Shown here one piece after another: positions 1-64,000 of a stretch of DNA of 64,000 bases. The stretch is from Moritella sp. 5 (lineage in GTDB: Bacteria; Pseudomonadota; Gammaproteobacteria; Enterobacterales; Moritellaceae), in contig NZ_CP056122.1 in assembly GCF_018219455.1 (NCBI RefSeq), forward strand, positions 1,612,001-1,676,000, in the 5' to 3' direction. Position 1 is the stretch's first letter; the number at the start of each line of letters is the position of its first letter. The notes beneath the pieces were generated by a model. That model was given only the letters and a program-made list of their open reading frames with translations. It did no database searches and was not told the DNA's origin. The position numbers and the translations under genes are program-made.

Positions 1-933
1 TCGGTAATTGTTTAGTGTATTAATCACTTCCTCTGACTGACGTAAGGCTCTTAATTGGGTAAATAAGTCGACCGCTTCAGGATACTGCTTACGTAGATAG
101 CTAAACCATTGTTTTATTCTGTTGGGTAGATACTTCTCTTTATCACCACGAATCTCTAATTGGCAGTAGTTCCTCAATAAAGTGACTACATCAGCCCAAG
201 GCATGGGCGCTTTGTTGTATTTAACCACTTCACCTAAATTTGGTAAATTTAATGCACCGCGACCGACCATTAAGTCGTTACAACCAGTCACTTCTAAGCA
301 ACGTTGACCATCGGCATGATTCCAAATCTCACCATTAGCGATAACCGGAATTGAAACGTGTTGTTTAATTTCGGCAATAGCTTCCCAGTTAATAGCTGCT
401 GCGCGATAACCATCGGCTTTGGTTCGACCATGCACTGTCAGTTCATTGGCACCCGCTTGTTGCACTGCATCGGCGATTTCTAACTTATGATTACTGTCTT
501 CCCAGCCTAAACGGATCTTAGCGCTAACAATGTGCTCAGAAGGTACCGCTTCTCGCACTTGTTTCACTATTTGATATACAAGTTCAGGCTCACGTAAACA
601 TGCCGCACCACCAGATGACTTATTGACTTGCTTCGCCGGACAGCCAAAGTTGATATCTAATCCGTGAGAACCAAGGTCAATGGCACGAACTGCATTCTCT
701 GCCATCCATTCTGGATGTTGCCCTAATAATTGAATGCGGACAGGGGTACCTGCCTGTGTACGACAACCATTGTTTAATTCGGCGCAATAACGGTAAAAGA
801 TCTTTTCTGGTAATAACTGTTCGACGACTCGAATAAACTCGGTTACGCACAAATCGTAACCGCCTTGCGCTGTCAGTAACTCGCGCATCAAATTGTCAAC
901 AACGCCCTCCATAGGGGCTAAAACTACGCGCAT
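1..933 (-). CDS. dusC: tRNA-dihydrouridine(16) synthase DusC, 3' end outside window
   Basis: FMN-dependent enzyme that reduces uridine 16 of tRNA D-loops to dihydrouridine in the cytoplasm. Read from the start codon at 933-931 the protein begins [19 protein letters not shown], the TIM-barrel start typical of DusC. It then has the NCGCP motif with the catalytic cysteine near residue 98, the VHGRTK phosphate/FMN region and the IANGEIW and GRGALN motifs. 311 codons are visible without a stop. E. coli DusC is about 315 residues, so only a few codons lie beyond base 1. It is divergent from apt, with a 230-bp shared upstream region. No ATG upstream would give a better start. DusC rather than DusA/DusB is inferred from the overall match to the DusC N-terminus. 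Confidence 0.93.
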
Positions 934-999
934 GATATTGTCCTGCGTTGGCAAAATGAGCGATTAAAACAGAATTAACCATAATTGCCAAATTTATCG

Positions 1000-1005
1000 T
1001 ATAAT
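1000..1005 (+). promoter_or_regulatory. candidate -10 element (TATAAT) upstream of apt
   Basis: A perfect TATAAT lies about 160 bp before apt in the dusC/apt divergent region. The best -35 (TTAACC at 975-980) is weak and spaced 19 bp away, so this is a tentative promoter call from sequence only. Confidence 0.3.
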
Positions 1006-1018
1006 AATTTCTTTAAAA

Positions 1019-1026
1019 GGGGGGGG
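1019..1026 (+). repeat. homopolymeric G8 tract in the apt leader
   Basis: Eight consecutive G residues stand out in an A+T-rich intergenic stretch, 14 bp after the candidate -10. If that promoter is used, the tract lies just after the start of the transcript. No function can be assigned. Confidence 0.6.
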
Positions 1027-1163
1027 AATCTTAATACTCGCTTGCATATCAACAAGCAGTTACATAAAATTTATCCCTAATATTATTTTTATATGAGCAC
1101 ATGTTTTATACCCAAGTTATTTGGTGATATGACATATCGCTCATCAAATTAACAGGTTGAAAC

Positions 1164-1709
1164 ATGAACCAAGATACACTCGGGTTTATTAAAAACAGTA
1201 TTAAATCAATTCCAGACTACCCGAAAGCAGGCATTATCTTCCGTGATGTCACAAGCTTAGTTGAAAACGGTCCTGCATTTGCAGCGACAATCGACTTACT
1301 TGCTGAACGTTTTAAAGATGCTGGTTTTACAAAAATTGCCGGTACTGAAGCACGCGGTTTTATTTTCGGTGCTCCGCTTGCTAAAGCACTTGGTTTAGGC
1401 TTTATTTTAGTACGTAAACCAAACAAATTACCGCGTAAAACTATCGAGCAAAGCTATGAGCTTGAATACGGTACAGATACGTTACAGATCCATGTAGATG
1501 CTGTCGATGCGGGTGACAAAGTACTTATTGTTGATGATTTATTAGCAACTGGTGGTACTGTTGCTGCGACGGTTTCTTTAATTCGTCAGCTTGGTGGTAT
1601 CGTTGAAGATGCTGCATTTGTTATCTCATTACCCGATCTTGGTGGTGAAACCGTATTAAATAATCTTAATGTTAATATTACCAAATTAGTTGATTTTGAC
1701 GGCGAATAA
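1164..1709 (+). CDS. apt: adenine phosphoribosyltransferase
   Basis: Purine salvage enzyme: adenine + PRPP gives AMP + pyrophosphate, in the cytoplasm. The 181-residue length is normal for bacterial Apt. Visible family marks are the N-terminal [15 protein letters not shown] segment, [11 protein letters not shown] around residue 63 and the PRPP-binding loop [13 protein letters not shown] near residue 120. The ATG has a modest AGGTTG ribosome-binding site. apt lies immediately before dnaX (123 bp), the same order as in E. coli (apt-dnaX-ybaB-recR). Confidence 0.97.
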
Positions 1710-1832
1710 TCCGCTGTCATTGTCATAACAGTAATAATTGTAATTATCATGATTAGCTGGTGGTCAACTGCCAGCTATTTTCATTCCCGAGCATATTAGT
1801 GCTTATCAATATTAAGTAATCATTGAACTGTT

Positions 1833-4286
1833 ATGAGTTATCAAGTTTTAGCGCGTAAATGGCGCCCGCATAATTTTCAGCAAGTTGTTGGTCAACAACA
1901 TGTGCTGACCGCTTTAGTTAATGCGCTAGAGCAAGACCGTTTACACCATGCTTATTTGCTCAGTGGTACTCGCGGTGTTGGTAAAACAACGATCGCCCGC
2001 ATTTTAGCGAAGAGCTTAAACTGTGAGAAAGGCATTACCAGTAAACCTTGTGGCGAATGTTCAACGTGTGTCGAGATTGATCAAGGTTCTTATGTTGATC
2101 TACTCGAAATCGATGCGGCCTCACGTACCAAAGTTGAAGATACCCGTGAGTTACTTGATAACGTGCAGTATAAGCCTGCTCGTGGTCGTTTTAAGGTGTA
2201 CTTAATCGATGAAGTACACATGCTTTCTAAGCACAGTTTTAATGCGCTATTAAAAACGTTAGAAGAACCACCTGAATATGTGAAGTTCTTGCTAGCGACA
2301 ACCGATCCACAAAAACTGCCTATTACGATCTTATCGCGTTGCTTGCAATTTCATTTAAAAAGTCTAACGACTGAACAGATATCTCAGCAGTTGGTGCATA
2401 TTTTATCGCGCGAACATTGCCAATATGAATTATCAGCATTGAACTCAATCGCCAAAGCGGCCGATGGCAGTATGCGTGATGCATTGAGTTTGACTGATCA
2501 AGCCTTGTCTCACGGTGCAGGTGAAGTATTACACCAAACTGTGTTAGATATGTTGGGTACGTTAGATCACAGCCATATGTTGCAACTACTGCGTTTAATT
2601 GTCAGTGGTGATGCGAATAACTGCATGGCGAAGATTGCCGAGGTGAGTTCGCTAGGACCTGACTTTGACCAATTACATGTAGAATTAGCAAGTTTGTTAC
2701 ACCGTATTGCAATGGCGCAAATTTTACCGTCATCAGTGGTTGATACTGAACATGCCGATAAAGTGAAAGCATTGTCTGATGAAATGTCACCAGAAGATGT
2801 ACAGTTATATTATCAAATCACATTGACTGGTCGTAAAGAACTGCCACTTGCACCAGACCCACGTAGTGCGTTAGAAATGACGATATTACGTATGCTAGCT
2901 TTCCGGCCACAAGGTCGCTTACAAGCGCCAGAAAGGGATGTGACGCCAGCACCTGTCGTAATCGCACCAGCGGTGACGGAAACTGTGGTTGCAGCACAGA
3001 TTGAACAAGCGACGCAGCAAGTACAGCAACCTATACAAGAATCAACGCAACAACCAGCAGTTCCATTTGTTGAAGTGATTGATGAAGCGGTTACGAATTT
3101 AAATCTAGAGCAAGACGAGCTATTACAAGCAGCGCAAGCTATGGGCCATGTTGAAGCGCAAGCTCTTGAACCGCTGGGCTATACAGCGGCGCAGGTTGAG
3201 CCACCAAGTATCGCTCCACAGAACTATGTTGCGCCGCAAAACAGTTTTGAACAACAGAATAGCGTTGCACAAGAAAATAACGCAGCAGCAGGATACGCGC
3301 CACAACCGATGGATATGTCGCCGACACAAGCCACACCTATCCAGAATGAGCAAGTAAATACAACTCAACAGCAGCAACCGCAGAGTCAAACTCCTGCGCA
3401 AGCGCCAGTAGAAGAAAGCAGTGTTGATCAAGGTCGTAAAACACGTAACTTCTTACGTAGTCGTTTAGGTACAACTGCAAAAAAGTCGACAGCGGCGAAG
3501 AGTGAACAGGCTCCATCGTCGTATGTACCGCCGAAAAAAGCGGTAGCACCTGTTAGACAGAATACACAACCTGGTCAGAATCGTTTTAACGAACAGCCAG
3601 TGAATCAAAATATGCAAGCGCAGCAATTACAGCCACAACAACAGTCTGCACCAGCATGGCAAGATCTACCTCCGCTGGATTCGTATCAAGATCAAGGCAG
3701 CTACCCAGATCAAGGGCAGGGCGATTATCATAACCAAATGCCAGAGCCGAATACTTATCCACCGCAGGGCTTTGCTGAACCCGTCGTTCGTCAAATTGAT
3801 CGCTTTAGCCAGGTTAAGGTTGATATTAATGATTTGTCACCCGCTTTTCAGGCTCAAAAATCAGGTAAATCGACGGCAACGGCACCGCTAGATAATAAGC
3901 TGCGTGATGAAACAGACCCGTGGTGTTGCTACATTAATCAGATGAGTTTAGGTGGTCGTGTCCGTCAACTGGCGCTGCACAGTGTGATGGAACAGGAACC
4001 TGGTCGTGTTACTTTGACCATGAATCCAGACCAACGATACTTTGCTAATGACAAGTCACGCCAGCAGTTAAGTGAAGCGTTGCAACAAGTGTTATCAGAG
4101 CCGGTGGAGTTAGTTATTAACTTTGGTGAAAACCCAAACAAATCAACGCCAGCACAACTTGAAGAAATAATTTATCAACAACGCTTAGCGAATGCGACGA
4201 AAAACTTGTATGATGATAAGTATATTCAGTTCTTTATGAACCGTCTCGGTGCTGTTGTTGATGATAGTTCAATTGTACCGTTATAA
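1833..4286 (+). CDS. dnaX: DNA polymerase III subunits tau/gamma
   Basis: Clamp-loader ATPase that opens and loads the beta sliding clamp; the long tau form also tethers polymerase cores and DnaB. In the 817-residue product I see Walker A GTRGVGKT (45-52), a zinc module with Cys64/73/76/79, Walker B with DEVH (126-129), and the SRC sensor/arginine-finger segment near residue 170. A long Gln/Pro/Ala-rich linker covers roughly 370-640, followed by the C-terminal DPWCCYINQMSLGGRVRQL domain that binds alpha. The linker begins well after the ATPase core and is longer and more Q-rich than in E. coli (643 aa), which explains the greater length. A programmed -1 frameshift site lies at codons 549-551 (separate entry). 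It is part of the conserved apt-dnaX-ybaB order. Confidence 0.97.
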   Translation: MSYQVLARKWRPHNFQQVVGQQHVLTALVNALEQDRLHHAYLLSGTRGVGKTTIARILAKSLNCEKGITSKPCGECSTCVEIDQGSYVDLLEIDAASRTKVEDTRELLDNVQYKPARGRFKVYLIDEVHMLSKHSFNALLKTLEEPPEYVKFLLATTDPQKLPITILSRCLQFHLKSLTTEQISQQLVHILSREHCQYELSALNSIAKAADGSMRDALSLTDQALSHGAGEVLHQTVLDMLGTLDHSHMLQLLRLIVSGDANNCMAKIAEVSSLGPDFDQLHVELASLLHRIAMAQILPSSVVDTEHADKVKALSDEMSPEDVQLYYQITLTGRKELPLAPDPRSALEMTILRMLAFRPQGRLQAPERDVTPAPVVIAPAVTETVVAAQIEQATQQVQQPIQESTQQPAVPFVEVIDEAVTNLNLEQDELLQAAQAMGHVEAQALEPLGYTAAQVEPPSIAPQNYVAPQNSFEQQNSVAQENNAAAGYAPQPMDMSPTQATPIQNEQVNTTQQQQPQSQTPAQAPVEESSVDQGRKTRNFLRSRLGTTAKKSTAAKSEQAPSSYVPPKKAVAPVRQNTQPGQNRFNEQPVNQNMQAQQLQPQQQSAPAWQDLPPLDSYQDQGSYPDQGQGDYHNQMPEPNTYPPQGFAEPVVRQIDRFSQVKVDINDLSPAFQAQKSGKSTATAPLDNKLRDETDPWCCYINQMSLGGRVRQLALHSVMEQEPGRVTLTMNPDQRYFANDKSRQQLSEALQQVLSEPVELVINFGENPNKSTPAQLEEIIYQQRLANATKNLYDDKYIQFFMNRLGAVVDDSSIVPL
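3479..3505 (+). other. programmed -1 frameshift site of dnaX (gamma subunit)
   Basis: The heptamer A AAA AAG occupies 3479-3485 in exactly the X XXY YYZ phase (codons GCA AAA AAG). After a -1 slip the new frame reads six codons (V D S G E E) and stops at TGA 3503-3505. The short product would be about 557 residues. An AGG at 3467-3469 lies about 9 nt upstream, like the stimulatory Shine-Dalgarno-like element in E. coli dnaX. Downstream, CGGCG (3493-3497) can pair with CGCCG (3529-3533), a weak candidate stem. The E. coli dnaX site uses the same heptamer; use in this species is inferred. Confidence 0.8.
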
Positions 4287-4403
4287 AAATTTAGTAACCT
4301 TGATTTTTTTTTAATGATACCCATATAGTATGAGTATTCAGTGCGAAACAATCGGTATTTATTTATTGTTGTTCGCGACAGTCAGATAGAAAGAGAGTTT
4401 AAT

Positions 4404-4733
4404 ATGTTCGGTAAAGGCGGAATGGGCGGGCTAATGAAGCAGGCTCAACAAATGCAAGACAAAATGGCTAAAGTACAAGAAGACTTAGCTAATATGGAAG
4501 TAGTTGGGGAATCAGGTGCTGGCATGGTTAAAATCACTATGACTGGTAGCCATAACGTACGTCGTGTACAAATCGATCCTGAATTGATGGAAGACGATAA
4601 AGAAATGCTAGAAGATCTTATCGCGGCTGCTATCAACGATGCTGCTCGTCGTGTTGAAGAAGAAAACAAATCAAGAATGGCTGACGTTACCGGTGGTATG
4701 AAATTACCACCAGGTATGAAAATGCCTTTCTAA
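4404..4733 (+). CDS. ybaB: YbaB/EbfC family nucleoid-associated protein
   Basis: Small DNA-binding, nucleoid-associated dimer encoded next to dnaX/recR in many bacteria. The start is placed at ATG 4404 ([18 protein letters not shown]), preceded by AAGAGAG. This gives 109 residues, the same length as E. coli YbaB; an upstream in-frame ATG at 4341 would add 21 unrelated residues. It shows a coiled-coil N-terminus rich in Gln/Met/Lys, the central [20 protein letters not shown] segment and a Gly/Pro/Met-rich C-terminal end ([12 protein letters not shown]). It follows dnaX by about 117 bp. recR, normally next, is displaced by about 3.9 kb. Confidence 0.95.
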
Positions 4734-4787
4734 GTTGATTGATATTTAATATCGAGCAATTAGCCTCGGCTTTTCCTTTCAGGTTAA

Positions 4788-4810
4788 GCTGGGGTTTAGT
4801 TACCCCATTT
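4788..4810 (+). terminator. weak terminator after ybaB
   Basis: TGGGGT (4790-4795) and ACCCCA (4802-4807) form a 6-bp stem with a 6-nt loop followed by TTT. The T tract is short, so it may be only a partial terminator for apt-dnaX-ybaB. It also lies just beyond the end of the convergent methyltransferase gene. Confidence 0.4.
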
Positions 4811-4863
4811 CTAGTTAATTTCAGTAATCACCTACCCCCTTGATACCTACCTTTGATCATTTT

Positions 4864-5652
4864 CTAAACCTTCTGCGACGGCTTACATAGCAATAGCATC
4901 CGATGCAATGATAAGGTTGAACAAACATTATTATTACTGATTAATATTTTGAATTTTTTAAGAAAATCAGTCTGAAAATATTTAGGTACTTCTACGTCAA
5001 AGTTATCACTAGAAGTATAGACTTTGACCGCGCCAGATTTAAAAATTTTGAATAGCTCTTCATTAGTCACATTATAAGTGAAACTATGCGCTTTAATTGT
5101 GGAAGGCGTTAGCCCCGAATGTAATAGGAGATCTTGAAATTGTTCTCTTGTTTCTAAATGTAAGCAAGGAAACTTGAAATTTTGGTATAACTCTGGGAAA
5201 TGCGTATTAAAAACTTGCTCTACAAGTATTATTATTTCTTCGCACCATAAGTCTCTGTATGGTGTTTGAATTGCTACAACGCCATTCGGAGCGAGCAAAT
5301 TAGCAATTCGACTTAATGCAATATCATGTCGCTCCCACCACTGAAAAGATGAATTAGAAAAAATTAAATCATAGTCATATCTAGGCGTAAAATCTTCAAT
5401 TTTTTGACATATAAAATTTAATTTTGATGCTGGGTAGTTATTCTTAGCAATATTAATCATTTTTGATGATGGGTCTATGGCATCAATTATTGCATTCGGA
5501 TATTTTAAGTTTAATTTATGAGTTACATTCCCACTACCGCAACCGATATCTAGAATTCGTTTTGGTTGGACATGATCAATCATATTAATCAGGTAATTCG
5601 CAGCATCTTGCTGAACAATATTATTAATTGAGTACTCTGTTTCATATTCCAT
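4864..5652 (-). CDS. class I SAM-dependent methyltransferase, BioC/Tam-like, unknown substrate
   Basis: 262 residues. Motif I is ILDIGCGSGN (33-42), followed by an acidic post-II residue in IDPSSKM (around 60-65) and the FSNSSFQWW motif (98-106). The last is shaped like the SN..QW signature of malonyl-ACP methyltransferase BioC and trans-aconitate methyltransferase Tam. That supports a small-carboxylate O-methyltransferase but does not fix the substrate; no bio genes are nearby. A GAGG ribosome-binding site precedes ATG 5652. The gene looks more A+T-rich than dnaX or recR around it and sits on the opposite strand inside what is usually a dnaX-ybaB-recR run, so it may be an acquired insertion (inference). 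Confidence 0.85.
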   Translation of the reverse strand: MEYETEYSINNIVQQDAANYLINMIDHVQPKRILDIGCGSGNVTHKLNLKYPNAIIDAIDPSSKMINIAKNNYPASKLNFICQKIEDFTPRYDYDLIFSNSSFQWWERHDIALSRIANLLAPNGVVAIQTPYRDLWCEEIIILVEQVFNTHFPELYQNFKFPCLHLETREQFQDLLLHSGLTPSTIKAHSFTYNVTNEELFKIFKSGAVKVYTSSDNFDVEVPKYFQTDFLKKFKILISNNNVCSTLSLHRMLLLCKPSQKV

Positions 5653-5756
5653 TATTGACGCCTCGACTTAAAAATATAATATCATACCATTGTATATCAG
5701 TGTTTTATAACAACATTTAAGGTTGGTCTTTGATAGTCTAAAAATTATCGAGGGTA

Positions 5757-5797
5757 TAAAAAAGCAGGAATACCCGATTGGATATTCCCGCTTTTTA
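5757..5797 (-). terminator. terminator of the J-domain cluster
   Basis: Inverted repeat: AAAAAGC plus GGAATA on one arm, TATTCC plus GCTTTTT on the other. It gives a long stem with a bulged base and T runs on both strands. It lies just past the stop of the 297-aa gene, so it should end the minus-strand cluster and may also block read-through from the plus strand. Confidence 0.75.
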
Positions 5798-5829
5798 TTA
5801 TTCGTTAATCCTGTGAATCTTTATAGATA

Positions 5830-6723
5830 TCACATCACGATATAGACTGGCCAACCTAACAAACCTGTTAGCCCTTCTTTATATTCAAATCGCTCTAATC
5901 GCTCTGGACTCGCATCCTTTAAGCGTAAATCCCGGTAGTTTTTAGCAAACGTTAATGTGCGTAGTAGACCTGGCGTAAAGTACTGGCCTAGCTCAATCTT
6001 TATGGTCTCGGCAAGTGGCGATGGCAACTCGGACAACGTCAGCTTAATTTGTTGATTAAGATGTTCAATCGAGAACCAGACGTCTTCAAGTTCAATTTTC
6101 GCTACGCGTTGCTTAAGATCTGGTCTTACTTTAACGGGACCAAAAAATAGACGGTACAGTACAACTTCCGCAAACACGCATTCAAGGCTTAAACAATCTA
6201 AAGGATCGTAGCTTGATTGCGCATAGAATTGCTTTAATAAGCATGCAATAGACTCTTCACGGTTAAACTCTAACAGTGCGTCTTGATAGCTCTGCCAGCC
6301 CTGCCATTCATCTGCATCGCTCGGCGTTGATATTTTATCGAGTAAAGTAGGATCTATGTCTCCATATACAGATTTACCGCTCAGCTTATATTTGCTGACA
6401 CGGCTTAGCATACTCCAACCTTTTTGGAAGGATTTTACAACCCCGTTTGGTGCTAAGAGCAGTTTAAGAGCATGAGCAAGGTCGTGATTACTTAGTGACA
6501 TTAATCCTAAGCTTGCTACACCGATTACATCGAAAGCTGCATTTTCTAGCAGGTGCATCTTGTGTTTATTATAAAATTTATCAGCTAGTTTAAGGCTCAT
6601 TAGCACAGCTTTGCTTTTAATTTCTGCAAGTTGTGCTTCATCTAATAGCGCTTCTGCTTGACCATAATCGAGAACTTTACTTAAAAAAGGTCCTTGATTG
6701 CCGTCTCTTACTACAATTTGCAT
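5830..6723 (-). CDS. uncharacterised protein, last gene of J-domain cluster
   Basis: I do not recognise the family. 297 residues, soluble in appearance, with no signal peptide and no clear membrane span. The start MQIVVRDGNQGPFL is supported by AAGGA that overlaps the stop region of the upstream gene, 9 nt away. It is rich in Leu and Lys, with long predicted helical stretches (for example around residues 25-60 and 160-260) and a Trp/Gly-rich end (GLLGWPVYIVM). Tight spacing with the three upstream genes shows it belongs to one transcript with a J-domain co-chaperone, so it may be a partner or client of that chaperone (inference). Confidence 0.85.
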   Translation of the reverse strand: MQIVVRDGNQGPFLSKVLDYGQAEALLDEAQLAEIKSKAVLMSLKLADKFYNKHKMHLLENAAFDVIGVASLGLMSLSNHDLAHALKLLLAPNGVVKSFQKGWSMLSRVSKYKLSGKSVYGDIDPTLLDKISTPSDADEWQGWQSYQDALLEFNREESIACLLKQFYAQSSYDPLDCLSLECVFAEVVLYRLFFGPVKVRPDLKQRVAKIELEDVWFSIEHLNQQIKLTLSELPSPLAETIKIELGQYFTPGLLRTLTFAKNYRDLRLKDASPERLERFEYKEGLTGLLGWPVYIVM

Positions 6724-6732
6724 TCGGGATCC

Positions 6733-7494
6733 TTAATCAAGAAAACTAAACATGTCATCGACTTCAGCGTATTCATCATCAACTTCATTCTTCTCTTTTG
6801 CTTGAAGCACTAATTCATTGACGAAACTGTCTATGATAGCTACCCAGCTTGAATTTTCGCTACGTAGTAAATTCTTAATTGATTTTTCAACATCAGGTGC
6901 AAGTTCACGAATTAAGGCTAGTAGGCTACGTGGATCGTCAATACTTAAACTGTGTGCTTCTTCTTCTGCACTACGTCCTGTATAACCCACAGTTTCGCCA
7001 TCATCTTCATCATCATAGTTATCAGTGATGTGACTTTGACGTTCAGATTCTATTTTTGGAGCTAACAGATATTCAATGAAAGGAATCGATAGATAAAAAA
7101 GACCTGCTTGGTCTTCAGCAATACATTCTAAAATAGCTGTCTGTTTTGCTTCTGTATTTTGAATTCGGATAAGGTAAGTTAAAAAATCAAATGTATGCTG
7201 AATTAGTTCATCTGCATTGTTTTTAACTTTCTCTTCCCAATATAGCGGTTGCTGGCAAACGATATCGCGGATCTGTTCAGGTGTCATCAATTCTGACATG
7301 ATAGAAGGACAAGAAATATCATGGTGACTGTTTATCTGCGTTAAGGTCACGATGTCCATCTGCTCGATCACTTCAACTAAAACGTCATCAGTCATGGTGT
7401 TAGCCATTAACTCAAATTTTTTACTTGCTTGTTGAGGCTCTACATCTGCAAGTTGTTTGATTTCGATTACGGCTGTTTCAATTAAGCTATTCAT
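6733..7494 (-). CDS. uncharacterised acidic protein, J-domain cluster
   Basis: 253 residues, not recognised. It is strongly acidic, with runs such as DNYDDEDDGE near residue 158 and a D/E-rich C-terminus (DEYAEVDDMFSFLD). No signal peptide or membrane segment is visible; it reads as a helical cytoplasmic protein. Its ATG overlaps the stop of the upstream gene by one base (TAATG at 7496-7492), which suggests translational coupling. Next to it is another acidic protein, so the cluster carries two highly charged, probably partly disordered polypeptides beside a J-domain protein. Confidence 0.85.
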   Translation of the reverse strand: MNSLIETAVIEIKQLADVEPQQASKKFELMANTMTDDVLVEVIEQMDIVTLTQINSHHDISCPSIMSELMTPEQIRDIVCQQPLYWEEKVKNNADELIQHTFDFLTYLIRIQNTEAKQTAILECIAEDQAGLFYLSIPFIEYLLAPKIESERQSHITDNYDDEDDGETVGYTGRSAEEEAHSLSIDDPRSLLALIRELAPDVEKSIKNLLRSENSSWVAIIDSFVNELVLQAKEKNEVDDEYAEVDDMFSFLD

Positions 7495-7973
7495 TATTGC
7501 TCTTCCTCATCAAATTGATCGTAATAGCCTTCTTCTTCGTCTTCGAGGTAGTCATCATGATCTTGACTAGCTGGAGTAGACAGGTTCTCATTTGATAATA
7601 AGAAGAGAACAATACAGCTTTCTATTAATAACGTTTCCGAGTGACCACGAGCAGCTAAAACAAGCGGTATATCAGCATTATTAAAAGCAACGGTTGTTTT
7701 AAACTCATTCCATTCAGGTAGAATGCCTTCTTTTATCCATTGAGCCCACTTGATCTTTGCTTCAGGTGGAAATTTTACTTTATCATAAAGTGCAATCGGC
7801 AGATACTCTGGCACAGATGCGAGTAACTTAGGGTCTGCTAGTAAAACAGCCTTCATTTGGCTAGTAAACTGCTCGAGTGCATTAGGAGTGTCGGGATCGT
7901 TATACGACTCGATATTGCTATATGCGTCTTCTTTTAATTGTTCAATACGTTCGAAATCTATTGCTGTCGCCAT
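7494..7973 (-). CDS. uncharacterised acidic protein, J-domain cluster
   Basis: 159 residues, not recognised. It begins MATAIDFERIEQLKEDAY and ends in a very acidic tail (DDYLEDEEEGYYDQFDEEEQ). A hydrophobic patch near residues 117-128 (LIESCIVLFLL) looks like a buried helix rather than a membrane anchor. It lies 13 nt after the J-domain gene and overlaps the next gene by one base. The acidic tails here and in the 253-aa neighbour are the most distinctive feature of the cluster. Function unknown. Confidence 0.85.
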   Translation of the reverse strand: MATAIDFERIEQLKEDAYSNIESYNDPDTPNALEQFTSQMKAVLLADPKLLASVPEYLPIALYDKVKFPPEAKIKWAQWIKEGILPEWNEFKTTVAFNNADIPLVLAARGHSETLLIESCIVLFLLSNENLSTPASQDHDDYLEDEEEGYYDQFDEEEQ

Positions 7974-7986
7974 GAATACTCTGAAA

Positions 7987-8277
7987 TTAACTTATTGGGT
8001 AAAATTGGTCCCACAGCTCGCGCATAGCGGCGGCAGGGTCGGTCACGATTACGTTACTGAAGTTTTTTACAAATTCGCGTTTTAGCTTCGGATTTGAAAG
8101 TACTTCATACGCATTTCTTACTCGTAGCAGCTGAGCTTCAGCATGCACTCTCTCATCGTCTGATGCGCCGAGTAATTTATCAGGGTGAAACCGATTCGAT
8201 AGACGTTTGTAGGCTTTCTTAACGTCGTCTTCATTTGCATTCGGCTTGATACCAAGCACACTAAAGTGGTTAATCAT
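7987..8277 (-). CDS. small free-standing J-domain protein
   Basis: 96 residues, almost all of it a J domain: helix I (FSVLGIKPNANEDDVKKAY), the invariant HPD at 31-33 that stimulates Hsp70 ATPase, and helix III (RNAYEVLSNPKLKREF). It lacks the Gly/Phe linker, zinc fingers and C-terminal substrate domains of DnaJ. It is therefore a specialised co-chaperone that would recruit DnaK (or HscA) to one target, probably a product of the co-transcribed genes (inference). It is the first gene of the four-gene minus-strand cluster; its upstream region faces recR. Confidence 0.92.
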   Translation of the reverse strand: MINHFSVLGIKPNANEDDVKKAYKRLSNRFHPDKLLGASDDERVHAEAQLLRVRNAYEVLSNPKLKREFVKNFSNVIVTDPAAAMRELWDQFYPIS

Positions 8278-8610
8278 AATGTCACCTGTGGCAGATTAGC
8301 TCAACCAATAATTTGGGAGGCAGAAGTTTAACGGCTGAAAGGTCAGAGCACAACACAAAATCGAATATTGTTGTGGCTTAATAGCCTTACTTAGTCGCTT
8401 ATAAACAGTCATAAGGTTTACACTCCTCTGTTTTTTCCTTATCCCATTTGTATTTATGGTCATTTTAACGGAACTTCAAGTGTGGGCAAGTCCAAAATGC
8501 AAGTCACGTAGGTGGCAAAATTATATGCTAAAACATCCGATTTAATGTAGTATTGCGCTCAATATAGATGCGAAATCCGGCTTGAGCAGGTTTTCTTTTT
8601 GGAGTTATAA
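8278..8610. other. 333-bp divergent region between J-domain cluster and recR
   Basis: No open frame or RNA gene recognised. It must hold the promoters of the minus-strand cluster and of recR. The recR Shine-Dalgarno (GGAG at about 8600) is clear, but I could not pick convincing promoter hexamers. Confidence 0.6.
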
Positions 8611-9213
8611 ATGAAGTTCAGTCCCTTGCTAGATCAGCTGATTAATGATCTACAAATTTTACCGGGTGTAGGCCCTAAGTCTGCACAGCGTATCGCTTTT
8701 CATATTTTAGAACGCAAGCGTGATAATGCTGTATCTTTGGCGCATTCTTTAGAGAAGGCTATGATTGAGATTGGTCATTGCCAGCAGTGTAATACACTGA
8801 CTGAATTAGATATTTGTGCTATTTGCGCAAACCCTAAACGTCAAAGTGAAAAAACACTTTGTGTTGTTGAAGGTCCCGCTGATGTTGCGGCGATTGAACA
8901 AACCAATCAATTTAGTGGTCAATATTTTGTACTCATGGGTCACTTATCACCATTAGATGGTATCGGACCGGATGAAATAGGCTTAGATAAGCTAGCCGAG
9001 TTATTAGCATCAGGTCGCTATGAAGAGCTTATTTTAGCAACGAATCCTACCGTTGAAGGCGAAGCTACTGCCTATTATATTGCTGAAATAGCACAAGAAT
9101 ATGGCGTGAAAGCAAGCCGTATTGCGCATGGCGTTCCAGTGGGTGGTGAATTAGAGTATGTAGATGGAACGACCTTGTCCCATTCATTACTTGGTCGACA
9201 GCTAATCTGCTAA
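8611..9213 (+). CDS. recR: recombination mediator RecR
   Basis: With RecF/RecO, RecR loads RecA onto SSB-coated gapped DNA. 200 residues, standard length. It shows the helix-hairpin-helix start ([18 protein letters not shown], 15-32), a C4 zinc finger with Cys57/60/69/72, and a Toprim domain starting at [10 protein letters not shown] (about 82) and continuing to [13 protein letters not shown]. The C-terminal [21 protein letters not shown] is the usual RecR end. A strong GGAG ribosome-binding site precedes the ATG. In E. coli recR directly follows ybaB; here it has its own upstream region after an opposite-strand insertion. Confidence 0.97.
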
Positions 9214-9430
9214 TTATAAGTCGATATTGTTAATAAATTCAGTTAGTTGATTGATAAGTAGAGAACAGTAAACATCAGTGTGGTTGGAATAGACAATGTT
9301 AACATTGCTTTGAATGTATTACTAAAATTCATAGAGACCTCAGTCTTAAGAGTTAAGTAATAACATCCTTGTCATTAATATAATGAGATAAAGCATAGCA
9401 ATTTAGTATTGCTAATACTAGCCAAAGAAC

Positions 9431-9464
9431 AAAAAAACCGATAGCTCTCACTATCGGTTTTTTA
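9431..9464. terminator. bidirectional terminator between recR and sodB
   Basis: AAAAAACCGATAG (9432-9444) pairs perfectly with CTATCGGTTTTTT (9451-9463) around a 6-nt loop, with A and T runs on each side. It serves the converging recR (plus) and sodB (minus). Confidence 0.9.
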
Positions 9465-9505
9465 TTATTGTCTACTGTAAGACGAACCTAGGACTAACAG
9501 GTTAA

Positions 9506-10090
9506 TTAAGCTGCGAAGTTAGCGGCAGCGAAATCCCAGTTAGCTAGTGCCCAGAAACCTTTAAGGTAGCTAGGGCGTAGGTTACGGTAATCAATGTAGT
9601 AAGCGTGTTCCCACAGGTCAACAGTGATTAGTGGTGTAACACCAGCTTCAGTGATAGGAGTACCTGCGTTAGAAGTGTTAACTATTTCTAATTCGCCTTC
9701 AGCGTTTTTAACTAACCAAGTCCAGCTTGAACCGAAGTTGTTTACTGCTTTGTCGTTGAATGCTGTTTGGAATGCTTCGAAAGAACCGAATTTAGCGTTG
9801 ATAGCGTCAGCTAGTGCGCCTTCTGGTTGACCTTTTGCATTTGGAGTAAGGCTGTTCCAGTAGAATGTGTGGTTCCAAACTTGTGCTGCGTTATTGAAAA
9901 CAGGACCTTCAGAAGATTTAACAATTTCTTCTAATGATTTTTCAGCAAGAGGTGTGCTTTCGATTAGACCGTTAAGCTTAACCACGTAAGTGTTGTGGTG
10001 TTTGCCGTAATGGAAAGAAAGAGTCTCAGCAGAGATATGTGGTTCAAGTGCATCTTGTGCGTACGGTAAAGCTGGTAGTGTAATACTCAT
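9506..10090 (-). CDS. sodB: superoxide dismutase [Fe]
   Basis: Dismutates superoxide to oxygen and hydrogen peroxide. 194 residues, typical FeSOD length. The metal ligands are His27 ([12 protein letters not shown]), His74 (VWNHTFYW), Asp158 and His162 ([13 protein letters not shown]). [11 protein letters not shown] and FGSSWTWLV favour the Fe rather than the Mn type, and the absence of a signal peptide places it in the cytoplasm. AAGGAA precedes the ATG. It is divergent from grxD, another iron- and redox-linked gene. Confidence 0.96.
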
Positions 10091-10109
10091 AGGTATTTCC
10101 TTATTTATT

Positions 10110-10126
10110 GATAGCTAAAAGCTATC
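10110..10126 (-). promoter_or_regulatory. small hairpin in sodB 5' leader
   Basis: GATAGCT and AGCTATC form a perfect 7-bp stem with a 3-nt loop, about 20 nt before the sodB start codon. sodB leaders in other gammaproteobacteria are targets of the iron-responsive sRNA RyhB, but no such pairing is shown here. Confidence 0.35.
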
Positions 10127-10158
10127 CATTGCTCATTATTGATTTAATTATTGGAGGA

Positions 10159-10187
10159 ATACTAACGCTAGCGCTAAATATATTCAA
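10159..10187 (-). promoter_or_regulatory. candidate sodB promoter with internal palindrome
   Basis: Minus strand: TTGAAT (10187-10182), a 17-bp spacer, TAGTAT (10164-10159). The spacer contains the palindrome CGCTAGCG, within TTAGCGCTAGCGTTAG, which could be an operator. The implied 5' leader is about 60 nt and includes the hairpin at 10110-10126. Reading by eye only. Confidence 0.4.
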
Positions 10188-10428
10188 GTATTTGACTGTA
10201 ATTGTATTGCTCAATTAATAAATTGTTACGAGTGAATTCATTTCTTAACAATTAGACTAAATATAAAACAAAATAACCCTACAAAATAACGGTGTTAACC
10301 AAGCTATAATTAGCATAAAATGGCTGCGAAATTTGTATTTATATAATGCATTCTATGGTTAGAGTTTAAATAACTAGATTCAAATAATAACTACAATAGA
10401 TGTAAACGCTAAGATTTGTGAGGACACA

Positions 10429-10758
10429 ATGGAAACTTTAGATAAAATCAAACAGCAACTTGCTGAGAACTCAATCATCCTATACATGAAAGGATCTCCA
10501 AAACTACCTAGCTGTGGTTTTTCTTCACAAGCATCACAAGCAGTAATCAATTGTGGTGAGCAATTTGCTTACGTTGATATTCTACAAAACCCAGATATCC
10601 GCGCTGAATTACCAAAATACGCTAACTGGCCTACATTCCCACAACTATGGGTTGAAGGCGAGCTTGTTGGCGGTTGTGACATCATCATGGAAATGTTCCA
10701 ACAAGGTGAGCTACAGCCATTAATCGCTGCAGCTGCTGCAAAAGCAAAAGCTGAATAA
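10429..10758 (+). CDS. grxD: monothiol glutaredoxin, CGFS type
   Basis: Grx4-type protein that binds and transfers [2Fe-2S] clusters with glutathione and links iron status to cluster assembly. 109 residues, with the CGFS active site at 29-32 preceded by the characteristic MKGSPKLPSCGFS. Other marks are the cis-proline segment WPTFPQLWVEGELVGG and GGCDIIMEM for glutathione binding. A GAGG site lies before the ATG. An Ala/Lys-rich end follows the fold. Single-gene unit, bounded by a strong terminator. Confidence 0.96.
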   Translation: METLDKIKQQLAENSIILYMKGSPKLPSCGFSSQASQAVINCGEQFAYVDILQNPDIRAELPKYANWPTFPQLWVEGELVGGCDIIMEMFQQGELQPLIAAAAAKAKAE

Positions 10759-10829
10759 CTGTTAATAGTTGTTAAGCGTTAGTTGTGTTATAAGCGCTCT
10801 TAATCGTTTGTAAACATAATCAGAATATT

Positions 10830-10857
10830 AAAAAGGGAAGCAATTGCTTCCCTTTTT
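10830..10857. terminator. terminator after grxD
   Basis: A perfect 28-bp palindrome (AAAAAGGGAAGCAA and its complement) ending in a T5 run. It terminates grxD and, on the other strand, could serve the antiporter gene ending at 10951. Confidence 0.85.
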
Positions 10858-10950
10858 AAGGTCTGTGATTTAATCATCGATTGTTTAAATCACAGATTAT
10901 TTAGCAATCGAGAGTACCGATATTTAGCTTACGGTACTGCCTCATACCCT

Positions 10951-12276
10951 TTACAGCGTAACTGCAGCAATCCAACCAAAGATAATAAGCGGAATATTAT
11001 AGTGGATGAACGTTGGGATCACCGAGTCTCGAATATGATCGTGTTGGCCATCAACATTTAGACCCGATGTTGGACCTAATGTTGAGTCTGATGCTGGTGA
11101 ACCTGCATCACCAAGCGCGGCAGCAGTACCCACAAGAGATGCTGTTGCTAATGGTGAGAAACCAAACTGCAAAGCAAGAGGTACATAGATAGTAGCAAGA
11201 ATTGGGATTGTAGAGAAAGATGAACCAATCCCCATCGTTACCAATAAACCTGTTACTAGCATTAGCAATGCAGCCAGACCTTTATTGTCACCAATGACAC
11301 CACCGATTGAACTCACTAATGATTCAACACCGCTTGTTGCTTTCATTACTTCAGCAAAACCTGATGCTGCGATCATAATGAAACCAATCATTGCCATCAT
11401 GTGTACACCGCGAGTGAACATATCTTGTGTTTCGTGGAATTTGATAACACCACCAAGCGTAAAGATAATGAAGCCAGTGAGTGCGCCAAGAATGATTGAA
11501 TCATAAGTTAACTGTAAGCTTAATGCTGAAACAATCGCAACCATAGCCACAATGATGTGACGAGGGTTAAATTCAACCGGTTTATTTTCTTTAGCGGTTA
11601 ATTCGCTTTCAACCAAATATTCACGAGGTTTACGATAGGTAAATACCACGGCCGTAATTAAACCAATAACCATACCTAATACAGGTAAAGCCATTGCCGT
11701 TGGTAATTGCTCAGCAACAACATTCGCACCGTTATCATTTAGATTTTTAAGTAGAATGTTGTTTAAGAAGATGCCACCAAAACCGATAGGTAGGAACATA
11801 TACGTTGCAGTTAGACCAAAAGTGATCACGCAAGCGACAGCACGACGGTCTAATTTTAATTTAGTCATCACACCAAGTAGCGGGGGAACAAGTAAAGGAA
11901 TAAAGGCAATATGAACAGGGATAACGTTTTGTGATGAGATCGCGACGAGTAGTAAGGTGAAGAGTAAACCGTACTTAAAACCGTTAATTTGACGTTGTGA
12001 GTTACCATCACCTAGACGGCTAACAATTTTAGCTGCGAGTAGGTCTGTAATACCTGACTTTGAGATTGCAACGGCAAATGCACCTAACATGGCATAGTTT
12101 AAGGCAATTGACGCACCACCACCTAAACCCGAGTTAAAGGCCGAAATAACTTCTTCTAAAGGTAAACCACCAATTAAACCACCTAAAAAGGCACTAATTG
12201 TTAGTGCTACAACCACATTAATCCGCATAAAACTGAGGATTAGCATAGCTAGCACTGCGATAACTACAGGATTCAT
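10951..12276 (-). CDS. Na+/H+ antiporter family (NhaC/YuiF-like) membrane transporter
   Basis: 441 residues with about eleven or twelve hydrophobic spans, starting [19 protein letters not shown]. Features typical of this family are the repeated GGLIGG/GLGGG glycine segments near residues 32-55, the central cytoplasmic loop ([19 protein letters not shown], about 215-235), and the C-terminal [20 protein letters not shown] motif with conserved Asp/Ser residues in a broken helix. Relatives are annotated as Na+/H+ antiporters or, for B. subtilis YuiF, histidine uptake, so the substrate is uncertain. It is an inner-membrane protein and a single gene. Confidence 0.88.
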
Positions 12277-12687
12277 TTATCTACTTTCCAATGTTAATAA
12301 TTCTATTGAAGGTAGTATATAAAACTATACTACATAAGATAAGTGAATTTTAAGTCTATTTATGGGTAATTATGCAGATGTAGTGAATTATTGCCGTTAA
12401 AAATGAAAAACCTTAACTATTTGATAGTTATTTTTATATTTATCATTTGTTGCGAAGAGCATTTTGAGTGCTAGCATTGCTTTATGCACTTGGGGTTTTA
12501 TTCTTTAATTGCCGCTGTAACCGGTCCTTCGTATGGATTTGATTAACTATACCTAGTGATGACACCTAAATCATAGAGAAGCTTGTTGTAAAATAAATAT
12601 GTACTTATTAAGTTTTCATGGTGAGTTTCTCGAATTAGAGTCGGTGTTTAGGCTGCATTGTTAGATTTTTATGGTGTTTAATAATTC
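12277..12687. other. intergenic, 411 bp, little recognisable
   Basis: A+T-rich region upstream of the antiporter (minus strand). A small hairpin (AACTAT-TTG-ATAGTT, about 12415-12429) with a following T run is visible, but no gene or clear promoter pair. Confidence 0.5.
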
Positions 12688-12834
12688 ATGATTAATTTAG
12701 CTAAAATAAATAACAATAAAATCAATACTATTGTTATCAGCACTCGCTTTCATAGGTATTTCATCCTTAAGTTGATTCCCTATTTGGCTTATGTGAATAA
12801 ATCTATCCGAATTATATATCAATTGGTTGAGCTA

Positions 12835-13191
12835 GTGACGCCGCAGTGTCGACGTATATTTTGGGGCTCACTCATGTTGATTTCTACTTCCGTAAATGCC
12901 GGAAGTATAGAAAATGATAAACAGAAACACTTTATTGCGGAGACGGTAATTTGCGGTACAACCATGATGTATACAGAAAGTTGGTGGCAGACGATACTCG
13001 TTGGTTTATCTATTGGAGTTTTGAAGGAAACCTATGATGCGGGCCAGGAAGGGAATGAGTTTAGTAAAAACGACATGGTGGCAAACATATTAGGGTGTCT
13101 GGCTGGAGCAAGTTATGGCGCGACAGTGTTACATTTTCATTATGAAAGTGATACAGGTACTACGACCATCGGTATTAAGGGGAAGTTTTAA
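12835..13191 (+). CDS. YfiM/DUF2279-like envelope protein
   Basis: Resembles the YfiM family: DKQKHF followed by a hydrophobic stretch, then GVLKETYDAGQEGNEFSKNDMVANILG, matching the family pattern D-K--H ... KE--D---G--FS--D---N--G. Function of the family is not established. I place the start at GTG 12835 because it gives a 22-residue signal peptide (RRIFWGSLMLISTSVNA, cleavage before GS). The alternative ATG 12688 adds 49 residues of unusual N-terminus and has no ribosome-binding site. It is about 119 residues in the short form. Likely periplasmic or envelope-associated. Confidence 0.7.
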   Translation: MTPQCRRIFWGSLMLISTSVNAGSIENDKQKHFIAETVICGTTMMYTESWWQTILVGLSIGVLKETYDAGQEGNEFSKNDMVANILGCLAGASYGATVLHFHYESDTGTTTIGIKGKF

Positions 13192-13289
13192 GTAGCAATA
13201 CTCATATTCTATATTTTGCCCCTATACAGTTACAACATTACGGCTCACTAAGGTTCGCGATACTTGTTGTTACAAAGGGGCATAATGAT

Positions 13290-13982
13290 TTATTCGGTGT
13301 CAGCGTTTAACGTGCTATCACTTACAGTTTCTAGCTCTGCTTCTTCTTCAGGAACAGGTAGTGGCCAACCGCCCATATCTTTCCATTTATTCACTATGTA
13401 GCAAAATAATTGCGCAGTTTGTTCTGTATCATATTTAGCAGAATGCGCTTGTTTATGATCAAAAGGAATACCGGCAGCCATACATGCTTTAGCAAGTACT
13501 GTTTGACCAACAGCTAGACCAGCAAGTGTCGTGGTATCAAATGTAGCGAAAGGATGAAAAGGATTACGTTTAATCTTTTCTCTATTCGATGCAGCACTTA
13601 AAAAACCGTGATCAAATGCCGCATTGTGCGCAACCATGATTGCACGATGGCAACCTGTATCTTTTAAGCCTTTGCGCACAGCTTTATAGATCTCGGTGAT
13701 CGCTTCGCGTTCAGGTACTGCACCACGTAATGGATTAGTTGGGTCGATACCGGTAAAGTCTAAGGCTGCTTGTTCTAAATTAGCACCTTCAAATGGTTCA
13801 ACGTTAAAGTGTAAGGTATGCGAAATTTTAAGATAGCCATCTTCATCCATTTCCAGGATAGAAGCGGCGATCTCTAACATCGCATCTGTTTGTGCATTAA
13901 ATCCCGCAGTTTCGATATCGATAACAACAGGGAAGTAGCCACGGAATCGTTGGCTAAAAGCTGATTTTTCAGTTGTGCTCAT
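13290..13982 (-). CDS. rnt: ribonuclease T
   Basis: DEDDh 3'-5' exoribonuclease that trims tRNA and other stable RNA ends and also attacks single-stranded DNA. 230 residues. Catalytic residues are visible: Asp22 and Glu24 ([10 protein letters not shown]), Asp124 ([10 protein letters not shown]), His180 and Asp185 ([13 protein letters not shown]). The length exceeds E. coli RNase T (215) by an acidic tail rich in Glu ([14 protein letters not shown]). It is divergent from motY, an arrangement also seen in Vibrio. Confidence 0.96.
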
Positions 13983-14203
13983 GTGATCATTAATTAATGT
14001 TGACTTGAATAGGATTATGCCATAATAATTGCTTGTCCTCTAATCAACTTTACTAATTTGTTGTTAGTTGTCGGCATTATCAACAAGGAATCAATTTTAG
14101 GTACTTTTTATTTTTTTAGATATTTATAGAAAAGTAACTCAAGTTATTTCACTTAATACCGATAAGTTAATATGGGCTTCGAATAAACAGGATTTTGAAC
14201 CGT

Positions 14204-15085
14204 ATGATCAACTGCCAACATTTTATAATTGCTTCACTTGTTGCTTTTGGTTCAACAAGTGCCTCTGCTAACATAAAAAACTATGCGGCTAATTACGAAT
14301 TTTCTCAATGGGAAAATAGTCGTTCTACGCCTGTACAATGTAGCTTGAAGCATGATATTCCTCGTTACGGGCAAGCCATTTTTACTAGTCGCGCCTCGAA
14401 ATTAATCAACCTTGATTTTGAATTAGATATGAAACGTCTACCTGCGCAAGCTGAAATGGCTTCATTACGTTCTGTTCCACCAAGCTGGAAGCCGGGGAGT
14501 GCAGCCCAAGATCTTGCTGATGTTAAACTGTACCGCCAATTTACGGGGTATGTGAGTGAGCAGCCTGCTTGGCGCATGCTTGATGCATTAGATTCTGGCG
14601 ACTATCCCACATTCTACTTTCGAGACTGGTACCGCGGCGGTGAGTTTATTAGCGTTGGTCTGTCTTCGGTTAACTTCCAAAATAAATACCAAGAATTCCT
14701 AGAATGCGTGAGTAACCTATTACCCTATAGCTTGGATGATATTGCTTATTCAGTGCTTGATTTCAATACCGCAAGTGATGAGTTAACACAGAAAAGTCAA
14801 CAACGTTTAGCGATGATCAGTGAATTCTTACAATACAGTCCAGACATTAATGTTGTTGTTGTTGATAGTTATACTGGTAGCTATGGCGACGAGTTACAAA
14901 ATTTACAAACATCTTCGTTACGTGCCGAAAATATTAAGCAATATTTTTTAGACAGTGGCCTGAAAAACCTAGAAATCGAAACTAATGGTTATGGCGAGAA
15001 AAGCCAAATAGCATCGAATAGTAATATTATTGAACGACAAAAAAATCAACGCGTTGTGATATCATTAGGGCAACCCATTCTTTAA
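14204..15085 (+). CDS. motY: Na+-type flagellar stator-associated protein MotY
   Basis: T-ring component of sodium-driven polar flagella that anchors the PomA/PomB stator. The N-terminal half contains SRASKLINLDFELDMKR, SWKPGS and FYFRDWYRGGE, all matching Vibrio MotY. The C-terminal half is an OmpA-like peptidoglycan-binding domain (FNTASDELTQKSQQRL through NGYGEK and ERQKNQRVVISLG). I use ATG 14204: AGGA at 14189-14192 lies 11 nt upstream, and it gives 293 residues, the Vibrio length, with signal peptide cleavage after SASA. A TTG at 14195 is too close to the AGGA. Confidence 0.93.
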   Translation: MINCQHFIIASLVAFGSTSASANIKNYAANYEFSQWENSRSTPVQCSLKHDIPRYGQAIFTSRASKLINLDFELDMKRLPAQAEMASLRSVPPSWKPGSAAQDLADVKLYRQFTGYVSEQPAWRMLDALDSGDYPTFYFRDWYRGGEFISVGLSSVNFQNKYQEFLECVSNLLPYSLDDIAYSVLDFNTASDELTQKSQQRLAMISEFLQYSPDINVVVVDSYTGSYGDELQNLQTSSLRAENIKQYFLDSGLKNLEIETNGYGEKSQIASNSNIIERQKNQRVVISLGQPIL

Positions 15086-15099
15086 TCGCATTCATTTCT

Positions 15100-15130
15100 C
15101 AATCTATATTGATATTCTCAATATAGATTG
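15100..15130. repeat. 13-bp perfect inverted repeat after motY
   Basis: CAATCTATATTGA and TCAATATAGATTG separated by 5 nt. It is placed like a terminator 15 bp past the motY stop but has no T run on the plus strand. It could be an intrinsic end stabiliser or a protein-binding palindrome. Confidence 0.5.
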
Positions 15131-15349
15131 CCTGTACAAAATCATTATAAATAAAGTACTTCGCAGAGTCTTCTGCTAAACTATCGGTATTATTTATATG
15201 AATTAACCTATGTTTTATCTGTAAGACAATGTATTAATTTGTAAGCCATTGTAATAAACCATTTTATGGTTTAGTTGTGTACTTTATAATCAGCTGAATT
15301 AATTGTTCCACATAGAAATGGAACGACGTTTTTAGCTAAAGGATATTTA

Positions 15350-17299
15350 ATGCTTAACTCTTCAAAACGACGATTGGGTGTATTTTACCCCATTGTTACT
15401 ACATTCTTTATTTGCCTCATTATATTAAACATTTCTCGACTAGGATTAAGCCTCTGGCAGGCAGATCGTGTTACTGACGTTAGCGGTTGGGGGACGATTT
15501 TTCTTAGTGGTTTACGTATCGATATCGCGACTTTATCTTATTTGTTGATATTACCAGCAATGCTGACGTGTTTTCTTTCTAACGATGGTCTGGTTGGGCG
15601 AATTTGGCATGTAATACTTCGTTTGTGGATAGTGACAGGCTTGTGGTTCGTGATGTATATGGAGCTAGCGACACCTTCATTTATTATGGAGTATGATGTT
15701 CGTCCGAATCGTCTGTTTGTCGAGTACTTGATTTATCCGAAAGAAGTGTTTGGTATGCTTTGGAGTGGTTACAAACTCGAGTTATTTATTGGTATGGTTG
15801 CGTCAATTATAACCGTGCTGGGAGGATGGAAATTAAGTGGCCATCTTGTTAAAGGGCTGACATTCCCTCGTTGGTACTGGCGTCCTGTATTAGCATTGTG
15901 TGTGGTCGCTGTTTGTGTGATGGGGGCCCGTTCTACTTTGGGGCATCGTCCGATGAATCCTGCAATGATTGCGTTTTCAACCGACCCTCTGATGAATGAC
16001 TTTGCATTAAACTCGTCTTATTCATTGCTATTCGCTGTGAAGCAAATGAAGTCTGAAGATGACGCGTTTAAATATTACGGTAAGATGGATACACAACAAA
16101 TCATTAAGTTGATCCGTGAATCGACGAGTCTTTCTCCTGAGCAGTTTACATCAAACGAACAGCCCACTCTTGCTATGCGTAAAGCAACTTACCAAGGTAA
16201 ACCAAAGAACATTGTGATTTTGTTGCAAGAGAGTCTAGGTGCGCGATATGTGGGGGCTTTAGGTGGATTACCACTGACACCAAATCTTGACGCTATCATA
16301 CAAGAAGGCTGGAGTTTTAATCGTATGTATGCAACTGGTACGCGTTCAGTGCGAGGAATTGAGGCTGTAATAACTGGATTCTCCCCAACGCCTGCTCGTT
16401 CTGTTGTTAAACTAGGTAAAAGCCAAACTAACTTCTTTACGGCTGCAAATTTATTGAATGAAAAAGGTTACCACACTCAGTTCATTTATGGTGGAGAGAG
16501 CTATTTTGATAACATGAAAAGCTTCTTCTTAGGTAATGGCTTTGTTGATATGCAAGACTTCCCAACCTTTACTAACCCTAAATTTGTAGGATCTTGGGGG
16601 GCGTCAGATGAAGACCTGTACGATAAAGCGGATGAGCAATTCGCCATGCTGTCTAAGCAAGACAAGCCATTTTTCAGTTTAGTGTTTACCTCATCGAATC
16701 ATAGTCCGTTTGATTATCCTGATAATCGAATTACAGCGTATAACACACCGAAGCAAACACGTGAAAATGCAGCTAAATATTCAGACTACGCATTAGGTAC
16801 CTTTATTAATAAAGCGAAAAAATCGTCGTATTGGAAAGACACTATTTTTGTGGTGATTGCGGATCATGATTCACGTGCTTACGGAAACCAATTAGTACCG
16901 ATTGACCATTTCCGTATTCCAGCAGTGATCTTTGGTGGTGATGTGAAGCCGCGTGAGGATGATCGCTTAACAAGTCAAATCGATCTGCTACCAACATTAT
17001 TGTCACTGGCTGGCATTGATAGTGTGACGCCAATGATTGGTCACGATATGACACAAAACATTGATCCATCGAAGTTACGTGCGATGATGCAGTTCTACAA
17101 GAACTTTGCGTGGATGGATAATAATAATGATGTCGTTATTTTCCAACCAGAAAAGCCCGAATCTAGCTACCATTACGATGCAAACACTACGAACTTGACC
17201 AGTAAGCCAGTATCGAAAGATATGGTCATTAAGGCTAAAGCTAATGCACTATGGGGTAGTTTAGCTTATAAGAATAACTTATACACACCAGTAAATTAG
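15350..17299 (+). CDS. LTA-synthase-family membrane protein (sulfatase fold)
   Basis: 649 residues. Five N-terminal membrane spans (about 10-200) are followed by an extracytoplasmic sulfatase/alkaline-phosphatase fold (about 285-600). Fold marks: VILLQESLGARYVG (metal-binding Glu), the GTRSVRG segment with candidate nucleophile Thr331, FTSSNHSPF, and VVIADHDSR for the second metal site. In Gram-positive LtaS this fold adds glycerol-phosphate units. In Gram-negatives relatives make osmoregulated glucans or modify envelope glycans, so the exact donor is unknown here. AAGGA precedes the ATG. A single gene with its own terminator. Confidence 0.88.
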   Translation: MLNSSKRRLGVFYPIVTTFFICLIILNISRLGLSLWQADRVTDVSGWGTIFLSGLRIDIATLSYLLILPAMLTCFLSNDGLVGRIWHVILRLWIVTGLWFVMYMELATPSFIMEYDVRPNRLFVEYLIYPKEVFGMLWSGYKLELFIGMVASIITVLGGWKLSGHLVKGLTFPRWYWRPVLALCVVAVCVMGARSTLGHRPMNPAMIAFSTDPLMNDFALNSSYSLLFAVKQMKSEDDAFKYYGKMDTQQIIKLIRESTSLSPEQFTSNEQPTLAMRKATYQGKPKNIVILLQESLGARYVGALGGLPLTPNLDAIIQEGWSFNRMYATGTRSVRGIEAVITGFSPTPARSVVKLGKSQTNFFTAANLLNEKGYHTQFIYGGESYFDNMKSFFLGNGFVDMQDFPTFTNPKFVGSWGASDEDLYDKADEQFAMLSKQDKPFFSLVFTSSNHSPFDYPDNRITAYNTPKQTRENAAKYSDYALGTFINKAKKSSYWKDTIFVVIADHDSRAYGNQLVPIDHFRIPAVIFGGDVKPREDDRLTSQIDLLPTLLSLAGIDSVTPMIGHDMTQNIDPSKLRAMMQFYKNFAWMDNNNDVVIFQPEKPESSYHYDANTTNLTSKPVSKDMVIKAKANALWGSLAYKNNLYTPVN

Positions 17300-17345
17300 T
17301 ATTAATTTGTTCAGGCTTAAGCTTGAGTTAATATAGCTATGATAT

Positions 17346-17380
17346 AAAGGCGTTAAGAACGATACTCTTAGCGCCTTTTT
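17346..17380 (+). terminator. terminator after LtaS-like gene
   Basis: AAGGCGTTAAGA and TCTTAGCGCCTT form a 12-bp stem (one G-T wobble) with a 7-nt loop and a T5 tail. Confidence 0.88.
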
Positions 17381-17440
17381 ATTTGTGATATCATTAGCAT
17401 AAGCAATTCTTTAATATCACTCAGCTGTATAGGACGTGTT

Positions 17441-17881
17441 ATGCAATTCTTACATACAATGGTTCGTGTCAAAAATTTGAAAGCATCCTTAGACTTTTAC
17501 TGTAATAAACTTGGTTTAATCGAAGTTAAACGTAATGATTATGAAGCTGCACGTTTTTCCCTCATCTTTTTAGCTGCTCCTGGCGATGCAGAACAAGCGA
17601 AAAAAACATCTAGCCCAACACTTGAACTTACCTATAATTGGGATGAAGAAGAGTATGAAGGCGGTCGTAATTTTGGTCACTTAGCTTACGAAGTTGAAGA
17701 TATTTATACTACATGTGCAGATTTACAGGCCGCTGGTGTCATTATCAACCGTCCTCCACGTGATGGTTATATGGCATTTATCCGCTCACCGGATGGCATT
17801 TCTATCGAGTTATTACAAAAAGGCGCTAAATTAGCACCACAAGAACCTTGGACTTCAATGCAAAATATTGGTGAATGGTAA
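17441..17881 (+). CDS. gloA: glyoxalase I-like VOC protein (lactoylglutathione lyase)
   Basis: Converts the hemithioacetal of methylglyoxal and glutathione to S-lactoylglutathione. 146 residues with the two-module VOC fold. Putative metal ligands His5 (FLHTMVRV), Glu62 (LELTYNW), His80 (NFGHLAYEV) and Glu123 (GISIELLQ) align with those of E. coli GloA (135 aa). The LTYNW motif is shared with true GloA, but overall divergence and an extra C-terminal segment (APQEPWTSMQNIGEW) leave open a related VOC activity. AGGA ribosome-binding site. Confidence 0.82.
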   Translation: MQFLHTMVRVKNLKASLDFYCNKLGLIEVKRNDYEAARFSLIFLAAPGDAEQAKKTSSPTLELTYNWDEEEYEGGRNFGHLAYEVEDIYTTCADLQAAGVIINRPPRDGYMAFIRSPDGISIELLQKGAKLAPQEPWTSMQNIGEW

Positions 17882-18348
17882 CAAGTCATTACTGGGTTGC
17901 AATCACTCGCTATTAGCGTGATTTATTAAATTTAACATCGTTAATAAGTCACACTAATTTAATCTCTCTACTATTTAACTTTAACAAATCTAATATACTA
18001 TAAAGTTATATCAAACACTTCCTTTAGTTTTTAAATGTATAAAAACTGCGTTATATAACAGATTGGCATATATATATGATTCTTTATGAATAAAGAGAAT
18101 AACTCTTGCTAAATTAATTTTAGTTGTTCTATTTCAATGAAAATAAAATGTAAACATTCTTATCTATATTTTTATTTAACAATTAACATGTGGCTAAGCT
18201 TTTAATATCAATGATTTGGATTCTGGTGTTATTGTTTTTATTCAACTTGTTAAAAAGGTTAACTTTTTATTTAAATTTGTTTTTATCGTTTGTAACGTTA
18301 GAATTAAATTATATTTATAGCTTTGTTGATATTTTAAACTATTAAAAA
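17882..18348. other. long A+T-rich intergenic stretch before satP
   Basis: About 470 bp with no credible frame or RNA gene. It is very A+T-rich with many T runs. It probably carries regulatory sites for satP, but I saw no clear CRP palindrome. Confidence 0.5.
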
Positions 18349-18377
18349 TTGCCCTGTTAGAATTATTAATCTACAAT
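18349..18377 (+). promoter_or_regulatory. candidate satP promoter
   Basis: TTGCCC (18349-18354), a 17-bp spacer and TACAAT (18372-18377). The predicted start near 18384 leaves a short leader of about 30 nt before ATG 18413. Confidence 0.5.
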
Positions 18378-18412
18378 CGCGGCCTCTTTAAATTCGACAG
18401 GTTTTATATGTA

Positions 18413-18979
18413 ATGTCTACACAACTAGCTAATCCAGCACCACTGGGCCTTATGGGCTTCGGTATGACTACCGTTTTATTAAATATCCATAATGCGGGTT
18501 TTTTCCCTATGGATTCAATGATACTTGCAATGGGTATTTTTTACGGTGGTATTAGCCAAATTATCGCGGGTATTTTATGCTACAAACGTAATGATACGTT
18601 TGGCACAACTGCCTTCATCTCTTATGGCTTTTTCTGGTTAACATTAGTTGGTCTGATCTTAATGCCTAAAATGGGCGTAGCGGCGACTCCAGCACCATTC
18701 ATGGCGTGGTACTTGTTATTATGGGGCTTATTTACTGCGGGTCTATTCGTTGGTTCATTACGCTACCCACGAGCAAAACAAATCATATTTGCGTCATTAA
18801 CAGCATTATTTTTCCTTCTAGCTATTCGTGATTTCAGTGGCAGTGCTGTAATTGGTGTAATAGCTGGGTATGTTGGCATTTTCTGCGGTTTAAGTGCGAT
18901 GTACTTCAGCATGGCACAAATACTAAATGGCGAGTTCGGCCGTGAAGTTATGCCTGTTGGCAAACCTGTTTTTAAATAA
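18413..18979 (+). CDS. satP: succinate-acetate/proton symporter SatP
   Basis: AceTr (GPR1/FUN34/YaaH) family inner-membrane carrier for acetate and succinate. 188 residues, same length as E. coli SatP, with six hydrophobic spans. The N-terminal family motif LANPAPLGLMGFGMTT is intact, as are ILAMGIFYGGISQI, the FG.TAF.SYG.FWLTL segment and the C-terminal NGEFGREVMPVG. It is transcribed alone and followed by a strong terminator shared with the converging apbE. Confidence 0.96.
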   Translation: MSTQLANPAPLGLMGFGMTTVLLNIHNAGFFPMDSMILAMGIFYGGISQIIAGILCYKRNDTFGTTAFISYGFFWLTLVGLILMPKMGVAATPAPFMAWYLLLWGLFTAGLFVGSLRYPRAKQIIFASLTALFFLLAIRDFSGSAVIGVIAGYVGIFCGLSAMYFSMAQILNGEFGREVMPVGKPVFK

Positions 18980-19034
18980 TCGCGAAGCCTGTTTTATATA
19001 ATAGGTAAATAGAGCGATTAAACATGAATATTAC

Positions 19035-19068
19035 AAAGGCGCGTTCAATGATTTGAACGCGCCTTTTT
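19035..19068. terminator. bidirectional terminator between satP and apbE
   Basis: AAAGGCGCGTTCAA and its exact complement around a TGAT loop form a 14-bp stem with a T5 tail on the plus strand and A/T on the other. Confidence 0.9.
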
Positions 19069-19103
19069 GATAGCCAATATCGCGTGTTTTTAATTAATCC
19101 TAA

Positions 19104-20171
19104 TTACTTCTGAAAGAATGGTGAAAATGCCTCCGTATACACTTCTTTAAAATGGTCACCCGACTTATAAATCATGTATACAGCTAACTGTTTCTGACTT
19201 GCTAATTTAATCCCTTTTTCTTTTCCCATCGCCATAAATGCAGTGGCAAAACCATCCGCAGTCATAGCTGAAGGGTGAATAACAGTCACTGAAACTAAGT
19301 TATGTTGTGTTGGTTGACCTGTTATTGGGTCTATAGTATGAGAAAAACGTTCATCATTAAGATCATAGTAATTACGATAGCTACCTGATGTCACTATGGC
19401 ATTATTACCAACGGCAACGACATGCTGTACTGAATGCTCTGTTGTTGACGCTTTTTCTATCGCAATTTGCCAGCTTATATTGCTTGCATTTATTCCTTTT
19501 GCCCGTAAATCGCCACCAAGACCAACAATATAATTTTCAATACCTAAAGATTCCAAATACTCCGAGATTACATCTGCTCCATATCCTTTAGCTATGCCAG
19601 ATAAATCAATGTAAAGCGCATCTATATTCTTACTTAAGGTATTCTCCGTATTACTCAGGTGCTCAATAGCAACACGTGATTGTGCTGCTTTGATCATCTC
19701 TGTCGTCGGTTTTTCTTGTGGTAACTTATCGGGACCAAACCCCCATAAATTAACTAAAGGGCCAAGTGTGATATCGAATGCACCTGATGTTATCTTATGT
19801 ATTCGTATCGACTCTGCAACCACATTAGCGGTACCTTCCGATACTGGAAAATCATTAACCGCTTGACTCAAGTTAAAACGCGATAACTCGGAGTTTGATC
19901 GATAAGTCGACATTTGATCATTTATTTGCTCTAAGCGTCGTTCTATCTCTGTGTGAATAGAGGACTGTTCGCTTTTAGTTAATGGAAAGTGGGCCACTTT
20001 AATGTCATAAAATGTTCCCATTGTCTGGCCTTTAAAAGTGCTATTCGTTAACTTAGGTTCTGAGCAGCCAAGTATGGAAGTACTAATAGAAGTAACCATA
20101 AACAGTTGAAGTCCTAAACGTAGAATTCGTAAATACTGCACTCTTGTATATATAGCTTTAAAATCTGACAT
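19104..20171 (-). CDS. apbE: FAD:protein FMN transferase ApbE (lipoprotein)
   Basis: Covalently attaches FMN to threonines of Rnf/Nqr subunits on the periplasmic side. 355 residues. The lipobox SILG-Cys36 ends a signal peptide. GQTMGTFYDIKV is the standard ApbE N-terminus. Further motifs are DITLGPLVNLWGFGP, YIDLSGIAKGYGAD (flavin site), GGDLRAKG, and the Mg-binding HTIDPITGQP and MTADGFATAFM segments. AAGGAA precedes the ATG. It follows mgtE by 42 bp on the same strand and lies a few kb from the rnf operon, whose RnfG and RnfD are expected substrates. Confidence 0.95.
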   Translation of the reverse strand: MSDFKAIYTRVQYLRILRLGLQLFMVTSISTSILGCSEPKLTNSTFKGQTMGTFYDIKVAHFPLTKSEQSSIHTEIERRLEQINDQMSTYRSNSELSRFNLSQAVNDFPVSEGTANVVAESIRIHKITSGAFDITLGPLVNLWGFGPDKLPQEKPTTEMIKAAQSRVAIEHLSNTENTLSKNIDALYIDLSGIAKGYGADVISEYLESLGIENYIVGLGGDLRAKGINASNISWQIAIEKASTTEHSVQHVVAVGNNAIVTSGSYRNYYDLNDERFSHTIDPITGQPTQHNLVSVTVIHPSAMTADGFATAFMAMGKEKGIKLASQKQLAVYMIYKSGDHFKEVYTEAFSPFFQK

Positions 20172-20213
20172 TTGTATTCCTTAATTATAATTTTTCTGCT
20201 TCAACACAGAAGA

Positions 20214-21509
20214 TTAAGCCGTAATACCAAGTAAGGTCGTGGTGATATAGAAATAAATCAATAACCCCGTAATATCAACGAAGGTAGTAATAGCAGGACT
20301 TGCTACAACGGCAGGATCTAATCGAAATGACTTCGCTATTAACGGTAAAGCGGCACCAATAACGGTCGCCGTCAGTACTTGTAAAAACAATGCTAATGCG
20401 ATCGCAGACCCTAATAATGTCAATGTTATGTTGCCGGGTAATTCGGCGCTGCTGGATAAAAATTCAACCTTTATAAATGAAGCGATTGCGAGTACTAATC
20501 CGATTAAACTCGCGATTTTTAATTCTTTCCAAACAACTGTAAGCCAGTTCTTAATTTTCAGTTCACCTAATGCTAAGGAGCGTACAATTACAGTCGCAGA
20601 TTGGCTTCCAGCATTGCCACCAGTGTCTGCAATCATAGGCATATATAAAGCGAGTATTGTTAATGTCGCTATCGCATCGTCATAACTCTGAATAATCATG
20701 CCAGAGAAGATCCCGACAGCAGCTAGACCCAACACCCAAAAAATGCGTTTACGCACATGATCTATTACTGACATATCAAGGTAACTTGGTTCGTTTAGGT
20801 TGCTCTGAATACCCATTTGTAGATTTACATCTTCCGTTAACTCCACCTGCATCACTTGAGAGGCTTGCTGCCATTGAAACAAGCCAACTGGATGGCCGCG
20901 TATATCAACAATGGGTAAATATTCTGTATTGCTCATTTGTAATTGGCTGACTGCATACTCTTGATCTTCCCCAACATGGCAAGGTTCAACTTGCAATGCA
21001 ATATCTGCTAATAAGACATCATTATCATGTTGGAGCAGCATCTGTAACTCCAATAAACCATAATAACGCCCATGTTGGTCAACAATTATTGCAGCTTTAG
21101 AGTGGAGACCTTTTTCCATTAATTTAACGCGCTTTACAGTCTCCGCAACTGACATATTAGAATTTAGCAGCTGGGGGGTAGATGGTGACATAACAGAAAA
21201 TACTGGACTGTTAACCGAACTTAAAATCTCAATATCGGCAAGTAGCCAAGCAGGTAATAATTTTTTTAAATCTAAACCAATATCCTCTAACGATAATTTT
21301 TTTATTTGATGGTATTGATTTAATGTTTTATTACTAAACCAATGACGTATATCTTCTATTGAATTATTTTTGAAAAACATAATTAATTTATTCTTCGTTT
21401 CATCATTCCATAAATCAAACGAATTATTAATATCATTTAAATTTAATTTTACGTTGTCATTTGATATTAGCTGGTTTTCATTATTTTTTAGCGCTGTATT
21501 ATTGGACAT
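20214..21509 (-). CDS. mgtE: MgtE-type magnesium transporter
   Basis: Mg2+ channel/transporter. 431 residues: an Asn-rich, divergent and shortened N-terminal domain (about 1-110), two CBS domains (about 120-240) and a C-terminal membrane domain with five spans (about 265-430). The membrane domain has the pore signature YMPMIADTGGNAGSQSATVIVR and the P.ITTFVDITGLLIYF end of the family. GGAGG precedes the ATG. The N-terminal domain is less conserved than in typical MgtE (about 450 aa), which may alter Mg2+ gating. Possibly co-transcribed with apbE. Confidence 0.92.
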   Translation of the reverse strand: MSNNTALKNNENQLISNDNVKLNLNDINNSFDLWNDETKNKLIMFFKNNSIEDIRHWFSNKTLNQYHQIKKLSLEDIGLDLKKLLPAWLLADIEILSSVNSPVFSVMSPSTPQLLNSNMSVAETVKRVKLMEKGLHSKAAIIVDQHGRYYGLLELQMLLQHDNDVLLADIALQVEPCHVGEDQEYAVSQLQMSNTEYLPIVDIRGHPVGLFQWQQASQVMQVELTEDVNLQMGIQSNLNEPSYLDMSVIDHVRKRIFWVLGLAAVGIFSGMIIQSYDDAIATLTILALYMPMIADTGGNAGSQSATVIVRSLALGELKIKNWLTVVWKELKIASLIGLVLAIASFIKVEFLSSSAELPGNITLTLLGSAIALALFLQVLTATVIGAALPLIAKSFRLDPAVVASPAITTFVDITGLLIYFYITTTLLGITA

Positions 21510-22116
21510 GAGAAGTCCTCCAATATAATAGGATTAAATATATTTTATAATATTAATAGCAGCGAAGGAGGTATGTTAATTACGTGATTTTATTTAGGCA
21601 TTAATTATATTAAAGTCTAAATTCACATACCACTACATATCGCTTTTGGGATTGGTAGTGGACTAGGGGGAATGTCAATTTCCATTTTATCACCTGTTAA
21701 ATCAAGTGCTTGCATGTAACCAAGGTCAGCTGTAGCGTAATGATTAACAATCGTTACTTATGACATATAGCTAATATTTAAACACAGTTGATTCAATTTA
21801 ATATTGATTAAACTTTCACTTACCATAACCGATTAATTATCGAAAGTAAGGGGTCTTTGTAGTGAATAGCAAATACGTCTGAATAATAATTATTATTTCA
21901 GATTATTTATGCTTTATAAAATGAGAGAGTATAAATAGAGGTGGGAGTCGTTTTATAATGTTAAATCCAAATCTCTATATATAGGCTCTCCTACAATGGT
22001 CGCTTTCCATATTATTTTCCTTTGTTTGATTAATTCGAGCGGATTGTAAGTTTAATGATATTTAAAGTCAATGTTGAACCGGTATACTTTACATTAAATA
22101 TCATTCTAGCGAGTCG
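21510..22116. other. 607-bp A+T-rich intergenic region between mgtE and nth
   Basis: No open frame of note. It contains the mgtE leader. An inverted repeat CCACTAC (21630-21636) / GTAGTGG (21655-21661) lies about 120 bp before mgtE and could form a leader stem. I could not recognise a known Mg2+ riboswitch consensus. Confidence 0.5.
22054..22105. repeat. 12-bp inverted repeat past the nth stop
   Basis: AATGATATTTAA (22054-22065) and TTAAATATCATT (22094-22105) are exact complements, 28 nt apart, beginning 11 bp beyond the nth stop codon. A+T-only pairing and no T run make it a weak terminator candidate. Confidence 0.45.
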
Positions 22117-22758
22117 TTATTCTTCAGGGTATATTTTGTCTTTAAACTCACAAAGGTCTTCAATTAAACAAGAACCACAACGCGGTTTACGGGCGATACA
22201 GGTATAACGACCGTGTAAAATTAACCAATGATGCACATCAACTTTAAATTCAGCTGGTACCACTTTTAGTAGTTTTGCTTCTACTTGATCAACGTTTTTA
22301 CCCATGGCTAATTTAGTGCGGTTTGAGACGCGGAAGATATGTGTATCAACAGCGATTGTCGGCCAACCAAATGCAGTGTTTAATACAACATTCGCGGTCT
22401 TTCTGCCAACACCAGGTAGTTCCACTAAAGCATCCAGATCTTCGGGTACAACCCCATTGTGTTTCTCTAATAAGATCTGACAGGCTTTAATGACGTTATT
22501 AGCTTTGGTGTTGTATAAACCAATCGTTTTAATATAGCCTTTTAGCCCTTCAACACCTAAATCAAAGATCGCTTGTGGCGTATTTGCAACAGGAAAAAGT
22601 TTATTAGTCGCTTTATTTACACTCACATCTGTAGCTTGGGCTGACAGCGTTACTGCAACAAGTAGCTCAAATGCTGAGGAGAAGTTTAGCTCAGTTTCAG
22701 GATGGGGATTATTATCACGCAGACGCTCTAAAATAATGCGGCGTTTATCCTTGTTCAT
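22117..22758 (-). CDS. nth: endonuclease III
   Basis: Base-excision-repair glycosylase/AP lyase for oxidised pyrimidines. 213 residues. It has the helix-hairpin-helix LPGVGRKTA with catalytic Lys120, catalytic Asp138 (AVDTHIFRV) and the 4Fe-4S cysteines 187, 194, 197 and 203. It lies directly after rnfE, the same rnfABCDGE-nth order as E. coli, but a hairpin with a T run separates the two genes here. Confidence 0.97.
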   Translation of the reverse strand: MNKDKRRIILERLRDNNPHPETELNFSSAFELLVAVTLSAQATDVSVNKATNKLFPVANTPQAIFDLGVEGLKGYIKTIGLYNTKANNVIKACQILLEKHNGVVPEDLDALVELPGVGRKTANVVLNTAFGWPTIAVDTHIFRVSNRTKLAMGKNVDQVEAKLLKVVPAEFKVDVHHWLILHGRYTCIARKPRCGSCLIEDLCEFKDKIYPEE

Positions 22759-22771
22759 ATCTTGACCCTAT

Positions 22772-22809
22772 ATAAAAGCCATACTGATAATCATAAATCA
22801 GTATGGCTT
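22772..22809 (-). terminator. terminator/attenuator between rnfE and nth
   Basis: On the minus strand AAGCCATACTGAT and ATCAGTATGGCTT form a 13-bp stem with an 8-nt loop followed by TTTTATAT. It should limit read-through from rnf into nth. Confidence 0.65.
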
Positions 22810-22837
22810 AAGTTGTTTTAATAACTGTTTATGTTGA

Positions 22838-23545
22838 TTAATTCGCTGTTGATTCAGTATCTGAAACTGGCTCAGGTTCAGATACACTAACAGACTGTGC
22901 TTTACGGCGTTTATCTAGTTGTTCATCAATAGCATGCTTAAGAGCCATCAAAAAGCCCATACCGATAAATGCACCGGGCGCTAAAATTGCTAACAAGAAG
23001 CTTGTATCCGCATGAAAGACTTCAATACGTAATACACTTGCCCAGTCACCTAATAGTAGGTCCATGCCGTCAAAGAGAGTACCTTGACCTAATACTTCAC
23101 GAATTGCACCTAATACAATTAATACGCTGGCAAAACCAAGACCCATAAAGAAGCCATCAGCCGCAGAAGGTAAGACTTTATTACGTGATGCAAATGCTTC
23201 AGCACGACCAATAATAATGCAGTTGGTTACAATTAGCGGAATGAAAATACCAAGAGATTGATACAATTCATAAACATAGGCATTCATAAGTAATTGTACT
23301 GTTGTTACAAATGAGGCAATAATCATGACAAAAATAGGAATACGGATCTCTTTTGGCACGTATTCACGTATCAGAGATATTGTCGTATTTGAAGCAACAA
23401 GCACTAATAAGGTCGCAAACCCTAGTCCCATCGCATTGGTGACGGTTGCCGTTACGGCAAGTAGGGGACAAAGCCCTAATACTTGTACTAAACCAGGATT
23501 ATTTTTCCATAACCCTTGATAGATAATATCGCGATATTGGCTCAT
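22838..23545 (-). CDS. rnfE: Rnf electron transport complex subunit RnfE
   Basis: Integral membrane subunit of the Rnf (Rsx) complex, which couples ferredoxin/NADH electron transfer to ion movement and, in enterics, resets SoxR. 235 residues with about six spans; [22 protein letters not shown] is the family N-terminus and [19 protein letters not shown] a conserved loop. The charged tail (about 205-235) is Ser/Glu-rich. It overlaps rnfG by 4 bp. Last gene of the operon. Confidence 0.96.
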
Positions 23546-24177
23546 GATTTACTCCAACAAGAAGGCGCGCTTTGTAGTTCAGAAAATTGATCTGACTGAT
23601 AAAAAGTAAGTATATCTTTCACTGAACTCACAACTGCTCTAGGTGTAATAGTGGCGCCAGTGAATGAATCAAAGTCACCGCCATCTTTAGTCACGGCCCA
23701 AGTATGTGCATTCTCTTTAGTTAACGTTTGGTCAACAAAGTCATCTAGCCAGTTTGATTTACGGTATTCAACTTTGTCACCTAATCCTGGTGTTTCATTG
23801 TGTCCAAGAATACGTACACCCGTTACTTTACCGACGGTATCAACACCGACAACGAGTTTAATATTACCGCTATAACCCTTTGGTGCAATACCTTCAATTG
23901 CGTAGCCTACTGGTTCATTATTTTTTGTTGCCGTGAAAATACGCTGTGGTTCTGATGTGCCAAGTAGTGCTTCATTCGTCATTAATTTACAACTTTGAAA
24001 AATATTATTGTCATGACCATTTTCTGGCAATAGCTGGTTAATGATTTTCAGTAATTGGGTTTGTTCTTGTTCTGCAATACGGTCTTTTGTCACCGTATGC
24101 GTGATCGCAACAACAGAGGTACAAGCAAAAGCAAATAAGGCGAGTATCGCACCATTTTTTTTCATTGATACTAACAT
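23542..24177 (-). CDS. rnfG: Rnf complex subunit RnfG (covalent FMN)
   Basis: 211 residues with one N-terminal membrane span ([15 protein letters not shown]) and a periplasmic FMN-binding domain. The flavinylation motif TGATIT is at 173-178, where ApbE would link FMN by a phosphoester to threonine. [13 protein letters not shown] is the usual family segment. It lies 9 bp after rnfD and overlaps rnfE by 4 bp. Confidence 0.95.
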
Positions 24178-24186
24178 GGTGATCTC

Positions 24187-25251
24187 CTATTTATGACCGT
24201 AAACACGGGGTTGAGTGTAATAGTCAATTAACGGTACGCACATGTTCGCGAGTAGTACTGCAAACGCAATTGCATCAGGATAGCCGCCCCAAGTTCGAAT
24301 GATATAAACTAATGCACCAATTAATGCGCCGAATATGAGTCGGCCTTTTGGTGTTGTTGATGCTGATACCGGATCGGTGGCAATAAAGAATGCGCCTAAC
24401 ATGGTTGCACCTGAGAACAGGTGAAATATTGGCGAACCTACAGCATCCGGTTCCCACAGGTAACCAATGAAGCTTATTACAAATAAACCACCTAACAAAC
24501 CTACTGGGATATACCAGAGGATCGCGCGTTTACTCAGTAAATAAATACCGCCTGCAAGGAAGGCTAAATTAATCCATTCCCAGCCTAAACCTGATAACCA
24601 GCTAAATTGTTCTTTGGCTTGGATCTCGCTAACCGTATGGCCCATAGCCAGACCCGTTTTTAAGGTATCAAGCGGGGTTGCCATCGTGATACCGTCAATA
24701 TTTTGCATCAGTTGATGCGCGGTATGACCGTCTAAGGTAACGCCTGAAAAAATAACGTTAAAGACATCCCATAATGATAATTCATAACCTGTTATTTCAC
24801 TCACTGGGGGCCAAGTTGTCATTTGCAGCGGGAATGAAACAAGCAACATCACATAAGCGACCATTGCAGGGTTAAAGATGTTTTGACCTAATCCACCATA
24901 AAGATGTTTTGCAATACCAATGGCAAATACTGCACCCATGACACTGATCCACCAAGGGGCAAAGCCGGGTATTGAAATACCGATTAATAAGCCGGTTAAC
25001 AAAGCACTGTTATCTTGTATTCGGCTTAGTATTGGTTGCTTACGTAACTTCAAAATTACGGCTTCAGTAATAATGGCTGTCATACAGCCCAAAACGATAT
25101 GGATGAGGTTACCGGCACCAAAAAAATACCATTGTGCGGCAATACCTGGAATTGTCGCCAGAATAACGGTACGCATCAGGTTACTGGTGCTACTACCACT
25201 GTGATTATGGGGAGAGCTTGCTAATCTAAATGCCATGTTATTTGTCACCAA
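24187..25251 (-). CDS. rnfD: Rnf complex subunit RnfD
   Basis: 354 residues with about nine or ten membrane spans. SSPHNHSGSSTSNLMRTV is the typical N-terminus; the flavin-bearing region DPVSASTTPKGRLIFGA follows the periplasmic loop. NIFNPAMVAYVMLLVSFP is a conserved membrane signature. The start overlaps the 3' end of rnfC by 14 bp, which suggests translational coupling. Confidence 0.96.
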   Translation of the reverse strand: MVTNNMAFRLASSPHNHSGSSTSNLMRTVILATIPGIAAQWYFFGAGNLIHIVLGCMTAIITEAVILKLRKQPILSRIQDNSALLTGLLIGISIPGFAPWWISVMGAVFAIGIAKHLYGGLGQNIFNPAMVAYVMLLVSFPLQMTTWPPVSEITGYELSLWDVFNVIFSGVTLDGHTAHQLMQNIDGITMATPLDTLKTGLAMGHTVSEIQAKEQFSWLSGLGWEWINLAFLAGGIYLLSKRAILWYIPVGLLGGLFVISFIGYLWEPDAVGSPIFHLFSGATMLGAFFIATDPVSASTTPKGRLIFGALIGALVYIIRTWGGYPDAIAFAVLLANMCVPLIDYYTQPRVYGHK

Positions 25252-27697
25252 GTTGGGCTAGTTTCTTTGCTTTCGCCGCGGCAATAGCTGCTTTTTTCTT
25301 ATCGACAGGCTCGGTTGGTTGAGCCTCGTCGGGTGAGTCGCTTGTTTGGGCTGCGGCTTTTTTAGCTTTTGCGCGGGCAACCGCAGCAGCAACGGCGGCT
25401 TTCTTGGCATCAACAGCAGGCGCTGGTGTGTCAGTTGCGGTTTCGCCTGACAGTGCAGCCGCTTTTTTGGCTTTAGCACGAGCAATTGCAGCAGCTACGG
25501 CGGCTTTCTTAGGATCAGCTGCAGGCGTTGGTGTGTCAGTTGCGGTTTCGTCTGACTGTGCAGCCGCTTTTTTGGCTTTAGCGCGAGCAATTGCAGCAGC
25601 TACGGCGGCTTTTTTGGCATCAACAGCAGATGCTGGTGTGTCAGTTGTGTTTTCGCCTGCTTGTGCGGCCGCTTTTTTGGCTTTAGCACGAGCAATTGCA
25701 GCAGCTACGGCGGCTTTCTTAGGATCAGCTGCAGGCGTTGGTGTATCAGTTACGGTTTCGCCTGACTGAGCAGCCGCTTTTTTGGCTTTAGCACGAGCAA
25801 TTGCAGCAGCAACAGCCGCTTTTTTGGCATCAACAGCAGGTGCTGGTGTGTCAGTTTTGGTTTCGCCTGCTTGTGCGGCAGCTTTTTTGGCTTTGGCACG
25901 AGCGATAGCATCGGCAACCGCTGCTTTTTTCGCTTCAATCGCTGGACTCGTTGTTATTTCTGCTGGTTGTGAACCTTCGGCTTCTCGTTTAGCTTTAGAA
26001 GCTGCTTTTCTCGCTTTACGCTCTGCAATGACAGCTGCATTATCTGGAACCCTAGTATCAGTGGATGCGGCAGCGGCTTTCTTGGCTTTAGCGCGAGCAA
26101 TTGCATCCGCAACTGCAGATCCTTTATTTGTGTTACCATCGGCTGTAACTTGTTCTGCAGCTTTGGCTTTTTGGATACGTTCCATTGCGGCTTTAACAGG
26201 ATCTTCACCCGTAGTCGCTTTTGCTGCTGCACGGCGTTTTTCTGCCGCTTCTTTTTGACGCTGTTCACGCTGCGCTTTTTCTAATGCTAGGCGTTCATTA
26301 CGTTTCTCAAAACGTTCTTTAGCAATCGCTGCCGCAGCAAGTTCTGCATCACTTTCGCGTACTTCAACTTTCGCAATACGGTATTGATGAACAAGGGGGA
26401 TTTGACTAGGACAAACATAGCTACAGGCACCACATTCGATACAGTCCATTAGATTATAATCGGCAAGTTTAGTAACGTCTTTTGCCAGGCTGTACCAATG
26501 TAATTGCTGTGGTAATAAATCGACTGGACAAGCTTCAGAACATTCACCACAACGAATACACGCATCAGGTTCTCTTACTTGCGGTATTTCATCTTTGATT
26601 GGCGTTAAAATACAGTTACCTGTTTTAGTCAGTGAAAACAGACCGTGTGGTAATGTAAAGCCCATCATTGGGCCACCATAAATAATCGCAGCGGCTTTTT
26701 CTTCATCGCACTCGAACTCACCCAGTAATGCACTGATTGGCGTACCAATTAACGCTTCTACATTACGTGGTTGTGGGAATGCTTTGCCGGTTAAGGTAAC
26801 AATACGGCTTAATAATGGCTGGCGATTTATGATTGCTTGTTTGACGGCATAAATAGTACCGACGTTTAGCATGACGACCCCTGATTGTGCAGGTATCTGA
26901 CCTTTACTAATTTCTTTACCCGTTAATACTTTAATTAACTGCTTTTCACCACCGTTCGGGTATTTTGTCGGCACTTTTCGTACGATGATATCAGCACTTA
27001 GGTTGGCTGTTTTAATCGCTGTTTCTAACGCATTTGCGGCATCAGGTTTATTATCTTCAATTCCGATGACACAAAGTACAGGTTTGATCATGTGACGTAA
27101 TATCTCAATACCTTGAATTATATCATCAGATCGTTCACGCATGAGCACATCATCAGAAGTAATATAAGGTTCACATTCAGCAGCATTGATTAGTAAGAAC
27201 TCTATTGGCTGCTTATCACTTAATTTTACAGCCGTTGGGAAACCTGCACCACCCATGCCAGCAACACCGGCTAGGCTTATATGTTGTTGTAATTCAGCCG
27301 TTGATAGCTGCTTATAATCGAGTGCTGGCTGATTTTCGAGTGTTTGATCTTCTTGATCGCAAATTAGTTTTATTGCAATTTCAGGCGTTGCTGATGGGTG
27401 AGTACTGGGATATTGTGCAATATGCTCAATCGTACCTGACGTTGGGGCATGAACCGGCACAGACATAAATGAGTTGGATGCTGTCAGCGGTTGGCCTTTT
27501 AAAACTTTGTCACCTGGCGCAACAATTATCTGACCACCTTGGCCAATGTGTTGCTTAACAGGAATTATCAGGTGTTTAGGAATACTCGCCGTCGTAATTG
27601 CTAAACGCGTTGACTGGGTCTTATTCTCTTGTGGATGTACACCACCAAAGTAGCGCCACAGTTTACCTTTTTTAATTTGTTCGATTAATGAAATCAT
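25238..27697 (-). CDS. rnfC: Rnf complex subunit RnfC with long Ala/Lys repeat tail
   Basis: Peripheral cytoplasmic subunit with NADH/FMN-binding and two 4Fe-4S clusters. 819 residues. The N-terminal half has GGVHPQENK, GMGGAGFPTAVKL (nucleotide site), ECEPYITSDD and YPNGGEKQLIK. The clusters are CIRCGECSEACP and CIECGACSYVCP. After about residue 450 the protein is a highly charged helical extension rich in Ala, Lys, Arg and Glu, ending in near-identical 35-residue repeats (separate entry). E. coli RsxC also has a repetitive Ala-rich tail, so this is a family trait with lineage-specific length. Confidence 0.95.
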   Translation of the reverse strand: MISLIEQIKKGKLWRYFGGVHPQENKTQSTRLAITTASIPKHLIIPVKQHIGQGGQIIVAPGDKVLKGQPLTASNSFMSVPVHAPTSGTIEHIAQYPSTHPSATPEIAIKLICDQEDQTLENQPALDYKQLSTAELQQHISLAGVAGMGGAGFPTAVKLSDKQPIEFLLINAAECEPYITSDDVLMRERSDDIIQGIEILRHMIKPVLCVIGIEDNKPDAANALETAIKTANLSADIIVRKVPTKYPNGGEKQLIKVLTGKEISKGQIPAQSGVVMLNVGTIYAVKQAIINRQPLLSRIVTLTGKAFPQPRNVEALIGTPISALLGEFECDEEKAAAIIYGGPMMGFTLPHGLFSLTKTGNCILTPIKDEIPQVREPDACIRCGECSEACPVDLLPQQLHWYSLAKDVTKLADYNLMDCIECGACSYVCPSQIPLVHQYRIAKVEVRESDAELAAAAIAKERFEKRNERLALEKAQREQRQKEAAEKRRAAAKATTGEDPVKAAMERIQKAKAAEQVTADGNTNKGSAVADAIARAKAKKAAAASTDTRVPDNAAVIAERKARKAASKAKREAEGSQPAEITTSPAIEAKKAAVADAIARAKAKKAAAQAGETKTDTPAPAVDAKKAAVAAAIARAKAKKAAAQSGETVTDTPTPAADPKKAAVAAAIARAKAKKAAAQAGENTTDTPASAVDAKKAAVAAAIARAKAKKAAAQSDETATDTPTPAADPKKAAVAAAIARAKAKKAAALSGETATDTPAPAVDAKKAAVAAAVARAKAKKAAAQTSDSPDEAQPTEPVDKKKAAIAAAKAKKLAQLGDK
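25288..25931 (-). repeat. 105-bp tandem repeats in rnfC tail, alternating A and B types
   Basis: Six 35-residue units built on KKAAVAAAIARAKAKKAAA plus a 16-residue linker. The linkers alternate: TDTPAPAVDA or TDTPASAVDA (type A) and TDTPTPAADP (type B), then a final diverged unit. The alternation shows that the duplicating block was a 210-bp dimer. Confidence 0.85.
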
Positions 27698-27702
27698 GTG
27701 AC

Positions 27703-28260
27703 CTACTTAATATTCACTACAGGGATAGAGTCTAATTGCCACTTCCATGCAGCTTGTACTGGTTCCATCACGATACAATCGGTAGGACAGGGTGCAACAC
27801 ATAATTTACAGCCTGTACAAGCATCGACGATCACTGTGTGCATGGCGCGTGTTGCACCTGCAATCGCATCAACAGGGCAGGCCTGAATACATTTAGTACA
27901 ACCAATACAGTCTTCTTCAATAATTCGCGCAACCATTTTGATGCTGGCGTCGTGTTCTTGCTCTGCAATGGGCTTGACTTCAACCCCCATAATATCAGCA
28001 AGTTTTTCAACAGTATCAGCACCACCTGGAACGCATAAGTTTACTTCTTCACCGTTAGCCACGGCTGTTGCATAAGGCTTGCAGCCTGGATAGCCACATT
28101 GGCCACATTGTGTTTGTGGTAACTCGGCATCGATCTGTTCAACAACAGGATTGCCTTCAATTTTAAAACGAATAGCTGCCCAGCCGAGCCCGAGCCCAAA
28201 TAAAGCGGCGAGAATAACAAGGGTAATAATTGCAATGAGAATAGTAGTCATAGTTATCAA
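27703..28260 (-). CDS. rnfB: Rnf complex subunit RnfB
   Basis: Iron-sulfur subunit that passes electrons from the soluble donor. 185 residues: an N-terminal membrane span (about 5-28), the [13 protein letters not shown] cluster motif, then two ferredoxin-type motifs, [12 protein letters not shown] and [12 protein letters not shown]. The ATG at 28260 is 3 bp after rnfA; a second Met at residue 4 or 5 is also possible. rnfC follows after 5 bp. Confidence 0.96.
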
Positions 28261-28263
28261 TAG

Positions 28264-28845
28264 TTAAAGTTTAACCAAGCCCGTAAAACCCATGAACGCA
28301 AGTGACATAAGACCTGCTGTGATCATGGCGATTGAAGTACCCTTAAAAGGGGCCGGGACGTTTGCTGCTGCGATCCGTTCACGCATAGCCGCAAATAATA
28401 TAAGCACTAATGAGAAACCAACAGCAGCACCAAAACCATACACGGCACTTTCTATAAAGTTATGTTTTTCATTAATATTGAGTAGTGCAACACCTAGTAC
28501 CGCGCAGTTAGTCGTGATGAGTGGTAAGAAAATACCTAACAAACGATAAAGAGTAGGGCTGGTTTTATGCACAACCATTTCGGTAAATTGTACGACAACG
28601 GCAATGACAAGAATGAAACTAAGCGTTCGGAGATACTCTAAGCCGAGCGGCCTTAAAATATAGGTTTCAACAAGGTATGAAGACATGGCGGCAATGGTCA
28701 GTACGAATGTTGTCGCAAACGACATGCCAATCGCACTTTCTAGTTTGCTCGATACACCCATAAACGGGCACAAACCAAGGAATTTAACTAGTACAAAGTT
28801 ATTTACAAGAACAGTGCTTACTAGCAATAAAAGATATTCGGTCAT
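28264..28845 (-). CDS. rnfA: Rnf complex subunit RnfA
   Basis: Integral membrane subunit, 193 residues, same length as E. coli RsxA and nearly fully conserved in sequence: [19 protein letters not shown] at the N-terminus, conserved membrane cysteine in [10 protein letters not shown], and [14 protein letters not shown]. First gene of rnfABCDGE. The 137-bp upstream gap has a TAATAT at 28881-28876 (minus strand), but its best -35 is 19 bp away, so the promoter is uncertain. Confidence 0.97.
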
Positions 28846-28982
28846 GATGAAGTAGTACAGTTACTATGGGAGGCCATATTATCGGGTATCTGTATCATTG
28901 TTACAATAGAAAATAAGTAAATTGATAACGTAAAAAGGCTAATAATTAATTAGTATCCTTACGTTACCTGGGTTTTTGTTGT

Positions 28983-30848
28983 TTAACAGGCTATTTTACT
29001 TAATGGAGCAGGTTTTGAGATGAGATAACCTTGGATCCCGTCTACATACATGGATTCGAGTAATTGCTTTTGCGCTAAGTCTTCAACACCCTCGGCAATT
29101 ACTTGGCAACTCATGCGATGAGCCACATCAACAATCATACGTAAAAACTGCTGACTTGCATTATCATCTGTAATTGATTGAATTAAACCACTGTCTATTT
29201 TTATGTAATCTGGCTTTAGTTCTCTAAAGAGTTTGAATGAACTAATACCATGCCCAAATTTACTAATTGCTGAGCGGCTACCAACGCGGCGCAGCATATC
29301 GACTATACGCTTACTTGAGACGATATTTCTTTCTAGAATAATTTCATCAATTTCAAAAACTAAATTGGTCGCGATATTTGGTTCGCGTAATAATAATCGT
29401 TCTAGCCAGACAATAAATGCGCTACTTTGCACGGACTGTGAGGCTAGATTAACCCCCCATCGACAGGAACCATCCATTTGTGTCCGGCTATTACTGATGA
29501 TGTTTTCGATAATTATTTGGTCAAGCTTAACGGTATAATCCAAGCGTTGAGCCATTGCAAACAAGGTGTGAGTTGGCAGTATGGCATTATTGCTGCCAAT
29601 AAAACGAGTATAAATTTCTTGGTAGTTTTTCATGTTACGGTGGATGGGTTGTACTGGTTGACTGAGTAACATCAGGCTGCGTTTATTGATAATATCTTCA
29701 ATCACATCTTTCCAATAAGATTGTCCTTGATTTTCTTGCTGGGCATCTTGTTGTTGGAATGCCCAGTGATTAGGTCCTTCGAGTTGTGCTTTCGCTAGTG
29801 CAGTATCCGCACGCGCTAATACTTGCTCAGGCTGCTGACCTGAATGAACGGTCGTGATACCTATATACGCAACATTTTCTAGATCATGAAGTGATTGGTA
29901 GTCATCAAGATTCGCTTTGGTTTCTCGTGCCAATTTATGTGCGACGGCTGCAGTCATATTAGGAATGATAATGGCGAAATCAGGGCCTGAAACGCGGTAT
30001 AATCGACTATCGGGGTAACGTTTCGTACATTGCTTAAGAATATTAGATATATCTTTTAGATAAGTATCGCCGCGCTGAAATCCTCTGTGTTTATTGATAT
30101 GTCCAAGCGCCGTTGCGCGGATTAATGCGAGAATGGCTGATTGAGGTTTATTTTGTTCCGACAAAATATCCACAAGCTCACCACGAAAGTAAAATCGATT
30201 GTATAAACCGGTTAAATTATCCATGTTAATTTGTTTTGATAGGGCTTCAATTTTATTATGCTGATCTTGTAATTCTTTATGGTGGCCAGCTTTATGCTGG
30301 GCAAGACGGCGGGTGATAGTTGGGAATGCGTGGTATTTTGGTTTTGTCGTGTTACCAATTTCCTCCAGGATATTCCTTTCTAACTTAACTAATAATCGTT
30401 TTACGGATGCAAGGCACAATAAATAGGCGATAAAGAGTGAAATAATAAAAGTGCTTAGTAATTTAATTTGTGCATTATCTTTGTCATTAAATCTGAGCTT
30501 AAATTTATAACTAAATAAATCGGTGGCACCTGAAAACTTTTTAGCGAGTTGAGGGAAGATCAACTGGATCAGAATAGGGTAGTTGATATTGGAGTTCCAA
30601 CTCGAAGATATAGATTCTGTTTGAATGAATAATTGGCTTAGTCCGAGGCGTTCTGTTAATAATTTAGCATTATCATCCGTAATTGAATCAAGACTTATTC
30701 TTTGACTCAATGCATCATTAACAATACTGCCTTGTACCGACAATGATGAACTTAATGAATTGTAACCAAACGCTAATGAACTGATCAACATACATAAAAA
30801 AACAAATGTGATAGAAAGGTTGCAGCGAAAATAATCCGTCATTTTCAT
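28983..30848 (-). CDS. degenerate GGDEF-EAL membrane protein (CsrD-like)
   Basis: 621 residues. Two membrane spans (about 10-30 and 130-148) bracket a periplasmic loop; a helical linker leads to a GGDEF fold (about 205-365) and an EAL fold (about 380-621). The GGDEF signature is replaced by SGPDF (287-291), and the EAL motif by EIYTRF (411-416), so neither cyclase nor phosphodiesterase activity is expected. This matches the design of CsrD, which binds and directs decay of Csr sRNAs, or of c-di-GMP receptors such as LapD. The layout favours CsrD, but the locus (next to rnf) is not the usual mreB-linked one. It lies upstream of rnfA on the same strand. Confidence 0.85.
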   Translation of the reverse strand: MKMTDYFRCNLSITFVFLCMLISSLAFGYNSLSSSLSVQGSIVNDALSQRISLDSITDDNAKLLTERLGLSQLFIQTESISSSWNSNINYPILIQLIFPQLAKKFSGATDLFSYKFKLRFNDKDNAQIKLLSTFIISLFIAYLLCLASVKRLLVKLERNILEEIGNTTKPKYHAFPTITRRLAQHKAGHHKELQDQHNKIEALSKQINMDNLTGLYNRFYFRGELVDILSEQNKPQSAILALIRATALGHINKHRGFQRGDTYLKDISNILKQCTKRYPDSRLYRVSGPDFAIIIPNMTAAVAHKLARETKANLDDYQSLHDLENVAYIGITTVHSGQQPEQVLARADTALAKAQLEGPNHWAFQQQDAQQENQGQSYWKDVIEDIINKRSLMLLSQPVQPIHRNMKNYQEIYTRFIGSNNAILPTHTLFAMAQRLDYTVKLDQIIIENIISNSRTQMDGSCRWGVNLASQSVQSSAFIVWLERLLLREPNIATNLVFEIDEIILERNIVSSKRIVDMLRRVGSRSAISKFGHGISSFKLFRELKPDYIKIDSGLIQSITDDNASQQFLRMIVDVAHRMSCQVIAEGVEDLAQKQLLESMYVDGIQGYLISKPAPLSKIAC

Positions 30849-31073
30849 TATCCCTATAATATTTTTACATCCTTGTTAGACTAGATTAACCTGTTTAGGT
30901 CAATAAAAATACGTATAGGAGGTAGTTGGATATAGATTATGCGATAACGGGCACTATTTCAGTAAGAATTAAACTTTAGTAGGAGAAATGTTTTAGTAAT
31001 AAATATTAATTTATTCGTTAAGAGTATTATTAGAAATATTATTACGAGGAGGGGGAACAGATATTAAAAGAAG

Positions 31074-31149
31074 TGGCTCCCCTTGCTAGACTTGAACTAG
31101 CGACATATGGATTAACAGTCCACCGTTCTACCAACTGAACTAAAGGGGA
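31074..31149 (-). tRNA. tRNA-Asn(GUU), copy 1 of array (promoter-distal)
   Basis: 76 nt with encoded CCA, anticodon GTT in GGACTGTTAATCC, acceptor TCCCCTT/AAGGGGA. All arms pair as in E. coli tRNA-Asn. Last gene of the minus-strand array. Confidence 0.97.
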
Positions 31150-31234
31150 ACAAATTGTGTGCTTTTTACAAAGCTAATATGTTGTGATTATTTATACAAC
31201 ATACTATGACTCTTTATATTGATAATAAAGAATA

Positions 31235-31310
31235 TGGCTCCCCTTGCTAGACTTGAACTAGCGACATATGGATTAACAGTCCACCGTTCTACCAACTGAA
31301 CTAAAGGGGA
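31235..31310 (-). tRNA. tRNA-Asn(GUU), copy 2 of array
   Basis: Identical 76-nt gene to copy 1 with encoded CCA; the spacer to copy 1 (85 nt) differs from the regular 47-nt spacers. Confidence 0.97.
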
Positions 31311-31356
31311 ATTATTCGTTTTATAAACAGCTATGTAATAAGCAATTTAGGTAATA

Positions 31357-31432
31357 TGGCTCCCCTTGCTAGACTTGAACTAGCGACATATGGATTAACA
31401 GTCCACCGTTCTACCAACTGAACTAAAGGGGA
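31357..31432 (-). tRNA. tRNA-Asn(GUU), copy 3 of array
   Basis: Standard acceptor form (TCCCCTT/AAGGGGA), encoded CCA. Start of the regular 123-bp spacing. Confidence 0.97.
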
Positions 31433-31479
31433 ATTATTCGTTTTCATAAACCGCTATGTAATAAGCAATTTAGGTAATA

Positions 31480-31555
31480 TGGCTCCCTTTGCTAGACTTG
31501 AACTAGCGACATATGGATTAACAGTCCACCGTTCTACCAACTGAACTAAAAGGGA
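31480..31555 (-). tRNA. tRNA-Asn(GUU), copy 4 (variant acceptor stem)
   Basis: Acceptor TCCCTTT/AAAGGGA: pair 5-68 is U-A instead of C-G, so pairing is preserved by two changes. The rest is identical to copy 1. Confidence 0.97.
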
Positions 31556-31602
31556 ATTATTCGTTTTCATAAACCGCTATGTAATAAGCAATTTAGGTAA
31601 TA

Positions 31603-31678
31603 TGGCTCCCCTTGCTAGACTTGAACTAGCGACATATGGATTAACAGTCCACCGTTCTACCAACTGAACTAAAGGGGA
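31603..31678 (-). tRNA. tRNA-Asn(GUU), copy 5
   Basis: Standard acceptor form, encoded CCA, 123 bp from copy 4. Confidence 0.97.
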
Positions 31679-31725
31679 ATTATTCGTTTTCATAAACCGC
31701 TATGTAATAAGCAATTTAGGTAATA

Positions 31726-31801
31726 TGGCTCCCTTTGCTAGACTTGAACTAGCGACATATGGATTAACAGTCCACCGTTCTACCAACTGAACTAAAAGGG
31801 A
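31726..31801 (-). tRNA. tRNA-Asn(GUU), copy 6 (variant acceptor stem)
   Basis: Same U5-A68 acceptor variant as copies 4 and 8. Confidence 0.97.
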
Positions 31802-31848
31802 ATTATTCGTTTTCATAAACCGCTATGTAATAAGCAATTTAGGTAATA

Positions 31849-31924
31849 TGGCTCCCCTTGCTAGACTTGAACTAGCGACATATGGATTAACAGTCCACCG
31901 TTCTACCAACTGAACTAAAGGGGA
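31849..31924 (-). tRNA. tRNA-Asn(GUU), copy 7
   Basis: Standard acceptor form, encoded CCA. Confidence 0.97.
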
Positions 31925-31971
31925 ATTATTCGTTTTCATAAACCGCTATGTAATAAGCAATTTAGGTAATA

Positions 31972-32047
31972 TGGCTCCCTTTGCTAGACTTGAACTAGCG
32001 ACATATGGATTAACAGTCCACCGTTCTACCAACTGAACTAAAAGGGA
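31972..32047 (-). tRNA. tRNA-Asn(GUU), copy 8 (variant acceptor stem)
   Basis: Same U5-A68 acceptor variant as copies 4 and 6. Confidence 0.97.
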
Positions 32048-32094
32048 ATTATTCGTTTTCATAAACCGCTATGTAATAAGCAATCTAGGTAATA

Positions 32095-32170
32095 TGGCTC
32101 CCCTTGCTAGACTTGAACTAGCGACATATGGATTAACAGTCCACCGTTCTACCAACTGAACTAAAGGGGA
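32095..32170 (-). tRNA. tRNA-Asn(GUU), copy 9
   Basis: Standard acceptor form. The spacer before it has one substitution (caatctagg for caatttagg). End of the regular 123-bp series. Confidence 0.97.
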
Positions 32171-32302
32171 ATTATTCTTTTTGCTTCTTTTTAAGCTAAT
32201 AAGTTGTGTGCTTCTATTGAAGCCAATTAATGTTATACACCGTTTATATTAATTCAGTGTAGTAATCACTAACTGTTACTTTCTCTGTAAAGAAAGAAAA
32301 TG

Positions 32303-32378
32303 TGGCTCCCCTTGCTAGACTTGAACTAGCGACATATGGATTAACAGTCCACCGTTCTACCAACTGAACTAAAGGGGA
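32303..32378 (-). tRNA. tRNA-Asn(GUU), copy 10
   Basis: Standard form. The 132-nt spacers on both sides of this gene are homologous to each other (gcttcttttga / aagaaagaaaa elements) and differ from the 47-nt type. Confidence 0.97.
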
Positions 32379-32510
32379 ATTATTCTTTTTGCTTCTCTTG
32401 AAGCTAATAAGTTGTGTGCTTCTAATGAAGCCAATTAATGATACATGCAGTGTAGATTAATACAGTGTCTAAATCACTAACCGTTACTTTCTCTGTAGAG
32501 AAAGAAAATA

Positions 32511-32586
32511 TGGCTCCCCTTGCTAGACTTGAACTAGCGACATATGGATTAACAGTCCACCGTTCTACCAACTGAACTAAAGGGGA
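32511..32586 (-). tRNA. tRNA-Asn(GUU), copy 11 (promoter-proximal)
   Basis: Standard form. First gene of the transcript, about 25 nt after the predicted start site. Confidence 0.97.
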
Positions 32587-32617
32587 ATTACTTGTCTTTG
32601 TTTTGAAGACGGGGCGA

Positions 32618-32646
32618 ATATTAAAGTCAGATGATTCTACTGTCAA
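32618..32646 (-). promoter_or_regulatory. promoter of the tRNA-Asn array
   Basis: Minus strand: perfect -35 TTGACA (32646-32641), 17-bp spacer, -10 TAATAT (32623-32618), then a G+C-rich discriminator (TCGCCCCG). This is the standard layout of strong, stringently controlled stable-RNA promoters; the control itself is inferred. Confidence 0.85.
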
Positions 32647-33351
32647 TAATAAAACGGCCAAAACTGTTATTTGCCTTTTTTTTGTCGAATAACTGAACGA
32701 TGATGCCTAAGAAATATTGATAGCGTAGTTTAAGTAAACAATTGATTTATACGACAAGCATTTAAATATTTGGGTCTTACTATAGAAGAACAATACCGAA
32801 CCTATCTTATATCGCTAGTTTCTTTCTATATAGCAGAGATTTTTAATAATACGAAACGGATTTTACAAATATGGGCCATCACAAACAAGTTTAATTTAAA
32901 TTTTATACATAACAAAATGTCTCTTTGTTATTGAGCATTGTGAATATGACATTTTTTATTGAGTTATCCACTAAATCTGTGGGTAACTCTGTTGATTAAA
33001 TCTGTAAAAGTAAAAAAGTAACTAATTTAGGGATTTAGAAAAGTGGTTTCTTAGTTAGTTGGATGATGGTCAATGTGTTGTAGTTCAATGGTTTATGTTT
33101 TTTAATTTGTGTTTTAGTCTGTTGATAACTTATCGATTCAAATGCTTGTATCAAAAATAACCATGAAGATGCAATGTTTTTAAAATCTGTTGATAACCAC
33201 TTGACATTTTTGTTTTTATATTGAATTTTTGTTTTTAATTGGCGTTATCCATCAAACTATCTGTGAGGATAGAGAATTCTTATGGCGCACTAAGTGTAAA
33301 TTGGTATTATGGTGATATATAAATTAAAAAACCGAGTTGTGATCTTAAATA
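32647..33351. other. A+T-rich region with DnaA-box-like sites upstream of uvrB
   Basis: No gene seen. Sequences one mismatch from TTATCCACA are: TTATCCACT (32964-32972), TGTGGGTAA (32978-32986, reverse), TGTTGATAA (33120-33128 and 33188-33196, reverse). TTATCCATC (33245-33253) is weaker. The first two sit in an inverted repeat (GAGTTATCCAC / GTGGGTAACTC, 32961-32989). A TTGACA (33201-33206) has no good -10. DnaA boxes are known in the E. coli uvrB promoter region. I saw no convincing LexA box. Confidence 0.5.
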
Positions 33352-35346
33352 ATGACGATTTTATTCGATTTATGTTCTGAATATACCCCGAGTGGTGACC
33401 AGCCGCAGGCGATTGAAAAGCTGGTTGATAGTTTTAATGCTGGCGTTGCTAGTCAAACCTTATTAGGCGTAACAGGGTCGGGTAAAACCTACACTGTCGC
33501 GAATATGATTGCGCAATTAAATCGTCCTACATTGCTCATGGCACCAAACAAAACGCTTGCCGCACAGCTCTATGCCGAAATGAAAGAGTTTTTTCCTAAT
33601 AATGCGGTAGAGTATTTTGTTTCTTACTACGATTATTACCAGCCAGAAGCGTACGTACCAAGCACTGATACCTTTATTGAGAAAGATGCAGCTGTAAATG
33701 CCCACATTGAACAAATGCGTCTATCAGCAACAAAAGCATTGTTAGAGCGTCGTGATGTGATCCTTATTGCGTCTGTTTCAGCCATTTATGGTTTGGGTGA
33801 TCCAGAGTCTTACCTCAAAATGATGTTACATGTGTCCGTGGGTGAAATTATCAGCCAACGCAGTATCATTCGTCGCTTAGCTGAATTGCAATATACGCGT
33901 AACGATATGGACTTTAAGCGTTCGACATTCCGTGTACGTGGCGAAGTTATTGATGTCTATCCAGCAGAGTCAGATAAGCATGCGGTTCGGATCGAAATGT
34001 TTGATGATGAAATTGAACGTATTAGCTATTTCGATCCATTAACAGGTGCTATCGAAAAGACGGCTGAGCGCGCGACTATTTATCCTAAGACGCACTATGT
34101 TACGCCAAGAGAAAAGATCTTAGATGCAATTGAACACATCAAGGTAGAATTGTCAGAACGTAAGAAACAGTTATTATCAGCAAACAAGTTAATTGAAGAG
34201 CAGCGGGTTAGCCAACGTGTGCAATTTGATATTGAGATGATGCAAGAGCTTGGTTATTGCTCGGGCATTGAAAACTACTCTCGTTATTTATCAGGTCGTA
34301 CTCCAGGTGATGCGCCTCCAACCTTATTGGACTACTTACCGGATGACGGCTTGCTGGTTATCGATGAATCCCACGTAACCGTACCGCAAATTGGTGCTAT
34401 GTACAAAGGTGACCGCTCACGTAAAGAAACATTGGTTGAGTTTGGTTTCCGTTTACCATCGGCATTAGATAATAGACCGCTTAAGTTTGAAGAGTTTGAA
34501 TCTATCTCACCGCAAACCTTATACGTATCAGCAACGCCGAGTCAGTATGAGTTGGATCGTTGCGAAGGTGAAATTGTTCAGCAGCTCGTACGACCGACAG
34601 GGTTATTAGATCCAATCATTGAAGTACGTCCGGTTGATACGCAGGTTGATGATCTACTCAGCGAAATTAATATACGTGTAGAAAAGGGCGAGAGGGTACT
34701 CGCAACGACATTAACTAAGCGTATGTCTGAAGACTTAGCTGAATATCTTGCCGATCATGGCGTGAAGGTTCGTTATTTACATTCTGATATTGATACTGTT
34801 GAACGTGTCGAGATCATCCGTGATCTACGTTTAGGTGTATTTGATGTACTCGTTGGTATTAATTTGCTACGTGAAGGTCTAGATATGCCAGAGGTGTCTT
34901 TGGTTGCTATCTTAGATGCCGATAAAGAAGGTTTCTTACGCTCTGAACGCTCGCTGATCCAGACCATTGGCCGTGCTGCTCGTAACCTCGAAGGTAAAGC
35001 TATCTTATATGCTAATCGCATCACCAAATCGATGGATAAAGCGATTAGCGAAACTGAGCGTCGCCGTGCTTTGCAGCATGAACATAACGTGAAGCATGGC
35101 ATTATACCAAAAGGACTGAAGAAGAAGGTCGGTGATGGTTTAAATATAGGTAGAACACCAGAGCAACAAATGATGCATATTGCCGAACAGAAAGCGACAT
35201 ATGCAGTGTTTACCCCAGCAGAACTAAGTAAAGAGATAGTGCGTTTAGAAGAACAAATGTATAAATATGCACAAGATTTAGAGTTTGAAAAAGCTGGTGA
35301 AACTCGCGATAAAGTGGCTAAACTGCGCGAGCAACTGATTCAATAA
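33352..35346 (+). CDS. uvrB: excinuclease ABC subunit UvrB
   Basis: Damage-verifying helicase-like subunit of nucleotide excision repair. 664 residues, close to E. coli UvrB (673). Walker A is GVTGSGKT (near 39-46). The beta-hairpin that inserts at lesions is [20 protein letters not shown]. Further marks are [14 protein letters not shown], the helicase segment [37 protein letters not shown], and the C-terminal UVR domain ([22 protein letters not shown]) that contacts UvrC. The ribosome-binding site is weak. Single-gene unit with its own terminator. Confidence 0.97.
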
Positions 35347-35383
35347 CACAACGTTTACTATTTAAATAGTAATGATAGTACTG

Positions 35384-35420
35384 AAAAGGCCAACCTAATT
35401 ACAATTGGGTTGGCCTTTTT
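35384..35420 (+). terminator. terminator after uvrB
   Basis: AAAAGGCCAACC and GGTTGGCCTTTT pair, extended by AATT/AATT, followed by a T5 run. Confidence 0.92.
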
Positions 35421-35542
35421 ACGTTTTGCACTGTTTTGCTGTTAAATACGTAATTATCAGCTAATAGACAAATTTATTGCTTTAAATACCATTTTATTTA
35501 CCCACCATCCAGTATTTTGATTCTAATGAACCGTCATTATCA

Positions 35543-35574
35543 CCACGATATAGACTGTTTAATCTATATCGTGG
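35543..35574. promoter_or_regulatory. strong hairpin upstream of the giant lipoprotein gene
   Basis: CCACGATATAGA (35543-35554) and TCTATATCGTGG (35563-35574) form a perfect 12-bp stem with an 8-nt loop, 128 bp before ATG 35703; flanking ATCA/TGAT can extend it. There is no T run, so it is more likely an operator or a structured leader than a terminator. The rest of the 35421-35702 gap is A+T-rich and shows no clear promoter. Confidence 0.5.
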
Positions 35575-35702
35575 TAGGTGATATACCGATAGGGTGTGAA
35601 ATTTAGGGTTATAAGGTAGGTATTTTGACTTTTTGCGTTTGATTTTATGAATGAATATAATGATTTATATTTATTTTTCAATCATTTAAAAGACACCATC
35701 TT

Positions 35703-38700
35703 ATGACACCTCGAAGTATTTTATCCATTGTTTTATTGCTTTTTTTTCTGGTTAGTTGTGGTGGTGGAGGTGGGGATTCTTCATCGAAGCCTGCTACGCG
35801 TAAAGTTGGCCATATTACTGGCGTTGTATTTGATGCAGCAATATCAAATTCAACAGTAAGCGCTTACGAGTTTAAAAACGGTCGGGTGGGTAAATTATTA
35901 GCTTCAACTAAAACTAATCAGAAAGGTCAATACAGTTTAGAAATACAGTCAGGGCCTATGCCATTGTATATCGAGTCTCAAGGTGGTGGGTATTTAGACC
36001 CTTATTCAGGGAAAATAGTTGAGAAGTCAAGTACAGGCGGACTACTCACATTAATTACATACATCAATTATTCCGAAGGTAACAATCATGACGCTATGAT
36101 TACCCCGCTGACTAATTTTGGTGCGGGATTGACTGAATATTTGATTAGATCGAATGGTGTCGATCCCAGTGTCGCGATTGATAATACAAACACTCAGCTT
36201 TTGAATATATACGGTTTTAATGTTTTTACTACTAAGCCATTGGATCTTACTTCTGAAGGGTCAAGTGGGGGAATTTCAGAAGGGCATGAATATGGTGCAT
36301 TGCTTACTGCATACTCTTCATATGCCTATGAAAAATTGAATGAATCTCAGTTAAAAGAAGAAACAGTCTATACCTCATATAACTTATCTGACATCCAGTA
36401 TCAGGATATCAGAGCTGATGGAACGTTAAATGGTAAAATTACTGATAAAAACGGCTTTGTAAAAAAAATATCATTTGGTATTCAACCAATTAGTGTGAGG
36501 ATATACACCAATCATTTAGCCCAGCATATGCTAAGGGTGGTCAATGATCCTAAGATAAATAAATCGGGTGTTTCAGCTGATCAGTTTAGTGATTTTTCAG
36601 AGCGATTAAACAAACCCGAAAGCGATATATTTACTGGTGCTAGTGATTACCCTATTAATGAAGATGCGCCTGTCGTTACGCAGTCATGTAGAGATGAAGG
36701 CGAAGCTTGTCTGAATAATATTTTATCATTGAAAGATAATATTTACTTCAATGTGGCTGATTATATAGGCATAAAAACAATAGATCCTATATTTGAATAT
36801 GAAGATTCAGATGGTCAATGGCAAGAAATTTCATATTGTAATTATAACGAAGAACGTTGCCAATTTGATTCATCATTTGTTATTGGTCAGCAAGCATGGG
36901 CTGCTTTTGTTAAAGTTGACACTGCGTTACTCGACCTTTTCGATGCAAAAAAAGCGAGAGTCAGATTCGAAGTTTCAGACGTATTTGATTTGGAAGACCG
37001 TGATCAATCAATCGAGTTTAAATGGGATAATGTAGGGCCTAGCATCAATATCGATGAGGAAAAGTCTCCGCTCGTTTATAATCCGAACGCTGATAATAGT
37101 TTATATAAGTTAGTCGGCACGGTTAAAAACAATATAAGTCTTTTATCTAGCCTTAGATTAACGATAGGTGGGGATGATCCTAAAACATTACCGTGCGATA
37201 AAAGTCTTATAGAGCCAGGGGTTTGTAATTTCAGCCAAGCTATAGATGATGTCGACTTTAAAGATAAAGGATCATTGATATTGAAAGTCGAGGCTGAAGA
37301 CGAGAATCATAATAAAAAACCATCAATTCATGTGGTATATACTGATACCGGAATACCTACGTATTTACCCAGTTTTTCTGATACGAAGATAAAATTTATT
37401 AATTATTCAACTGGTACTGCGCAGGAAGAAGAAGGCTATCTTGCTGAAGATAGTTTTACTCATGATGGTGAAAAAAAAGCCCTTAAAATTGATTTTAAAT
37501 ATGCCAAGAATGGCTTAAGTGCCATACCGGATAGTGAAAGTGTTAATTTTGAAAATTTTAACGTTAAGATATTGAAAGATAATGGTATACCTTACATCCA
37601 ATTTAAGGTAGGTGATACGCTAACTGAAAATACGGGGTCATCTGCTGAAAAATTGACATTAAAAGTTGAGTATAAGATCAAGGGTAACCTAGCCAACACA
37701 ATTTCCACTAAAGATAATCCTCATGTTATCCCACATCAACAAATAGATGTGGAGAACATTGAGTTTGGGAAAGTTCGCGACCTTATTTATTACATCCCAT
37801 TTACGAGGGATATATTTGGTCCTAAGTTTGAAGATGCAACAAAAGGCGATACGCAAAGTATTGAGGTCACTGTTAGTAATAAATCTGGTAACAGTTCTGA
37901 CGTATATAAGTATGCGTTTAAAAGTACATTTGAACTGCCTGTTGTTAAGGTTATGGCTCCCTTTCTTGATGCGGAGGCAAGCCTATTTAGATTTAACGAA
38001 AAAGGAACGTATGAACACGTAGCGAGTTGTGATTTAAAGCCTGAAAAATTAAGGGCTGGTGCGGATGAGCGGGCCCTAGATTTAGCCAGTTGTTCCATGT
38101 CAACGCCGTATGTAGGTGAGGTTCATAAAATATCATTGTCTGGTGATAGCGTTGAATTTCACCAGTGGAGTATAAATAAAGAAACAACTGTTAACTTGAA
38201 TCCCGATAAAAATTATACAAATTATCCGATTACCGGCTATGTCTATGTAAACGGCTCCAAAGATATTTACCTGTCAGAACTTTCAGTATTTCAATCTGGG
38301 TTCTTTGATTCTTTGTGGGCAGGTGATGATAAAGTAAATGTACAAGAACGTGCTAACGATATATTAAATAAGGTAAATGATATCTTTTTAAAGGGAAAAT
38401 CATTTTTTAATTTTAATCCCATAACTACAAGTTATGCAACCAATGAAGACTTAGATAAATTAGGTAAGGCAGCGGTTGTTCATACGTTATCTAATTCATA
38501 CCAACATCGCTTTATTGTTGAAGCTTTAGGTAAGATGTCAAAAGATCAGGGAATTGATAGTACTGTGTTGGCTAAGGCATTTTATGCCGATTTTGCAAGT
38601 GGTACTATTGATGGTAAAGACAGTGCCGATGCGCAAATAAAATATGGTAATAAGGACCTGACCCCAGAAACCTATCGAACTGTGTTAGCTCAATTTTATT

Positions 38701-41700
38701 ATGACTTTGTGCGTAACAATTTCGAAAACATTCCTGATTATGTTGTTATGCGTTATGCAAATACGCTTTCAACGGCAAATCCTCTATTAGGTGATAAAGC
38801 ATTATTCGGCGATGATCACGGTGCATCTATTGATAAAAATCCGCCTGAAGTTACAGTCGTTATTGGCAACGAAGACAATTTTTATAATCCCGATTCAAAA
38901 AATCCTAACCCAAAAAGTTGGTATATAAAAGATAAGATTTCAGTTGTTGTTACTATCTCTGATCCATCAGGTATATCTGATTCACCTGCACCTAAATTTG
39001 AATTTTTATGGGGTGATGATGCATCAGAGGCGACTAATCCGTTAGAATCGATCGTTCTTAAAGATGTTGAGAGTACCGCGTATAAAAAATCGTATGAATT
39101 TGAATTTAACTCTGTGTCAGAAGATTATCCTACAATTAAACGAATGGATATGTTAGTTAGTGTATCAGACACAGTCGGAAATTCTTACGATGATTCAACG
39201 CCACATATCACAAGCTTCATTGTAGATAACAGCCCGCCTTCTTATACCCATACAAACCAGAATGTCGCTGATGAAGGTGAAGATGCAGATGTAGATCATG
39301 AAAAAACATACATAAGCCTTGCTGTCGGTAAAGATCAACAAAAATTAAGTTTTGCTATTTTGGATATCGTCGGTGAGAAAGAGGGAAAACGTCAGGTTAA
39401 ATTCACTCAACTTCCTAAAAGTTTGGGCGTTTCTAAAACAATTGAATACTCTGAAATGATAACTGATGGTAATGAATTTTCAATAGTATTGTGTGGTAAG
39501 GCGTGTGCAGACGGAGAAACAAATAGGCACTATTTAGAGGATGGGAAATGGGAGTTACAAATAGCAAGCGAAGATAAACTTGGTAATGTTATTTCATTTG
39601 GTGATCCAGCGGTACAAAAATTTTATGTATATATTGATTCAACAGCGCCTCACGTTGAATCAAACACAGTTGAAAATCCAGACGTGATTGGTGCTAATAA
39701 AAATTGGAATGTTACCAGTTTTATTACATATGGCAATGAAACACATCGTTCAGAACCCGGTCCGATATCAATGAAATTGTCTAGCCAGAATTTTGGCCGT
39801 CATGAATTAGGTACTTGTGATGTCAAGAGTCCAGATGAAATTGCTTGTCTGATTGTAAAAGAAGGTAGCACCCTAGTTGAGTTAAATCCTGAGAAATTAA
39901 CGCATGGAGAAATACTGAAATTTGATATTTCAGCCAAGGATAGCGCATTTCCAGCAAATGAAGGACAGGGTAAAAGATTCTTTAAAGTAGATAAAGAAGG
40001 CCCTGTTGTTACGCTTGAAAATCCTGCTGTTGTTGCTGAGCCTAGTGGTGGACAGGATCTCACTCCTGACGTGATGCCTATTGTTGGCCGTAATTTTTCT
40101 GTTCATATATTGAAGATCACCGATGATTCAGAGCTCGGTGAAATCAGTTTGTGGCAGAAATTAGATAATGGTGATCTTAAAAAAATTATTGAGGAAAAAA
40201 GCGCTGATAATAAGACTTTCTATGTTAGCGATACAGATTCGGCAAAGATTGAAATAAATGAAGGTAATAATCGTATTAATTTAGTTGTTCGTGCTAAAGA
40301 TGAGCATGGCTTTAGTAGTGATACAGCTGTTCCTGTATTTATATATGATATACAAGGCCCTACGATTACCTTAAAGAATTATCAAAAAGATAAGTATTAC
40401 GTACCAGGCTACTCTTTTGGTTTTAACATTAAAGATTTAAATGATGATTCTATTGACAAAGAATCTATCAAATATTGGGCATCCGAAAGCGATATAAGTG
40501 GAGATGGAGTTTCTATCGGAATAGAAGAGTCAATAAAAACGCAGTTTTATAAGAACTTTAACCTTAGAATTGAAGCGCAAGATATTCGAGGTAATTTAAG
40601 CACAGAAAACTTCAAGATTAAGGTCGATTCGCAGCCGCCAACCGGAAACCTTATCATTCATCAAGGTGGAAACGAATTAAAGCCTGGCACGGTCGTTAGT
40701 AAAGCTGGTCCATTATCACTTACTTTGAAAGACGTTTCTTCTGCCAGTGGCGTCTCGGATATCACAGCACTAGTTAAGCGTTCAGGTGAAAGTGAGGGTA
40801 GCAGCTTCCGATTTCACCAGAATGTTGGCTCAACAAGTTGGGCCAGTACTTTAGATTTAACAACTGACGGCGATTATAGCATTGATATCAAAATGTATAA
40901 TAGTGCAATAACGGACCAAGATGATGGCAATGTACCGGGGACAATTCAAGTCAATATCAGTGTAAAACGTGGTGGTCACGAGCTTACATTAGTAGCACCG
41001 GAAGACTTCGCGAATCATAAGGCGGGTAAGAGTTTAACGGTAGAATTTTCAACAGATGACACATCTGGTTTAAAGAAACTTGAGTGTTGGATTAGAGAAG
41101 ACTGGAAATCTGACGAAGCCCCCGAAGACACTATAGCCCCTTATGTGAGTTATGAAGGTATAAACTCGCCTATTTGTAATTTCAGCAACTTTACTGAGGA
41201 TTTACCTAAGGATTTATCCAAAAATTTAGTTCTTATCACTAGAACAGAGGGCGACAATGAGGCTAAGGTTACCCAGAAATTTTCGTTTAAAATGATAGAT
41301 GTTACTGCGCCAGTTATTCTGGATAGAGAAATTAAATTACTGACTGAGAATGTTTTCTTTGACGTTACGGCTGAGGTTAAAAAACTAACGCTTGGTATTA
41401 AGGTTGAAGATGGCCTGTCTGGTATCGACAAAGCTAAAACACCAACATTGAGGACTTATAATAACCATGGAGGCTTGGTTCCTACAGGAGACCCTGCTTA
41501 CGACGGAGATAATAAAGTTACTTATTTCTTTACCCAAGATTATGTAAACATAATCAATAGTGCTAGCCCCACCCAAACTGTCAAACTAGATGGGGTCAAG
41601 GATAATGTAGGTAATATAATTGCTGGTGAGAACAGTAATATAACATTAATTGTACCAGGTGTTGATCCGCAGGTTAAGATTGATGACCTTGCCGATGAGC

Positions 41701-44700
41701 AGTGGATACCGGAAGGAACCATAAAATTTAACTATAGGACTAAGTTAGGAGAGGAATCTGGATTATATGATGTAGTCGTCTCGCTAAATGATACTGAACT
41801 CTCATTAAAGAAAGAGGGTACAAGCAATGGTACGTTTACTAAATTTGTCAAGTGTAATGACGGTGACGAGTGGCTATGCAGCTCTTTTAAAGCGAAAATC
41901 CCCGAACTTGATAGCGCTAATAGACTTAATCTAAAGGTAACTGTTTTTGATTATTGGGAAAATGCTGGTAGTAATGGGGAAAACGGTATAACCCTTAACA
42001 TTGATAAAGATAAACCTGTCATTGCTGCCGAGCCTACGTCTATCACTAGAGTCGGAAATGATGTACTCATTAGGTTTGATATTCAAGATGAGAAAAGCCA
42101 AATAGCTAAGGTTCGTTATAGTTCTAATATTGGCAATGAGAATGTTGTTGTAGAGAAAACATCAGATTCAGACCGTTATTTAGTCATGGAAATTCCCTTT
42201 GACAAATTAGATAACAAGTCAGATATTTTAGTCAATATAACGGCAACAAATAAGGTTGGATTACAAGCGACTGGAAAGGTCAAGGTTGTATTAACCAAAC
42301 CACAGGTAGCTCTAACTTTACCTAAAACTAAATTGGTAAGAGATAGATTGTTGTTAGACAAAGATGCGCAACCATTCACGCTTAATGCGACTAACCCAGG
42401 CTCTAAAGTTCAAGCTGTTAGCTATACGATATCATTAGCGCTTGAGGATGACCTTGAAAATATTATAGCGTCTAAAACAGGGGGCATAAATGGAACGGAT
42501 ACGACAGTAAATAGCCTGTTAAATTTGGCGTCATCTGAACAAGGCTTATACAGATTAACGCTTAGTGTTATTGATAGTATGGGCAGAGAAATATCAAGTT
42601 TTTATCTGAATGAAAATAATGAACAAAAATTAGAATATGCTGGCGTTATTATTGATAGATATCCTCCTGAGATTAGCTCAATACAGACTAATGTAGAGCG
42701 TGTAGCACTCGATTCAGAAGGTCGATATAAATTTATTGTTAAAGCGAATATCAGTGATGTGCATTTAGATCATGACTTGGTCGGCGCTACACTGAATCGA
42801 GATGGCACTAGTTTTACTCCTGTTGAGAAGATAGTCGAACCAGACACAGACCAATATACCTTTGTATTTAGAGTTTTACCTGGCGAATACGATTTGACGA
42901 TAACGGCTACAGACTTTGCTGATAGGGTGACTACAACACCGAATCTAAACGTCGATATTAAGGCATTTGACGTCCCTGAGTTAACGCTAACCGCAGATGG
43001 AAAAACTGACATCACACTGGTTGGTGTGGAAGGTGAAGATGCTATTAAAAGAGCTACATTAGCATTCGACTTTTCGGAAGATATTTTCGATTTTGATATC
43101 TCAGATATCAAACTCGCTTCACCTATTTCTGGTGAAGTTGGCTTAGTCAGTGACTTAACTATGGACTCTGACAGCAGGCGTAAATGGACAGCTAATTATA
43201 CGATAACATCGGGTGTTGATGATGTTATTACGATTAAAGTTAATGATGGTTCTTTTGTTAACGACATTGGTATAGCTGGCTTGGGAGAGCAGATTGTCAT
43301 TAATATTGAAGGGTCCGCACCAGTTGCCAGCAATGTCGAGATTAAGCTTGCAGAAGAAACCACATCACCAACAGTGGGTGATGAACTGACGGGTGCTTAT
43401 GAATATTCGGATGTAGATGGTGATAAGAAAGATACCTCGGCATCTATCTATCAGTGGTACGCCGATGGTGAAGCAATAGACAAAGCAACGGACTTAACCT
43501 ATAGGCTGACAATATTAGATCACGATAAAAAAATCAGATTTTCAGTAACTCCAGTAGCCTTAACGGGAACGCAAAAGCAAGGTAAAGAAAGCTTTTCTAA
43601 AGATACTGAGGCAGTACTTGAATTAGTCGGTGAGCCTTTAGTCTTTGGTGGTAATGTAAAGATAACTATGGATGAAAGTTTTTCACGAGCAGTAGAGGGA
43701 GGTAATGGCGGCACTATCACATACAGTTCGTCGTTAGAAAGTGTGGCGACGGTAGATAGTCAGGGACTGGTCACGATGGTTGGTGTTGGTGATACGGTGA
43801 TCACGGCGACTGAAGAGCAAGGCGGTGATTTTTTTGCTCAAAAAGCGTCCTATAAACTGAAGGTGACGACGGGAACAGGCACACCTTTAGTACTTGATAC
43901 CAGCGATGTGAGTAAAACGATGGATGAGGGCTTAACCCGCGAAGCGACTGAGGGTAATGGTGGCACTATCACATACAGCTCGTCGTTAGAAAGTGTGGCG
44001 ACGGTAGATAGTCAGGGACTGGTCACGATGGTTGGTGTTGGTGATACGGTGATCACGGCGACTGAAGCCGCGACGGCGAACTACGATGAACAAGCAGCGC
44101 TTTATAATCTCAAGGTGACGACGGGAACAGGCACACCTTTAGTACTTGATACCAGCGATGTGAGTAAAACGATGGATGAGGGCTTAACCCGCGAAGCGAC
44201 TGAGGGTAATGGTGGCACTATCACATACAGCTCGTCGTTAGAAAGTGTGGCGACGGTTGATAGTCAGGGACTGGTCACGATGGTTGGTGTTGGTGATACG
44301 GTGATCACGGCGACTGAAGCCGCGACGGCGAACTACGATGAACAAGCAGCGCTTTATAACCTCAAGGTGACGACGGGAACAGGCACACCTTTAGTACTTG
44401 ATACCAGCGATGTGAGTAAAACGATGGATGAGGGCTTAACCCGCGAAGCGACTGAGGGTAATGGTGGCACTATCACATACAGCTCGTCGTTAGAAAGTGT
44501 GGCGACGGTTGATAGTCAGGGACTGGTCACGATGGTTGGTGTTGGTGATACGGTGATCACGGCGACTGAAGCCGCGACGGCGAACTACGATGAACAAGCA
44601 GCGCTTTATAACCTCAAGGTGACGACGGGAACAGGCACACCTTTAGTACTTGATACCAGCGATGTGAGTAAAACGATGGATGAGGGCTTAACCCGCGAAG

Positions 44701-47700
44701 CGACTGAGGGTAATGGTGGCACTATCACATACAGCTCGTCGTTAGAAAGTGTGGCGACGGTAGATAGTCAGGGACTGGTCACGATGGTTGGTGTTGGTGA
44801 TACGGTGATCACGGCGACTGAAGCCGCGACGGCGAACTACGATGAACAAGCAGCGCTTTATAATCTCAAGGTGACGACGGGAACAGGCACACCTTTAGTA
44901 CTTGATACCAGCGATGTGAGTAAAACGATGGATGAGGGCTTAACCCGCGAAGCGACTGAGGGTAATGGTGGCACTATCACATACAGCTCGTCGTTAGAAA
45001 GTGTGGCGACGGTAGATAGTCAGGGACTGGTCACGATGGTTGGTGTTGGTGATACGGTGATCACGGCGACTGAAGCCGCGACGGCGAACTACGATGAACA
45101 AGCAGCGCTTTATAATCTCAAGGTGACGACGGGAACAGGCACACCTTTAGTACTTGATACCAGCGATGTGAGTAAAACGATGGATGAGGGCTTAACCCGC
45201 GAAGCGACTGAGGGTAATGGTGGCACTATCACATACAGCTCGTCGTTAGAAAGTGTGGCGACGGTAGATAGTCAGGGACTGGTCACGATGGTTGGTGTTG
45301 GTGATACGGTGATCACGGCGACTGAAGCCGCGACGGCGAACTACGATGAACAAGCAGCGCTTTATAACCTCAAGGTGACGACGGGAACAGGCACACCTTT
45401 AGTACTTGATACCAGCGATGTGAGTAAAACGATGGATGAGGGCTTAACCCGCGAAGCGACTGAGGGTAATGGTGGCACTATCACATACAGCTCGTCGTTA
45501 GAAAGTGTGGCGACGGTAGATAGTCAGGGACTGGTCACGATGGTTGGTGTTGGTGATACGGTGATCACGGCGACTGAAGCCGCGACGGCGAACTACGATG
45601 AACAAGCAGCGCTTTATAATCTCAAGGTGACGACGGGAACAGGCACACCTTTAGTACTTGATACCAGCGATGTGAGTAAAACGATGGATGAGGGCTTAAC
45701 CCGCGAAGCGACTGAGGGTAATGGTGGCACTATCACATACAGCTCGTCGTTAGAAAGTGTGGCGACGGTAGATAGTCAGGGACTGGTCACGATGGTTGGT
45801 GTTGGTGATACGGTGATCACGGCGACTGAAGCCGCGACGGCGAACTACGATGAACAAGCAGCGCTTTATAATCTCAAGGTGACGACGGGAACAGGCACAC
45901 CTTTAGTACTTGATACCAGCGATGTGAGTAAAACGATGGATGAGGGCTTAACCCGCGAAGCGACTGAGGGTAATGGTGGCACTATCACATACAGCTCGTC
46001 GTTAGAAAGTGTGGCGACGGTAGATAGTCAGGGACTGGTCACGATGGTTGGTGTTGGTGATACGGTGATCACGGCGACTGAAGCCGCGACGGCGAACTAC
46101 GATGAACAAGCAGCGCTTTATAATCTCAAGGTGACGACGGGAACAGGCACACCTTTAGTACTTGATACCAGCGATGTGAGTAAAACGATGGATGAGGGCT
46201 TAACCCGCGAAGCGACTGAGGGTAATGGTGGCACTATCACATACAGCTCGTCGTTAGAAAGTGTGGCGACGGTAGATAGTCAGGGACTGGTCACGATGGT
46301 TGGTGTTGGTGATACGGTGATCACGGCGACTGAAGCCGCGACGGCGAACTACGATGAACAAGCAGCGCTTTATAACCTCAAGGTGACGACGGGAACAGGC
46401 ACACCTTTAGTACTTGATACCAGCGATGTGAGTAAAACGATGGATGAGGGCTTAACCCGCGAAGCGACTGAGGGTAATGGTGGCACTATCACATACAGCT
46501 CGTCGTTAGAAAGTGTGGCGACGGTAGATAGTCAGGGACTGGTCACGATGGTTGGTGTTGGTGATACGGTGATCACGGCGACTGAAGCCGCGACGGCGAA
46601 CTACGATGAACAAGCAGCGCTTTATAATCTCAAGGTGACGACGGGAACAGGCACACCTTTAGTACTTGATACCAGCGATGTGAGTAAAACGATGGATGAG
46701 GGCTTAACCCGCGAAGCGACTGAGGGTAATGGTGGCACTATCACATACAGCTCGTCGTTAGAAAGTGTGGCGACGGTAGATAGTCAGGGACTGGTCACGA
46801 TGGTTGGTGTTGGTGATACGGTGATCACGGCGACTGAAGCCGCGACGGCGAACTACGATGAACAAGCAGCGCTTTATAATCTCAAGGTGACGACGGGAAC
46901 AGGCACACCTTTAGTACTTGATACCAGCGATGTGAGTAAAACGATGGATGAGGGCTTAACCCGCGAAGCGACTGAGGGTAATGGTGGCACTATCACATAC
47001 AGCTCGTCGTTAGAAAGTGTGGCGACGGTAGATAGTCAGGGACTGGTCACGATGGTTGGTGTTGGTGATACGGTGATCATGGCGACTGAAGCCGCGACGG
47101 CGAACTACGATGAACAAGCAGCGCTTTATAATCTCAAGGTGACGACGGGAACAGGCACACCTTTAGTACTTGATACCAGCGATGTGAGTAAAACGATGGA
47201 TGAGGGCTTAACCCGCGAAGCGACTGAGGGTAATGGTGGCACTATCACATACAGCTCGTCGTTAGAAAGTGTGGCGACGGTAGATAGTCAGGGACTGGTC
47301 ACGATGGTTGGTGTTGGTGATACGGTGATCACGGCGACTGAAGCCGCGACGGCGAACTACGATGAACAAGCAGCGCTTTATAACCTCAAGGTGACGACGG
47401 GAACAGGCACACCTTTAGTACTTGATACCAGCGATGTGAGTAAAACGATGGATGAGGGCTTAACCCGCGAAGCGACTGAGGGTAATGGTGGCACTATCAC
47501 ATACAGCTCGTCGTTAGAAAGTGTGGCGACGGTAGATAGTCAGGGACTGGTCACGATGGTTGGTGTTGGTGATACGGTGATCACGGCGACTGAAGCCGCG
47601 ACGGCGAACTACGATGAACAAGCAGCGCTTTATAACCTCAAGGTGACGACGGGAACAGGCACACCTTTAGTACTTGATACCAGCGATGTGAGTAAAACGA

Positions 47701-50700
47701 TGGATGAGGGCTTAACCCGCGAAGCGACTGAGGGTAATGGTGGCACTATCACATACAGCTCGTCGTTAGAAAGTGTGGCGACGGTAGATAGTCAGGGACT
47801 GGTCACGATGGTTGGTGTTGGTGATACGGTGATCACGGCGACTGAAGCCGCGACGGCGAACTACGATGAACAAGCAGCGCTTTATAACCTCAAGGTGACG
47901 ACGGGAACAGGCACACCTTTAGTACTTGATACCAGCGATGTGAGTAAAACGATGGATGAGGGCTTAACCCGCGAAGCGACTGAGGGTAATGGTGGCACTA
48001 TCACATACAGCTCGTCGTTAGAAAGTGTGGCGACGGTAGATAGTCAGGGACTGGTCACGATGGTTGGTGTTGGTGATACGGTGATCACGGCGACTGAAGC
48101 CGCGACGGCGAACTACGATGAACAAGCAGCGCTTTATAATCTCAAGGTGACGACGGGAACAGGCACACCTTTAGTACTTGATACCAGCGATGTGAGTAAA
48201 ACGATGGATGAGGGCTTAACCCGCGAAGCGACTGAGGGTAATGGTGGCACTATCACATACAGCTCGTCGTTAGAAAGTGTGGCGACGGTAGATAGTCAGG
48301 GACTGGTCACGATGGTTGGTGTTGGTGATACGGTGATCACGGCGACTGAAGCCGCGACGGCGAACTACGATGAACAAGCAGCGCTTTATAATCTCAAGGT
48401 GACGACGGGAACAGGCACACCTTTAGTACTTGATACCAGCGATGTGAGTAAAACGATGGATGAGGGCTTAACCCGCGAAGCGACTGAGGGTAATGGTGGC
48501 ACTATCACATACAGCTCGTCGTTAGAAAGTGTGGCGACGGTAGATAGTCAGGGACTGGTCACGATGGTTGGTGTTGGTGATACGGTGATCACGGCGACTG
48601 AAGCCGCGACGGCGAACTACGATGAACAAGCAGCGCTTTATAACCTCAAGGTGACGACGGGAACAGGCACACCTTTAGTACTTGATACCAGCGATGTGAG
48701 TAAAACGATGGATGAGGGCTTAACCCGCGAAGCGACTGAGGGTAATGGTGGCACTATCACATACAGCTCGTCGTTAGAAAGTGTGGCGACGGTAGATAGT
48801 CAGGGACTGGTCACGATGGTTGGTGTTGGTGATACGGTGATCACGGCGACTGAAGCCGCGACGGCGAACTACGATGAACAAGCAGCGCTTTATAACCTCA
48901 AGGTGACGACGGGAACAGGCACACCTTTAGTACTTGATACCAGCGATGTGAGTAAAACGATGGATGAGGGCTTAACCCGCGAAGCGACTGAGGGTAATGG
49001 TGGCACTATCACATACAGCTCGTCGTTAGAAAGTGTGGCGACGGTAGATAGTCAGGGACTGGTCACGATGGTTGGTGTTGGTGATACGGTGATCACGGCG
49101 ACTGAAGCCGCGACGGCGAACTACGATGAACAAGCAGCGCTTTATAATCTCAAGGTGACGACGGGAACAGGCACACCTTTAGTACTTGATACCAGCGATG
49201 TGAGTAAAACGATGGATGAGGGCTTAACCCGCGAAGCGACTGAGGGTAATGGTGGCACTATCACATACAGCTCGTCGTTAGAAAGTGTGGCGACGGTAGA
49301 TAGTCAGGGACTGGTCACGATGGTTGGTGTTGGTGATACGGTGATCATGGCGACTGAAGCCGCGACGGCGAACTACGATGAACAAGCAGCGCTTTATAAT
49401 CTCAAGGTGACGACGGGAACAGGCACACCTTTAGTACTTGATACCAGCGATGTGAGTAAAACGATGGATGAGGGCTTAACCCGCGAAGCGACTGAGGGTA
49501 ATGGTGGCACTATCACATACAGCTCGTCGTTAGAAAGTGTGGCGACGGTAGATAGTCAGGGACTGGTCACGATGGTTGGTGTTGGTGATACGGTGATCAC
49601 GGCGACTGAAGCCGCGACGGCGAACTACGATGAACAAGCAGCGCTTTATAACCTCAAGGTGACGACGGGAACAGGCACACCTTTAGTACTTGATACCAGC
49701 GATGTGAGTAAAACGATGGATGAGGGCTTAACCCGCGAAGCGACTGAGGGTAATGGTGGCACTATCACATACAGCTCGTCGTTAGAAAGTGTGGCGACGG
49801 TAGATAGTCAGGGACTGGTCACGATGGTTGGTGTTGGTGATACGGTGATCACGGCGACTGAAGCCGCGACGGCGAACTACGATGAACAAGCAGCGCTTTA
49901 TAACCTCAAGGTGACGACGGGAACAGGCACACCTTTAGTACTTGATACCAGCGATGTGAGTAAAACGATGGATGAGGGCTTAACCCGCGAAGCGACTGAG
50001 GGTAATGGTGGCACTATCACATACAGCTCGTCGTTAGAAAGTGTGGCGACGGTAGATAGTCAGGGACTGGTCACGATGGTTGGTGTTGGTGATACGGTGA
50101 TCACGGCGACTGAAGCCGCGACGGCGAACTACGATGAACAAGCAGCGCTTTATAACCTCAAGGTGACGACGGGAACAGGCACACCTTTAGTACTTGATAC
50201 CAGCGATGTGAGTAAAACGATGGATGAGGGCTTAACCCGCGAAGCGACTGAGGGTAATGGTGGCACTATCACATACAGCTCGTCGTTAGAAAGTGTGGCG
50301 ACGGTAGATAGTCAGGGACTGGTCACGATGGTTGGTGTTGGTGATACGGTGATCACGGCGACTGAAGCCGCGACGGCGAACTACGATGAACAAGCAGCGC
50401 TTTATAATCTCAAGGTGACGACGGGAACAGGCACACCTTTAGTACTTGATACCAGCGATGTGAGTAAAACGATGGATGAGGGCTTAACCCGCGAAGCGAC
50501 TGAGGGTAATGGTGGCACTATCACATACAGCTCGTCGTTAGAAAGTGTGGCGACGGTAGATAGTCAGGGACTGGTCACGATGGTTGGTGTTGGTGATACG
50601 GTGATCACGGCGACTGAAGCCGCGACGGCGAACTACGATGAACAAGCAGCGCTTTATAATCTCAAGGTGACGACGGGAACAGGCACACCTTTAGTACTTG

Positions 50701-53700
50701 ATACCAGCGATGTGAGTAAAACGATGGATGAGGGCTTAACCCGCGAAGCGACTGAGGGTAATGGTGGCACTATCACATACAGCTCGTCGTTAGAAAGTGT
50801 GGCGACGGTAGATAGTCAGGGACTGGTCACGATGGTTGGTGTTGGTGATACGGTGATCACGGCGACTGAAGCCGCGACGGCGAACTACGATGAACAAGCA
50901 GCGCTTTATAACCTCAAGGTGACGACGGGAACAGGCACACCTTTAGTACTTGATACCAGCGATGTGAGTAAAACGATGGATGAGGGCTTAACCCGCGAAG
51001 CGACTGAGGGTAATGGTGGCACTATCACATACAGCTCGTCGTTAGAAAGTGTGGCGACGGTAGATAGTCAGGGACTGGTCACGATGGTTGGTGTTGGTGA
51101 TACGGTGATCACGGCGACTGAAGCCGCGACGGCGAACTACGATGAACAAGCAGCGCTTTATAACCTCAAGGTGACGACGGGAACAGGCACACCTTTAGTA
51201 CTTGATACCAGCGATGTGAGTAAAACGATGGATGAGGGCTTAACCCGCGAAGCGACTGAGGGTAATGGTGGCACTATCACATACAGCTCGTCGTTAGAAA
51301 GTGTGGCGACGGTAGATAGTCAGGGACTGGTCACGATGGTTGGTGTTGGTGATACGGTGATCACGGCGACTGAAGCCGCGACGGCGAACTACGATGAACA
51401 AGCAGCGCTTTATAATCTCAAGGTGACGACGGGAACAGGCACACCTTTAGTACTTGATACCAGCGATGTGAGTAAAACGATGGATGAGGGCTTAACCCGC
51501 GAAGCGACTGAGGGTAATGGTGGCACTATCACATACAGCTCGTCGTTAGAAAGTGTGGCGACGGTAGATAGTCAGGGACTGGTCACGATGGTTGGTGTTG
51601 GTGATACGGTGATCATGGCGACTGAAGCCGCGACGGCGAACTACGATGAACAAGCAGCGCTTTATAATCTCAAGGTGACGACGGGAACAGGCACACCTTT
51701 AGTACTTGATACCAGCGATGTGAGTAAAACGATGGATGAGGGCTTAACCCGCGAAGCGACTGAGGGTAATGGTGGCACTATCACATACAGCTCGTCGTTA
51801 GAAAGTGTGGCGACGGTAGATAGTCAGGGACTGGTCACGATGGTTGGTGTTGGTGATACGGTGATCACGGCGACTGAAGCCGCGACGGCGAACTACGATG
51901 AACAAGCAGCGCTTTATAACCTCAAGGTGACGACGGGAACAGGCACACCTTTAGTACTTGATACCAGCGATGTGAGTAAAACGATGGATGAGGGCTTAAC
52001 CCGCGAAGCGACTGAGGGTAATGGTGGCACTATCACATACAGCTCGTCGTTAGAAAGTGTGGCGACGGTAGATAGTCAGGGACTGGTCACGATGGTTGGT
52101 GTTGGTGATACGGTGATCACGGCGACTGAAGCCGCGACGGCGAACTACGATGAACAAGCAGCGCTTTATAACCTCAAGGTGACGACGGGAACAGGCACAC
52201 CTTTAGTACTTGATACCAGCGATGTGAGTAAAACGATGGATGAGGGCTTAACCCGCGAAGCGACTGAGGGTAATGGTGGCACTATCACATACAGCTCGTC
52301 GTTAGAAAGTGTGGCGACGGTAGATAGTCAGGGACTGGTCACGATGGTTGGTGTTGGTGATACGGTGATCACGGCGACTGAAGCCGCGACGGCGAACTAC
52401 GATGAACAAGCAGCGCTTTATAACCTCAAGGTGACGACGGGAACAGGCACACCTTTAGTACTTGATACCAGCGATGTGAGTAAAACGATGGATGAGGGCT
52501 TAACCCGCGAAGCGACTGAGGGTAATGGTGGCACTATCACATACAGCTCGTCGTTAGAAAGTGTGGCGACGGTAGATAGTCAGGGACTGGTCACGATGGT
52601 TGGTGTTGGTGATACGGTGATCACGGCGACTGAAGCCGCGACGGCGAACTACGATGAACAAGCAGCGCTTTATAACCTCAAGGTGACGACGGGAACAGGC
52701 ACACCTTTAGTACTTGATACCAGCGATGTGAGTAAAACGATGGATGAGGGCTTAACCCGCGAAGCGACTGAGGGTAATGGTGGCACTATCACATACAGCT
52801 CGTCGTTAGAAAGTGTGGCGACGGTTGATAGTCAGGGACTGGTCACGATGGTTGGTGTTGGTGATACGGTGATCACGGCGACTGAAGCCGCGACGGCGAA
52901 CTACGATGAACAAGCAGCGCTTTATAACCTCAAGGTGACGACGGGAACAGGCACACCTTTAGTACTTGATACCAGCGATGTGAGTAAAACGATGGATGAG
53001 GGCTTAACCCGCGAAGCGACTGAGGGTAATGGTGGCACTATCACATACAGCTCGTCGTTAGAAAGTGTGGCGACGGTAGATAGTCAGGGACTGGTCACGA
53101 TGGTTGGTGTTGGTGATACGGTGATCACGGCGACTGAAGCCGCGACGGCGAACTACGATGAACAAGCAGCGCTTTATAATCTCAAGGTGACGACGGGAAC
53201 AGGCACACCTTTAGTACTTGATACCAGCGATGTGAGTAAAACGATGGATGAGGGCTTAACCCGCGAAGCGACTGAGGGTAATGGTGGCACTATCACATAC
53301 AGCTCGTCGTTAGAAAGTGTGGCGACGGTAGATAGTCAGGGACTGGTCACGATGGTTGGTGTTGGTGATACGGTGATCACGGCGACTGAAGCCGCGACGG
53401 CGAACTACGATGAACAAGCAGCGCTTTATAATCTCAAGGTGACGACGGGAACAGGCACACCTTTAGTACTTGATACCAGCGATGTGAGTAAAACGATGGA
53501 TGAGGGCTTAACCCGCGAAGCGACTGAGGGTAATGGTGGCACTATCACATACAGCTCGTCGTTAGAAAGTGTGGCGACGGTAGATAGTCAGGGACTGGTC
53601 ACGATGGTTGGTGTTGGTGATACGGTGATCACGGCGACTGAAGCCGCGACGGCGAACTACGATGAACAAGCAGCGCTTTATAATCTCAAGGTGACGACGG

Positions 53701-56700
53701 GAACAGGCACACCTTTAGTACTTGATACCAGCGATGTGAGTAAAACGATGGATGAGGGCTTAACCCGCGAAGCGACTGAGGGTAATGGTGGCACTATCAC
53801 ATACAGCTCGTCGTTAGAAAGTGTGGCGACGGTTGATAGTCAGGGACTGGTCACGATGGTTGGTGTTGGTGATACGGTGATCACGGCGACTGAAGCCGCG
53901 ACGGCGAACTACGATGAACAAGCAGCGCTTTATAATCTCAAGGTGACGACGGGAACAGGCACACCTTTAGTACTTGATACCAGCGATGTGAGTAAAACGA
54001 TGGATGAGGGCTTAACCCGCGAAGCGACTGAGGGTAATGGTGGCACTATCACATACAGCTCGTCGTTAGAAAGTGTGGCGACGGTAGATAGTCAGGGACT
54101 GGTCACGATGGTTGGTGTTGGTGATACGGTGATCATAGCGACTGAAGCCGCGACGGCGAACTACGAGCAACAAGCAGCGCTTTATAACCTCAAGGTGACG
54201 ACGGGAACAGGCACACCTTTAGTACTTGATACCAGCGATGTGAGTAAAACGATGGATGAGGGCTTAACCCGCGAAGCGACTGAGGGTAATGGTGGCACTA
54301 TCACATACAGCTCGTCGTTAGAAAGTGTGGCGACGGTAGATAGTCAGGGACTGGTCACGATGGTTGGTGTTGGTGATACGGTGATCACGGCGACTGAAGC
54401 CGCGACGGCGAACTACGATGAACAAGCAGCGCTTTATAACCTCAAGGTGACGACGGGAACAGGCACACCTTTAGTACTTGATACCAGCGATGTGAGTAAA
54501 ACGATGGATGAGGGCTTAACCCGCGAAGCGACTGAGGGTAATGGTGGCACTATCACATACAGCTCGTCGTTAGAAAGTGTGGCGACGGTAGATAGTCAGG
54601 GACTGGTCACGATGGTTGGTGTTGGTGATACGGTGATCACGGCGACTGAAGCCGCGACGGCGAACTACGATGAACAAGCAGCGCTTTATAATCTCAAGGT
54701 GACGACGGGAACAGGCACACCTTTAGTACTTGATACCAGCGATGTGAGTAAAACGATGGATGAGGGCTTAACCCGCGAAGCGACTGAGGGTAATGGTGGC
54801 ACTATCACATACAGCTCGTCGTTAGAAAGTGTGGCGACGGTAGATAGTCAGGGACTGGTCACGATGGTTGGTGTTGGTGATACGGTGATCACGGCGACTG
54901 AAGCCGCGACGGCGAACTACGATGAACAAGCAGCGCTTTATAACCTCAAGGTGACGACGGGAACAGGCACACCTTTAGTACTTGATACCAGCGATGTGAG
55001 TAAAACGATGGATGAGGGCTTAACCCGCGAAGCGACTGAGGGTAATGGTGGCACTATCACATACAGCTCGTCGTTAGAAAGTGTGGCGACGGTAGATAGT
55101 CAGGGACTGGTCACGATGGTTGGTGTTGGTGATACGGTGATCACGGCGACTGAAGCCGCGACGGCGAACTACGATGAACAAGCAGCGCTTTATAATCTCA
55201 AGGTGACGACGGGAACAGGCACACCTTTAGTACTTGATACCAGCGATGTGAGTAAAACGATGGATGAGGGCTTAACCCGCGAAGCGACTGAGGGTAATGG
55301 TGGCACTATCACATACAGCTCGTCGTTAGAAAGTGTGGCGACGGTAGATAGTCAGGGACTGGTCACGATGGTTGGTGTTGGTGATACGGTGATCACGGCG
55401 ACTGAAGCCGCGACGGCGAACTACGATGAACAAGCAGCGCTTTATAATCTCAAGGTGACGACGGGAACAGGCACACCTTTAGTACTTGATACCAGCGATG
55501 TGAGTAAAACGATGGATGAGGGCTTAACCCGCGAAGCGACTGAGGGTAATGGTGGCACTATCACATACAGCTCGTCGTTAGAAAGTGTGGCGACGGTAGA
55601 TAGTCAGGGACTGGTCACGATGGTTGGTGTTGGTGATACGGTGATCACGGCGACTGAAGCCGCGACGGCGAACTACGATGAACAAGCAGCGCTTTATAAT
55701 CTCAAGGTGACGACGGGAACAGGCACACCTTTAGTACTTGATACCAGCGATGTGAGTAAAACGATGGATGAGGGCTTAACCCGCGAAGCGACTGAGGGTA
55801 ATGGTGGCACTATCACATACAGCTCGTCGTTAGAAAGTGTGGCGACGGTAGATAGTCAGGGACTGGTCACGATGGTTGGTGTTGGTGATACGGTGATCAC
55901 GGCGACTGAAGCCGCGACGGCGAACTACGATGAACAAGCAGCGCTTTATAACCTCAAGGTGACGACGGGAACAGGCACACCTTTAGTACTTGATACCAGC
56001 GATGTGAGTAAAACGATGGATGAGGGCTTAACCCGCGAAGCGACTGAGGGTAATGGTGGCACTATCACATACAGCTCGTCGTTAGAAAGTGTGGCGACGG
56101 TAGATAGTCAGGGACTGGTCACGATGGTTGGTGTTGGTGATACGGTGATCACGGCGACTGAAGCCGCGACGGCGAACTACGATGAACAAGCAGCGCTTTA
56201 TAACCTCAAGGTGACGACGGGAACAGGCACACCTTTAGTACTTGATACCAGCGATGTGAGTAAAACGATGGATGAGGGCTTAACCCGCGAAGCGACTGAG
56301 GGTAATGGTGGCACTATCACATACAGCTCGTCGTTAGAAAGTGTGGCGACGGTAGATAGTCAGGGACTGGTCACGATGGTTGGTGTTGGTGATACGGTGA
56401 TCACGGCGACTGAAGCCGCGACGGCGAACTACGATGAACAAGCAGCGCTTTATAACCTCAAGGTGACGACGGGAACAGGCACACCTTTAGTACTTGATAC
56501 CAGCGATGTGAGTAAAACGATGGATGAGGGCTTAACCCGCGAAGCGACTGAGGGTAATGGTGGCACTATCACATACAGCTCGTCGTTAGAAAGTGTGGCG
56601 ACGGTTGATAGTCAGGGACTGGTCACGATGGTTGGTGTTGGTGATACGGTGATCACGGCGACTGAAGCCGCGACGGCGAACTACGATGAACAAGCAGCGC

Positions 56701-56732
56701 TTTATAATCTCAAGGTGACGACGGGAAGTTGA
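35703..56732 (+). CDS. giant 7009-residue lipoprotein with 51 tandem Big_2-like Ig repeats
   Basis: A signal peptide ending in LVSC-GGGGG predicts a lipid-anchored Cys19 followed by a Gly/Ser linker. Next come a carboxypeptidase-regulatory-like segment (GHITGVVFDAAISNSTVSAY...) and an MITPLTNFGAGL block. Then about 2500 residues contain several Ig/cadherin-like domains (recurring D..PP.V and D..GP.I linkers, for example DKNPPEVTV, DKEGPVVTL, DIQGPTITL). A YQWYADGEAI domain precedes the array at about residue 2620. From residue 2727 to the end there are 51 units of 84 residues. Each resembles a Big_2 fold (ITYSSSLESVATVDSQGLV...GDTVITAT). The protein ends inside the last unit (KVTTGS) with no C-terminal anchor. 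The ribosome-binding site is weak. Probably a surface fibre or adhesin/biofilm protein (inference); neighbours do not include a dedicated secretion gene. Confidence 0.93.
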   Translation: MTPRSILSIVLLLFFLVSCGGGGGDSSSKPATRKVGHITGVVFDAAISNSTVSAYEFKNGRVGKLLASTKTNQKGQYSLEIQSGPMPLYIESQGGGYLDPYSGKIVEKSSTGGLLTLITYINYSEGNNHDAMITPLTNFGAGLTEYLIRSNGVDPSVAIDNTNTQLLNIYGFNVFTTKPLDLTSEGSSGGISEGHEYGALLTAYSSYAYEKLNESQLKEETVYTSYNLSDIQYQDIRADGTLNGKITDKNGFVKKISFGIQPISVRIYTNHLAQHMLRVVNDPKINKSGVSADQFSDFSERLNKPESDIFTGASDYPINEDAPVVTQSCRDEGEACLNNILSLKDNIYFNVADYIGIKTIDPIFEYEDSDGQWQEISYCNYNEERCQFDSSFVIGQQAWAAFVKVDTALLDLFDAKKARVRFEVSDVFDLEDRDQSIEFKWDNVGPSINIDEEKSPLVYNPNADNSLYKLVGTVKNNISLLSSLRLTIGGDDPKTLPCDKSLIEPGVCNFSQAIDDVDFKDKGSLILKVEAEDENHNKKPSIHVVYTDTGIPTYLPSFSDTKIKFINYSTGTAQEEEGYLAEDSFTHDGEKKALKIDFKYAKNGLSAIPDSESVNFENFNVKILKDNGIPYIQFKVGDTLTENTGSSAEKLTLKVEYKIKGNLANTISTKDNPHVIPHQQIDVENIEFGKVRDLIYYIPFTRDIFGPKFEDATKGDTQSIEVTVSNKSGNSSDVYKYAFKSTFELPVVKVMAPFLDAEASLFRFNEKGTYEHVASCDLKPEKLRAGADERALDLASCSMSTPYVGEVHKISLSGDSVEFHQWSINKETTVNLNPDKNYTNYPITGYVYVNGSKDIYLSELSVFQSGFFDSLWAGDDKVNVQERANDILNKVNDIFLKGKSFFNFNPITTSYATNEDLDKLGKAAVVHTLSNSYQHRFIVEALGKMSKDQGIDSTVLAKAFYADFASGTIDGKDSADAQIKYGNKDLTPETYRTVLAQFYYDFVRNNFENIPDYVVMRYANTLSTANPLLGDKALFGDDHGASIDKNPPEVTVVIGNEDNFYNPDSKNPNPKSWYIKDKISVVVTISDPSGISDSPAPKFEFLWGDDASEATNPLESIVLKDVESTAYKKSYEFEFNSVSEDYPTIKRMDMLVSVSDTVGNSYDDSTPHITSFIVDNSPPSYTHTNQNVADEGEDADVDHEKTYISLAVGKDQQKLSFAILDIVGEKEGKRQVKFTQLPKSLGVSKTIEYSEMITDGNEFSIVLCGKACADGETNRHYLEDGKWELQIASEDKLGNVISFGDPAVQKFYVYIDSTAPHVESNTVENPDVIGANKNWNVTSFITYGNETHRSEPGPISMKLSSQNFGRHELGTCDVKSPDEIACLIVKEGSTLVELNPEKLTHGEILKFDISAKDSAFPANEGQGKRFFKVDKEGPVVTLENPAVVAEPSGGQDLTPDVMPIVGRNFSVHILKITDDSELGEISLWQKLDNGDLKKIIEEKSADNKTFYVSDTDSAKIEINEGNNRINLVVRAKDEHGFSSDTAVPVFIYDIQGPTITLKNYQKDKYYVPGYSFGFNIKDLNDDSIDKESIKYWASESDISGDGVSIGIEESIKTQFYKNFNLRIEAQDIRGNLSTENFKIKVDSQPPTGNLIIHQGGNELKPGTVVSKAGPLSLTLKDVSSASGVSDITALVKRSGESEGSSFRFHQNVGSTSWASTLDLTTDGDYSIDIKMYNSAITDQDDGNVPGTIQVNISVKRGGHELTLVAPEDFANHKAGKSLTVEFSTDDTSGLKKLECWIREDWKSDEAPEDTIAPYVSYEGINSPICNFSNFTEDLPKDLSKNLVLITRTEGDNEAKVTQKFSFKMIDVTAPVILDREIKLLTENVFFDVTAEVKKLTLGIKVEDGLSGIDKAKTPTLRTYNNHGGLVPTGDPAYDGDNKVTYFFTQDYVNIINSASPTQTVKLDGVKDNVGNIIAGENSNITLIVPGVDPQVKIDDLADEQWIPEGTIKFNYRTKLGEESGLYDVVVSLNDTELSLKKEGTSNGTFTKFVKCNDGDEWLCSSFKAKIPELDSANRLNLKVTVFDYWENAGSNGENGITLNIDKDKPVIAAEPTSITRVGNDVLIRFDIQDEKSQIAKVRYSSNIGNENVVVEKTSDSDRYLVMEIPFDKLDNKSDILVNITATNKVGLQATGKVKVVLTKPQVALTLPKTKLVRDRLLLDKDAQPFTLNATNPGSKVQAVSYTISLALEDDLENIIASKTGGINGTDTTVNSLLNLASSEQGLYRLTLSVIDSMGREISSFYLNENNEQKLEYAGVIIDRYPPEISSIQTNVERVALDSEGRYKFIVKANISDVHLDHDLVGATLNRDGTSFTPVEKIVEPDTDQYTFVFRVLPGEYDLTITATDFADRVTTTPNLNVDIKAFDVPELTLTADGKTDITLVGVEGEDAIKRATLAFDFSEDIFDFDISDIKLASPISGEVGLVSDLTMDSDSRRKWTANYTITSGVDDVITIKVNDGSFVNDIGIAGLGEQIVINIEGSAPVASNVEIKLAEETTSPTVGDELTGAYEYSDVDGDKKDTSASIYQWYADGEAIDKATDLTYRLTILDHDKKIRFSVTPVALTGTQKQGKESFSKDTEAVLELVGEPLVFGGNVKITMDESFSRAVEGGNGGTITYSSSLESVATVDSQGLVTMVGVGDTVITATEEQGGDFFAQKASYKLKVTTGTGTPLVLDTSDVSKTMDEGLTREATEGNGGTITYSSSLESVATVDSQGLVTMVGVGDTVITATEAATANYDEQAALYNLKVTTGTGTPLVLDTSDVSKTMDEGLTREATEGNGGTITYSSSLESVATVDSQGLVTMVGVGDTVITATEAATANYDEQAALYNLKVTTGTGTPLVLDTSDVSKTMDEGLTREATEGNGGTITYSSSLESVATVDSQGLVTMVGVGDTVITATEAATANYDEQAALYNLKVTTGTGTPLVLDTSDVSKTMDEGLTREATEGNGGTITYSSSLESVATVDSQGLVTMVGVGDTVITATEAATANYDEQAALYNLKVTTGTGTPLVLDTSDVSKTMDEGLTREATEGNGGTITYSSSLESVATVDSQGLVTMVGVGDTVITATEAATANYDEQAALYNLKVTTGTGTPLVLDTSDVSKTMDEGLTREATEGNGGTITYSSSLESVATVDSQGLVTMVGVGDTVITATEAATANYDEQAALYNLKVTTGTGTPLVLDTSDVSKTMDEGLTREATEGNGGTITYSSSLESVATVDSQGLVTMVGVGDTVITATEAATANYDEQAALYNLKVTTGTGTPLVLDTSDVSKTMDEGLTREATEGNGGTITYSSSLESVATVDSQGLVTMVGVGDTVITATEAATANYDEQAALYNLKVTTGTGTPLVLDTSDVSKTMDEGLTREATEGNGGTITYSSSLESVATVDSQGLVTMVGVGDTVITATEAATANYDEQAALYNLKVTTGTGTPLVLDTSDVSKTMDEGLTREATEGNGGTITYSSSLESVATVDSQGLVTMVGVGDTVITATEAATANYDEQAALYNLKVTTGTGTPLVLDTSDVSKTMDEGLTREATEGNGGTITYSSSLESVATVDSQGLVTMVGVGDTVITATEAATANYDEQAALYNLKVTTGTGTPLVLDTSDVSKTMDEGLTREATEGNGGTITYSSSLESVATVDSQGLVTMVGVGDTVITATEAATANYDEQAALYNLKVTTGTGTPLVLDTSDVSKTMDEGLTREATEGNGGTITYSSSLESVATVDSQGLVTMVGVGDTVIMATEAATANYDEQAALYNLKVTTGTGTPLVLDTSDVSKTMDEGLTREATEGNGGTITYSSSLESVATVDSQGLVTMVGVGDTVITATEAATANYDEQAALYNLKVTTGTGTPLVLDTSDVSKTMDEGLTREATEGNGGTITYSSSLESVATVDSQGLVTMVGVGDTVITATEAATANYDEQAALYNLKVTTGTGTPLVLDTSDVSKTMDEGLTREATEGNGGTITYSSSLESVATVDSQGLVTMVGVGDTVITATEAATANYDEQAALYNLKVTTGTGTPLVLDTSDVSKTMDEGLTREATEGNGGTITYSSSLESVATVDSQGLVTMVGVGDTVITATEAATANYDEQAALYNLKVTTGTGTPLVLDTSDVSKTMDEGLTREATEGNGGTITYSSSLESVATVDSQGLVTMVGVGDTVITATEAATANYDEQAALYNLKVTTGTGTPLVLDTSDVSKTMDEGLTREATEGNGGTITYSSSLESVATVDSQGLVTMVGVGDTVITATEAATANYDEQAALYNLKVTTGTGTPLVLDTSDVSKTMDEGLTREATEGNGGTITYSSSLESVATVDSQGLVTMVGVGDTVITATEAATANYDEQAALYNLKVTTGTGTPLVLDTSDVSKTMDEGLTREATEGNGGTITYSSSLESVATVDSQGLVTMVGVGDTVITATEAATANYDEQAALYNLKVTTGTGTPLVLDTSDVSKTMDEGLTREATEGNGGTITYSSSLESVATVDSQGLVTMVGVGDTVIMATEAATANYDEQAALYNLKVTTGTGTPLVLDTSDVSKTMDEGLTREATEGNGGTITYSSSLESVATVDSQGLVTMVGVGDTVITATEAATANYDEQAALYNLKVTTGTGTPLVLDTSDVSKTMDEGLTREATEGNGGTITYSSSLESVATVDSQGLVTMVGVGDTVITATEAATANYDEQAALYNLKVTTGTGTPLVLDTSDVSKTMDEGLTREATEGNGGTITYSSSLESVATVDSQGLVTMVGVGDTVITATEAATANYDEQAALYNLKVTTGTGTPLVLDTSDVSKTMDEGLTREATEGNGGTITYSSSLESVATVDSQGLVTMVGVGDTVITATEAATANYDEQAALYNLKVTTGTGTPLVLDTSDVSKTMDEGLTREATEGNGGTITYSSSLESVATVDSQGLVTMVGVGDTVITATEAATANYDEQAALYNLKVTTGTGTPLVLDTSDVSKTMDEGLTREATEGNGGTITYSSSLESVATVDSQGLVTMVGVGDTVITATEAATANYDEQAALYNLKVTTGTGTPLVLDTSDVSKTMDEGLTREATEGNGGTITYSSSLESVATVDSQGLVTMVGVGDTVITATEAATANYDEQAALYNLKVTTGTGTPLVLDTSDVSKTMDEGLTREATEGNGGTITYSSSLESVATVDSQGLVTMVGVGDTVITATEAATANYDEQAALYNLKVTTGTGTPLVLDTSDVSKTMDEGLTREATEGNGGTITYSSSLESVATVDSQGLVTMVGVGDTVIMATEAATANYDEQAALYNLKVTTGTGTPLVLDTSDVSKTMDEGLTREATEGNGGTITYSSSLESVATVDSQGLVTMVGVGDTVITATEAATANYDEQAALYNLKVTTGTGTPLVLDTSDVSKTMDEGLTREATEGNGGTITYSSSLESVATVDSQGLVTMVGVGDTVITATEAATANYDEQAALYNLKVTTGTGTPLVLDTSDVSKTMDEGLTREATEGNGGTITYSSSLESVATVDSQGLVTMVGVGDTVITATEAATANYDEQAALYNLKVTTGTGTPLVLDTSDVSKTMDEGLTREATEGNGGTITYSSSLESVATVDSQGLVTMVGVGDTVITATEAATANYDEQAALYNLKVTTGTGTPLVLDTSDVSKTMDEGLTREATEGNGGTITYSSSLESVATVDSQGLVTMVGVGDTVITATEAATANYDEQAALYNLKVTTGTGTPLVLDTSDVSKTMDEGLTREATEGNGGTITYSSSLESVATVDSQGLVTMVGVGDTVITATEAATANYDEQAALYNLKVTTGTGTPLVLDTSDVSKTMDEGLTREATEGNGGTITYSSSLESVATVDSQGLVTMVGVGDTVITATEAATANYDEQAALYNLKVTTGTGTPLVLDTSDVSKTMDEGLTREATEGNGGTITYSSSLESVATVDSQGLVTMVGVGDTVITATEAATANYDEQAALYNLKVTTGTGTPLVLDTSDVSKTMDEGLTREATEGNGGTITYSSSLESVATVDSQGLVTMVGVGDTVITATEAATANYDEQAALYNLKVTTGTGTPLVLDTSDVSKTMDEGLTREATEGNGGTITYSSSLESVATVDSQGLVTMVGVGDTVIIATEAATANYEQQAALYNLKVTTGTGTPLVLDTSDVSKTMDEGLTREATEGNGGTITYSSSLESVATVDSQGLVTMVGVGDTVITATEAATANYDEQAALYNLKVTTGTGTPLVLDTSDVSKTMDEGLTREATEGNGGTITYSSSLESVATVDSQGLVTMVGVGDTVITATEAATANYDEQAALYNLKVTTGTGTPLVLDTSDVSKTMDEGLTREATEGNGGTITYSSSLESVATVDSQGLVTMVGVGDTVITATEAATANYDEQAALYNLKVTTGTGTPLVLDTSDVSKTMDEGLTREATEGNGGTITYSSSLESVATVDSQGLVTMVGVGDTVITATEAATANYDEQAALYNLKVTTGTGTPLVLDTSDVSKTMDEGLTREATEGNGGTITYSSSLESVATVDSQGLVTMVGVGDTVITATEAATANYDEQAALYNLKVTTGTGTPLVLDTSDVSKTMDEGLTREATEGNGGTITYSSSLESVATVDSQGLVTMVGVGDTVITATEAATANYDEQAALYNLKVTTGTGTPLVLDTSDVSKTMDEGLTREATEGNGGTITYSSSLESVATVDSQGLVTMVGVGDTVITATEAATANYDEQAALYNLKVTTGTGTPLVLDTSDVSKTMDEGLTREATEGNGGTITYSSSLESVATVDSQGLVTMVGVGDTVITATEAATANYDEQAALYNLKVTTGTGTPLVLDTSDVSKTMDEGLTREATEGNGGTITYSSSLESVATVDSQGLVTMVGVGDTVITATEAATANYDEQAALYNLKVTTGTGTPLVLDTSDVSKTMDEGLTREATEGNGGTITYSSSLESVATVDSQGLVTMVGVGDTVITATEAATANYDEQAALYNLKVTTGS
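43632..43880 (+). repeat. divergent founder-like repeat unit 0
   Basis: An 83-residue unit just before the array. Its ends differ from the array consensus (EPLVFGGNVKITMDESFSRA and EEQGGDFFAQKASYK), but its middle (about 43701-43818) is almost identical to the array at DNA level. It marks the boundary of homogenisation. Confidence 0.85.
43881..56729 (+). repeat. 51 x 252-bp in-frame tandem array
   Basis: The invariant codon AAG at 43860 recurs at 56712, a distance of 12852 bp, exactly 51 x 252. Units show no length change. I found only four kinds of variation. Two are silent: GTA/GTT before GATAGTC (GTT in units 2, 3, 36, 40 and 51) and AAT/AAC before CTC. Two change residues: ATC ACG to ATC ATG (T to M, units 13, 22, 31), and unit 41 with ATC ATA and GAG CAA. 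The array is about half G+C, clearly higher than the A+T-rich 5' part of the gene. Confidence 0.97.
46653..52448 (+). repeat. higher-order 9-unit (2268-bp) repeat inside the array
   Basis: The ATCATG variant recurs at 47076, 49344 and 51612, each 2268 bp (9 units) apart. The AAT/AAC pattern of units 13-21 (T C C C T T C C T) is the same in units 22-30, and units 31-34 start it again. So unit k matches unit k+9 for k = 12 to 25. Confidence 0.88.
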
Positions 56733-56788
56733 AACGGGAAAGTTAGTGCTTTAACGAACTAAAAACAAAAACACATCTAACCTTCAAA

Positions 56789-56816
56789 AAATATTAACCA
56801 TCGATAGTTAATATTT
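56789..56816 (+). terminator. candidate terminator after the giant gene
   Basis: AAATATTAAC and GTTAATATTT form a perfect 10-bp A+T-rich stem with an 8-nt loop, 57 bp past the stop. The T tract is part of the stem, so strength is doubtful. Confidence 0.45.
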
Positions 56817-56860
56817 CTACCTTACCTATTGCTCTTCACGTTATATTTATTTAAACTCCT

Positions 56861-56940
56861 TGTAAACCAAATCGTTACTAAGTCTAATCAACTTAAATCA
56901 CTGCAACTTATTTAATCATTAGGTTGTGGAGATACAATGC
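56861..56940 (+). repeat. leader of the 576-aa gene, duplicated at 60188-60268
   Basis: The 80 bp before and across ATG 56937 (TGTAAACCAAATCG...GGTTGTGGAGATACAATG) match 60188-60268 with roughly one change in seven. Includes the ribosome-binding site. Confidence 0.85.
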
Positions 56941-58667
56941 AAACGCTCTATAAATTTATACCCAGCTCCAAGTTAACCCATAAAGAGCTGGCGTTCCTGC
57001 AGCTGCCTAGTGAAGTTATTAGCCAGCTCTCGCGTGTACGCGATATTAAATCTGTGCTCAGGCCATTGCCTAGTCAATTAAGTACTTCCTTTGAGCAATC
57101 TAGTGATCCACAGATCCTAACGATAATGCAGCGGCTATTGTCAAGTGGTCAATGGATAGCCCTTGGATTGAACCCAAGAACTGTACCTATTACAGTATCC
57201 CAATTTGCCTCATTTCCAGTGATAAAGCAGCATGTCGAAAGAGTTAAAGCCACGGACAAACCCAAAGTTGTTAAAGCAAATTTCACTGCAGTAAAAGACG
57301 ATGTATACCTGGCTCCGCAGACAACATATGTTCCAATCGAACCTATGCCCGAACATAAAATAGTGGTGGAGTTAGCAGGGCAAGGGCGTAGTGAACCAAC
57401 CTTTCTTCGATTAAGTAAAACAGATCTTCAAAACTATAAAATAACGAAACCTCATCAAGACATTACAGCAGAACATCGTAGCTTAGCTGTTTTTAAAGGA
57501 TTGGAAAAAGAACCCAAAACCTTGTATTTCGCGATACCTCTTCAAGGCCGTCCTGAGCCATTAACTTTACTGCTCGTTGACAATATAGAACCTGTTGACA
57601 AAAGCATGGAAATGGCCGAGTGGGATAATGTTTTAGTTCCTGTTTTTCCGCAATATTATGTAGGTGATGATCAAGACAAAAATAAAATAAGCCTATACGA
57701 ATCAGGATATATGTATGTCCTATGGAAAAACAAAGTGTGGCGAGAGTTAAGCGTTGATCAAAAAGGCTATTTCTGTGATGTGGAATTAGAATATTACCGA
57801 AATCGACAGGCTGAAACAGTTAAAAAAACAAGGCATGTAAATATTAATTTTTTTGATGAAGATAGATATGGTCGACTTTGTTCTGATGACAAATTTGCTA
57901 TCTATCAGAACGGAGATCTGGTGTTTGAAGGTGCTCTTGATGAATTTGGTTCAGCTCGAATCTTTGGCTTAACGGAAGACAAAGTAACGGCTGAATGTTA
58001 CCGAGAGGATGGAGAGCATTTAGTTGTCGAGTTAGATACAGTTGAAAGTCCCTTTAAAGGAGGACTTAAAGTATTACGTGAACCAGCGGGTGTGCCGTTA
58101 TCAAACATCTGGGTGCCATACAAAATTAAAGGTGAAGTGCAAACTGACCTCAACATGCTGTATAGCCAACGTCAATTAACTTTATCTGAATTGAGTAAAT
58201 TAGAAAGTGAAGGAGATAGTCGTTTAGTCGATCTTAGTGGGTTAGCTGCTTACAGTGACTCACAACATTTTGACGCCGACAATACGTTGGTTTCAGAGCT
58301 AATTGCTAGCCCATTACCCGACGGCCAAAATGTAGGGTTATTGAAAGGGTTGTTGGGGACTAATACCGCTGGTGTTTATTTAAACCCGCCTGCACCGTCT
58401 ATTCGGTTTACCTACATTATCGACCTTCATTGTGACCAGTCAGATGACTATTTTGAATTAAGTTGTGTTGATGATAAATGGAGTCAAAAGGTTTATTTAA
58501 GAGAAACCGAGTTTATTGACAAACATCGCAAAGAAATTGTTTTTACAGGTTGGTTACCCGAAGTCAAAAACGTTAATTTAAAACGGTACTGCGCAGGTTT
58601 TGAGTTGCATGATAAACAGGAAGCTATGTCCATTCATGCAAACATCGCAATTACTGATTTGTTGTGA
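56937..58667 (+). CDS. uncharacterised 576-aa protein with VasX_N-like segment
   Basis: Not firmly recognised. No signal peptide. Residues about 1-110 are helical (KLTHKELAFLQLPSEVI...). The middle contains VPVFPQYYVG, then LYESGYMYVLWKNKVWREL (about 252-270), which resembles the R-x-GYLYV...LWREY pattern of the VasX N-terminal region found in type VI secretion effectors. A small beta domain follows (KFAIYQNGDLVFEGALDEFGSARIFGL, about 322-348), of the kind that ends many cargo-binding Ig-like modules. The C-terminal third has further beta structure. GGAGA precedes the ATG. It heads a row with a lipoprotein and an OmpA-domain protein. An adaptor or N-terminal half of a split effector is a plausible role (inference). 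Confidence 0.7.
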   Translation: MQTLYKFIPSSKLTHKELAFLQLPSEVISQLSRVRDIKSVLRPLPSQLSTSFEQSSDPQILTIMQRLLSSGQWIALGLNPRTVPITVSQFASFPVIKQHVERVKATDKPKVVKANFTAVKDDVYLAPQTTYVPIEPMPEHKIVVELAGQGRSEPTFLRLSKTDLQNYKITKPHQDITAEHRSLAVFKGLEKEPKTLYFAIPLQGRPEPLTLLLVDNIEPVDKSMEMAEWDNVLVPVFPQYYVGDDQDKNKISLYESGYMYVLWKNKVWRELSVDQKGYFCDVELEYYRNRQAETVKKTRHVNINFFDEDRYGRLCSDDKFAIYQNGDLVFEGALDEFGSARIFGLTEDKVTAECYREDGEHLVVELDTVESPFKGGLKVLREPAGVPLSNIWVPYKIKGEVQTDLNMLYSQRQLTLSELSKLESEGDSRLVDLSGLAAYSDSQHFDADNTLVSELIASPLPDGQNVGLLKGLLGTNTAGVYLNPPAPSIRFTYIIDLHCDQSDDYFELSCVDDKWSQKVYLRETEFIDKHRKEIVFTGWLPEVKNVNLKRYCAGFELHDKQEAMSIHANIAITDLL

Positions 58668-58724
58668 TTTAAATATTACGGTGATCATATTGCTTATAAG
58701 AAACCAAACAACGGAATTGTTTAA

Positions 58725-59858
58725 ATGAAAAACCACCAAGGCCTTGCTTTTCTCTTTGGGTTGTCAATATTGTTACTGCAAGGTTGTGGTCAGCCTGCAT
58801 CAGTAGCAAATAAAGCAGAAGCTAAACCTGAGCCTGTCGCAGAAGTTGTTACCGAAAAACGAGATTACGTAACCCAGCATAACTACATTAGCTATGATGA
58901 CGAAAGTTACCCGTTGGGTATGCCCCAGTACAATGTTTATAAAGCTAGAGAATGGCCGCGTGAAGACTTGGACAATGCAGCGTCATACGACCAACCTCGC
59001 TTGCAGTTCTTCTGGGATAATGGCAATTCACGAAAAATGAAAAATGATACCTATGAAAAGCGTGAAAAAATCTGGAGCATGAAGCTTGATGGGACCGATT
59101 TACGCTTAGTCACAGACGATTTTATCGGAGCAAGTATAGGAACATTACGCCGTTCACCAAACAATCGTTATTTAGCTTATGCTCATCATGCTGCCGATGG
59201 TCTCTATAAAGTGTTATTTGATTTAAAAACCCAAGAGTCAATAATATTAGGAAAAGGAATGAGGTTGCCCATTTTAGTCTGGGCCGAAGACAGCAGTTAC
59301 CTGTATTACTCCAATGGGCGTCGATATATTAAGTATACTCTGGCGACGAAAAAGAAAGAGGCTGTGGATATCGATTTATCACCGCAGACCGTGATATATG
59401 ACGGTCTGCGTGTTGTTGTATTAGATCGTTGCGTGAATGTATACAGAGAATCCGACAATAAGAAACTTTATGGCATTGCAACTATGCAAGATAAGTCAGT
59501 CCCTAATCAAACTGCTATCTATAAAGACAAAGCTATCAGTGCTAACGGCAAATATGTATGGGTTAAAAATCGTTATAATAAAGTATTTATTGATGTCGAG
59601 AATAAGACTTGGCTTGCTGTTGATAATCAGGGCACGGATAAGTGGCAGTTTAATCATACTGGCAATATTAGTGTGAACGGAGATGAGTATCAAGAAGGAT
59701 CGGGGCGAATTAGTATGTCTTCTCAGGATAAACAAGGAAATAAGCTAGCCTATACCCATTGGTCAGTTATTAACACAGGGCGTAGTGCTCGACTTTCTAA
59801 TGTTTACAATGCATTTGCCAATGGTGGTCGTTTCTTTATTGAGGCTGCTAAGTCATGA
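58725..59858 (+). CDS. beta-propeller (PD40/TolB-like) lipoprotein, paralogue A
   Basis: 377 residues. Signal peptide with lipobox LLQG-Cys21, then a linker (KAEAKPEPVAEVV). The body has blades of the WD40-like PD40 kind: KIWSMKLDGTDLRLVTDDF followed by IGTLRRSPNNRYLAYA, later LPILVWAEDSSYLYYSNG and AISANGKYVWVKN. Periplasmic, lipid-anchored. It is about 80 percent identical by eye to the paralogue at 60399; the two differ most around residues 225-265. Its place next to large putative effectors suggests an immunity or receptor role (inference). Confidence 0.88.
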   Translation: MKNHQGLAFLFGLSILLLQGCGQPASVANKAEAKPEPVAEVVTEKRDYVTQHNYISYDDESYPLGMPQYNVYKAREWPREDLDNAASYDQPRLQFFWDNGNSRKMKNDTYEKREKIWSMKLDGTDLRLVTDDFIGASIGTLRRSPNNRYLAYAHHAADGLYKVLFDLKTQESIILGKGMRLPILVWAEDSSYLYYSNGRRYIKYTLATKKKEAVDIDLSPQTVIYDGLRVVVLDRCVNVYRESDNKKLYGIATMQDKSVPNQTAIYKDKAISANGKYVWVKNRYNKVFIDVENKTWLAVDNQGTDKWQFNHTGNISVNGDEYQEGSGRISMSSQDKQGNKLAYTHWSVINTGRSARLSNVYNAFANGGRFFIEAAKS

Positions 59859-59874
59859 TTGTTGAACCATTTAA

Positions 59875-60116
59875 ATGAAAAAGCATCAAGGTATTGTTTT
59901 GTTCTTTGGACTATCGATCTTGTTATTGCAAGGTTGATAGTCCAAAGTTGATAGTGCAGGGTTAATAGTGATGAAAAACCCATGTTATGGGGAACCAATG
60001 CCAAAGGGCGTTTGTATAGTTTAGGTGTGGGCACATCTTGTCATCAAAACGCGAATAGCCATAACACATTACGCCAAGCTGCGCCTTTATATGAACTTTG
60101 TAGGATGACGTCTTAA
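59875..60116 (+). pseudogene. fused remnant of lipoprotein start and OmpA-protein segment
   Basis: ATG 59875 opens a copy of the lipoprotein signal peptide (MKKHQGIVLFFGLSILLLQG), but the lipobox Cys codon is TGA (59935-59937). After a 12-bp inverted repeat, sequence homologous to the OmpA-domain gene begins (from about 59956). 75 nt (59970-60044) are identical to 61736-61810, followed by a diverging stretch that stays in frame and stops at TAA 60114-60116 (ending YELCRMTS). Over a kilobase of the two original genes is missing. It is a degraded copy of the module. Confidence 0.85.
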
Positions 60117-60187
60117 CTATTTGTTTATTTAGTGTTTAACGCTAAAATACGCTTGAACTAAACCCTAAAATTATTTATCATTTCTGT

Positions 60188-60275
60188 TGTAAACCAAATC
60201 GCTTCATTAAGTCTAATCAGCTTAACATCACTGCAACTCATTTAACGGCTAGGTTATGGAGATTGCATGAACATG
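60188..60275 (+). pseudogene. remnant leader and start of a second copy of the 576-aa gene
   Basis: Homologous to 56861-56940 including the ribosome-binding site (TATGGAGA) and an ATG at 60267, but the coding part is lost. About 95 bp later the lipoprotein B leader (AATGGAATTATTTAAATG) begins. So the adaptor-like gene was deleted from this copy. Confidence 0.75.
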
Positions 60276-60398
60276 CACCACATATCAATACTCTGCAATC
60301 CATCCCCAATTAAAACGCGGGCGGCTTTTCTGCACGTACTGTTTAATCACGTGACTTATCAAAATAAAAGTCAAAAACTAAATAATGGAATTATTTAA

Positions 60399-61529
60399 AT
60401 GAAAAAGCATCAAGGTATTGTTTTGCTCCTGGGGTTGTCAATGTTGTTACTGCAAGCTTGCGGTCAACCTTCACCAGCAGTGAATAAAACAGAGACTAAG
60501 CCCGAGCCTGTTGCAGAGGTCATCACCGAAAAGCGTGATTACGTGACTGAGCATAACTACATTACTTATGATGACGAAAGTCACCCATTGGGGATGCCTC
60601 AGTACAATGTTTACAAAGCCAAAGAATGGCCACGTGAAGATTTAGATAATGCAGAATCATACGACCAACCTCGCTTACAGTTCTTTTGGGATAACGGTAA
60701 TTCACGAAAAATGAAAAGCGATGCCTATGAAAAGCGTGAAAAAATCTGGAGCATGAAAATTGATGGTACCGATTTACGCTTAGTCACAGACGATTTTTCA
60801 GGAACAAGTATAGGGACATTACGTCGCTCACCAAATAATCGTTATTTGGCTTATACAAACAATGCTATCGCAGGGTTTAATAAAGTTTTATTTGATTTAA
60901 AAACCCAAGAGTCAATCATACTCGGTTCAAGCTCGACACTGCCAATTTTGGTCTGGGCTGAAGACAGCAGCTATTTGTATTATTCTAACGGGCGTGAATA
61001 CATTAAATATACCCTTGCAACGAAAAAGAAAGAGGCTGTTGATATTCGACTGACGCCACAAACGGTGATTTATGGCGGGAAAAGAATTGTTGTATCGGAT
61101 GCCGGAGTCGCTGTGTACAGAGAGTCGGATAATAAACGACTCTATGACATTCTCACTGAAGAGGACGATACAAAAACTGTAGAAGAGCGAATTTACAGAG
61201 AGCGTGCTATCAGTGCCAACGGTAAATACGCTTGGGCTAAAAACCGTTATCATAAAGTGTTTATTGATGTTGAGAATAAGACTTGGTTTGCGGTTGATAA
61301 TAAAGGTAAAGATAAATGGAAAATACACACCATGGAAAATATCAGTGTTAATGGTGATGAATATCAAGAAGGCGCGGCAAGAATTATCATGTACTCTCAA
61401 GATAAATCCGGTAATAAATTAAGTTATACAAGCTGGTCGGTCATTAAAACGGGTCGTAGTGCTCGATTATCTAATGTTTACAATGCATTCGCCAATAATG
61501 GTCGTTTTTTTACTAAGGAGGGTAAATAA
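60399..61529 (+). CDS. beta-propeller (PD40/TolB-like) lipoprotein, paralogue B
   Basis: 376 residues. Lipobox LLQA-Cys21; the same propeller motifs as paralogue A (KIWSMKIDGTDLRLVTDDF, IGTLRRSPNNRYLAYT, LPILVWAEDSSYLYYSNG). The region after YRESDNK is diverged (RLYDILTEEDDTKTVEER against KLYGIATMQDKSVPNQTA), while the flanks are near-identical, a pattern expected if that face determines partner specificity. The stop overlaps the ATG of the next gene (TAATG), so expression of the two is coupled. Confidence 0.88.
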   Translation: MKKHQGIVLLLGLSMLLLQACGQPSPAVNKTETKPEPVAEVITEKRDYVTEHNYITYDDESHPLGMPQYNVYKAKEWPREDLDNAESYDQPRLQFFWDNGNSRKMKSDAYEKREKIWSMKIDGTDLRLVTDDFSGTSIGTLRRSPNNRYLAYTNNAIAGFNKVLFDLKTQESIILGSSSTLPILVWAEDSSYLYYSNGREYIKYTLATKKKEAVDIRLTPQTVIYGGKRIVVSDAGVAVYRESDNKRLYDILTEEDDTKTVEERIYRERAISANGKYAWAKNRYHKVFIDVENKTWFAVDNKGKDKWKIHTMENISVNGDEYQEGAARIIMYSQDKSGNKLSYTSWSVIKTGRSARLSNVYNAFANNGRFFTKEGK

Positions 61530-64000
61530 TGGCAACATGTGAATCACTAGTGAAAGATTTAGGTCAGCCTGTTTATTTGTTTGGGGCAATGTTTAACTCT
61601 GAATTAATACAAGGTGAAAAAACTTACTTTTCACTAAATGAAGATAAAGATCATAGTAAAAATACAGCCCTGAAAAATGTCCGGCCATTGCCTTTTATTC
61701 CGGTTGCTGTAAACATCGCAAGCAAGGCTGATAGCGATGAAAAACCCATGTTATGGGGAACCAATGCCAAAGGGCGTTTGTATAGTTTAGGTGTGGGCAC
61801 ATCTTGTCATTCAGAGGTGAATAGTCATGACATATTACGTCAAGCAGCGCCTCTACACAGCATATCGGGCGACTATAAACTCACATTCCCGCCGTTATCA
61901 ATGCTTGTCGAGCTTGCATCATCAACAGCAAGTGTCGGTGATATATGCGGTAAATTAAAAAGTATGGCGAGTAAAATCACCAATGATGAAGGTGATGTTT
62001 ATAACTCGATGACTAAGGCGATCTCTTTTGCCACATCGACACTGGATTTGTCGCAACTAGCCCCGGCTTACAGGGCTAAACCTGGTGAGTTATTAACTGA
62101 AGCAAAGCAGAACTATAATGATTGGCTCTACAGCGTAAATGATATCGGTAAACCATTAACTGGCTTTTTGGTGCCCACGTTTAATTTTTGTGGTGTTGTG
62201 TTTTCAACCCCTGAGTATAAAAATGTTAACGTCTCTTTGCTGCGATTTAATGACAAATCCGAAGACCCTGAAACATTATTGGCGCAATCAACTGCAACAT
62301 TGAAAGAGGGAAAAAAGCGACCTTGTGCGTTATTACAAGTTGACCCCGAAACATTTGTCGATGGTATGTATACATTACGTATTGTATTTAATCGTCGTGA
62401 ATTGGGAGAAATGCCTGCATTTTTAGATGATGTAAAAAATGTTGTAAAGGAGCGAAATGAAGAAGGTTTGTTAATGTCTGTCACTTACGAACTTCGTGAA
62501 TACATCTCTTTAAGTCAAGTCGGCGCATTTGGAAAGTTAGCTGTTGTATGCGGTGACATGATCTCCCTTGAAGAATCCCTGATGAATCAATTCCCTGAAT
62601 ACATGACCGGATTGCAGCAGTACAAACAAGGGGAGGTAGACAAACTGGAAGCCGTGGGCAGCATAGCGGAAATGAGTGGTGCGATTTGGGAAATAGCAAA
62701 AAAATCAGGGCTTAATATTGCTGATACTGGGCTTAATATCGCGTTAGATCCTGATTCAAAAATGGATGCAATGGGAGCCCTTGCAAATACGCTCTGGTCG
62801 CAAGTCGATAAAAAAACCTTACCCGATGCCATGGTATCAGGTCTTGAATTTATGTTTGGCATATCATCGACCAAAGCGGCATTTGATGCACTGCAAGAGA
62901 TCCGTACCGCAGACACGCTAAACAAAGCAAGAATGCTTGGTGCCGGTGCATTGTTTCGTAATTATATCTTAAATACCAAAAAATTCATTGAGAATGTGGG
63001 TAACCCTATTCGAAATGGTCAATATGGAGTGTTGGCTAGTCGATTACCGAGAAGTTGGTTTCTTAACGGTGTAACCGGCTGGCGTCCAGCGTTATCGTCA
63101 CTCGGCTTTACAGGACTCAATGCGGTAAGTTCATTTTATGCCATGGCTGATTTAGCGGATAAAAACAAACAGCTCGAACTAGCTGAAAAGCTCACCAAAA
63201 AGCGTAAAGCAGAAGTAAATGATGTCGCTACTCATTACCTGAAACTTATTCCGGTTTGGAGCAAGCAACGCAAGTCTGGTGAAGATATATTACAAACACT
63301 ATTAGATAAAGTCACTGCAGAAAAAGCAAGCAGTGACGAAAACGTCTCATTATTCCAAGATGGGCGTGGCGCAGGGCTTAAACTGCTATTTAATTTTGAT
63401 GTCGGTATTGTTGAAGATAAAGGGTCCCTTGATTACCTAGAAGAACTTGCTGAAGTCATGAATGAACATCTAAATATAGAGATTGAGATCGAAGGACATA
63501 CTGACCAAAACGGCACTAGTGGTTATAACTTAAAACTTTCATTCGAGCGTGCTAACACCGTTGCAAATAAATTTAAGAATATTACTAAGTTCGGAGAGCG
63601 AGTCAAGGTCGCAGCTTACGGAGAGAGCAAAGTCATTGTGCAAGCCAGTGGTGATGATATTAATCGTGATAATCCCGCGTTGAAGAATAATCGCCGTGTT
63701 GAAGTCCGTATTTATGTATCAGAGTTAGCATTACGTTTACCGCCAAGTCGCAGTGGATTTCGAGCAATGGAGTTGACTCGACTTAGTGAAATGACCGCGC
63801 TTAACAGTGAACAGGCATTGGAAAGAGAGTTAGCGCTTGCTTTGTTTGAAAGTGCTGTTGGCGTTAGCTGTTTTATCCCAGGCCTTGCTGTTGGAGCAAA
63901 AGGGGTCTTGCTGGTAAAAGAAAGTACCGGTTTGATTAAATCCGCGAGTCAGGTATTAGATGCGACGTTATTGGATTATTACTTTAAGCAATCTAACGAC
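61529..64000 (+). CDS. large OmpA-domain protein, putative effector, 3' end outside window
   Basis: Open for 824 codons to the right edge. The start is firm: AAGGAGG 8 nt before ATG 61529 and a one-base overlap with lipoprotein B. No signal peptide. Residues 1-110 include PMLWGTNAKGRLYSLGVGTSC, the segment also found in the remnant at 59970. The middle (about 130-600) is largely helical with hydrophobic stretches around 470-530. Residues about 617-730 are an OmpA-like peptidoglycan-binding domain (LLFNFDVGIVEDKG, IEGHTDQNG at 654-662, NNRRVEVRIYV). After it come Ala/Val-rich, possibly membrane-active segments (ALFESAVGVSCFIPGLAVGAKGV). Lack of an export signal with a peptidoglycan-binding domain suggests delivery by a contact-dependent system such as T6SS (inference). 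Any C-terminal toxin domain would be off-window. Confidence 0.8.
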   Translation, partial: MATCESLVKDLGQPVYLFGAMFNSELIQGEKTYFSLNEDKDHSKNTALKNVRPLPFIPVAVNIASKADSDEKPMLWGTNAKGRLYSLGVGTSCHSEVNSHDILRQAAPLHSISGDYKLTFPPLSMLVELASSTASVGDICGKLKSMASKITNDEGDVYNSMTKAISFATSTLDLSQLAPAYRAKPGELLTEAKQNYNDWLYSVNDIGKPLTGFLVPTFNFCGVVFSTPEYKNVNVSLLRFNDKSEDPETLLAQSTATLKEGKKRPCALLQVDPETFVDGMYTLRIVFNRRELGEMPAFLDDVKNVVKERNEEGLLMSVTYELREYISLSQVGAFGKLAVVCGDMISLEESLMNQFPEYMTGLQQYKQGEVDKLEAVGSIAEMSGAIWEIAKKSGLNIADTGLNIALDPDSKMDAMGALANTLWSQVDKKTLPDAMVSGLEFMFGISSTKAAFDALQEIRTADTLNKARMLGAGALFRNYILNTKKFIENVGNPIRNGQYGVLASRLPRSWFLNGVTGWRPALSSLGFTGLNAVSSFYAMADLADKNKQLELAEKLTKKRKAEVNDVATHYLKLIPVWSKQRKSGEDILQTLLDKVTAEKASSDENVSLFQDGRGAGLKLLFNFDVGIVEDKGSLDYLEELAEVMNEHLNIEIEIEGHTDQNGTSGYNLKLSFERANTVANKFKNITKFGERVKVAAYGESKVIVQASGDDINRDNPALKNNRRVEVRIYVSELALRLPPSRSGFRAMELTRLSEMTALNSEQALERELALALFESAVGVSCFIPGLAVGAKGVLLVKESTGLIKSASQVLDATLLDYYFKQSND

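What the first reader, a model, noticed from the sequence alone, without database searches (positions are those of the whole stretch)
35703..56732. One 21-kb gene: a lipid-anchored protein of 7009 residues with 51 near-identical Ig repeats
Seen: an unbroken frame, a lipobox (LVSC) at the N-terminus, and exactly 51 units of 252 bp without one indel. Known: Big_2-type domains build extended surface fibres in adhesins, but those usually are secreted by type I or autotransporter routes. Inferred: here the N-terminus is the lipid anchor, so the repeat tail (4283 residues) could reach far from the outer membrane as a tether or fibre. I know of few bacterial lipoproteins of this size.
Basis: partly seen in the sequence, partly recalled or inferred. 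Interest (0 to 1): 0.8.

Follow-up and report, generated by a model that had tools for sequence, protein, structure and literature searches.

The report
Giant repeat-tailed T6SS-linked surface lipoprotein
This gene for a predicted lipid-anchored protein of 7009 residues with 52 copies of one Ig-like domain is real and belongs to a known family, TasL, which in a related marine bacterium brings neighbouring cells into contact so that a toxin-injecting weapon can hit them; here its tail is unusually long and built from a different repeat.

Summary
Confirmed: one open frame, 35703-56732 (7009 aa, about 736 kDa), with a lipobox (LVSC, Cys19) and a C-terminal array of 52 Ig-like (Big_2) domains, 46 of them identical in protein sequence. 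Its first ~2550 residues are homologous to proteins found with the same T6SS in Vibrionaceae: very probably the TasL family, a surface lipoprotein that Vibrio fischeri needs for contact with specific prey (link to TasL itself indirect). In 329 Vibrionaceae genomes, head and this ClpV are both in 52, only one of them in 6. The tail is not conserved: absent in a same-genus relative at the same locus, 3-13 copies of another, ~200-aa unit in 11 Vibrionaceae proteins, 52 Big_2 domains only here among 26 proteins. Between the two genus members flanking genes are 95-99% identical, the head 50%, the neighbouring cassette 35-55%: a hypervariable insert in a conserved weapon locus. Most likely role: a length-variable tether for prey contact. 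Surface display, prey binding and exact copy number are inferred, not shown.

The parts
35703..56732 (+). tasL-family gene, 7009 aa, about 736 kDa
   Evidence: single open frame; mass computed
35703..35759 (+). lipoprotein signal peptide up to Cys19 (LVSC|GG, no Asp at +2)
   Evidence: sequence; lipobox in 26 of 26 proteins, window included
35757..43634 (+). conserved head, residues 19-2644: CarboxypepD_reg-like start (below Pfam's cut-off), Big_12 at residues 2449-2530, ZirU-like region at 2536-2629 (below NCBIfam's cut-off)
   Evidence: Pfam, NCBIfam; homology over about residues 1-2550 in Vibrionaceae
43635..56729 (+). tail: 52 Big_2 Ig-like domains of 84 aa (first 83, last 82), residues 2645-7009
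46656..50183 (+). domains 13-26, whose pattern of variants recurs nine domains later at 48924-52451 (domains 22-35): trace of a 9-unit (2268-bp) block duplication, or of a misassembly
   Evidence: 14-unit match at lag 9; 0 of 500 shuffles of unit order reached it
35620..35702 (+). upstream block conserved with the G009 orthologue, with a TATAAT-like hexamer; no sigma-54-like site
   Evidence: alignment; pattern scan with up to 2 mismatches
33352..35346 (+). uvrB, conserved left flank (98% identical to G009)
56937..58667 (+). 576-aa protein, no Pfam family up to E 1; conserved N-terminal part, variable C-terminal part
58725..59858 (+). 377-aa predicted lipoprotein (LLLQGC), immunity-like by position (inference)
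60399..61529 (+). 376-aa paralogue of the preceding gene
61529..64000 (+). start of a 1600-aa protein with an OmpA domain (runs on past the window); then VasH-like regulator, ClpV, Hcp, VgrG and other T6SS genes outside the window

Best explanation
This is a TasL-family protein: an outer-membrane lipoprotein, exported by Sec and lipidated at Cys19, displayed on the cell surface and used with the adjacent T6SS to hold particular neighbouring bacteria close enough to be hit. The ~2600-residue head, next to the membrane, is the family's conserved part. The 52-domain tail is a recently expanded, strongly acidic chain of Ig-like domains that extends the protein's reach, perhaps by about 200 nm at roughly 4 nm per domain (recalled figure), and may itself bind with many weak contacts since nothing lies beyond it. 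The tail is a lineage-specific, variable module and the head is polymorphic, as expected of a factor that sets which cells are gripped and from how far. Shown here: frame, lipobox, repeats, homology, T6SS synteny and co-occurrence, tail variability, head divergence against conserved flanks. Inferred: surface location, prey contact, effect of tail length. The route to the surface is unknown; the genome has a type II secretion secretin, a possible route.
For: T6SS genes beside the gene: ClpV, sigma-54 regulator, Hcp; VgrG, TssA, TssB/VipA, TssC/VipB, TssF, TssG, TssM/IcmF, kinase. Head homologous over ~2550 aa to proteins near the same T6SS in G009 (50%) and in 24 Vibrionaceae proteins (31-37%). 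Named hits: Vibrio qingdaonensis, V. profundi, V. tasmaniensis. In two genomes of genus g84 the homologue has the layout published for V. fischeri tasL: TssA and a divergent M23-peptidase gene on one side, a convergent gene and then a PAAR-like gene on the other (PMC9040878 section 13; PMC9972734 and PMC9515649 passages). Co-occurrence of head and this ClpV: both in 52, head only 4, ClpV only 2, neither 271 of 329 genomes; in the genus the closely related ClpV and the long head are in the same 2 of 11 genomes. TasL is needed in V. fischeri for killing in hydrogel and promotes contact (PMC9040878: abstract, sections 5, 6, 13), and homologues in Moritella T6SS clusters are mentioned there. Flanks 95-99% identical to G009, head 50%. 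GspD present.
Against: The V. fischeri TasL sequence itself could not be fetched; the link runs through g84 genomes whose name is inferred. Published TasL has five fibronectin-III-like repeats; this tail is Big_2. In V. fischeri the neighbouring genes are divergent and convergent; here uvrB and the 576-aa gene lie on the same strand. The sigma-54-like site found upstream of hcp is not found upstream of this gene, so shared control by VasH is not supported. 4 of 26 proteins, all with a stop codon, have almost no tail past the aligned head (37-69 aa in G463, G472 and G469; 2 aa in G009), so the tail is not needed for the gene to persist. Several Vibrionaceae genomes hold a second match over only the first ~1185 residues of the head, whose surroundings I did not examine. 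TssE, TssJ, TssK and TssL were not looked for. Surface exposure and prey binding are untested; no usable structure model.
Confidence: 0.74

Rival explanations
1. A general surface adhesin or biofilm fibre (self-aggregation, particles or an animal host) that merely sits beside the T6SS.
For: Near-identical Ig arrays are typical of such adhesins, e.g. MpAFP with about 120 copies and Acinetobacter BAP (abstracts in the listing). The unit is Big_2, found in intimins.
Against: Head and this ClpV are together in 52 genomes against 6 with only one of them; in the genus the long head and this ClpV are present or absent together. TasL in V. fischeri acts on contact for T6SS killing (PMC9040878, sections 5, 6, 13).
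Confidence: 0.16
2. A lipoprotein kept in the periplasm, where the repeats would be a structural filler or envelope spacer.
For: A lipobox without an inner-membrane retention signal places it in the outer membrane but does not show that it is flipped to the outside. No surface-lipoprotein translocator was found (PF04575, whose control genomes also gave nothing, so inconclusive).
Against: 52 Ig domains plus a 2600-residue head would be far longer than the periplasm is wide (recalled dimensions). A tasL mutant of V. fischeri loses contact between cells (PMC9040878).
Confidence: 0.07
3. The copy number is wrong: the array was inflated or collapsed in assembly and the true protein is of another length.
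For: A 14-unit stretch recurs with a 9-unit offset, which a misassembly could also create. Of 26 proteins, 3 are cut by contig ends in or near the tail and 2 hold runs of N, so such tails are hard to assemble. The near-identical units offer little variation to anchor reads.
Against: Single-contig genome. Units carry distinct variants in a non-random order rather than one collapsed consensus. The frame is intact through all 52 domains.
Confidence: 0.12
4. A decoy coat: the acidic repeats shield the cell from phages or rival T6SSs rather than grip prey.
For: The tail is very acidic (pI 4.05, about -461 at pH 7) and would form a dense surface layer if abundant.
Against: No direct evidence; the published phenotype of TasL is gain of contact, not its prevention (PMC9040878).
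Confidence: 0.03

Closest known systems
TasL of Vibrio fischeri (type VI secretion associated lipoprotein; PMC9040878)
   Same: Very large predicted outer-membrane lipoprotein in a T6SS gene cluster, with a repeated C-terminal part; homologues reported in Vibrio and Moritella T6SS clusters. The head here is homologous to genes lying at the published tasL position in genus g84.
   Different: About twice the size (736 against >380 kDa). Tail of 52 Big_2 domains instead of five fibronectin-III-like repeats. Placed between uvrB and an effector-like cassette at the VasH end, not between TssA and PAAR; neighbours on the same strand.
MpAFP, ice adhesin of Marinomonas primoryensis (PMC4083281, abstract in search listing only)
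   Same: Near-identical Ig-like domains in a very long array as an extender (roughly 120 copies of 104 residues).
   Different: MpAFP is a type I-secreted RTX protein (recalled) with an ice-binding part; here there is a lipid anchor, only one GGxGxD match (right after the lipobox Cys) and no domain beyond the array.
Intimin/invasin Big_2 domains
   Same: The 84-aa unit matches Big_2 and, weakly, intimin chains in the PDB (E about 8e-5).
   Different: Intimin is held by an outer-membrane beta-barrel with few Ig domains (recalled); here a lipid anchor and 52 domains.
1620-aa Big_2/RCC1 protein of G003 (same genus)
   Same: 13 matches to the same unit, mostly at 252-bp spacing, 49-55% identical, behind a lipobox-like start.
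   Different: Unrelated N-terminus by eye, RCC1 repeats after the array; no T6SS genes recognised by eye among the ORFs of at least 200 aa in the 19 kb looked at.

Membership tests
TasL | Homology over the long head (~2550 residues) to genes at the published tasL position | tested here: met
   34-35% identity over about residues 12-2550 to G394 and G396, whose loci show TssA - M23-type gene - tasL - convergent gene - PAAR-like (by position; Pfam for all three named genes in G394, for TssA and PAAR in G396). For G398 only the TssA side was seen, by eye. The ES401 sequence itself was not available, so the link is indirect.
TasL | Encoded in a T6SS gene cluster | tested here: met
   ClpV, VasH-like, Hcp, VgrG, TssA/B/C/F/G/M
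TasL | Predicted lipoprotein without a Lol avoidance signal (no Asp at +2) | tested here: met
   LVSC|GG; 26 of 26 proteins (window included) have a lipobox, +2 is Gly in 25 and Asn in 1
TasL | Very large protein (>380 kDa in V. fischeri) | tested here: met
   735.6 kDa
TasL | C-terminal beta-sandwich repeats (described for V. fischeri as five fibronectin-III-like; descriptive rather than defining, since 4 of 26 proteins lack a tail) | tested here: met
   52 Ig-like repeats, but of Big_2 type, not fibronectin-III-like
TasL | Expressed with the T6SS; mediates heterotypic cell contact and prey choice | not testable with these tools
   No expression or phenotype data for this organism
RTX/LapA-type type I-secreted adhesins | No N-terminal signal peptide; C-terminal RTX secretion signal (recalled) | tested here: not met
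   N-terminal lipobox; only one GGxGxD match, right after the lipobox Cys
Intimin/invasin (type Ve) adhesins | N-terminal outer-membrane beta-barrel (recalled) | tested here: not met
   No barrel family found by Pfam or NCBIfam in residues 1-2666
T6SS effector | Cytoplasmic protein without Sec signal, loaded on the T6SS (recalled) | tested here: not met
   Lipoprotein signal peptide in 26 of 26 proteins, window included

The most novel reading that the evidence does not exclude
The locus is a coupled 'grip and poison' module: TasL, the 576-aa protein, its small lipoproteins and the OmpA-type protein are replaced or diversified together inside an otherwise near-identical T6SS locus, so that prey choice and toxin kit change as a unit; and the tail is a fast-changing length dial, gained, lost and rebuilt from unrelated Ig-type repeats in different lineages, that sets how far the cell reaches for prey.
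Probability: 0.3. Interest if true: 0.75.

Novelty: new variant of a known kind. Interest (0 to 1): 0.56.

Why it matters
How a contact-dependent weapon chooses its victims is an open question; TasL is one of few factors known (to my knowledge) to decide it, and the V. fischeri authors say its size and repeats blocked complementation (PMC9040878, section 13). This locus offers a natural comparison: the same T6SS in two members of one genus, one with a tail-less TasL and one with 52 extra Ig domains. It separates head from tail, shows that the tail is a replaceable module in the family, and makes the question 'does tail length set reach, and does the head set specificity?' directly testable.

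Tried and rejected
The profile of the head (three sequences) against PDB sequences found nothing at E 0.01. Sigma-54 scan: none upstream of this gene, and fewer matches in the window (22) than in shuffles (mean 32.9); one 1-mismatch site upstream of hcp, but L002 as a whole holds no more matches than shuffles (6 against a mean of 9.0); none in the 154 bp held upstream of the G009 gene. Surface-lipoprotein translocator PF04575: no match, but no control genome matched either, so inconclusive. Type I-secreted or RTX adhesin, type Ve adhesin and T6SS effector were considered and rejected (see membership test). The RIX-effector paper (passages) has no occurrence of OmpA or lipoprotein. Pfam hits on two Vibrionaceae tails are mostly repeat-inflated and were not used beyond 'Ig-like'. 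Literature searches. None of the listings shows a TasL of this size or a comparison of TasL tails, but the supplementary tables of PMC9040878 (homologue lists) could not be read, so this very gene may be listed there.

Full report
CHECK. The frame 35703-56732 (+) is a single open frame of 7009 codons with LVSC|GGGGG at residues 16-24. The 252-bp array is 99% matched with no indels. In domain phase it holds 52 Ig-like domains from residue 2645 to the stop: 46 identical in protein, 3 with one change, 1 with three changes, a first domain with diverged edges and a last one cut by the stop. Six nucleotide positions vary in domains 2-51. The order of variants is not random: domains 13-26 recur as 22-35, a 14-unit match at lag 9 that 0 of 500 shuffles of the unit order reached (mean longest 6.0, largest 10). 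The simplest reading is growth by duplication of a 9-unit, 2268-bp block; a misassembly could leave the same trace. The genome is one contig of 4.99 Mb.

WHERE IT SITS. To the left is uvrB, and beyond it a tRNA-Asn array and a GGDEF/EAL gene. To the right follow, on the same strand, a 576-aa protein without a Pfam family, two paralogous 377/376-aa predicted lipoproteins and a 1600-aa protein with an OmpA domain. After these come a sigma-54 activator (VasH-like) and ClpV on the other strand, then Hcp, VgrG, a kinase, TssA, TssB, TssC, TssF, TssG and TssM. TssE, TssJ, TssK and TssL were not looked for.

RELATIVES. Searching 11 genomes of the genus gives matches in 4 at E 0.001, but in G003 and G004 only over 75 residues near position 2600; the long head is in 2, the window's own and G009. 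G009 has the same locus (uvrB, head, 572 aa, 370 aa, 1593 aa, VasH, ClpV), but its protein is 2613 aa and ends just before the place where the first Big_2 domain begins here; the 84-aa unit has no match in G009. In 394 genomes of the order (drawn evenly from a larger group), 9 had any match at E 1e-10; apart from the two above, only G296 matched over nearly the whole head. In 329 genomes of G296's family, 56 match at E 1e-20; most over the whole head, some in pieces or over only the first ~1185 residues, and several have a second match of the latter kind that I did not examine. One scan of named genome contigs gave 3 loci: Vibrio qingdaonensis, V. profundi and V. tasmaniensis.

TAILS. I examined 26 proteins: window, G009, G296, the three named, and 20 from regions chosen by me for contig length, not at random. 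Five of the 26 are cut by contig ends (L049, L050, G426) or hold runs of N (G398, G443). Of the other 21, counting from the end of the local alignment to residues 1-2666, four have a tail of at most 69 aa, three have 85-231 aa and fourteen have 388-4368 aa. In 11 Vibrionaceae proteins picked for a repeat signal, the tail is 3.2-12.8 copies of a 192-202-aa unit, 68-97% alike. The 84-aa unit has no match better than E 0.07 in the other 25 proteins. The window's protein is the longest: the next is 5365 aa, and no other match has a longer open frame. Heads 87-97% identical carry tails of different length in 7 of 7 pairs looked at, so the tail changes faster than the head; several of these genomes are drafts, but G566/G514 and G602/G506 have only 2-3 contigs. 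A tree of the 26 heads joins window and G009 (support 1.0).

IDENTITY. I recalled TasL from the literature and then tested it. PMC9040878 (abstract, passages, sections 5, 6 and 13 read) describes a >380-kDa putative outer-membrane lipoprotein in the V. fischeri T6SS2 island. A disruption mutant fails to kill ES114 in hydrogel but kills on surfaces; the protein promotes contact with some strains and not others; it is predicted to reach up to 70 nm; homologues are reported in Vibrio and Moritella T6SS clusters. The paper says its upstream gene is divergent and its downstream gene convergent. PMC9972734 (passages) lists PAAR 15490, TasL 15520 and TssA 15530; PMC9515649 (passages) says 3 to 11 genes lie between the PAAR-like gene and tasL. 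In two genomes of genus g84 I find this layout: ImpA_N (TssA), a divergent M23-peptidase gene, the head homologue, a convergent 162-aa gene, and a PAAR-like gene after 3 (L086) or 5 (L097) ORFs of at least 150 aa. The window's organism is probably a Moritella, also inference.

CO-OCCURRENCE. Orthologues of this ClpV (E up to 1e-280) are in 54 of the 329 genomes. Head and ClpV are both in 52, head only in 4 (G423, G424, G469, G624), ClpV only in 2 (G501, G563), neither in 271; Fisher p 3.7e-53, not corrected for shared ancestry. In one of the four, G469, a ClpV-like sequence (by eye) lies beside the gene in two overlapping frames. In the genus, the closely related ClpV (96% identical) is in the same 2 of 11 genomes as the long head; the other 9 have only ClpB/ClpV relatives at 48% or less.

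HYPERVARIABLE INSERT. Between window and G009 the flanks are nearly the same: GGDEF/EAL 95%, uvrB 98%, VasH 99%, ClpV 96%. Between them the TasL head is 50%, the 576-aa protein 55% (91% in its first 100 aligned residues, then 38-66%), the small lipoproteins 41-42% and the OmpA-type protein 36%. Fast divergence or exchange by recombination would both give this; either suits a recognition protein with its effector kit, and neither is proven. This rests on one pair of genomes.

HOW IT WORKS. Shown: lipoprotein signal in 26 of 26 (25 with Gly, 1 with Asn at +2), T6SS linkage, conserved head, variable tail. Inferred: outer-membrane placement, flipping to the surface, binding of prey, tail as reach. 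The array runs to the stop, so it does not lift a tip domain; either the head binds while the tail shields or spaces, or the repeats bind by many weak contacts. The tail is strongly acidic (pI 4.05, -9 per unit, no Cys); calcium promotes aggregation and T6SS2 killing in V. fischeri (PMC9769598, passages), so calcium-dependent stiffening is worth a test. At about 4 nm per Ig domain (recalled) the tail would add roughly 200 nm. A possible route to the surface is type II secretion: GspD is present (E 5e-168). Control by VasH is not supported at this gene, while a sigma-54-like site with one mismatch lies upstream of hcp, in a stretch whose total of matches is no higher than chance; a different upstream block is conserved with G009.

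VERDICT. A real and striking member of a known family, with an extreme and differently built tail: a new variant of a known kind. What is new here rests: one conserved head with unrelated repeat tails, and a hypervariable insert in a conserved T6SS locus.

Noticed in passing
window 31074-32586: Eleven tandem tRNA-Asn(gtt) genes on the - strand, mostly in ~123-bp near-identical units; G009 has five at the same place (L042 3084-3968).
   Followed up: partly
window 56937-58667 and homologues in 14 other loci: The 576-aa protein family beside tasL is 50-79% identical on average in its first 300 alignment columns and 22-50% after that (15 sequences); its downstream genes differ between loci, many of them lipoprotein-like by eye: looks like a polymorphic T6SS effector/immunity or adaptor module without a Pfam family.
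   Followed up: partly
L043 and L048 (G296): The ~577-aa gene (once as a 344-aa frame) and small lipoprotein genes are repeated beside tasL, as in arrays of alternative effector/immunity pairs.
   Followed up: no
L045 10170-15032 (G003): A 1620-aa lipoprotein-like protein with 13 matches to the same kind of Big_2 unit (mostly 252-bp spacing, 49-55% identical), ending in RCC1 repeats: the repeat module is shared between seemingly unrelated proteins of the genus.
   Followed up: partly
C-termini of tasL homologues: 13 of 26 end in -AA; the window's does not. Meaning unknown.
   Followed up: no
Vibrionaceae genomes (e.g. G526, G527, G585, G586, G606): Second proteins match only the first ~1185 residues of the head; possibly a shorter relative of TasL. 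Surroundings not examined.
   Followed up: no
window 25238-27697: An RnfC-like frame (name by eye) on the - strand carries a 105-bp Ala-rich tandem repeat (25356-25938) near its C-terminus.
   Followed up: no
L002 15029-15044: A sigma-54-like site with one mismatch lies upstream of hcp, which begins at 15126.
   Followed up: partly
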